Positions 1 to 26,871 of a stretch of DNA of 26,871 bases are shown here, in pieces. A program made the position numbers and the translations under genes. Numbering within the stretch: position 1 is the first letter of the stretch; each line of letters starts with the position of its first letter. The DNA is from Candidatus Absconditabacterales bacterium (GTDB lineage: Bacteria > Patescibacteriota > Gracilibacteria > Absconditabacterales > Absconditicoccaceae). A model generated the notes under the pieces. The model was not told the DNA's origin. It worked only from the letters and a program-made list of their open reading frames with translations, and made no database searches. The DNA is taken from positions 1-26,871 of the forward strand of contig JALOAF010000016.1 of NCBI GenBank assembly GCA_023228925.1, written 5' to 3'.

Positions 1-51
1 TTTTTAACCTTCTTTTCTCAACATTTTTTACAAATTTTATATTGCATTTAT

Positions 52-90
52 AAAAAAACAGTAGATAAAACAATTACCTTCTACTGTTTC
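52..90 (-). terminator. Intrinsic terminator reading leftward
   Basis: Perfect 10-bp inverted repeat: AAACAGTAGA at 56-65 and TCTACTGTTT at 80-89. Read on the minus strand it is followed by a run of seven T (58-52). It has the form of a rho-independent terminator for a minus-strand transcript, but no minus-strand protein gene lies upstream of it in 90-720. It may end a small RNA, or a gene now lost. Confidence 0.55.
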
Positions 91-300
91 CTATTGTTTT
101 AGCCACACATTTTTTTTAATTATGCCAAATTTTTTGAAAAAACTTTGATGTAGTTTCACTTGGAAATACTGTACTTAGAATGGAGACCGCTGGAATTGTT
201 TGAGCTTGGTTGCTTAAAAATTTGCCAGGCTTTTAAAATTTATTCTTTTATAGATTTGCTTAGTTCTTATAAAAGGGGAGTTTGGTCCTCTCGAGTGAAT
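90..300 (-). ncRNA. Possible small structured RNA upstream of the terminator (unclassified)
   Basis: No open frame is seen on either strand when only TAA/TAG count as stops. The minus strand can form a hairpin from AGCCTGG and CCAAGCT (about 208-236), and the transcript would end at the terminator at 52-90. I compared it by eye with tmRNA, SRP RNA and RNase P RNA signatures and could not match it to any. Very tentative; it may be plain spacer. Confidence 0.15.
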
Positions 301-316
301 ATTGTTTCGAATTTGT

Positions 317-352
317 GATCTCGATTCGTTATTGTTGCGAGAGATCTAAAAA
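317..352 (+). repeat. Dispersed repeat A, copy 1 (CTCG...CGAGAGATC element)
   Basis: The segment running from TCGTTATTGTTGCG into AGAGATCTAAAA is also present at 19069-19102 with almost no change. It contains a short inverted repeat (TCTCG / CGAGA). Both copies lie in gene-free DNA next to the repeat-B copies, which suggests one composite dispersed intergenic element. Confidence 0.6.
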
Positions 353-469
353 CAGATTCCTAACAAGTTAGAGCATTTCGGAATGACAGGGCTGTGTCAT
401 ATTGAGCCTGTAAGGCGAAATATCCATTAACAGAAAGTGGGTTGTTTAGAACAACAATGATTCTGTCAA

Positions 470-600
470 TGGATTCTTCGCTACGCTCAGAATGACAACG
501 CATTTGCCAATGGATTCTTCGCTATGCTCAGAATGACGAGCTGTTCGCTCAGAAAGACAATGCTGTGTCTAATGGTTTCTTTGTTACACTCAGAATGACA
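470..600 (+). repeat. Cluster of repeat B (TTCTTCGCTACGCTCAGAAT type)
   Basis: Three near-identical ~27-bp units occur at 470-497, 511-537 and 573-600, with a degraded piece at about 544-558. All carry the core TTCTTCGCTACGCTC followed by AGAATGAC. A further copy lies at 19177-19204. The higher-GC words stand out from the AT-rich surroundings. There is no coding potential; this is a short dispersed repeat clustered in tandem. Confidence 0.6.
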
Positions 601-660
601 GACTGTGTGTAATTACTTTTGATTGATTTTGTTTTTTTTGAAATAAAATGACAATCTATG

Positions 661-688
661 TTGTAAAAAACAAAAATATTTCTATACT
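661..688 (+). promoter_or_regulatory. Probable promoter of murE
   Basis: TTGTAA (661-666) and TATACT (683-688) are separated by 16 bases. This resembles a sigma-70 -35/-10 pair and lies about 32 bases before the murE ATG. There is no Shine-Dalgarno sequence between it and the start codon. It is a sequence match only. Confidence 0.35.
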
Positions 689-720
689 TTGTAATAAATT
701 TATTTGAAAAATTTTAAAGA

Positions 721-2028
721 ATGAAAAAATTAATAAAAAAATTGATATGATACGATAAATTATATAAATTTATAAAAACTAGTTTTGTTTATCAATGACG
801 AAAAAAAGTTAATTGAAAAATAGCAAATACTATCAATGGAAACCCGTCCAAAGATTTTTTTATTATTTGAGTAACAGGTACAAATTGAAAAACTACTACG
901 GCCAACATGTTGCATAAAATGCTAAATGAATTATTGGCTCCAACAGTAATGGTTAGTACCGCGTCTATAAAAATTTGAAATGAGACAACGATAAATGACA
1001 AAAAAATGACATCTTTGGATGTTTATCAGTTACAATCATTATTGGCAGATGCAAAAATGCAATGATGTAAAATCGCAATATTAGAAACATCTTCACATTG
1101 ACTGGATCAATATAGATTTGAGTGAATAAAATTTGATTATGCAATACTTACCAATATAACAAGAGATCACTTGGATTATCACAAGAATATGGAAGAATAT
1201 ATTAAGGCTAAAAAGAAATTATTTCAATATATTTTAGAGAATAAAAAAGAAATAAAGTATGCTACGTTTCCAGCTGATGATAAAATAGGTAGAGAGCGGT
1301 TTGATGAGATGGCTTTTGATAAAAAAATTAATTTTTCTGTACAAGGTTCTTCCATGTTAAAAGCTGAAAATGTTGTTGAAAAGGTAACAGAAACTTCTTT
1401 TGATATTAAATATTTATGAAACAATTATTCTACAACTTGTCAGATTTTGTGACAATATAATGTTTATAATTATTTGACAGCATTAAGTGTGTGAATTCAA
1501 ATATGATTGGATATAAATAAATGTATTAAATCCTTGTCTGAATTTAGCGGCGTAGATGGAAGAATGCAAAAAATTGTGCATAAAGATGTCACTTATTTTG
1601 TAGATTTTGCTCATTCTCCTGATGCTTTGGAAAAAACATTAAACTTTTTGAGTTCCTTGAAAGGAGAAAATAGATTGATATTAGTTTTTGGAGCACCAGG
1701 AAATAGAGATAAATTAAAAAGACCTGAAATGGGACAAATATGACGAAAATATTCAGATATTGTGATAGCTACTGACGATGATCCAGATACAGAAAATAGA
1801 TTAGCTATTATCAGACAATTGCTTCAAGACATTGATAGTAATAGTTCTAAAAATAAAAAACTATTTACAATCCCAGAAAGAGAATTTGCTATAAAATTTG
1901 CAACAAAAGTTGCTAAGCCTGGAGATATAGTTATGCTGGCTGGTAAATGACATGAACCAATTCAACGAACTAACTTTGGAACTAGAAAACGAAACGATAA
2001 AGAAGAGTTGTTGAAAAATTTACAATAA
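721..2028 (+). CDS. murE: UDP-N-acetylmuramyl-tripeptide synthetase (MurE-type Mur ligase)
   Basis: 435 residues with UGA read as Gly. MurE is a cytoplasmic ATP-dependent ligase that adds the third amino acid to UDP-MurNAc-L-Ala-D-Glu. Visible motifs: ATP-binding GVTGTNGKTT (about residues 50-59, second Gly encoded by TGA), ETSSHGLDQ, the Mur signature NITRDHLDYH, then GNRDKLKRPEMG and the C-terminal LAGKGHEPIQ (Gly by TGA). The usual N-terminal UDP-substrate domain of ~90 residues is reduced to about 45, so the protein is shorter than E. coli MurE (495). The loop that reads DNPR in meso-DAP enzymes is DDPD here (about 353-356), which argues against meso-DAP as substrate and for lysine or another residue (inference). 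The ATG at 721 was chosen as the first in frame; it has no Shine-Dalgarno. The dnaQ-like gene follows 25 bases later. Confidence 0.93.
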
Positions 2029-2053
2029 GTTTATATAAAAAAACAGATAAATA

Positions 2054-2641
2054 ATGCAAAACAAACATTATGTGGTTTTGGATATTGAAACAACATGACT
2101 TTCAAAATATAAACATCAAATTACTGAAATAGCAGCGATTAAATTTGATGGAAAAAATGTTTTAGATAAATTCCATACACTTGTAAATCCGCAAAGAAAT
2201 ATCCCTAGTATGATTACAAGACTTACTGGTATTACCAATGAAATGGTAAAAGACGCTCCAACTATATCAGAAATTTTGCCAGATTTTTTGAACTTTATCC
2301 AAGATAATATTATTGTTGCCCACAATGCTACTTTTGACTTATGATTTCTTTCTGAAAATATTTATTTTCATCAGTGATTTTGGCTAAAAAATGATGTTAT
2401 ATGTACGAGAAAATTAGCAAATAGACTACTTCCAGACCTAGATAAAAAAAATCTATGAAGTATTTGTGATTATATGTGATTGGTAAATAATTCTGCACAT
2501 AGAGCGATGTGAGATACAGAAGTAACTGTAAAGGTTTTCCAGAATTTCTTAAATTTGTTAAAAAATAATTGAATTGACGATAAATTGGAAATAATAAAAT
2601 TTCAAGATAAAAGCATAAGGGAATGTTTGTTTTTGGATTAA
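2054..2641 (+). CDS. dnaQ: DnaQ-like DEDDh 3'-5' exonuclease
   Basis: 195 residues. All three exonuclease motifs are present: ExoI VLDIETTG (near the N-terminus), ExoII HNATFDLGFL, and ExoIII HRAMGDTEVT, whose His and Asp complete the DEDDh two-metal active site. Such proteins proofread as the epsilon subunit of DNA polymerase III or act as free exonucleases. The length suits a stand-alone exonuclease domain with little C-terminal tail, so epsilon versus a general exonuclease cannot be settled here. It lies 25 bases after murE and is probably co-transcribed. A diverged copy of its last ~60 codons is found at 4681-4857. Several glycines, including those in the ExoI and ExoIII motifs, are TGA codons. 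Confidence 0.9.
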
Positions 2642-2660
2642 AGATTCTAATATATTTTTT

Positions 2661-2706
2661 TATAACAAAAACAATAATTTTTGTATTATGTTGTTATATT
2701 TTTTGA
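2661..2706 (+). terminator. Probable terminator after dnaQ
   Basis: TATAACA (2661-2667) can pair with TGTTATA (2692-2698), with an inner ACAAAAA / TTTTTGT pairing, and a T-rich run follows. A second AT-only dyad at 2743-2765, centred on TCTAAAAA and its complement, is followed by CTTTTTT and could act as a back-up. Confidence 0.4.
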
Positions 2707-2825
2707 AATGATTTTTTTTTCTTGTTTTAATTTAAAAAGATCTCTAAAAAAAATATTTTTTTAGACTTTTTTAATATGTTCGCTGAAAACTTGCTTTTGA
2801 ACTGCTAAAAAAAGTGGTCAAAAAT

Positions 2826-2852
2826 TTGACAGGTTTTTTTTTTGTGTATAAT
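2826..2852 (+). promoter_or_regulatory. Probable promoter of the gene at 2893
   Basis: Perfect -35 TTGACA (2826-2831) and perfect -10 TATAAT (2847-2852), but with only 15 bases between them, short of the ideal 17. It lies 40 bases before the ATG at 2893. Its presence supports 2893 as the true start of the frameshifted gene. Confidence 0.5.
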
Positions 2853-2892
2853 TAAATTGTCAAAAAAATTTTTATTCTTTAATTAAACAAAA

Positions 2893-4334
2893 ATGACACG
2901 ATTAGATTCTATAAAAAAAATGTACAAGAAAAAGTACAACAAGAGAAGGAGGCGCAACAACAAGGGAAGGAGGTACAAAATCAGTCTCAACAAGATTTAC
3001 TTTCACTTTCCAAAGAAGTAGAGAGTACTAACAATGAGGCATTCCTTAAAGAAATTAGCGCTCTTTTTGAAAAATTTGGAACGGGCCCTATGGATGAAAA
3101 GAAAAAGAAGGAATTCAATGAAGAATTGGACGATCTTCTTGAACAACATGGAGTTGGTCCTATTACAACAGGCCCCGTTATTTCAAATGTAGAGATGCTT
3201 GATTTAACAGATTTAAAAGTATTTGGACGATGAAAAATTCCTGCTATTGATAAACAAGACATTGTATCTGGTGTTAATGGTTTGTCAGATCCATATAAAA
3301 CTGAAATCTCTGATTTTATAAAAAAGAATGATGTAAAATGATTACAAGTTTATTTGAATGAGAAAATTAAAGATGGTTCAATTAATTCTCAAGGTTTGAA
3401 AGAAGCTTTAACAAAGAAGGGAATTTCTTTTTGGAATAATCAAATTCTTGAAGATGGAAAATTTGGTCCTCAAACATTAGAAACGTTAAAATTTTTTATA
3501 CAATTAAATCAAATAATAGAAAAACCGCAAACGGATAGGGATCTTATTAAAAAACCTATTAAAAAACCTATTGAAAAACCTATTGATAGTCCAGAAAAAG
3601 AAAAATGATGGACTAATTGGATAGCAGAAGAAATTTCAGGACAAATTACAGAGATAAAAAATAAAAAACCTAATAAAAATTGGTCAGATGAAAGAAATGT
3701 ATATTCAGATTATGCACAGAACAATTTTATTGTTGATTTGAAAAAAAATGTAGTCTGAATAGCAACACGATGAACAAAGGAGCGATCTCAATGTTGTGAG
3801 GAGAAAGTAGATACAAATAATAGATGTGAGCTTGATATAAAAACATGAAAGATGTATGCATTTGCAGGAAGTAATAAATATGAGTTACCTTTTAATATGT
3901 GACCATTAAAATTAGATAGAAATTGAAAACCAGACGGATTAAATAGCAAAAATAGAGAACGTATCAAGTATTTTGCTAGAATATGAAATTTAGTAAATAA
4001 AATTAAAAAGAATGCAGTATTTAATAATAAGTGAGCTTTAAGATATACTGGTTGAGGAATCCAAGTTAATAATTGAATAGTATTTGACACTGATCAAGTA
4101 TCAAACCAAGCATTGAATGAGTTAAACAATAAATACAGTCATATATCTGCGCTTTGAAAATTAGAGCGTGTTAAACTAGCATCTTTATTGACTGCTATGA
4201 AACTTGATTTGAATAAAATTTCTTGGGAACCTGATATAGTAAGTTGATATCGGCTTGTTCCAAATCCTTTGGATAAAGAGCATCAATGATATGTTAAGAG
4301 TTATGCTAAACATAAGTCAAGAATAGGTTCTTAA
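2893..4334 (+). CDS. Unrecognised protein, Gln/Lys-rich N-terminus; frameshift at A8 tract 2913-2920
   Basis: The ATG at 2893 reads MTRLDSIKK and then runs into a different frame. From 2919 a clean open frame of about 470 codons continues to TAA at 4332-4334 but has no start codon near its beginning; its first ATG is at 3090. The two join if the A8 tract at 2913-2920 slips by -1 (or had one more A), giving MTRLDSIKKNVQEKVQQEKE. Downstream come a Gln-rich segment, a stretch resembling a peptidoglycan-binding-1 repeat (DGKFGPQTLETLKFF), a Pro-Lys linker with repeated KKPI units, and a C-terminal domain I do not recognise. No signal peptide or membrane segment is seen. The cause may be an assembly error, mutation, or slippage; function is unknown. 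Confidence 0.65.
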
Positions 4335-4454
4335 TATTAAGTTTTTTTGTGTTGAAAATATTAAGAATTTTGTGATTAACATAAAATGGTTTGTTATCAT
4401 TGTGGTTTTATTGGAAATTTAAGTTAATTGTTAGGAGATAGTTGTTTGTTTTCC

Positions 4455-4642
4455 TTAAAATTTGAAAGTTTCCATTTGTATGGTTATAGTGGTTAATACC
4501 TTAATAAACTTACAAAAAAATTAATACATTTAACAATTAGATAAATTGTTTATGAATAAAAAGTGTTGCTTTTTATAACTGATTAGAATTTGCAAATCAT
4601 TACAAACTTTCTTTGTCTACTTATTTTAGTAGCTATATCATT
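4455..4642 (+). repeat. Direct repeat R, copy 1
   Basis: About 188 bp, nearly identical to 4863-5051 (one G/A change and a one-base length change in an A-run). The two copies flank the dnaQ 3' fragment. The repeat has no convincing open frame; a minus-strand stretch encoding NDIATKISRQRKFVMICKF is shared by both copies but has no clear gene context. The word TGTTTGTT precedes both copies, as it does near the end of dnaQ, so R may be the downstream flank of a dnaQ allele. Confidence 0.75.
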
Positions 4643-4680
4643 ATGATTTTTTCTATTCTTAGCTAAAAATTGACCCTTTA

Positions 4681-4857
4681 ATGAAGTATTTGTGATTATA
4701 TGTGATTGGTAAACAACTCTGCCCATAGAGCGACGTGAGACACAGAAGTAACTGTGAAGATTTTCCAAAATTTCTTAAATTTGTTAAAAAATAATTGAAT
4801 TGACGATAAATTGGAAATAATAAAATTTCAAGATAAAAGTATAAGGGAATGTTTGTT
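4681..4857 (+). pseudogene. 3' fragment of a dnaQ homologue
   Basis: Aligns without gaps to 2455-2631, the last ~59 codons of the dnaQ gene, with about ten substitutions. The reading frame is still open and ends in its own TAA, but an in-frame TAA lies just upstream and there is no start codon or N-terminal catalytic motif. Most differences are synonymous (for example AAC for AAT, GCC for GCA). The few amino-acid changes include Met to Thr in the ExoIII motif. This suggests the template diverged as a functional allele before the fragment arrived here. It is not expected to make a working protein. Confidence 0.75.
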
Positions 4858-4862
4858 CTAAA

Positions 4863-5051
4863 TTAAAATTTGAAAGTTTCCATTTGTATGGTTATAATGG
4901 TTAATACCTTAATAAACTTACAAAAGAAATTAATACATTTAACAATTAGATAAATTGTTTATGAATAAAAAGTGTTGCTTTTTATAACTGATTAGAATTT
5001 GCAAATCATTACAAACTTTCTTTGTCTACTTATTTTAGTAGCTATATCATT
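4863..5051 (+). repeat. Direct repeat R, copy 2
   Basis: Second copy of the ~188-bp repeat at 4455-4642, beginning six bases after the dnaQ fragment ends. The copies diverge abruptly at their right ends. The rest of 4335-5255 shows no gene on either strand under table 25. Confidence 0.75.
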
Positions 5052-5188
5052 GTTATTTTTTTCATTATCATCTAAAAAATATATTTAAATGTAAACTTGG
5101 ATACTTTAATGTAGGTATTTTTAAATAACAATATTTTACAACTAATTTTTAAAAAGACAAGTCTTTGAAGAGTTTTTTAGCTTAAATT

Positions 5189-5217
5189 TTGGCTATATAT
5201 ATTTTTTTGAATATACT
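5189..5217 (+). promoter_or_regulatory. Probable promoter of the VirD4-like ATPase gene
   Basis: TTGGCT (5189-5194) and TATACT (5212-5217) are spaced 17 bases apart, with the ATG at 5256. The same -10 hexamer is used in the proposed murE promoter. No Shine-Dalgarno sequence precedes the start codon. Confidence 0.35.
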
Positions 5218-5255
5218 TTAAATAGAGAATTTATTTATTCAAAAAATCTTAAAAA

Positions 5256-8200
5256 ATGATTAGTTCAAAAGACTGTAAAGACTTACTACAAAAACAATTT
5301 CAAAAAGATTTTTCTCAAAAACAAAACATATCTCAATTGATGACAAAATCTCGATGAGAAAACAGAAATAATTGTTTTTCTTATTTTGGCAATATGTGAA
5401 ATATTCAATCTTACTTAGAAAATATACAAAATAATGAATATATGGTAAATGATGAAATTAAAGTTGTTGAAAGTGATCCAAATAAAGCAAAAACAACGGA
5501 AAAACAAACTCATGCTTCTGCAAAAGTAGAGGATGGTTTTTTTTCGTCTTTGGGTGGTGGGGCAAAAATGATTTGAATATTTTTGTTGTATTTATCTTTG
5601 TCAGCTATAGTAGTCTATATTTTTTCAAAATTAATGAAATATACGTTTAGACGATGATATGCTTTTTTGAATAACCATAGAATGGTTTATATGAAAGTGC
5701 TTGTTCCAAGATGAGACAGTAAAGTGGATCGTGAACAGGCTAAAGAATTGGCAAAAGATATGAAGGAAAAAATATGAAGAATGTCGCAAGTTTATTTGAA
5801 CTTTCATAAAATTTGAAGATTGAGTATGAAAGATAAGATAATGTATAAAATTTTTAGAAAACCAAGAATTATTTTGATGTATCATTATGAGTGATGAACT
5901 TTAAATTTTATTGTATGATGCTTACCTGAATATCAAAAAATTTTGGAATGAGCAATAGGAGCACAGTTTTCGGATAGTTCTCTGGAAGTGATAAAAAGAC
6001 CAAATATTTTCAAAAGGAAACACCATAAAGTGATGCCTTTGCAGTCAGAAAAAAATTCAATCTACACGATTAGACTATATAAAAGAATGACAGATGATCC
6101 AATCAACAACCTTATTGACTCAATGAATAATATTGCAAAATCAGATACAGCAACAGTGATAATGACAATAAAACCATTGTCTGATAGGTGGAATGAAAAA
6201 GCAAAAAAACAAGTAGATAGATTATATAAAAATCTTGAACTTAGACCAAATGGATTATTTCCTGCAATATGGTATGGAATAAAGTCTTTTTTTAAATTAC
6301 TATTTACTTGAGAAGCTCCTGCTGGTAAAAGAGAAAAGGATGTAGCAATGGTTCGTATGGTAAAAGCAAAAGAAGAAACAATAAATGATATGGCAGAAGA
6401 AATAGGAACTGTGGCATTTGAGTCTGGACTTATGTTGATTAGTTCATCAGATAATGAAGAAAAATTAAAAAATAATATACAAAGTTTAGTTGGTTCTTAT
6501 ACTGTGTATACAGACCAATATGGAAATGAATTGGAACAGTTGGAAAACAAGGCAGCTATATTATGATTTTTAGCAAGACCTTTGTGGAAGTTGGCTGCTA
6601 CTTACAACTTAACAAACTTATTTTACAACTCAAACACATTTACATTAAATGAGTTAACCTCTTTGTATCACTTTCCAGATTATACATACAATCGTTCAAA
6701 TATTATAGAATGGATGCAATATAAAGTTTTACCAGCCCCGTCCAATTTACCTTCATTTCGTTATTGAGAGGAGAGTGGATTTGTAATGAGTGGTATAGTT
6801 GCTGAGAAATATAAATGAGGAAATTTGTCTGAGATATTAAAAGAATACAAAGATCATCGAGCTGTTTGATCAAAAACAGTAATAGAAGAGAAATTGGTCC
6901 CTATTGAAAAATTTAAAGAAAGTGAATTGGAGTGAAAAGAAATAGAAGAAAAAGATGGAAAGCAGTTTGTAAAGACAGAAATAGAGAAAGATGTTTATTG
7001 ATATAAAATTTACAAAGATTGAGTTTTGCTATGAACAAATATCTACAGAAACACTTATTTCCCGGTATATATGAAAAGAAATGATAGAACAAGACATCAT
7101 TATTGTATTTGAAAATCAGGTACTGGTAAGTCAGTGTTTTTACAAACTTTAGCAAGACAAGATATCCGAAATTGAGATTGAGTTTGTGTAATAGATCCAC
7201 ATGGAGATTTGGTTGAGGATATATTAAAATATATTCCAAAAGAAAGAGCAAAAGATGTAATATTTTTTGATGCATGAGACGAAGAAAGACCGATGTGATT
7301 AAATTTATATGAGATAGATGATATTGATGAGGCAGATAGAGTAGTAAACGATGCTACAGAAATATTTTTGAAAATGTTTGGTCCTGAAATTTTTGGTCCT
7401 CGTATTCAAGAATATTTTAAATATGGTAGTTTGACTATTATGGAAGATTTTGAAGATAGACCAACAATATTGGATGTGGTTAGGCTTTATACAGATGAAT
7501 CCTATAGAGAATATAAAGTGTCTAAAGTAAAAAATGCAGTAGTTAGAAACTTTTGGGAAAAAACCTTTAATGCGATGTGAGATAGAGAAAAAGCAGAAAT
7601 TATTCCATACTTTAGTTCAAAATTTGTGTCATTTAATACAAATAGACTTATTAGAAACATAATTTGACAAACAAAATCAGCTTTTAGATTAAATGAAGTT
7701 ATGGATGGATGAAAAATTCTGCTGATAAATTTATCAAAAGGTAAAATATGAGATTTAAATGCTCAACTTTTGGGGATGATTCTTGTTTCTAAAATATATA
7801 CAGCAGCTATGGCTCGTGGAAAAATTCCAGAAAAAGATAGAAAGGACTTTTATTTATATGTGGATGAGTTTCAAAACTTTGTTTCTGGGACATTTGCAGA
7901 TATCTTATCAGAAGCTAGAAAATATAGATTATGTTTGATAATGGCTCATCAATATATAGCTCAATTGGAAGCATGACAATGATTGAATAAATCAGAATGA
8001 TGAAAATGAGATGTAAAAGCAGCAGTATTTGGTAACGTTGGAACAATGATGTCTTTTAAAGTCGGTGCGCCTGATGCAGAATTTTTGGAAAAAGAATATC
8101 AACCAGTTTTGTGAATGTGAGATATTACATGAATAGCAAACTATAAAGCTTATGTTAAATTGAATATTGATAATGCAACTACGCGTCCATTTAGTATGAA

Positions 8201-8396
8201 TTCTATATATACTTGAGACTACAAAAACAATAAAATTGTTCCAATATTAAAAGAATATTCTTCAAAGAAATACTGAAGAAAAAGAAAGTTTGTTGATGCG
8301 GAGATTTCTGCTAGGTTGGGGCTAAATTTGGAAGAGGTAGATAAAAAACAAGCAGAGTGATGAGAAATAGATATTCAAGAAATGAAAAGTAAATAA
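5256..8396 (+). CDS. VirD4/TraG-like (type IV secretion/conjugation) membrane ATPase
   Basis: 1046 residues, with dozens of glycines encoded by TGA. Order: a polar N-terminus of ~100 residues, a transmembrane segment at about 105-127, a region typical of large CPR membrane ATPases (VLVPRGDSKVDREQAKEL, then ...MSQVYLNFHKI), and a P-loop domain with Walker A GKSGTGKS at about 619-626. Then follow CVIDPHGDLVEDIL and IFFDAGDEERPMGLNLYE, and the Walker B/coupling-protein motif LYVDEFQNF (Asp-Glu at 870-871) followed by SEARKYRLCLIMAHQYIAQL. These are hallmarks of HerA/VirD4 hexameric DNA or protein pumps. No other type IV secretion gene lies in the window, so the substrate (DNA, protein, pilus) is open. 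The downstream neighbours converge on a shared terminator. The ATG at 5256 is the first in frame. Confidence 0.85.
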
Positions 8397-8417
8397 AATG
8401 AAAAATAAGTAAACAAA

Positions 8418-8447
8418 AAAACTCTGACAACTTGTTAGAGTTTTTTT
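8418..8447. terminator. Bidirectional terminator between convergent units
   Basis: AAACTCTGACAA pairs with TTGTTAGAGTTT (one G-T pair), giving a near-continuous stem. It has T7 after it on the plus strand and a T-rich run after it on the minus strand. It sits between the ATPase gene end (8396) and the last lipoprotein frame (8466), so it can serve both. Confidence 0.75.
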
Positions 8448-8465
8448 ATATGTTTGAAAGTCTGC

Positions 8466-9284
8466 TTATTCTTGAAATATGGTGTTGGGACATTCTTGAA
8501 AAATACTCCATTCCCATATGCTTGGATCCATTTGCTTGATTTCCATACAACTATTGTAGTCTATATCTTGTCATTCCCAAAACTTTTCCCATCAGTTTTC
8601 TGTTTTTTCTATAGCTAAAATATATCCTCATCACTCAGATTCTGAATAAACGCTAAGTAAAACATATGGTCAAAAAATTGAAATTATATTATATTCTATA
8701 TCGTCTCCATTTCGGATGTCGCTAATGCCAGTTTTTTTTATGAAATCATCTACTTTTCATGTTGTATTATATTCAAAGAAATTGTCACCATTAGCATATT
8801 TTTGCATTTGGTCTACACAACCTTGAAATTTTGTGTTGAATGCTACAAACTCTGTAGTAAATAAATGCGAATACCCCATATAACTATCTATACAATCTTC
8901 TTTGATAATTTGACCTTCAATTCAATCTCCATAAAAAAAATAATCATCTCAATCTTTGATTAAGTTTACACTATAATTAACTTTTTCTTCTAGAGCTGAA
9001 CCATAAAACACAAGTACACCATCTTTTAACACATAATCCCAGAAAGGTTCCTCTCATTCAGCAATAAAAATAAAATTTGAATCATTTGAATCTTTTATGT
9101 TTTGAGCTTTTTGCCCCGCCCAATCCTCTCCACAGCTTAAAACAACACTGTATGTAAAGTCGTCAGCATAAAGCTCCCATTCATATATTTCTTCAATACT
9201 TGCATTGGTATTAATATTTATAAGACAGACAATTTCTCAACTAGAATATCATATCATTGGTTTCAGACCAGTCCCATCAGTCAT
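8466..9284 (-). CDS. EPFW-domain protein, C-terminal part of a lipoprotein (second frame)
   Basis: 272 residues from an ATG at 9284 that directly follows a TAG in the same frame. It overlaps the preceding lipoprotein frame (9241-9732) by 44 bases. It reads cleanly: TDGTGLKPMIGYSSGEI near the start, then AEGEEPFWDYVLKDGVLVF. The EPFW motif and flanking pattern recur in the first gene of this operon (12260-13042, GEEPFWSFIIKNDILTL) and resemble the EPFW segment seen in some secreted META/HslJ-like bacterial proteins. It has no signal peptide of its own, so it is best read as the C-terminal part of the lipoprotein starting at 9732, split by a frameshift in the overlap. Translational coupling of two proteins is the alternative. 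Confidence 0.65.
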
Positions 9285-9732
9285 CTAATGGTTTTGCCTG
9301 ATAATCTTTCTCTGTTAATGTATTTTGTTTTTGCTCTTCAATTACTGGTTCTTCATTATTTGATTTGTCATTATAGAAGTATAAATCATGTAATCATCAA
9401 CCAGTATATATGTTACAAATAAAATTCTGAGATTTATCTCAGGCTTTTGCATATCATTTTATTCAATAGTATGTTCATGAAAATTCTGCATCAGTAAAAG
9501 TATATTCCATAGATCATGAATTATCATAGAAATATTGAACTGTTGGATTTCGCGTTTTCTCAATATTATCAAATAATGCCTTATTTACATATTCCATGCA
9601 TTTATGTTCTAATACATCTATATCACTTTCATTTATACAATCATCTCAACAATTTTCTACTACTGTTTTATTACATCCTGTAAGTAATAATCAGGCTACT
9701 AATAAAGTAGTTAAAAGTCAGATTTTTTTCAT
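9241..9732 (-). CDS. Lipoprotein, N-terminal part (first frame)
   Basis: 163 residues ending at TAG 9241-9243. The N-terminus is a lipoprotein signal: MKK, a hydrophobic stretch (LLTTLLVAGLLL), then TGC, which places the lipid-modified Cys at about residue 18. The mature part is acidic with paired cysteines (ENCGDDC) and ends DDGWDWSETNDMIF. Its signal peptide closely resembles that of the next gene upstream (9755-10880), pointing to duplication. The frame is probably continued by 8466-9284 after a one-base shift somewhere in 9241-9284. The exported product would be anchored to the outer face of the cytoplasmic membrane. Confidence 0.65.
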
Positions 9733-9754
9733 GGTAAATATTTATTAATGTAAA

Positions 9755-10880
9755 TTATTTATGGATTCTTTGAAATTTTCTATATCAATTTACTGAATAT
9801 ATAATTTGATAATAATAATCTTTATCAGATACCACATAATACACATATTTTAAATCTTTATAAGTAGGATCAGGTTTTGTAAATTTTTCTACTTTTAATG
9901 TATCCATATCGACTGGGAATCTCCATATTCAATAATTATATTCATCTCAAATTCAGCTAGTAACGAGTAAATAATTTCAATCTTTGTAAAGAGGAGGATA
10001 ATCAACTAATGAATCTTCTACCACAAATAATTCACTTCAAATATAATTTGATGTTACTTCCTCAAATCATGTATTTTTATCATAGATATATTTTACTTCT
10101 TCTTTCTCCGTTAATACTTTAAAATCAGACTTTTTTGGAATTCTTTTTATAATTACATATTTATCATCATCCCATAGATAAATATAATCTTTATCACTTC
10201 ATATATAATGATGATATTGTGTTCATCAATTTAGAACTTTATATCTTCTATCTTGTTTTGCTAAAGTGAATGTTCATTTATCCACTGGAAATTTATAAGG
10301 GAATAGAATTATATATCAATTACCATACCCTAAGTATCAGTCAACAGCTTGTATTCAAATAGTTCCAAATTGTACAGATGATGGTAATTCTTGTTTACTA
10401 ACTGCATAATTCTCTAAGAAATCCAGGCTCAAATATAGATTATCTTTATCTTCTCATGGATTCATATATTTAGCAGTTCAATCTACATCAAAGCTTGGAT
10501 CATAAAACCATCTTTTATATGAATTTTTATCTCTTTCTCTTTCAAAAATATTAAGTGATTCTATATTCCAAGATTCATCATTTGTTTTTATTCAATTATA
10601 ATTTTTTAATATTTTTTTCTGTAAATCTGTTAGTTCACTATCTATAATTTCTATATCGTAATAATCATCTCTTTCTACAATAAAGAATTCATATTTCTCT
10701 TTACTCTTATCAGTCGTATTTTCTGTTTTTTCATCTTTCTTTGTGTCCATATCAGAATTTATAGAAAAACCTCATGTTAAAACAAAGTTCTCTTCAGGCA
10801 CTGTTTCTTGGTTATTATTACACCCTGCAAGTAATAAACTACCAATCAATAATGTAGTTAAAAGTCAGAATTTTTTCATA
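9755..10880 (-). CDS. Lipoprotein with DKNYY-like repeats; frameshift in the signal peptide
   Basis: About 374 residues. The ATG at 10880 starts MKKFGL. The rest of the signal (LTTLLIGSLLLAGC) and the whole mature protein lie in another frame, which has no start. The shift is at the T5 run after GAC (near 10860-10865): the paralogue at 9732 has T4 at the same place, so one T appears inserted. The mature part holds SDKDYIYLWDDDK and VSDKDYYYQIIY, with evenly spaced aromatic-rich segments resembling the DKNYY family of cell-surface proteins (inference). The open frame is otherwise undamaged over 370 codons, which favours a recent mutation, a sequencing error, or slippage-based switching over old decay. 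Confidence 0.65.
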
Positions 10881-10908
10881 GTTTTGTATTAATAATTTAT
10901 AAAGTTTC

Positions 10909-11732
10909 TATTTTACCAAATATAGATGGATAGTTTTGGAATCTTATTTTATAATATCTTCATTTATCATTTGCAGGTTCAAAGAATTGAATATGAGCTT
11001 CATTTCCAACACTATAATCATCTTCATCATCAGGGAAACATCTAACATTATTTATTAGATTACTATAGATTCAATCCTCAACTTTTATGATATAATATCC
11101 TATTCAGTTAGCTCCTTTTAATCAATCAGCATCAACTCATGATTCTAATAAACATCATGGATTTAAATGTCTTTCTTTTATAATGTCTTCTAATGATTCA
11201 TTTTCTCATTTTGAATAAATCTTAATATATTCAATCCAAGATGGAGGAATATTATCTTTTCATGTTTTTCTAATCTCTACTCAATTTCTAACAAATAAAT
11301 TATATGGATCTGCTGCAGGAAATTGATATCTCCATCCAAGAGGTGTTGATATTCTTATTCATAAATCATTGAATGTATATGTATATCATGTTTCATTTTT
11401 TACATATACTCATCAATCTATTTCTCATTGATAAACATAATAATCTATAATGGGTTTCTCTTGGTATCATGAATATTTTAATTCATATGGAATATTGTTT
11501 CTCTTTTTGAAATATTCATCTTTTACGTTTCATAATTATCTTCTTTTCTCCAATCAAATTTTGCTTTATATATATCTTGATTTCCTAAATCAATAAGTCA
11601 AGCCAAATCTTGTATTGTCTGACGAGCTTGTGATTGAACCATTCAATCTCAGTCTTTTAGATCTACACGATTTATAATATTACAACCACTTATTAGTATT
11701 ATAGAAATTGCAAGAATAATAATTTTTTTCAT
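10909..11732 (-). CDS. Lipoprotein, frameshifted near codon 68
   Basis: Starts at ATG 11732 with a signal MKKIIILAISIILISGC (lipid Cys at about 17). The first frame stops at TAA 11523-11525 after KEDNYET. A second frame covers the same spot and continues (NVKDEYFKKRNN) to TAG 10909-10911 without further interruption. One missing A in the GAAACG stretch would join them as DNYENVKDEYF. Total about 274 residues. The mature protein is rich in aromatics and TGA-encoded Gly, with no domain I recognise. It lies 28 bases upstream of the next lipoprotein gene and is evidently in the same operon. Confidence 0.65.
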
Positions 11733-11759
11733 GTTTTTTATAAAAATATAAAATTAGTC

Positions 11760-12239
11760 TTAGTTTTTTTGTATTTCTCCACAAAGAACTTCAATATAAA
11801 AAGGTATGTCAAGATCTGTTCAGTATTCAATATAGCTGTCTTCATCAAACTCATCTTCATCAAACACATCCTCGTCTCATTCAAAATAAAGAGAACAGAA
11901 GATCTCTCATTTTTTATATTCCATCAATCCTGAATAGTCAGATCAGCCATCTCAAAAAATGAAATCCCATCAATCAAAGAAATCACTGATTTCTGTAAAA
12001 TCTGTAATGTTGTCTGCTCTTCGAGATTTTCATTTTAAGTTTGGTATATGCCAAGTAAATTCCATATCACTATCAGCCTCAAAATTTTCTAGATTAGAAA
12101 AAAGTCAGTCCATTTCATAGATAAGATTGTTCATTGTATATGACTCTATTTCTGTGTTGCAATTACAATTGTTGTTTGTACTACAAGCTCCTACAAGTAA
12201 AAATAGTGTTAGAAAACCAACTAATAAAGTTTTTTTCAT
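11760..12239 (-). CDS. Small acidic lipoprotein (intact)
   Basis: 159 residues. The signal peptide MKKTLLVGFLTLFLLVGAC has lipobox VGAC with Cys at about 19, followed by an Asn/Cys-rich stretch (STNNNCNCN). The mature part is strongly acidic, especially FEGDEDVFDEDEFDEDSY near the C-terminus, which could bind cations or interact with a basic partner (inference). The frame is uninterrupted and ends in TAA. I do not recognise a family. It lies between the frameshifted gene downstream and the EPFW lipoprotein upstream, 20 bases apart, and reads as operon member 2. Confidence 0.75.
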
Positions 12240-12259
12240 TTGTTATAATTATTAAATAT

Positions 12260-13042
12260 TTAAAAGCTAATTACATCCGCACAGCCATAAACTACCTTTT
12301 CTGGTTCATAGCTTAAAGAAACAGAATATTCATGACTTTCTCCTATGCCACCATCTATGCATTCTTCACGAGTTAAAAATATAATTAAAACCTCAGCAGC
12401 AATATTATAAGTATCTCACCTTTTTTCAACTATAACTTGGTGGGTTTGTTCTTCTGTAGGTGTAGATAGGGTTAAAATATCGTTTTTTATTATAAAACTC
12501 CAAAAAGGTTCTTCTCCAAAAGCATGAATTTCAATAGAGTCTTCGTTTGTATTTTTTATCTGATCTTTTTGTAAATTTTCAGATTTTAGATTTTTACAAT
12601 TTTTGTTGAAAAATTTTAAATATTTTTTATCTGTTTTGATTTTCTGTTCGCAAGTGTTGTCAACTATATCATATACGCAAATTTCTCCATTTTTTTTGTT
12701 TACTTGGAAATGTTGGACACTCGTGACTCTATCTTTATAGTTTTCTACTAAAGCAAGTTCATAATGATTTAACTTATTTGTGTTTTCAAAAGAAAAATAA
12801 TATCATATTAACTTATCGTTATCCTCATTGAGAATTGAGTCTTGTAGTTCTTTGTCGTATATAGATTTTAAATTTTTAAAACTAGCTTCTAAAAAGATTT
12901 GCTTGGATATCTCTTCTACACAAGATTCTTTTGGCTCTAAGTTTATTTTTGTCTTGTTTAGGTTGGTGTTTTTTGAGCATCAAGAAAATAATCATCATAC
13001 AATAAAGATAAATAATAATGCTAAAATAAATTGTTTTTTCAT
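12260..13042 (-). CDS. EPFW-motif lipoprotein (intact), first gene of the lipoprotein operon
   Basis: 260 residues. Signal MKKQFILALLFIFIVGGLFSGC, with the last Gly encoded by TGA, gives lipid-Cys at about 22. The N-terminal half is Lys/Asn-rich with several Cys. The C-terminal half contains EIHAFGEEPFWSFIIKNDI, then LTLSTPTEEQ, and ends with paired conserved-looking Cys (EECIDGG, VYGCADV). The EPFW block is shared with 8466-9284 and suggests a small secreted beta-rich domain of the META/HslJ-like kind (inference by motif). It is first in a minus-strand run of five lipoprotein genes with gaps of about 20-30 bases, preceded by a perfect palindrome. Confidence 0.75.
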
Positions 13043-13049
13043 ATTTTAA

Positions 13050-13067
13050 TTGTTTTAATTAAAACAA
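13050..13067. promoter_or_regulatory. Perfect 18-bp palindrome before the lipoprotein operon
   Basis: TTGTTTTAATTAAAACAA is its own reverse complement and lies 7 bases upstream of the ATG at 13042. It could be an operator, or in mRNA a hairpin that hides the start region. AT-rich DNA makes chance palindromes more likely, so function is unproven. Confidence 0.35.
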
Positions 13068-13148
13068 AATTTATTTACATATCTATGTATTTACAACATA
13101 AATATTTCTTTTTTTAAATCAATAATTTTTATTTAATTTGTTTTTATC

Positions 13149-13190
13149 TTGTATTTTATTTAATCTTATTTATATAGTAAATGTTATAGT
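13149..13190 (+). promoter_or_regulatory. Probable promoter(s) of the TMEM43-family gene
   Basis: TTGTAT (13149-13154) and TATAGT (13173-13178) are spaced 18 bases apart. A second TATAGT at 13185-13190 is preceded by TGT, forming an extended -10. Both lie 60-80 bases before ATG 13251. Match by eye only. Confidence 0.3.
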
Positions 13191-13250
13191 AAATTTTCCT
13201 TAGTTGTTTGAAATTTATTGATCTTTTTATTATTTTTAAATATAACAATT

Positions 13251-14471
13251 ATGGCTAATCAAGTAAGTGTAACTTCAAGAAAAAGTTATCTATCTAGACA
13301 AGGAGAAAGTTTTAAGAAAATTTTTTTGGGTATTATTGTTGTAATAGCAGCAATTATTCTTCTTGCACGAAATGAAAACAGATTTGTAAAACAAAAAGCA
13401 GCTTTAAAGGAAGGAGAAAGTATTGTTGTAGAAACAGTGTCTTCTCCCGTTGATCCTGATTTAGAATGAAATTTAATTCATTTTTATTGAGAAACTTACT
13501 CTTCAGCAAAAGATTTGGTTGATAATGTTTTTGGTATAAAAACAGAAGGCTTAAAACTTGAAAGAAGAGTAGAAATGTATCAATGGATAGAAAAAACAAA
13601 AACCACTACCAAAGATGAGCTTGGATGAGCAGAAACAACTACAACGACCTATAGTTATACTACTGATTGGAAAAATACAGCAATTGACTCTAGTGAATTT
13701 TATGAAGAACCGTGACATAAAAATCCTTCTCACTGGGAATACCTTGATCAAGAACGAGAAAAAGAACCTATTTTAGTTTGAGACTTTACCTTATCTTCAT
13801 CTTTTGTTGGACAGCTTTCAAACTACAAACAAATAAGTATTAATCCAGATGAAATTACAGTTCCATCAAAATATAAAGACTTAGTTGTCAATGAAGAGAC
13901 TTCTTTAGAAGAAAATTTGGACACAAATAAAATAATGTTTTATGTTTTTGATAATTATATTTATATTGGTTCTAACCCTAAAAATGCAACTGTATGAGAT
14001 CTTAGAATAACTTTTTATGATGTAAAAACATGAGTAGTTAGTTTGATTGGACAGCAAGTGTGAGATGAATTAACTTCTTATACTAGCTCAAATTGAAATA
14101 CAATTAGTTTGTTAAAAGAAGGGAAAGCTACAGCAACCACTATGTTTGCTGAGGCACATAAAGGAAATAAAACCTTGACTTGGATTTTAAGATTAGCTGG
14201 TTTGGCACTTATGTTTTATGGTTTTTCCATGATGTTGGCATTTTTATCAACATTGACAAAAATACTTCCTTTTTTATCAAATATTGTTGGTGCATGAACA
14301 TCATTAATATCTTTTGTTTTAACTTTAGCTCTTGGACTTACTACAATCGCTATTGCTTGGATAGTAGTTAGGCCTATTCTTGGAATTGTTTTATTAGTTC
14401 TTTGAATTTGATGAGCAACTTGAATAGTTAAGTTTAAGAAAAAAAAGAATTTAACAAATACTACAAAATAA
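13251..14471 (+). CDS. TMEM43-family membrane protein
   Basis: 406 residues. One N-terminal membrane segment (about 24-45) is followed by a large extracytoplasmic domain. That domain carries the family hallmarks: KEGESIVVETV, GNLIHFYGE, VFGIKTEGLKLERRVEMYQW, a Y-x-Y ... W block, and PGHKNPSHWEY. Three to four C-terminal membrane helices (about 308-395) and a basic tail (KFKKKKNLTNTTK) finish it. TMEM43 (LUMA) is known from animals and many bacteria; its bacterial role is not established. The ATG at 13251 gives a short polar N-terminus before the first helix. A TTG at 13218 in the same frame is a less likely start. A strong terminator follows, so it appears monocistronic. Confidence 0.85.
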
Positions 14472-14540
14472 CACAACATATTAAAAAAACTAATTGAAAT
14501 ATCTTTTGTAATTATAGCTAAAAATTAAACAGACTAAATA

Positions 14541-14607
14541 AAAAAACTTTCCATTGCAATTAAATGAATAAATCATATAAAAAAATGGAAAGTTTTTTGT
14601 TTTTTTA
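14541..14607 (+). terminator. Strong intrinsic terminator after the TMEM43-family gene
   Basis: A perfect 15-bp inverted repeat, AAAAAACTTTCCATT (14541-14555) and its complement at 14584-14598, brackets a 28-base loop. The end of the stem and the following bases are T-rich. Confidence 0.75.
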
Positions 14608-14628
14608 AAATTTAAAATTATAGAGATA

Positions 14629-16131
14629 ATGAACCTTATTACGATTGTATTAGTAGTTGTAGCCTTCTGACTTTGAGGTTTGTGAGGATTTTTTGGATAC
14701 AAAAAAACACTTACAGAAAAAGCGATAAAGTTTAAAGAAAAAATGGCAAAAGCCAAAGAGTTAGAGGAAGAAATTTTGGAAGAGGCTAGAAAAAAGGCCG
14801 AACAAGTTCTTGAAAAAGCAGAAGAAAGAGCTGATAAGCTTGAAGAACAAAGATTAAAAAAAATGGAAGAAATCCAAAACAAATTGTTGAGTAGAGAAGA
14901 AAGAATGGATGAAAAGTTGGAAAAATTAGAAGAAGAAAGAACAAAAATTGTAGATAAGCAAAAGGAGGTTGAAAAAATTGTCAAAGAACAAACGGAAAAA
15001 TTAGCAGAGATTTCAAAATTAAACAAAGAAGAAGCAAAAGAACAATTGTTTGCCAATATGGAAATAGAGTACCAAAAAGAAATTGAGCAGTTTGTAGAAA
15101 AAATGAAAACAATCAAAACTGAAGAGGCAGATAAAGAAGCTAGTCAGATTTTAGCTAAAGCATTACCAAGAATCGCATCTGAATCAGTAAATGAGTTTAC
15201 TGTAAAATCGGTTGATCTTCCAAATGAAGATTACAAATGAAAATTGATAGGTAGAGAATGAAGAAATATTTCGTTTTTTGAAAAACTAACAGGAGTTGAA
15301 CTAATTATTGATGATACTCCTATGGTGGTTAGGATATCGTCTTTTGATAATGAAAAGAGATTTATTGCTGCTACTGTTCTAAAAAAATTGGTGAAAGACT
15401 GAAGAATAAACCCTCATTATATAGAAAAATTTTATAATCAAGTAGTAGAAGAATTTCCAAACATTTTAATTGAAAAATGAAAAGAAGCGTTAACTCAATT
15501 AAATTTACCAATGATGAATCCAGAAACGGTAAAATATATTGGTCAATTGTTTTTGAGATACAGTTATGGACAAAATATTTGGTTACACAGTATAGAAGTA
15601 GCTAAAATCGCTGAAGCAATTGCTACAGAGATTTGATTGGATCCAATAATGGCAAAAAAAGCAGGACTTTTTCATGATATTGGAAAAATTGTTGCTACCA
15701 CTTGACAATCTCACACAGCTTTGTGAGCAGAATTGCTTAAAAAATTAGGGATGGATGAAATTATTATAAATGCAGCAGAGGCTCATCATTATGATGTGCC
15801 AATGACTCATCCAATATCTTGGGTTATTGCTGCAGCAGATGCTATTTCTGCTTCTAGAGAATGAGCTAGATATGACACAAGTGAAATGTTTATAGAAAAA
15901 ATGTCAGAATTGGAAAAACTTATAAAAGATATTTCTGGTATAGAAAAAGTTCATATTATGCAAGCTGGTAGAGAAATTATAACTTATGTAAATCCAGAAA
16001 AAGTATCAGATAAAGATTTAGAAAAAACGCTCAAAACTATTTGAGAAAAAATAGAAGAACAGTTGGATTATCCATGAATTATTAGAGTTACTGCTATTAG
16101 AGAAAATAAATTGGTAGAATTTCTGCGCTAA
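14629..16131 (+). CDS. rny: Ribonuclease Y
   Basis: 500 residues, close to the usual ~510-520. A single N-terminal transmembrane helix (about 3-25) anchors it to the inner membrane. A long charged coiled coil (about 30-190) follows, then a KH RNA-binding domain with GKLIGREGRN at about 204-213 (first and last Gly encoded by TGA) and [11 protein letters not shown]. An HD phosphohydrolase domain has LFHDIGK (His-Asp at 349-350) and [11 protein letters not shown]. It ends VEFLR, a typical RNase Y C-terminus. RNase Y starts mRNA decay by endonucleolytic cuts. The coiled-coil part has no TGA codon, whereas the folded domains use many. It has its own terminator upstream and a weaker one after it. 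Confidence 0.95.
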
Positions 16132-16146
16132 TAAATTTAAGTAAAT

Positions 16147-16175
16147 AGGAGAGTTTTTTTTAAGAATTCTCCTTT
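16147..16175 (+). terminator. Possible terminator after rny
   Basis: AGGAGA and TCTCCT form a 6-bp stem around a T-rich loop, followed by TTTAATTT. The stem is short, so termination is probably partial and the next gene at 16208 may be co-transcribed. Confidence 0.35.
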
Positions 16176-16207
16176 AATTTAATCTTTTTATTCTAAACCT
16201 TATTCCC

Positions 16208-16996
16208 ATGTTACCATTTTTTGAAATTTTGTGATTAAAAATGTACATGACCTGAATATGAATTATTATCTTTTTGTTATCTTTTATTATAGTTTCCAAC
16301 TACCTTTGTAACAAACGACATCAAAATTTTTACAAGATATTTTATTGGTTGCCAATAGCTATAATTATTAGCTATTTGCTGTGATCTTATTCTCACTTTT
16401 TTTTGAATTATTGATTGATTCCAAATAGTTTAGAACAAATAAAAATATTGCTTAGTCCATATTGATATCACTTCCATTTTACCTGACTAATAATAGGTTT
16501 TGTTATCTCTTTGTTTATATTTTTTGCTAAGATAAAAAGACAGGAAAACAAAAGAATTTGGATTGATATAATATTTTTTTCACTTATTTTATCTATAATT
16601 CCACTTGGAATATTTCTTGTGTTTGGAGATAATTTTATATGACAAGCTTCTACATCTTGGATAGCTATCAAACCTTTGACCACACAAACAGAATTAAATA
16701 AATTTGGATCTGTTTATCCCGTAGGCTTATTCCTATCGTTTTGGGCTATTTTTAGTGTAATAATCACTTTAATAAGTAAGAGAAGAAAAAAAAGATTTGG
16801 ACAAGGGTTGTTATGATTCGTGTATTTTATTTTAGGACTAAATATTATCTTCTTTTTTCAACAATATCCTAAATACTGAGTGATATCTATGTGATGAATT
16901 ACATTTGATATAAAAACTTATATTTCATTTTTTACAATAATGTTGTGTTTACATTTGTATTATAAACGAAATCAAAAGTGAGATATTGTTGTTTAA
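16208..16996 (+). CDS. Polytopic membrane protein, divergent Lgt-like (prolipoprotein diacylglyceryl transferase)
   Basis: 262 residues with about seven predicted membrane helices. Order and motifs resemble Lgt: a YGYHFHFTGLIIG block (His at 88 and 90) like Lgt's conserved His loop; KRQENKRIWIDIIF in place of the RaR...D segment; GDNFIGQAS (about 140-148) where Lgt has GNFINGE; YPVGLFLSFW like the hPsqLYe segment; and a C-terminal GGITFDIKTYISFF resembling G-t-x-x-Q-x-x-S. Lgt attaches diacylglycerol to the lipobox Cys of prelipoproteins, which would fit the five lipoproteins encoded nearby. Key residues differ, notably the Arg before GNF, so activity is uncertain and a related non-Lgt membrane protein is possible. 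Confidence 0.55.
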
Positions 16997-17019
16997 TAAA
17001 TAACTAAAAAACAAAAGAT

Positions 17020-18555
17020 ATGAAATTTTTTTTTGTAGCAGAAGATAGTTTATATAAAATTTTTAAAACTTTAGAAAAAGTTCCAAAGTGAAAGACTGTA
17101 GAAATATCTATAGATTCACATCATTCTTTGTTTGATAACGAATGGCGATGAAAGCAGATAAAAGAAATTTTGGATAAAAGAAATATTAATGCTATTTTTG
17201 TTACAAAAAAAGAAACTTCTAGAAAGTTTTTTGAGAAAATTGGATTAAAGACTAAGCATACAGAAAAAAACAAAATTATGAAATTTTTGAGAATAATTTA
17301 TTTGTTCTTTTTTGATATTAAAAAATTCCACTTAAATACCTTCCAAAATAGAAAAAGTTATACCTTTCTTTTGGTAATTTGATTTGAAGCATTGTTTGTG
17401 CTTTGAGTTATGTATTTAATTTATTCTTTAATCATCCCTTGAGTAAAAGTAGAAATTAATCCATCTCAACAAATAGAAACTATAATATATAATTTTCGTT
17501 ATTATTCTGCTGAAGATATAGAATATCCTCGTTATTCTAGATTTCTTAGTATTCCATTTTATACATGATCTATAGATTATAGGTATGATATGTCTATGAA
17601 CACTAGCAATGTAAAGTTTTTACAAAATCCATCTATTTGAGAAATAAAAATTTTTAATAAAACAAATAAAGAGTTTGCTTTAGTCCCAAATACTAGATTT
17701 ATAACAGATGACGGAAGGCTTTTTCAAACAACAAATCGAATTGAAATACCTGCTTGATATGATGGGATACCTTGAGAACTCGTGATTAGAGTAAAAGCTA
17801 TGGAAAAAGATGACAATGATATTTTGATGTGAGATAGATGAAATATAACAAAATGAACAACATTGTATATAAAAAATTTAAAACAGAGTTTGTTTTTAAA
17901 AGAAATTTATGCCGTAGTCTTAGAAGATTTTACATGATGATCTTTAACTACAGATTGAGAAGTGACTCAAAAAGATATCGACCTATTGTCTGAAAAAATG
18001 GTTTCTTATATTACACAACAAAAGAAAAATATTGTAACACAAAACTTTAATATAAAAGATTCTTTGTTGTTAGCTTTCAATGATACAATTACGACTCTTA
18101 TAAAAAATATTGATGTTCCACATGAATTATGAGAAAAAAATTCACTAATGAACGGACACATAGATGTAAGTTTTAATTTTTTTTATATAAGGTGGGCAGA
18201 CTTAATTCAAGCTTTTTCTGATTATATCAATCAAAGACCCTCCAATAAAACTCAATTGGTTAGCATAAACAAAAACTCTTTGGTGTTTTTTGAAGAAGAT
18301 GGTCTGGTTGAAAAAGATGGTACTTTTATTATACCAACAAAAATAGAAATAATTCAAGGATATGATTTCAAAAAAGATATAGTTTGAATAGTAGAAGATA
18401 TCAAGTCTCATATTGTTTGATGAAATAAAGAAACAGCTAGAAATTATGTTTTATGATTTCCAGAGGTTTCTAGTGTGAAAATAAAAATAGTTCCATCTTG
18501 GTATGGAAGTATCCCAAAACTAAAATCTAGAATAAAGGTAAATATTAAAAATTAG
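17020..18555 (+). CDS. Baseplate-J-like membrane protein
   Basis: 511 residues. A cytoplasmic N-terminal part of ~110 residues precedes one or two membrane helices (about 115-145). A long extracytoplasmic part holds GEIKIFNKTNKEFALVPNTRF, then DDGRLFQTTNRIEIPAG, GELVIRVKA, a GNITKGTTLYI stretch and LEDFTGGS. This pattern (N-T-x-x-x-x-L-V-x-x-T-R-F, I-P-A-G, G-N-I, T-G-G) resembles the baseplate J/gp47-like proteins annotated in many CPR genomes. Those are membrane-anchored and unlinked to phage tails, and their role is unknown. The gene starts 23 bases after the Lgt-like gene and ends in TAG, overlapping the stop of the convergent AMMECR1-like gene by four bases. Confidence 0.6.
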
Positions 18556-18983
18556 ATTGCAAATCTATCGGTTTTAAACTTTACTACTTGAACATTGTTT
18601 CATAGATCATTTTTTTCTTTTATAATTTTCAATCAATCCTGTATATTATTTACTCATTTTGTATTTGGTAACAACACTCCTGACTTGGTCCCATCACTCA
18701 ATAAAATTCCAAAATCTTTTGGAGATATGGTTTGTATTTCTTGTGGAGATTTTATTTCTGTTGTTTCTAAAACTATATCTGCTATTATAGTTTTGATATT
18801 TGTGTGTCTACTTATTAAGCCCTGATATAGTAAATTTATAAGCTCTTCCAAGGCTTTGTCAGTATAAACGACTCAATTTGACATCAATAAAGCTCATTGT
18901 TCGTCGAATATAGAAAAAAAGACTCACCTGATATCGTTCTTTTTATATTTTTGAAAGATAGATTTTTTAATTGTTTCAAACAT
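18552..18983 (-). CDS. AMMECR1-domain-like protein lacking the LRGCIG motif
   Basis: 143 residues. Middle and C-terminal parts follow the AMMECR1 pattern: RGVFFSIFDEQGAL, then IIADIVLETTEIKSPQEIQTISPKDFGILLSDG, TKSGVLLPNTKGV, and KEKNDLGNNVQVVKFKTDRF. The universally conserved LRGCIG segment expected after the first strand reads LLMSNG, so any redox or catalytic use of that Cys is lost. The family's function is not firmly known; it is often found with radical-SAM and MEMO proteins, neither of which is in this window. The stop codon overlaps that of the plus-strand gene (18552-18555). ATG 18983 is the first in frame. Confidence 0.6.
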
Positions 18984-19033
18984 TGGACTTTAGTTTTTAA
19001 GGATAAAGGTTTGTAAAGTGCTATTGTTATACT

Positions 19034-19102
19034 TTGTCATCTCGAGTTATTATTGTTTCTATTTTGTCATCTCGAGTCGTTATTGTTGCGAGAGATCTAA
19101 AA
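19034..19102 (+). repeat. Dispersed repeat A, copy 2, with a tandem half-copy
   Basis: TTTGTCATCTCGAG occurs twice in a row here (about 19034 and 19063), the second leading into the segment shared with 317-352 (TCGTTATTGTTGCG then AGAGATCTAAAA, 19077-19102). It lies in the gene-free stretch 18984-19369. Confidence 0.6.
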
Positions 19103-19176
19103 GCATTATAGGAAGATTTTTCGCAAGATAGAGCAATCCATCGAAGTCTTTTCGAGGCAAGCGAAATGACAGTAGA

Positions 19177-19204
19177 TGGATTCTTCGTTACGCTCAAAAT
19201 AACA
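19177..19204 (+). repeat. Dispersed repeat B, distant copy
   Basis: TGGATTCTTCGTTACGCTC followed by AAAATAACA matches the units at 470-600 with a few changes. As at the left end of the window, it follows repeat A, so the A-B order is conserved in both loci. No gene is seen in 18984-19369. Confidence 0.6.
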
Positions 19205-19369
19205 AGGTATTTGTTTAGAATGATAAGGAGGCAATTGTGAGAGATCAGTAGAATAGTGGTTTGTTAAATAATACTGTGAATTGTAGATTGATCAACTTCT
19301 CTTGATAGTTTTTATGGTTTATATAATATATTTTTTATAATTTTTATTGTTTTACTATCAACTTATTTT

Positions 19370-20500
19370 ATGTCTAAACTAAAATTTAAAATACTTAAAC
19401 AAAGATGAAATGCAAGAGTTTGAGAAATAGAACTAAATTGAATTAAACTCACCACCCCTGTTTTTATGCCTGTTGGTACAAAAGCTACTATAAAAGGCTT
19501 GTTTTTGGATGTTTTGAAAAATGAGAAAATCCTGGGAAACTTGGATCCAATAAAGTTAATTCTTGCAAATACTTTTCATCTATATCTTCGTCCAGGAGAC
19601 GAATTGATAAAAAAAGCATGATGATTACACAAATTTGAAAATTGGGAAGATGGGCTTATTCTCACAGATAGTGGGGGTTTTCAAGTTTTTAGTCTTGGTT
19701 TGGGGAAGGACGAAAATCGCGACAAATGAGCTCATAAAGTAGATATAAAATTAGTAGAAGATGGTGTACATTTTAGATCTCCATATGATGGATCAAAACA
19801 TTTTTTTAGTCCAGAAAAGGTTGTGGATATTCAATGTAACCTATGATCTGATATCATGATGGTTCTAGATGTTTGTTCCCCATGAAATTCTGATAAAGAG
19901 ACTCTTTATAGTCAAATGCAACAAACTCATCGTTGGGCAAAAAGAGCATATGATCATTTTATGAAAAAGTATGATAAAGTAAAGTGAGTGCTTTTCCCAA
20001 TAGTTCAATGATGAACAGATTTAGAAATGAGAAAAGAGTCAGCAGAATACTTATCACAATTTGCGACTGATGGGATAGCTATATGATGAGTGAGTGTTTG
20101 AGAATCAAAAGAAAAAGTGAGAGAAGTTGTGGAATTCACAACTCCTTTATTGCCAAACGATAAGCCAAGATACTTAATGTGAGTAGGCACACCAGAAGAT
20201 TTATTACATGCTATAGAACATTGAGTAGATATGTTTGACTGTGTTTTGGCAACTAGACTTGGAAGGCATGGAGTAGCATTTTCTGGCAAATGAAATATAA
20301 ATTTAAATAATGCAAAATTTAAAGAAGATTTTAATCCTCTAGATGATACAGCTGAATGATTGAAAAATTATAGCAAATCTTATATACATCATCTTTTAAA
20401 AGAAAAAGAAATGTTGTGATGAATCATTTTGTCTCTCCATAATATTTTGTATTTACACAAAATTTTAGAAAACTGGAAAAGAAATTTTTTGGAAGATTAG
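19370..20500 (+). CDS. tgt: tRNA-guanine(34) transglycosylase, zinc cysteines missing
   Basis: 376 residues, the normal bacterial length. It exchanges G34 of His/Asn/Asp/Tyr tRNAs for a queuosine precursor. Seen: RGNARVGEIELNG and TPVFMPVGT near the start, [23 protein letters not shown] (Asp at 100, the general acid/base position), [36 protein letters not shown] (Asp at 290, the nucleophile position), and [11 protein letters not shown]. The C-x-C-x2-C zinc triad that should precede NYS is replaced by Asp/Ala/Leu in [11 protein letters not shown] (about 322-332), although the later His (LHN) is kept. The usual TRNARNG is TRLGRHG. The catalytic core is intact, so it is probably active with an altered C-terminal subdomain. 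It ends in TAG, five bases from the convergent DUF4012 gene. Confidence 0.92.
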
Positions 20501-20505
20501 GGGGT

Positions 20506-22110
20506 TTATTCAACAAGAAAATTGATTTCTATAGTTTTTGTGGTATGATTTGTATTTATCAACATCTGATAATATACTCCATTGGCAAAAGGTGTAACAA
20601 ATGTTCTATATTCTTGTTGTTGTCCAGATATGTCTAAAATTTGAAAGCTTTGTGGAAAATAAACACTTGCCTTAGTTTCCATCCATTTTTCATAAATATT
20701 ATCATCATATTTTGCTGGTCTAAGAGCCAAAATAGATTCCTCTCTACTAGTCATTTCTATTTGATATTTTTTTTCTAAATCTCTAATAAAGTCTATATAG
20801 TAATTTGGCACATTTAAAGTATAGTAAATTTTCATTGTATATTTTCATGGCATCAAATCTTGGATATTTACTATATCATTATCAGAATCTATCAAAATTT
20901 TATTTCATTGATCTAAAATTTGAATGTTTTTTTCTACAAATCCATCGACCTTATTGTAAGAGGTGTTTGTGTCCCAAGCATAAATAAATCGAGAATTATA
21001 TTCCAACTTTAATTTATTGTTTTTTAATACATTTTGTAAATCATCAGATACATTTGATAAATATATGCTTATAAAGTTTTTGTTTATCACATCATCAAAA
21101 TTGTTTATTATATTTTTAAATATATTTATTTTATTTTTACTGAAATAATCTTTTACTCATTTGATATATTCTTCCTTTTTGTTTCAACGATATTCTCATC
21201 TAATGATATCTATATTGGCATTTAGAAACTGTCGTTCTCGAGATAATTCTGTAAAAGAAGGTATTAAAAACTCAATTAAATCTGATCTTACAAAAATAAC
21301 TCATTTGATGTATTTGTGTAATAATTTTTCATATAATCATGCTTCCATAGTTTGTTGAACTTTTGACATAGAATATGTTTCGTTAAACATTTTTTCATAA
21401 AGTCGTTTTAGGTTGCTTCCATCTATATCAGAGAATCAGAATTTATTTCCAGCAATAAATCATATTTTACGATCTGGCAAAAAAGAGCTTGTTCGTTCTG
21501 GTGCTATCAAACGGGTTTGATATGCTATATAGTCTGGATAATATGAATCAACTATTTCTAAATTTTCTAGTTTTCAATCCTTTAGTGTTATAAATGCAAA
21601 AGAACCAAAAAATCAGCCATTTGGTCTTTTTTCATTTGTGTTTTGTAATATTACTAAATAATTAAACTCTCATTCTTTTCATAATAATCTTGATATTTCT
21701 TCCCAATTTCACTGAATAGATCATAAAAGCTCTATTAGTTTTCCATATTTTTTGAAGCCTAAATTTTTCAAGTAATTTTCATTTTTTTTAATATATTCTA
21801 GAGTTTCCAAAATTTTGTCTTCCTTTGTTAGTAATATATTTTCTCAATCAACATAAGCTTTGGCAACTTCATCAATATTCAATAACATTTTTGAAATATT
21901 TTCATCTATATTCCAAAAATAAAAAGCTATCTGCTGTAAATCTTCTTTGAAAATATCCATTTTGTCTTTATTGAAAACTATGTTTGTAATATTAGAATAA
22001 AAAGCAAAAATAGCAAAACTTAAAACTAAAAGAATCACAAAAATTATATTACTAAATTTTAGATAATATTTCCAATTTTTTTCTATTTTTCTTGAAATTC
22101 CAAATTCCAT
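20506..22110 (-). CDS. DUF4012-family membrane-anchored protein
   Basis: 534 residues. A short basic N-terminus and one transmembrane helix (about 22-45) are followed by an extracytoplasmic helical region and then the family signature LVILQNTNEKRPNGGFFGS, FAFITLKDGKLENLEIVDSY and IAPERTSSF, with YAWDTNTSYNKVDGF in the C-terminal half. DUF4012 proteins occur widely in Gram-positive and CPR bacteria; the function is not established, and a role in cell-surface or polysaccharide processes is often guessed. It converges on tgt with only five bases between stops and no terminator visible. ATG 22110 is the first in frame. Divergent from the prepilin peptidase gene. Confidence 0.85.
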
Positions 22111-22212
22111 ATAGCTTTTTGGTATAAAAATTCTTTCTTAAATTCTACAATAAGGATTCTTGATTTTAATACAATAATAAGTAAAAGAAAAGAGAAATAA
22201 ATGATAAGTAGT

Positions 22213-22243
22213 AATTAACACTGATAAATAGTGGTAAGTTAAT
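22213..22243. promoter_or_regulatory. Imperfect dyad in the divergent intergenic region
   Basis: AATTAACACT and AGTGGTAAGTTAATT form an interrupted inverted repeat (CACT/AGTG, TTAA/TTAA) between the divergent DUF4012 and prepilin peptidase genes. It could be a shared operator; there is no further support. Confidence 0.2.
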
Positions 22244-22274
22244 TTGTTATTGTTTTTTTATTTTGATTGTTGAA

Positions 22275-23102
22275 ATGCAAATAGAAATATTTTTTATACT
22301 CTTTGCAATATGATGTTTTTTTGGCTCATTTTGAGGAGTTTTGATTTCTAGAAAACGGGATAAAAATTGAATTAAATCTATTTTTCTTGGTCGTTCAAAA
22401 TGTGATAATTGCAAAAAAAAACTTTCATTTCTAGAATTAATACCAATATTTAACTTTTTGTTTCAAAAAGGAAAATGTAATAAATGTTGAAAAAAAATAT
22501 CTAATTTTTATCGAATAGTAGAGCTTTTGTCTGCTTTGGCCTTTGTTTTAACTTATTTGTTTTTCCCTTACAATTGAATGTTGGAACTTGTATTTTGGAT
22601 TATAATAAATTGGGCTTTCCTTTTTTTGATAATATTTGATATCCAAAAACATGAATTACATTTACCAATATGGATTTTTGTAACAATTGTTTCTTTAATC
22701 TTTGCATTATTAAAATTAAATATTTCAACAATATTTTGTTTTTCACTCGGATTTGTTTTTACTTTTATATCAATATATTTGTTTGCTAAATATTATGTAA
22801 AACTTAGATTTCGTAAAAATGAAGAGTGATTTGGACAAGGAGATGTGTATTTGTCATTGACAATAGGAATACTTTTTGGACTAATACTTTATTACAATAG
22901 TATAGCTTTTTCTATTATAAATTTACTTGATTTTATTATTATTTATGTTATTTTTAGTTCGTTAATTTGACTAATTTACTCTATTTTCAATATAGTTATA
23001 AAAACAAAACAAAAACAAATAATACCATTCTTACCGGCCATGATCTTTGCATTTTACTGACTTTTGTTTTTTGCTGATTTTTTTATTAAATTTTTGAAAT
23101 AA
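22275..23102 (+). CDS. pilD: Prepilin peptidase (type IV leader peptidase, GspO/PilD family)
   Basis: 275 residues, polytopic. An N-terminal FFGSFGGVLISR block is followed by the cytoplasmic domain with two zinc-type CxxC pairs (Cys43/46 in CDNC, Cys68/71 in CNKCG). The aspartyl protease residues follow: FDIQKHELHLP (Asp122) and GFGQGDVYLSL (Asp190), matching the conserved G-x-G-D motif. It cleaves and N-methylates type IV prepilins at the inner membrane. One Gly of the EEGFGQGD motif is a TGA codon. Its stop codon abuts the ATG of the next gene (TAA then ATG with no gap), so the two are surely co-transcribed. Confidence 0.93.
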
Positions 23103-24053
23103 ATGACAAGATTTCTTATTAAATATAAATATAAAATTAGGACATATATATTTTTCTTTTTAGTTTGTATATCATATTTTTTTACTGTTTTTTATTTGTT
23201 TTGAAATCATGATATATTTGCTTCTATTATAGCAATATTTTTTCTGTATGTTTTCTCACATTTTTTGGCTATAGATTATAGAAACTTAAAAATAAAATAT
23301 GTGATATTTTTTGTATTGTTTCTATTTATTATTACTTTAATATTTTTTATATTTTTCTCTCGAGAGATAAATATTTGGTTAATATTATCTTTATTAATAT
23401 TCGATATTTCTTTGTTGATTCTTTTTTACTCATTACAGTCTGTCGGATTTAGTAGTATTTCTTATTTTCTGAGAGGTGGCTATGTTTTTACTTTATTTAT
23501 AACAATTGCATATAGTCTTACATTTATATGAATGTTTAAATATTTTCCACTTACTTGTGAAGGATTAAAAGACGCATCAAATAAACTTATAGAATTTGTA
23601 GAGAAACCAATTATAATACCGGTTAAAAAAATACAAAATTCAATTTCAGAAGCTAAATATAAACAAGATTTAGATGAAATAAATACTCAAGTAGGGGAGG
23701 TGCTTTTATGATTTCAATGAGTGCAAATTTCTACAGAACCAGACACTGTTTTGGCTCCTGTAGTTTGAAAAATAAATGACTGGAAAGAAGAAACTATAGA
23801 TCAGATAATAGAGGATCAAAAAACATATTCTCAAGATGTTTGTAATATGTTGTTAAATTCAATAAATGAAAAATATATGTTAAAAGAGCTTGGGCTTTCG
23901 GTCGTAATGTTAATATATTTTTTGTTGTTTGGTTTTATTAGATTGGCAATTTTTATTATGAGTTTCATTTGATTTTTGATATTCAAATTATTATACTGGT
24001 TGTGAGTTTATAAAATAAAAAAAATAAAAACAGAAATTTTTGAAATAAAATAA
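23103..24053 (+). CDS. Unrecognised polytopic membrane protein downstream of pilD
   Basis: 316 residues. Six or so hydrophobic helices lie in the first ~150 residues (IFFFLVCISYFF, IFASIIAIFFLYVFSHFLAI, YVIFFVLFLFIITLIFFIFF and others). A polar segment of about 130 residues follows (EFVEKPIIIPVKKIQNSISEAKYKQDL ... STEPDTVLAPVVGKIND), then one or two more helices and a Lys-rich tail. No family recognised. It begins at the base after the pilD stop, so a link to type IV pilus assembly is suggested by position only. The low-complexity Phe/Ile content is partly a result of base composition. Confidence 0.75.
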
Positions 24054-24058
24054 AAAAA

Positions 24059-24064
24059 AGGAGG
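24059..24064 (+). promoter_or_regulatory. Strong Shine-Dalgarno sequence
   Basis: AGGAGG lies 8 bases before ATG 24073. It is the only strong ribosome binding site I found ahead of a gene start here; most starts have A/T-only leaders. Confidence 0.7.
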
Positions 24065-24072
24065 ATTATATT

Positions 24073-24318
24073 ATGAAAAAAATTATTTATTTTTTACTTC
24101 TTCCCTTAGAACTTTTGGGTAGAGTGATTGATTATTTTTTTGATTATCTATGTTTGGGATTTACCATATTTACAACATGGGTTGTCTATAAATCACTTAA
24201 ATCAGGAATTCTATTTAAAGAACCAATACAATATATGCCACTTTTTATATTGTTTGTCTTCGTTGTTATAGCATTGTTCTTGATATACCTATGGTTTAAA
24301 AAACATTTAAAAGATTAA
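24073..24318 (+). CDS. Small two-helix membrane protein
   Basis: 81 residues and no TGA codon. Two hydrophobic segments (about 5-40 with LGRVIDYF in the middle, and 55-75 PLFILFVFVVIALFLIYLWF), with a basic C-terminal tail KKHLKD. No family recognised. It sits 19 bases after the previous membrane gene, has the only strong Shine-Dalgarno sequence in the window, and is closed by a terminator, so it is the last gene of the pilD operon and may be made in larger amounts than its neighbours (inference). Confidence 0.75.
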   Translation: MKKIIYFLLLPLELLGRVIDYFFDYLCLGFTIFTTWVVYKSLKSGILFKEPIQYMPLFILFVFVVIALFLIYLWFKKHLKD

Positions 24319-24321
24319 ATC

Positions 24322-24353
24322 AAGATGGCTGTTGTATTACAACCATCTTTTTT
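24322..24353 (+). terminator. Terminator of the pilD operon
   Basis: AAGATG ... GTTGT pairs with ACAAC ... CATCTT around an ATT loop, with a three-base bulge, and is followed by T6. A typical intrinsic terminator. Confidence 0.7.
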
Positions 24354-24398
24354 CTTCTTGAGAATTGTTAAAAAAAAACTATATTTAACTGTTTTCTG

Positions 24399-24426
24399 TT
24401 AACAATAATTTAAATTTAATTATAAT
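24399..24426 (+). promoter_or_regulatory. Probable promoter of the U32 peptidase gene (near-leaderless)
   Basis: TTAACA (24399-24404) and perfect TATAAT (24421-24426) are spaced 16 bases apart. Transcription would begin within a few bases of the ATG at 24436, giving a leaderless or nearly leaderless mRNA. A small dyad TTAAC/GTTAA overlaps the -35. Confidence 0.45.
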
Positions 24427-24435
24427 TTATAAAAC

Positions 24436-25722
24436 ATGAAAAAACCTACAATAGTTGCTCCTGGATGATCTTATGAAAAGGCTATCATAGCTAGTAAATA
24501 TTGAGCAGAAGAAGTCTATATTTGAGTGCCTTTTACCTCTTTGAGAATGAGACAAAACAAAGTAAGAGATTTTGATATACTGAAAAAAACAATTCAAGCA
24601 ATACACGATAATTGATCAAAAGCACTACTTACCATGAATATCTTTCCTAGAAATACTGATATTAAGGTGTTTGAATCAGTAGTAGAAAAAATTTCAGATA
24701 CAAATCCTGATGCAATTATTTTTTCTGATCCTGGAACTTTTAATGTTCTTAGAAAACACTTTCCAAATGTACCTTTACATTTAAGTACTCAGACTTCTAC
24801 ACTAAATTACGAATCAATCAAATTCCGAAGAGATTTAGGTGTAAAAAGAATAATTCTTGCTAGAGAACTTCATATAGAAGAAATTAAAGAAATTAGAAAA
24901 AAAGTTCCAGATATTGAATTAGAGGTTTTTGTTCATGGAGCTATGTGTATGAGTTATTCTGGGAGATGTTTGCTTTGAGATTATATGGCTGGTAGACAAG
25001 CAAATAAGTGAGAATGTAATCATGCTTGTAGATTTAAATATAAAGTTCGATTGGAAGAGGAAAGAAGACCTGGCAAATTTTTTCAATTGGACTGAGACGA
25101 GGATGGTAGTTATATTTTATCATCCAGAGATCTATGTACTATAGATAAGTTACAAGAGATTTTGCCTTATGTAGATGCTATAAAAATAGAATGAAGGAGT
25201 AAATCAGAGTTTTATGTGTGAGCGGTTGTAAAAGCTTACAAAGAAGTCAGAGATGCTATTTTAGAATGAAGAGAACCGGATTTACAGATTAAAGAATTAG
25301 TTGAAAAAATTCCTCATAGAAAATATCGAGATTGATTTTTATTTAACTGATTAAAAGATTTTCCTGAAACAGAAAGTATGGAAAACACCTTAGATAATGA
25401 GACAGCAAATACTAAAGATGTTTATCAAGGTTCTACAACATTGACTAGTGGAGGACCAGAATTTTGTAGGAATTATTTTGGTGTTTTCAAAGATAAATTT
25501 ATAGAAAAAAATGGAAAAAGATATTTTGAATTTAATCCAAAGGAGGTGATAAAGAGATGACAAAGATTAAACTTTATTAGTTCTAATGATATTTGAGAAT
25601 TAGAGATTGTTGATATTATCAAAGAATGATGACAAGAATTAGAAAAGGCAACTTGTAATACACCTAAAGTCTTTGTTTTAACAAATAAGGAACTTAATGG
25701 TTGGGAAATTTTATATGAATAA
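24436..25722 (+). CDS. U32-family peptidase (TrhP/YegQ-type tRNA hydroxylation protein)
   Basis: 428 residues. Starts KKPTIVAPGGSYEKA, typical of the family (E-L-L-A-P-A-G-x-x-E equivalent), with the barrel strand AEEVYIGV and the signature EVFVHGAMCMSYSGRCLLGDYMAGR followed by NKGECNHACRF (about 162-200). Four Cys there are the likely iron-sulfur or structural ligands. Its size and C-terminal extension resemble TrhP (YegQ), which takes part in 5-hydroxyuridine formation at tRNA position 34; RlhA-type 23S rRNA hydroxylation is the alternative. Gly181 in the signature is a TGA codon. A perfect match to the 16S anti-Shine-Dalgarno (AAAGGAGGTGAT) occurs inside the gene at about 25539-25550. Converges with folD. 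Confidence 0.88.
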
Positions 25723-25753
25723 AACCATTCTTGGATAAGAATAACTTATATAA

Positions 25754-26671
25754 TTATATTTTTTGAATATCAAAAATATTTTCAAACAAACAAGCAACAG
25801 TTAAAGGTCAAATTCCTCAAGGGACAGGTGTAATATATTTTATTTTATCTTTTACAGATTCAAAATCTACATCTCATACTGGTTTTCAATTTTTGTGACC
25901 ATATCATACATCTATGACTATTTGACTTTGATCGTTATGAACAAATTCATCATTTATTAAATGAATTACTCATGTGCAAGAAACTATAATATCAGACATT
26001 TTGCAAAGCTCTTTTGTTTTTTCTATTGGAGTACTACTATTTGTAGAAAATACAGTTGCTCATTGTTTGATAAACTCCAAAACAAGAGGCTTTCACACTA
26101 AATTGCTCTGTCATATTACTGTAATTATTTTTCATCTTATATTGTACAAATCATATTCTTTCAATATTTTTACTACAGCCTTTGGTGTTGCTGGAACAAA
26201 ATCTATTAAATCTATTGATGATAATCAACTTAATACACCTCCCATTCCATCGATATCTTTGTTTGGAGATATTGTGGATAAAATTTTAGATTTATATTGT
26301 TTGAATTGTTCTGGTAAAGGCAACTGAACAATTATGCCAAGACAGTCTTTATCGTGATTTAAATAATTGATTAGGTCTATAACTTTTGAAATATTGTCAT
26401 ATTCTTGTTTCATATACAATTGAACATCATAATCATCTTTTGTGTTTTCTGGTAAATTATCTCATTTTTTGTATTGTCCAAAAATATGTGCTTTTATTCA
26501 TATTTTTTCTCAATATTTTTGTTTTAATCAAACATATATTTTTGAAGATTGATCATTTCATAAGTATATAATTCAAATATATTTATCATTATTTGGAAAA
26601 AATTTTTTTACTTTTGTTGTCAAGTCTTCTTGTAATTTTTTTGATATTTTTTGTCATTCCAACAAGATCAT
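25754..26671 (-). CDS. folD: Bifunctional methylenetetrahydrofolate dehydrogenase/cyclohydrolase
   Basis: 305 residues, slightly longer than the usual ~285. FolD interconverts 5,10-methylene-THF and 10-formyl-THF using NAD(P). Motifs: YVGLKQKYGEKIGIK with the catalytic Lys at about 50, [12 protein letters not shown] (about 112-122), PNKDIDGM (about 136-142), [13 protein letters not shown], the nucleotide-binding ITVIGQSNLVGKPL, and the C-terminal ITPVPGGIGPLTVACL. All catalytic positions look intact. The start was taken as ATG 26671; the N-terminus MILLEGQKISKKL fits the family. It ends 31 bases from the U32 gene stop on the other strand. Confidence 0.93.
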
Positions 26672-26734
26672 TGTTTTTTTATTGATATATAAATTTAGTT
26701 AAAATAATATTTTTTTAATACTTAAAATCAACAG

Positions 26735-26760
26735 AATGATAATGTTGGTTAATTATCATT
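26735..26760. repeat. Perfect 9-bp hairpin upstream of folD and the right-end gene
   Basis: AATGATAAT (26735-26743) and ATTATCATT (26752-26760) around an 8-base loop. There is no T-run on either side, so it is not a terminator; it lies between divergent genes and may be an operator. Confidence 0.3.
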
Positions 26761-26766
26761 CAAAAA

Positions 26767-26826
26767 GCACCACCAAATAAATATAGTTAGATTCCTTCAT
26801 TCCCTAACTAAATTAAAAGATGGTGC
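26767..26826 (+). promoter_or_regulatory. Structured leader that could pair with the start codon
   Basis: GCACCA (26767-26772) can pair with TGGTGC (26821-26826), which includes the TG of the start codon. It encloses an inner 7-bp hairpin, TAGTTAG / CTAACTA (26784-26790 / 26804-26810). This could control translation of the next gene. Prediction by eye only. Confidence 0.3.
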
Positions 26827-26871
26827 AAACACAATGATGTAAAAAAGGACAAATAACTCAAGAGGAAAGAG
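26820..26871 (+). CDS. Start of an unidentified gene, cut by the window end
   Basis: ATG 26820 opens MVQTQGCKKGQITQEER with one TGA read as Gly and continues off the right edge. Seventeen codons are too few to name it. The structured leader just upstream supports a real start. Confidence 0.4.

Follow-up and report, generated by a model that had tools for sequence, protein, structure and literature searches.

A 26,871-nucleotide stretch of Absconditabacteria (SR1) DNA in which UGA probably encodes glycine and CGA and CGG tryptophan

The stretch of DNA analysed here (the window, 26,871 nucleotides in all) holds 21 long open reading frames under table 25, running from 721 to 26671, which were taken as genes; shorter frames overlapping or antisense to these were left out of the gene set. 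On the forward strand it begins with a MurE-like Mur ligase (721..2028; 435 aa; 15 TGA, 4 CGA and 1 CGG codons) that scores above the cut-off of TIGR01085 murE, followed by a DnaQ/RNase T-type 3'-5' exonuclease (2054..2641; 195 aa; 7 TGA; PF00929), a protein without known family (3090..4334; 414 aa; 15 TGA, 3 CGA, 1 CGG; no Pfam match at E 0.001) and a large TraD/TrwB/HerA-like P-loop ATPase (5256..8396; 1046 aa; 41 TGA, 4 CGA), which is above cut-off for PF10412, PF01935 and PF12696 and has a match in 76 of the 78 genomes of a draw from its phylum. Five reverse-strand genes come next, all without a Pfam match: a table 25 frame (8466..9284; 272 aa; 11 TGA, 1 CGA) and four putative lipoproteins recognized by eye, at 9241..9732 (163 aa; 11 TGA, 1 CGA; an N-terminal LLTGC-type lipobox), 9755..10879 (374 aa; 19 TGA; LLLAGC), 11760..12239 (159 aa; 8 TGA, 1 CGA) and 12260..13042 (260 aa; 5 TGA).

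The forward strand then resumes with a TMEM43-family membrane protein (13251..14471; 406 aa; 14 TGA, 2 CGA; PF07787, 257 bits), RNase Y (14629..16131; 500 aa; 13 TGA, no CGA or CGG; above the TIGR03319 cut-off), an integral membrane protein without known family (16208..16996; 262 aa; 13 TGA, 2 CGA), for which the tentative name Lgt was dropped, no NCBIfam or Pfam family backing it, and a protein without Pfam match that is 85% identical in the closest relative found (17020..18555; 511 aa; 20 TGA, 2 CGA). On the reverse strand lies a protein with weak, below-cut-off similarity to AMMECR1 (18552..18983; 143 aa; 6 TGA); on the forward strand, Tgt, the tRNA guanine34 transglycosylase (19370..20500; 376 aa; 20 TGA, no CGA or CGG; above the TIGR00430 cut-off); and on the reverse again a DUF4012 protein (20506..22110; 534 aa; 16 TGA, 5 CGA; PF13196). 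The remaining forward genes encode an A24 prepilin peptidase (22275..23102; 275 aa; 8 TGA, 1 CGA, 1 CGG; PF06750 and PF01478), a membrane protein without known family or Pfam match (23103..24053; 316 aa; 7 TGA, 1 CGA), a small membrane protein, also without Pfam match (24073..24318; 81 aa; no TGA), and a peptidase U32/TrhP-like protein (24436..25722; 428 aa; 16 TGA, 3 CGA; PF01136); a reverse-strand FolD gene closes the series (25754..26671; 305 aa; 18 TGA; PF00763 and PF02882).

A sequence-only reading had held that more than fifteen of these genes read through only if TGA is sense, that all stops are TAA or TAG and that UGA means glycine. Re-calling the genes bears out the first two claims. 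The 21 coding sequences (7,454 codons, the TMEM43 gene being counted from the codon that follows the ATG at 13251) contain 283 in-frame TGA and no TAA or TAG, an absence that is not due to chance, because the other two frames of the same strand hold 562 and 435 TAA and TAG per 7,433 codons each. TGA occurs in 20 of the 21, all but the 81-aa gene, and the stops are TAA in 18 and TAG in 3. Under table 11 the longest frame in the window is 208 aa, antisense to the RNase Y gene. Counted as glycine, TGA is the commonest codon for that residue (283 of 494, or 57%) in DNA of 27% GC. The main arginine codon is AGA; CGG is rare, and CGA and CGG (CGR) together come to 33 codons, 30 of them CGA, making up 36% of the tryptophan codons (33/91) if they are so counted. 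Neither tRNA genes nor Rfam families were found in the window. The closest relative found, UR.bin133, shows 80-89% DNA identity over aligned pieces; together with one SR1 MAG among the relatives, and with MurE relatives from sources labelled Absconditabacteria, SR1 or Gracilibacteria at the start of their names (few of the 120 bear names), it fits the Absconditabacteria lineage named earlier.

The meaning of UGA was read from standard-code homologs, 159 loci for six proteins, in columns with at least eight homologs (105 TGA columns); three U32 loci (L087-L089) that repeat others (L079-L081) were left out. A majority residue exists in 70 of the TGA columns and is glycine in 58, another residue in 12 and tryptophan in none, to be compared with glycine in 54 of 59 majority columns at GGN codons. 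Where conservation reaches at least 80% (52 columns), glycine accounts for 48, the other four being Asn, Ala, His and Ser, and by column likelihood glycine leads the runner-up by about 199 log units. Columns at least 80% glycine include MurE 50, 56, 135, 244 and 410, nine in the ATPase, seven in RNase Y (29 homologs; one further column is at least 80% Ala), eleven in Tgt (one further at least 80% His) and ten in FolD. TGA does stand at every motif glycine that had been quoted: those of MurE GTNGKT and GKGHE, the first of ATPase GKSGTGKS, the first and last of RNase Y GKLIGREGRN, that of U32 LLGDY and the first of EEGFGQGD in the prepilin peptidase (PilD). Two of the positions are not invariant glycine, contrary to their description: at the LLGDY position (residue 181) all 14 standard-code homologs have Ser, and the glycines of GxGD, which we take to be the conserved motif of PilD, are GGN codons with the TGA just before them.

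Codon exchange with UR.bin133 agrees with the columns, window TGA being aligned to TGA or GGN in 188 of 195 cases and to TGA itself in 164. That genome has a tRNA(UCA) with the glycine identity elements G1:C72, C2:G71, G3:C70 and U73, as do all 30 of the tRNA(UCA) loci read in its order, its own included. A single PF00472 gene was found in it, with the RF1 profile above cut-off and RF2 below, so that RF2 was not detected by profile search in this genome, whose completeness is not given; RF2 was above cut-off in none of 49 genomes of the order and in 33 of 39 from the phylum draw. Conserved columns, exchange with the relative, its tRNA(UCA) and its undetected RF2 thus strongly support UGA as a glycine codon in the window.

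The earlier suggestion that the window matches table 25 stands for UGA and falls for CGA and CGG, since these behave as tryptophan, and table 25, which reads them as arginine, would therefore misread 33 of the window's codons. Aligned to UR.bin133, 24 window CGR codons are paired with TGG in 12 cases, CGR in 11 and TGA in one, and never with an arginine codon (AGR or CGY); conversely, window TGG has a CGR partner in 8 of 29 cases and window AGR/CGY in 0 of 161. In the DUF4012 protein the partners of the five CGA are CGG, CGA, TGG, CGG and TGA, and for both CGR of the prepilin peptidase and all three CGA of the U32 protein the partner is TGG. With overlapping frames removed, CGR of UR.bin133 meets tryptophan codons of a further genome (G120) in 175 of 234 cases and arginine in none; in the other directions of genome comparison CGR-Arg pairs number 5/220, 1/168, 4/184, 3/96 and 2/64.

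The tRNAs of UR.bin133 point the same way. Its tRNA(UCG) and tRNA(CCG) have A1:U72, G73 and no A20, as in its tRNA-Trp, and its three tRNA-Arg (UCU, CCU, GCG) have, by eye, A20 and A73. Among 30 tRNA(UCG) loci of the order, none has an A after the GG of the D loop, and G73 is found in 23 by automatic register, the other seven being read otherwise; the elements of tRNA(CCG) were looked at in UR.bin133. Both tRNAs are closest to tRNA-Trp(CCA) when compared with eight other tRNAs of that genome (66% for CCG, 62% for UCG), a likeness too slight to claim descent from it.

Plain table 25, with UGA alone reassigned and CGA and CGG still arginine, is in the face of these pairings and tRNA elements very improbable. 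In its favour are residue 638 of the ATPase, a CGA most often Arg in homologs (6/29) yet TGG in UR.bin133, and the Arg that database MurE relatives carry at several CGR columns, residues 27 (66/120) and 193 (89/120) among them, which may reflect only how those relatives were translated. The homolog columns are too few to separate tryptophan from other aromatics for CGR by themselves: eight columns for CGA give a posterior of 0.64 for Trp, and nine for CGA and CGG give Tyr 0.38 and Trp 0.25. At U32 residue 131, a CGA codon, 10 of the 14 standard-code homologs have Trp. Reading CGR as tryptophan raises the Pfam bit scores of U32 (269.5 to 274.6) and Mur_ligase_M (162.1 to 165.0) and slightly lowers those of Mur_ligase_C (95.1 to 94.1) and DUF4012 (37.6 to 37.3); with NCBIfam, MurE and TrhP gain in their best scores, and some weaker scores fall. 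On the codon pairings and the tRNA elements, CGA and CGG very likely encode tryptophan.

We also considered that UGG might be ambiguous between Trp and Gly, through wobble of the tRNA-Gly(UCA), with CGR as the unambiguous tryptophan codon. A first count of 36 TGG-TGA against 4 TGG-GGN pairs seemed to favour this, but many of the sites lay, by eye, in antisense or overlapping frames; once overlaps were removed the excess shrank to 8 against 4, and two further genome pairs gave 1 against 2 and 0 against 3. Nor are the CGR sites better conserved than the TGG ones in any of the six directions of comparison (p < 0.05), and the idea was rejected as scarcely credible. Less credible still is UGA as tryptophan (table 4, the Mycoplasma-type code). 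Database MurE relatives do show Trp in 652 of 1,800 cells at TGA columns, most likely an artefact of how they were translated; the lack of a single tryptophan-majority column among standard-code homologs refutes this reading, and the Gly-type tRNA(UCA) of UR.bin133 speaks against it as well. Stop-codon suppression, pseudogenes or assembly error in place of reassignment, for which no support was found, has a negligible chance and is refuted by the spread of TGA, the commonest glycine codon, through nearly every gene without a TAA or TAG and by its retention at most aligned sites in an independent genome.

We therefore regard the window, with a probability of roughly 95%, as part of the chromosome of an Absconditabacteria (SR1) cell in which UGA is glycine, CGA and CGG are tryptophan and UAA and UAG are the only stops, a code that we take to be NCBI table 37. 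A dedicated tRNA-Gly with anticodon UCA would read UGA; RF2 would have been lost, and RF1 alone would therefore terminate at UAA and UAG. Tryptophan would be delivered at CGA and CGG by a tRNA(UCG) and a tRNA(CCG) with Trp-type identity elements, while AGA and AGG would be read as arginine by tRNA(UCU) and tRNA(CCU), and CGU and CGC by tRNA(GCG). The codon behaviour was observed in the window itself and the tRNA and release-factor genes in UR.bin133; we infer that the genome to which the window belongs shares these tRNAs and release factors, and that the UCA, UCG and CCG tRNAs are charged as proposed.

The sequence is new; the three-codon variant code is already known. It was reported for Absconditabacteria in 2021 by Shulgina and Eddy (PMC8629427), and the code described there matches the window in lineage, low GC, UGA as glycine, CGA and CGG as tryptophan, AGA as main arginine codon and rare CGG, and matches UR.bin133 in its tRNA(GCG), its Trp-type tRNA(UCG) and tRNA(CCG) and a tRNA(UCA) with the paper's glycine elements. 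CGA stands at 40 per 10,000 codons over whole genes in the window and below 37 in the paper's Pfam-aligned codons, figures that are not strictly comparable. The same paper cites Campbell 2013 and Rinke 2013 for UGA as glycine in SR1 and Gracilibacteria (NCBI table 25), a change described as experimentally validated in a BD1-5/SN-2 bacterium in the abstract of PMC4032931; UGA as glycine, tRNA-Gly(UCA) and the undetected RF2 in the window's relatives resemble that code, which differs in keeping CGA and CGG as arginine. In Anaerococcus and uncultivated Bacilli of order RFN20 (PMC8629427, section 11), a CGN-box arginine codon has likewise moved to tryptophan with tRNA(CCG) as reader, but only CGG has moved, and in Firmicutes.

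With such a code in use, ordinary gene-calling breaks and misreads the genes: table 11 yields fragments, table 4 puts Trp in place of Gly, and table 25 puts Arg in place of Trp. The database MurE relatives most likely carry mistranslations of this kind. Comparing codons between close relatives demonstrates the sense-codon change cleanly, with no recourse to profile columns.

Section 11 of PMC8629427 likens the CGA/CGG changes to early stages, with one Absconditabacteria assembly more advanced. We lean, with some reserve, towards a change well advanced rather than early in this lineage, with CGR exchanging freely with UGG; if so, the lineage would be a strong place for a direct proteomic test of sense-codon reassignment. 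CGR makes up 42% (234/555) of the tryptophan codons in the aligned genes of UR.bin133, and conservation of CGR and UGG sites shows no significant difference in five of the six directions; in the sixth, CGR lies at less conserved tryptophan sites than TGG (134/220 vs 262/372, p = 0.019).

The 26.9-kb window has a GC content of 27% and, once TGA is taken as a sense codon, carries 21 protein-coding genes between positions 721 and 26671 (shorter ORFs that are antisense or overlapping are left out of this set); the longest ORF under table 11, antisense to the gene for RNase Y, has only 208 amino acids. The 21 genes hold 283 in-frame TGA codons and no TAA or TAG, and they end in TAA (18) or TAG (3), just as the sequence-only reading had it: TGA sense, with TAA and TAG the only stops. 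The two other frames of the same strand contain 562 and 435 TAA plus TAG, per 7,433 codons each. TGA is also the commonest glycine codon of these genes (283 vs. 211 for GGN).

A search of genome contigs with RNase Y found two relatives, locus L001 of the Patescibacteria MAG UR.bin133, whose genome is hereafter G001, and locus L002 of a candidate division SR1 MAG; DNA identity between the window and L001 is 80-89% over the aligned pieces.

The meaning of UGA was read from homolog columns of Tgt, U32 (24436-25722), the TraD-like ATPase (5256-8396), RNase Y, MurE (721-2028) and FolD (25754-26671), with TGA, CGA and CGG masked before alignment, against 159 loci of the same phylum that come from other genomes, with G001 excluded. 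The homolog loci have no in-frame stop in the listed match, except ATPase locus L102, which has two TAG and was retained. There are 105 TGA columns with at least eight homologs, and 70 of them have a majority residue: Gly in 58, Ala in five, Glu in two, and His, Gln, Ser, Asn and Lys in one each. Trp is the majority residue in none of the 70 across the six proteins and 159 loci, so that scoring the residues at TGA columns, a check proposed from the sequence alone, came out for glycine. For comparison, columns of GGN codons have Gly in 54 of 59. Conservation reaches at least 80% in 52 TGA columns, 48 of them Gly and the other four Asn, Ala, His and Ser. A simple column likelihood places Gly first for TGA, ahead by about 199 log units; the same likelihood assigns the standard meaning to 53 of the 55 sense codons that have at least five columns, all but CTG and CGA (six codons have fewer than five columns). 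Two of the motifs first quoted for glycine do not hold up: the U32 LLGDY glycine, said to be invariant, is residue 181, which is Ser in 14/14 standard-code homologs, and in the prepilin peptidase the glycines of GxGD, which we take to be the motif of that family, are GGN, with TGA immediately preceding them.

The search of G001 yielded one class-1 release-factor gene, which passes the RF1 models and scores under the RF2 cut-off (249.6 vs. 370 bits). RF2 is over the cut-off in 0 of 49 genomes of G001's order, completeness not being given for these genomes, and in 33 of 39 genomes drawn from the phylum, again with completeness not given and with G001 among the six below. G001 has 37 tRNA matches, and its tRNA(UCA) carries G1:C72, C2:G71, G3:C70 and U73, which are the glycine identity elements used in PMC8629427. 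All four are present in each of the 30 tRNA(UCA) loci that were read from the order, that of G001 among them, and a tRNA(UCA) DNA query has matches in 45 of the 49 order genomes, two of them over the 3' end only.

The window also contains 30 CGA and three CGG codons (CGR), and here the proposed match to table 25 is right for UGA as glycine and wrong for CGA and CGG, leaving 33 window codons misread by that table. The table with all three codons reassigned is presumably NCBI number 37. In the G001 stretches compared, 13 of the 21 window genes could be aligned, giving 5,196 codon pairs; the remaining eight lack a usable counterpart there. Opposite the 24 window CGR in these pairs stand 12 TGG, 11 CGR, one TGA and no Arg codon; opposite 29 window TGG stand 20 TGG, eight CGR and one Leu codon; and the 161 window AGR/CGY face Arg 136 times, Lys 22 times, others three times and CGR never. 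Comparison of G001 with a further genome, G120 (167 of 229 ORF pairs retained after removal of overlapping ORFs; 53,337 codon pairs), places TGG opposite 105, CGR opposite 70 and Arg opposite none of 234 G001 CGR, and in the reverse direction TGG opposite 64, CGR opposite 70 and Arg opposite five of 220. Comparisons with a third genome, G080, agree, counting TGG and CGR together as Trp codons: these lie opposite 102 of 168 G080 CGR in G120, with Arg opposite one (reverse 107 of 184, Arg four), and opposite 56 of 96 G001 CGR in G080, with Arg opposite three (reverse 44 of 64, Arg two).

The tRNA(UCG) and tRNA(CCG) of G001 have A1:U72, G73 and no A20, as does its tRNA-Trp(CCA), while its tRNA-Arg (UCU, CCU, GCG) have A20 and A73 in a by-eye reading. 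Homolog columns are weak alone for CGR: Trp occurs at U32 residue 131 in 10 of 14 and at MurE 424 in 6 of 16, MurE 193 has Tyr/Phe in 18 of 28 and ATPase 638 has Arg in 6 of 29. The column posterior, likewise weak, gives Trp 0.64 for CGA alone and Tyr 0.38, Trp 0.25 for CGA and CGG jointly.

Most likely, UGA would be read by a tRNA-Gly(UCA), with RF2 lost, and CGA and CGG, again most likely, by Trp-charged tRNA(UCG) and tRNA(CCG); the genes are seen in relatives, with charging and insertion being inferred. The code is already known: PMC8629427 gives UGA as Gly plus CGA/CGG as Trp in Absconditabacteria, PMC4032931 states that UGA to Gly was validated experimentally in a BD1-5/SN-2 bacterium, and PMC13092985 states CGG/CGA as Trp again for Absconditabacterales.

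Among the 120 listed relatives of the window MurE (P0002-P0121) are some recorded under the names Absconditabacteria, SR1 and Gracilibacteria, most of the 120 being without a name. At the 28 window-Gly columns, 95 of the 120 have at least four Trp, and in the TGA columns Trp fills 652 of 1,800 cells. These proteins look to have been translated with UGA as Trp, so that many of the database proteins from these bacteria appear to be wrong.

On the minus strand, 8466-13042 encodes five small proteins in a run, which have no Pfam match and, in the G001 stretches compared, no usable counterpart. Four have lipoprotein-like N-termini by eye, and the run is possibly a lineage-specific lipoprotein cluster; the ORF at 8466-9284, which shares 44 bases with 9241-9732, shows no separate signal by eye. 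The left part of the window (721-8396, MurE and ATPase) corresponds to G001 contig C55 and the right part (14541-26671, RNase Y to FolD) to contig C4, so the intervening lipoprotein and TMEM43 (13251-14471) region may mark a rearrangement or island.

The Tgt of G001 (L041:1096-1500) has an in-frame insert of 135 amino acids between residues 116 and 117, with the frame open across 556 amino acids. The insert contains an endonuclease-like DUF559 domain (PF04480, 103.7 bits) and no match to a splicing domain, and a second copy was not found in 438 kb of G001 DNA, G120 contig C1, 400 kb of G080 or the window. C and G runs around TATCA are abundant at both of its ends. The insert has the look of a mobile protein-coding element, and the corresponding site in the window Tgt (19370-20500) is uninterrupted.
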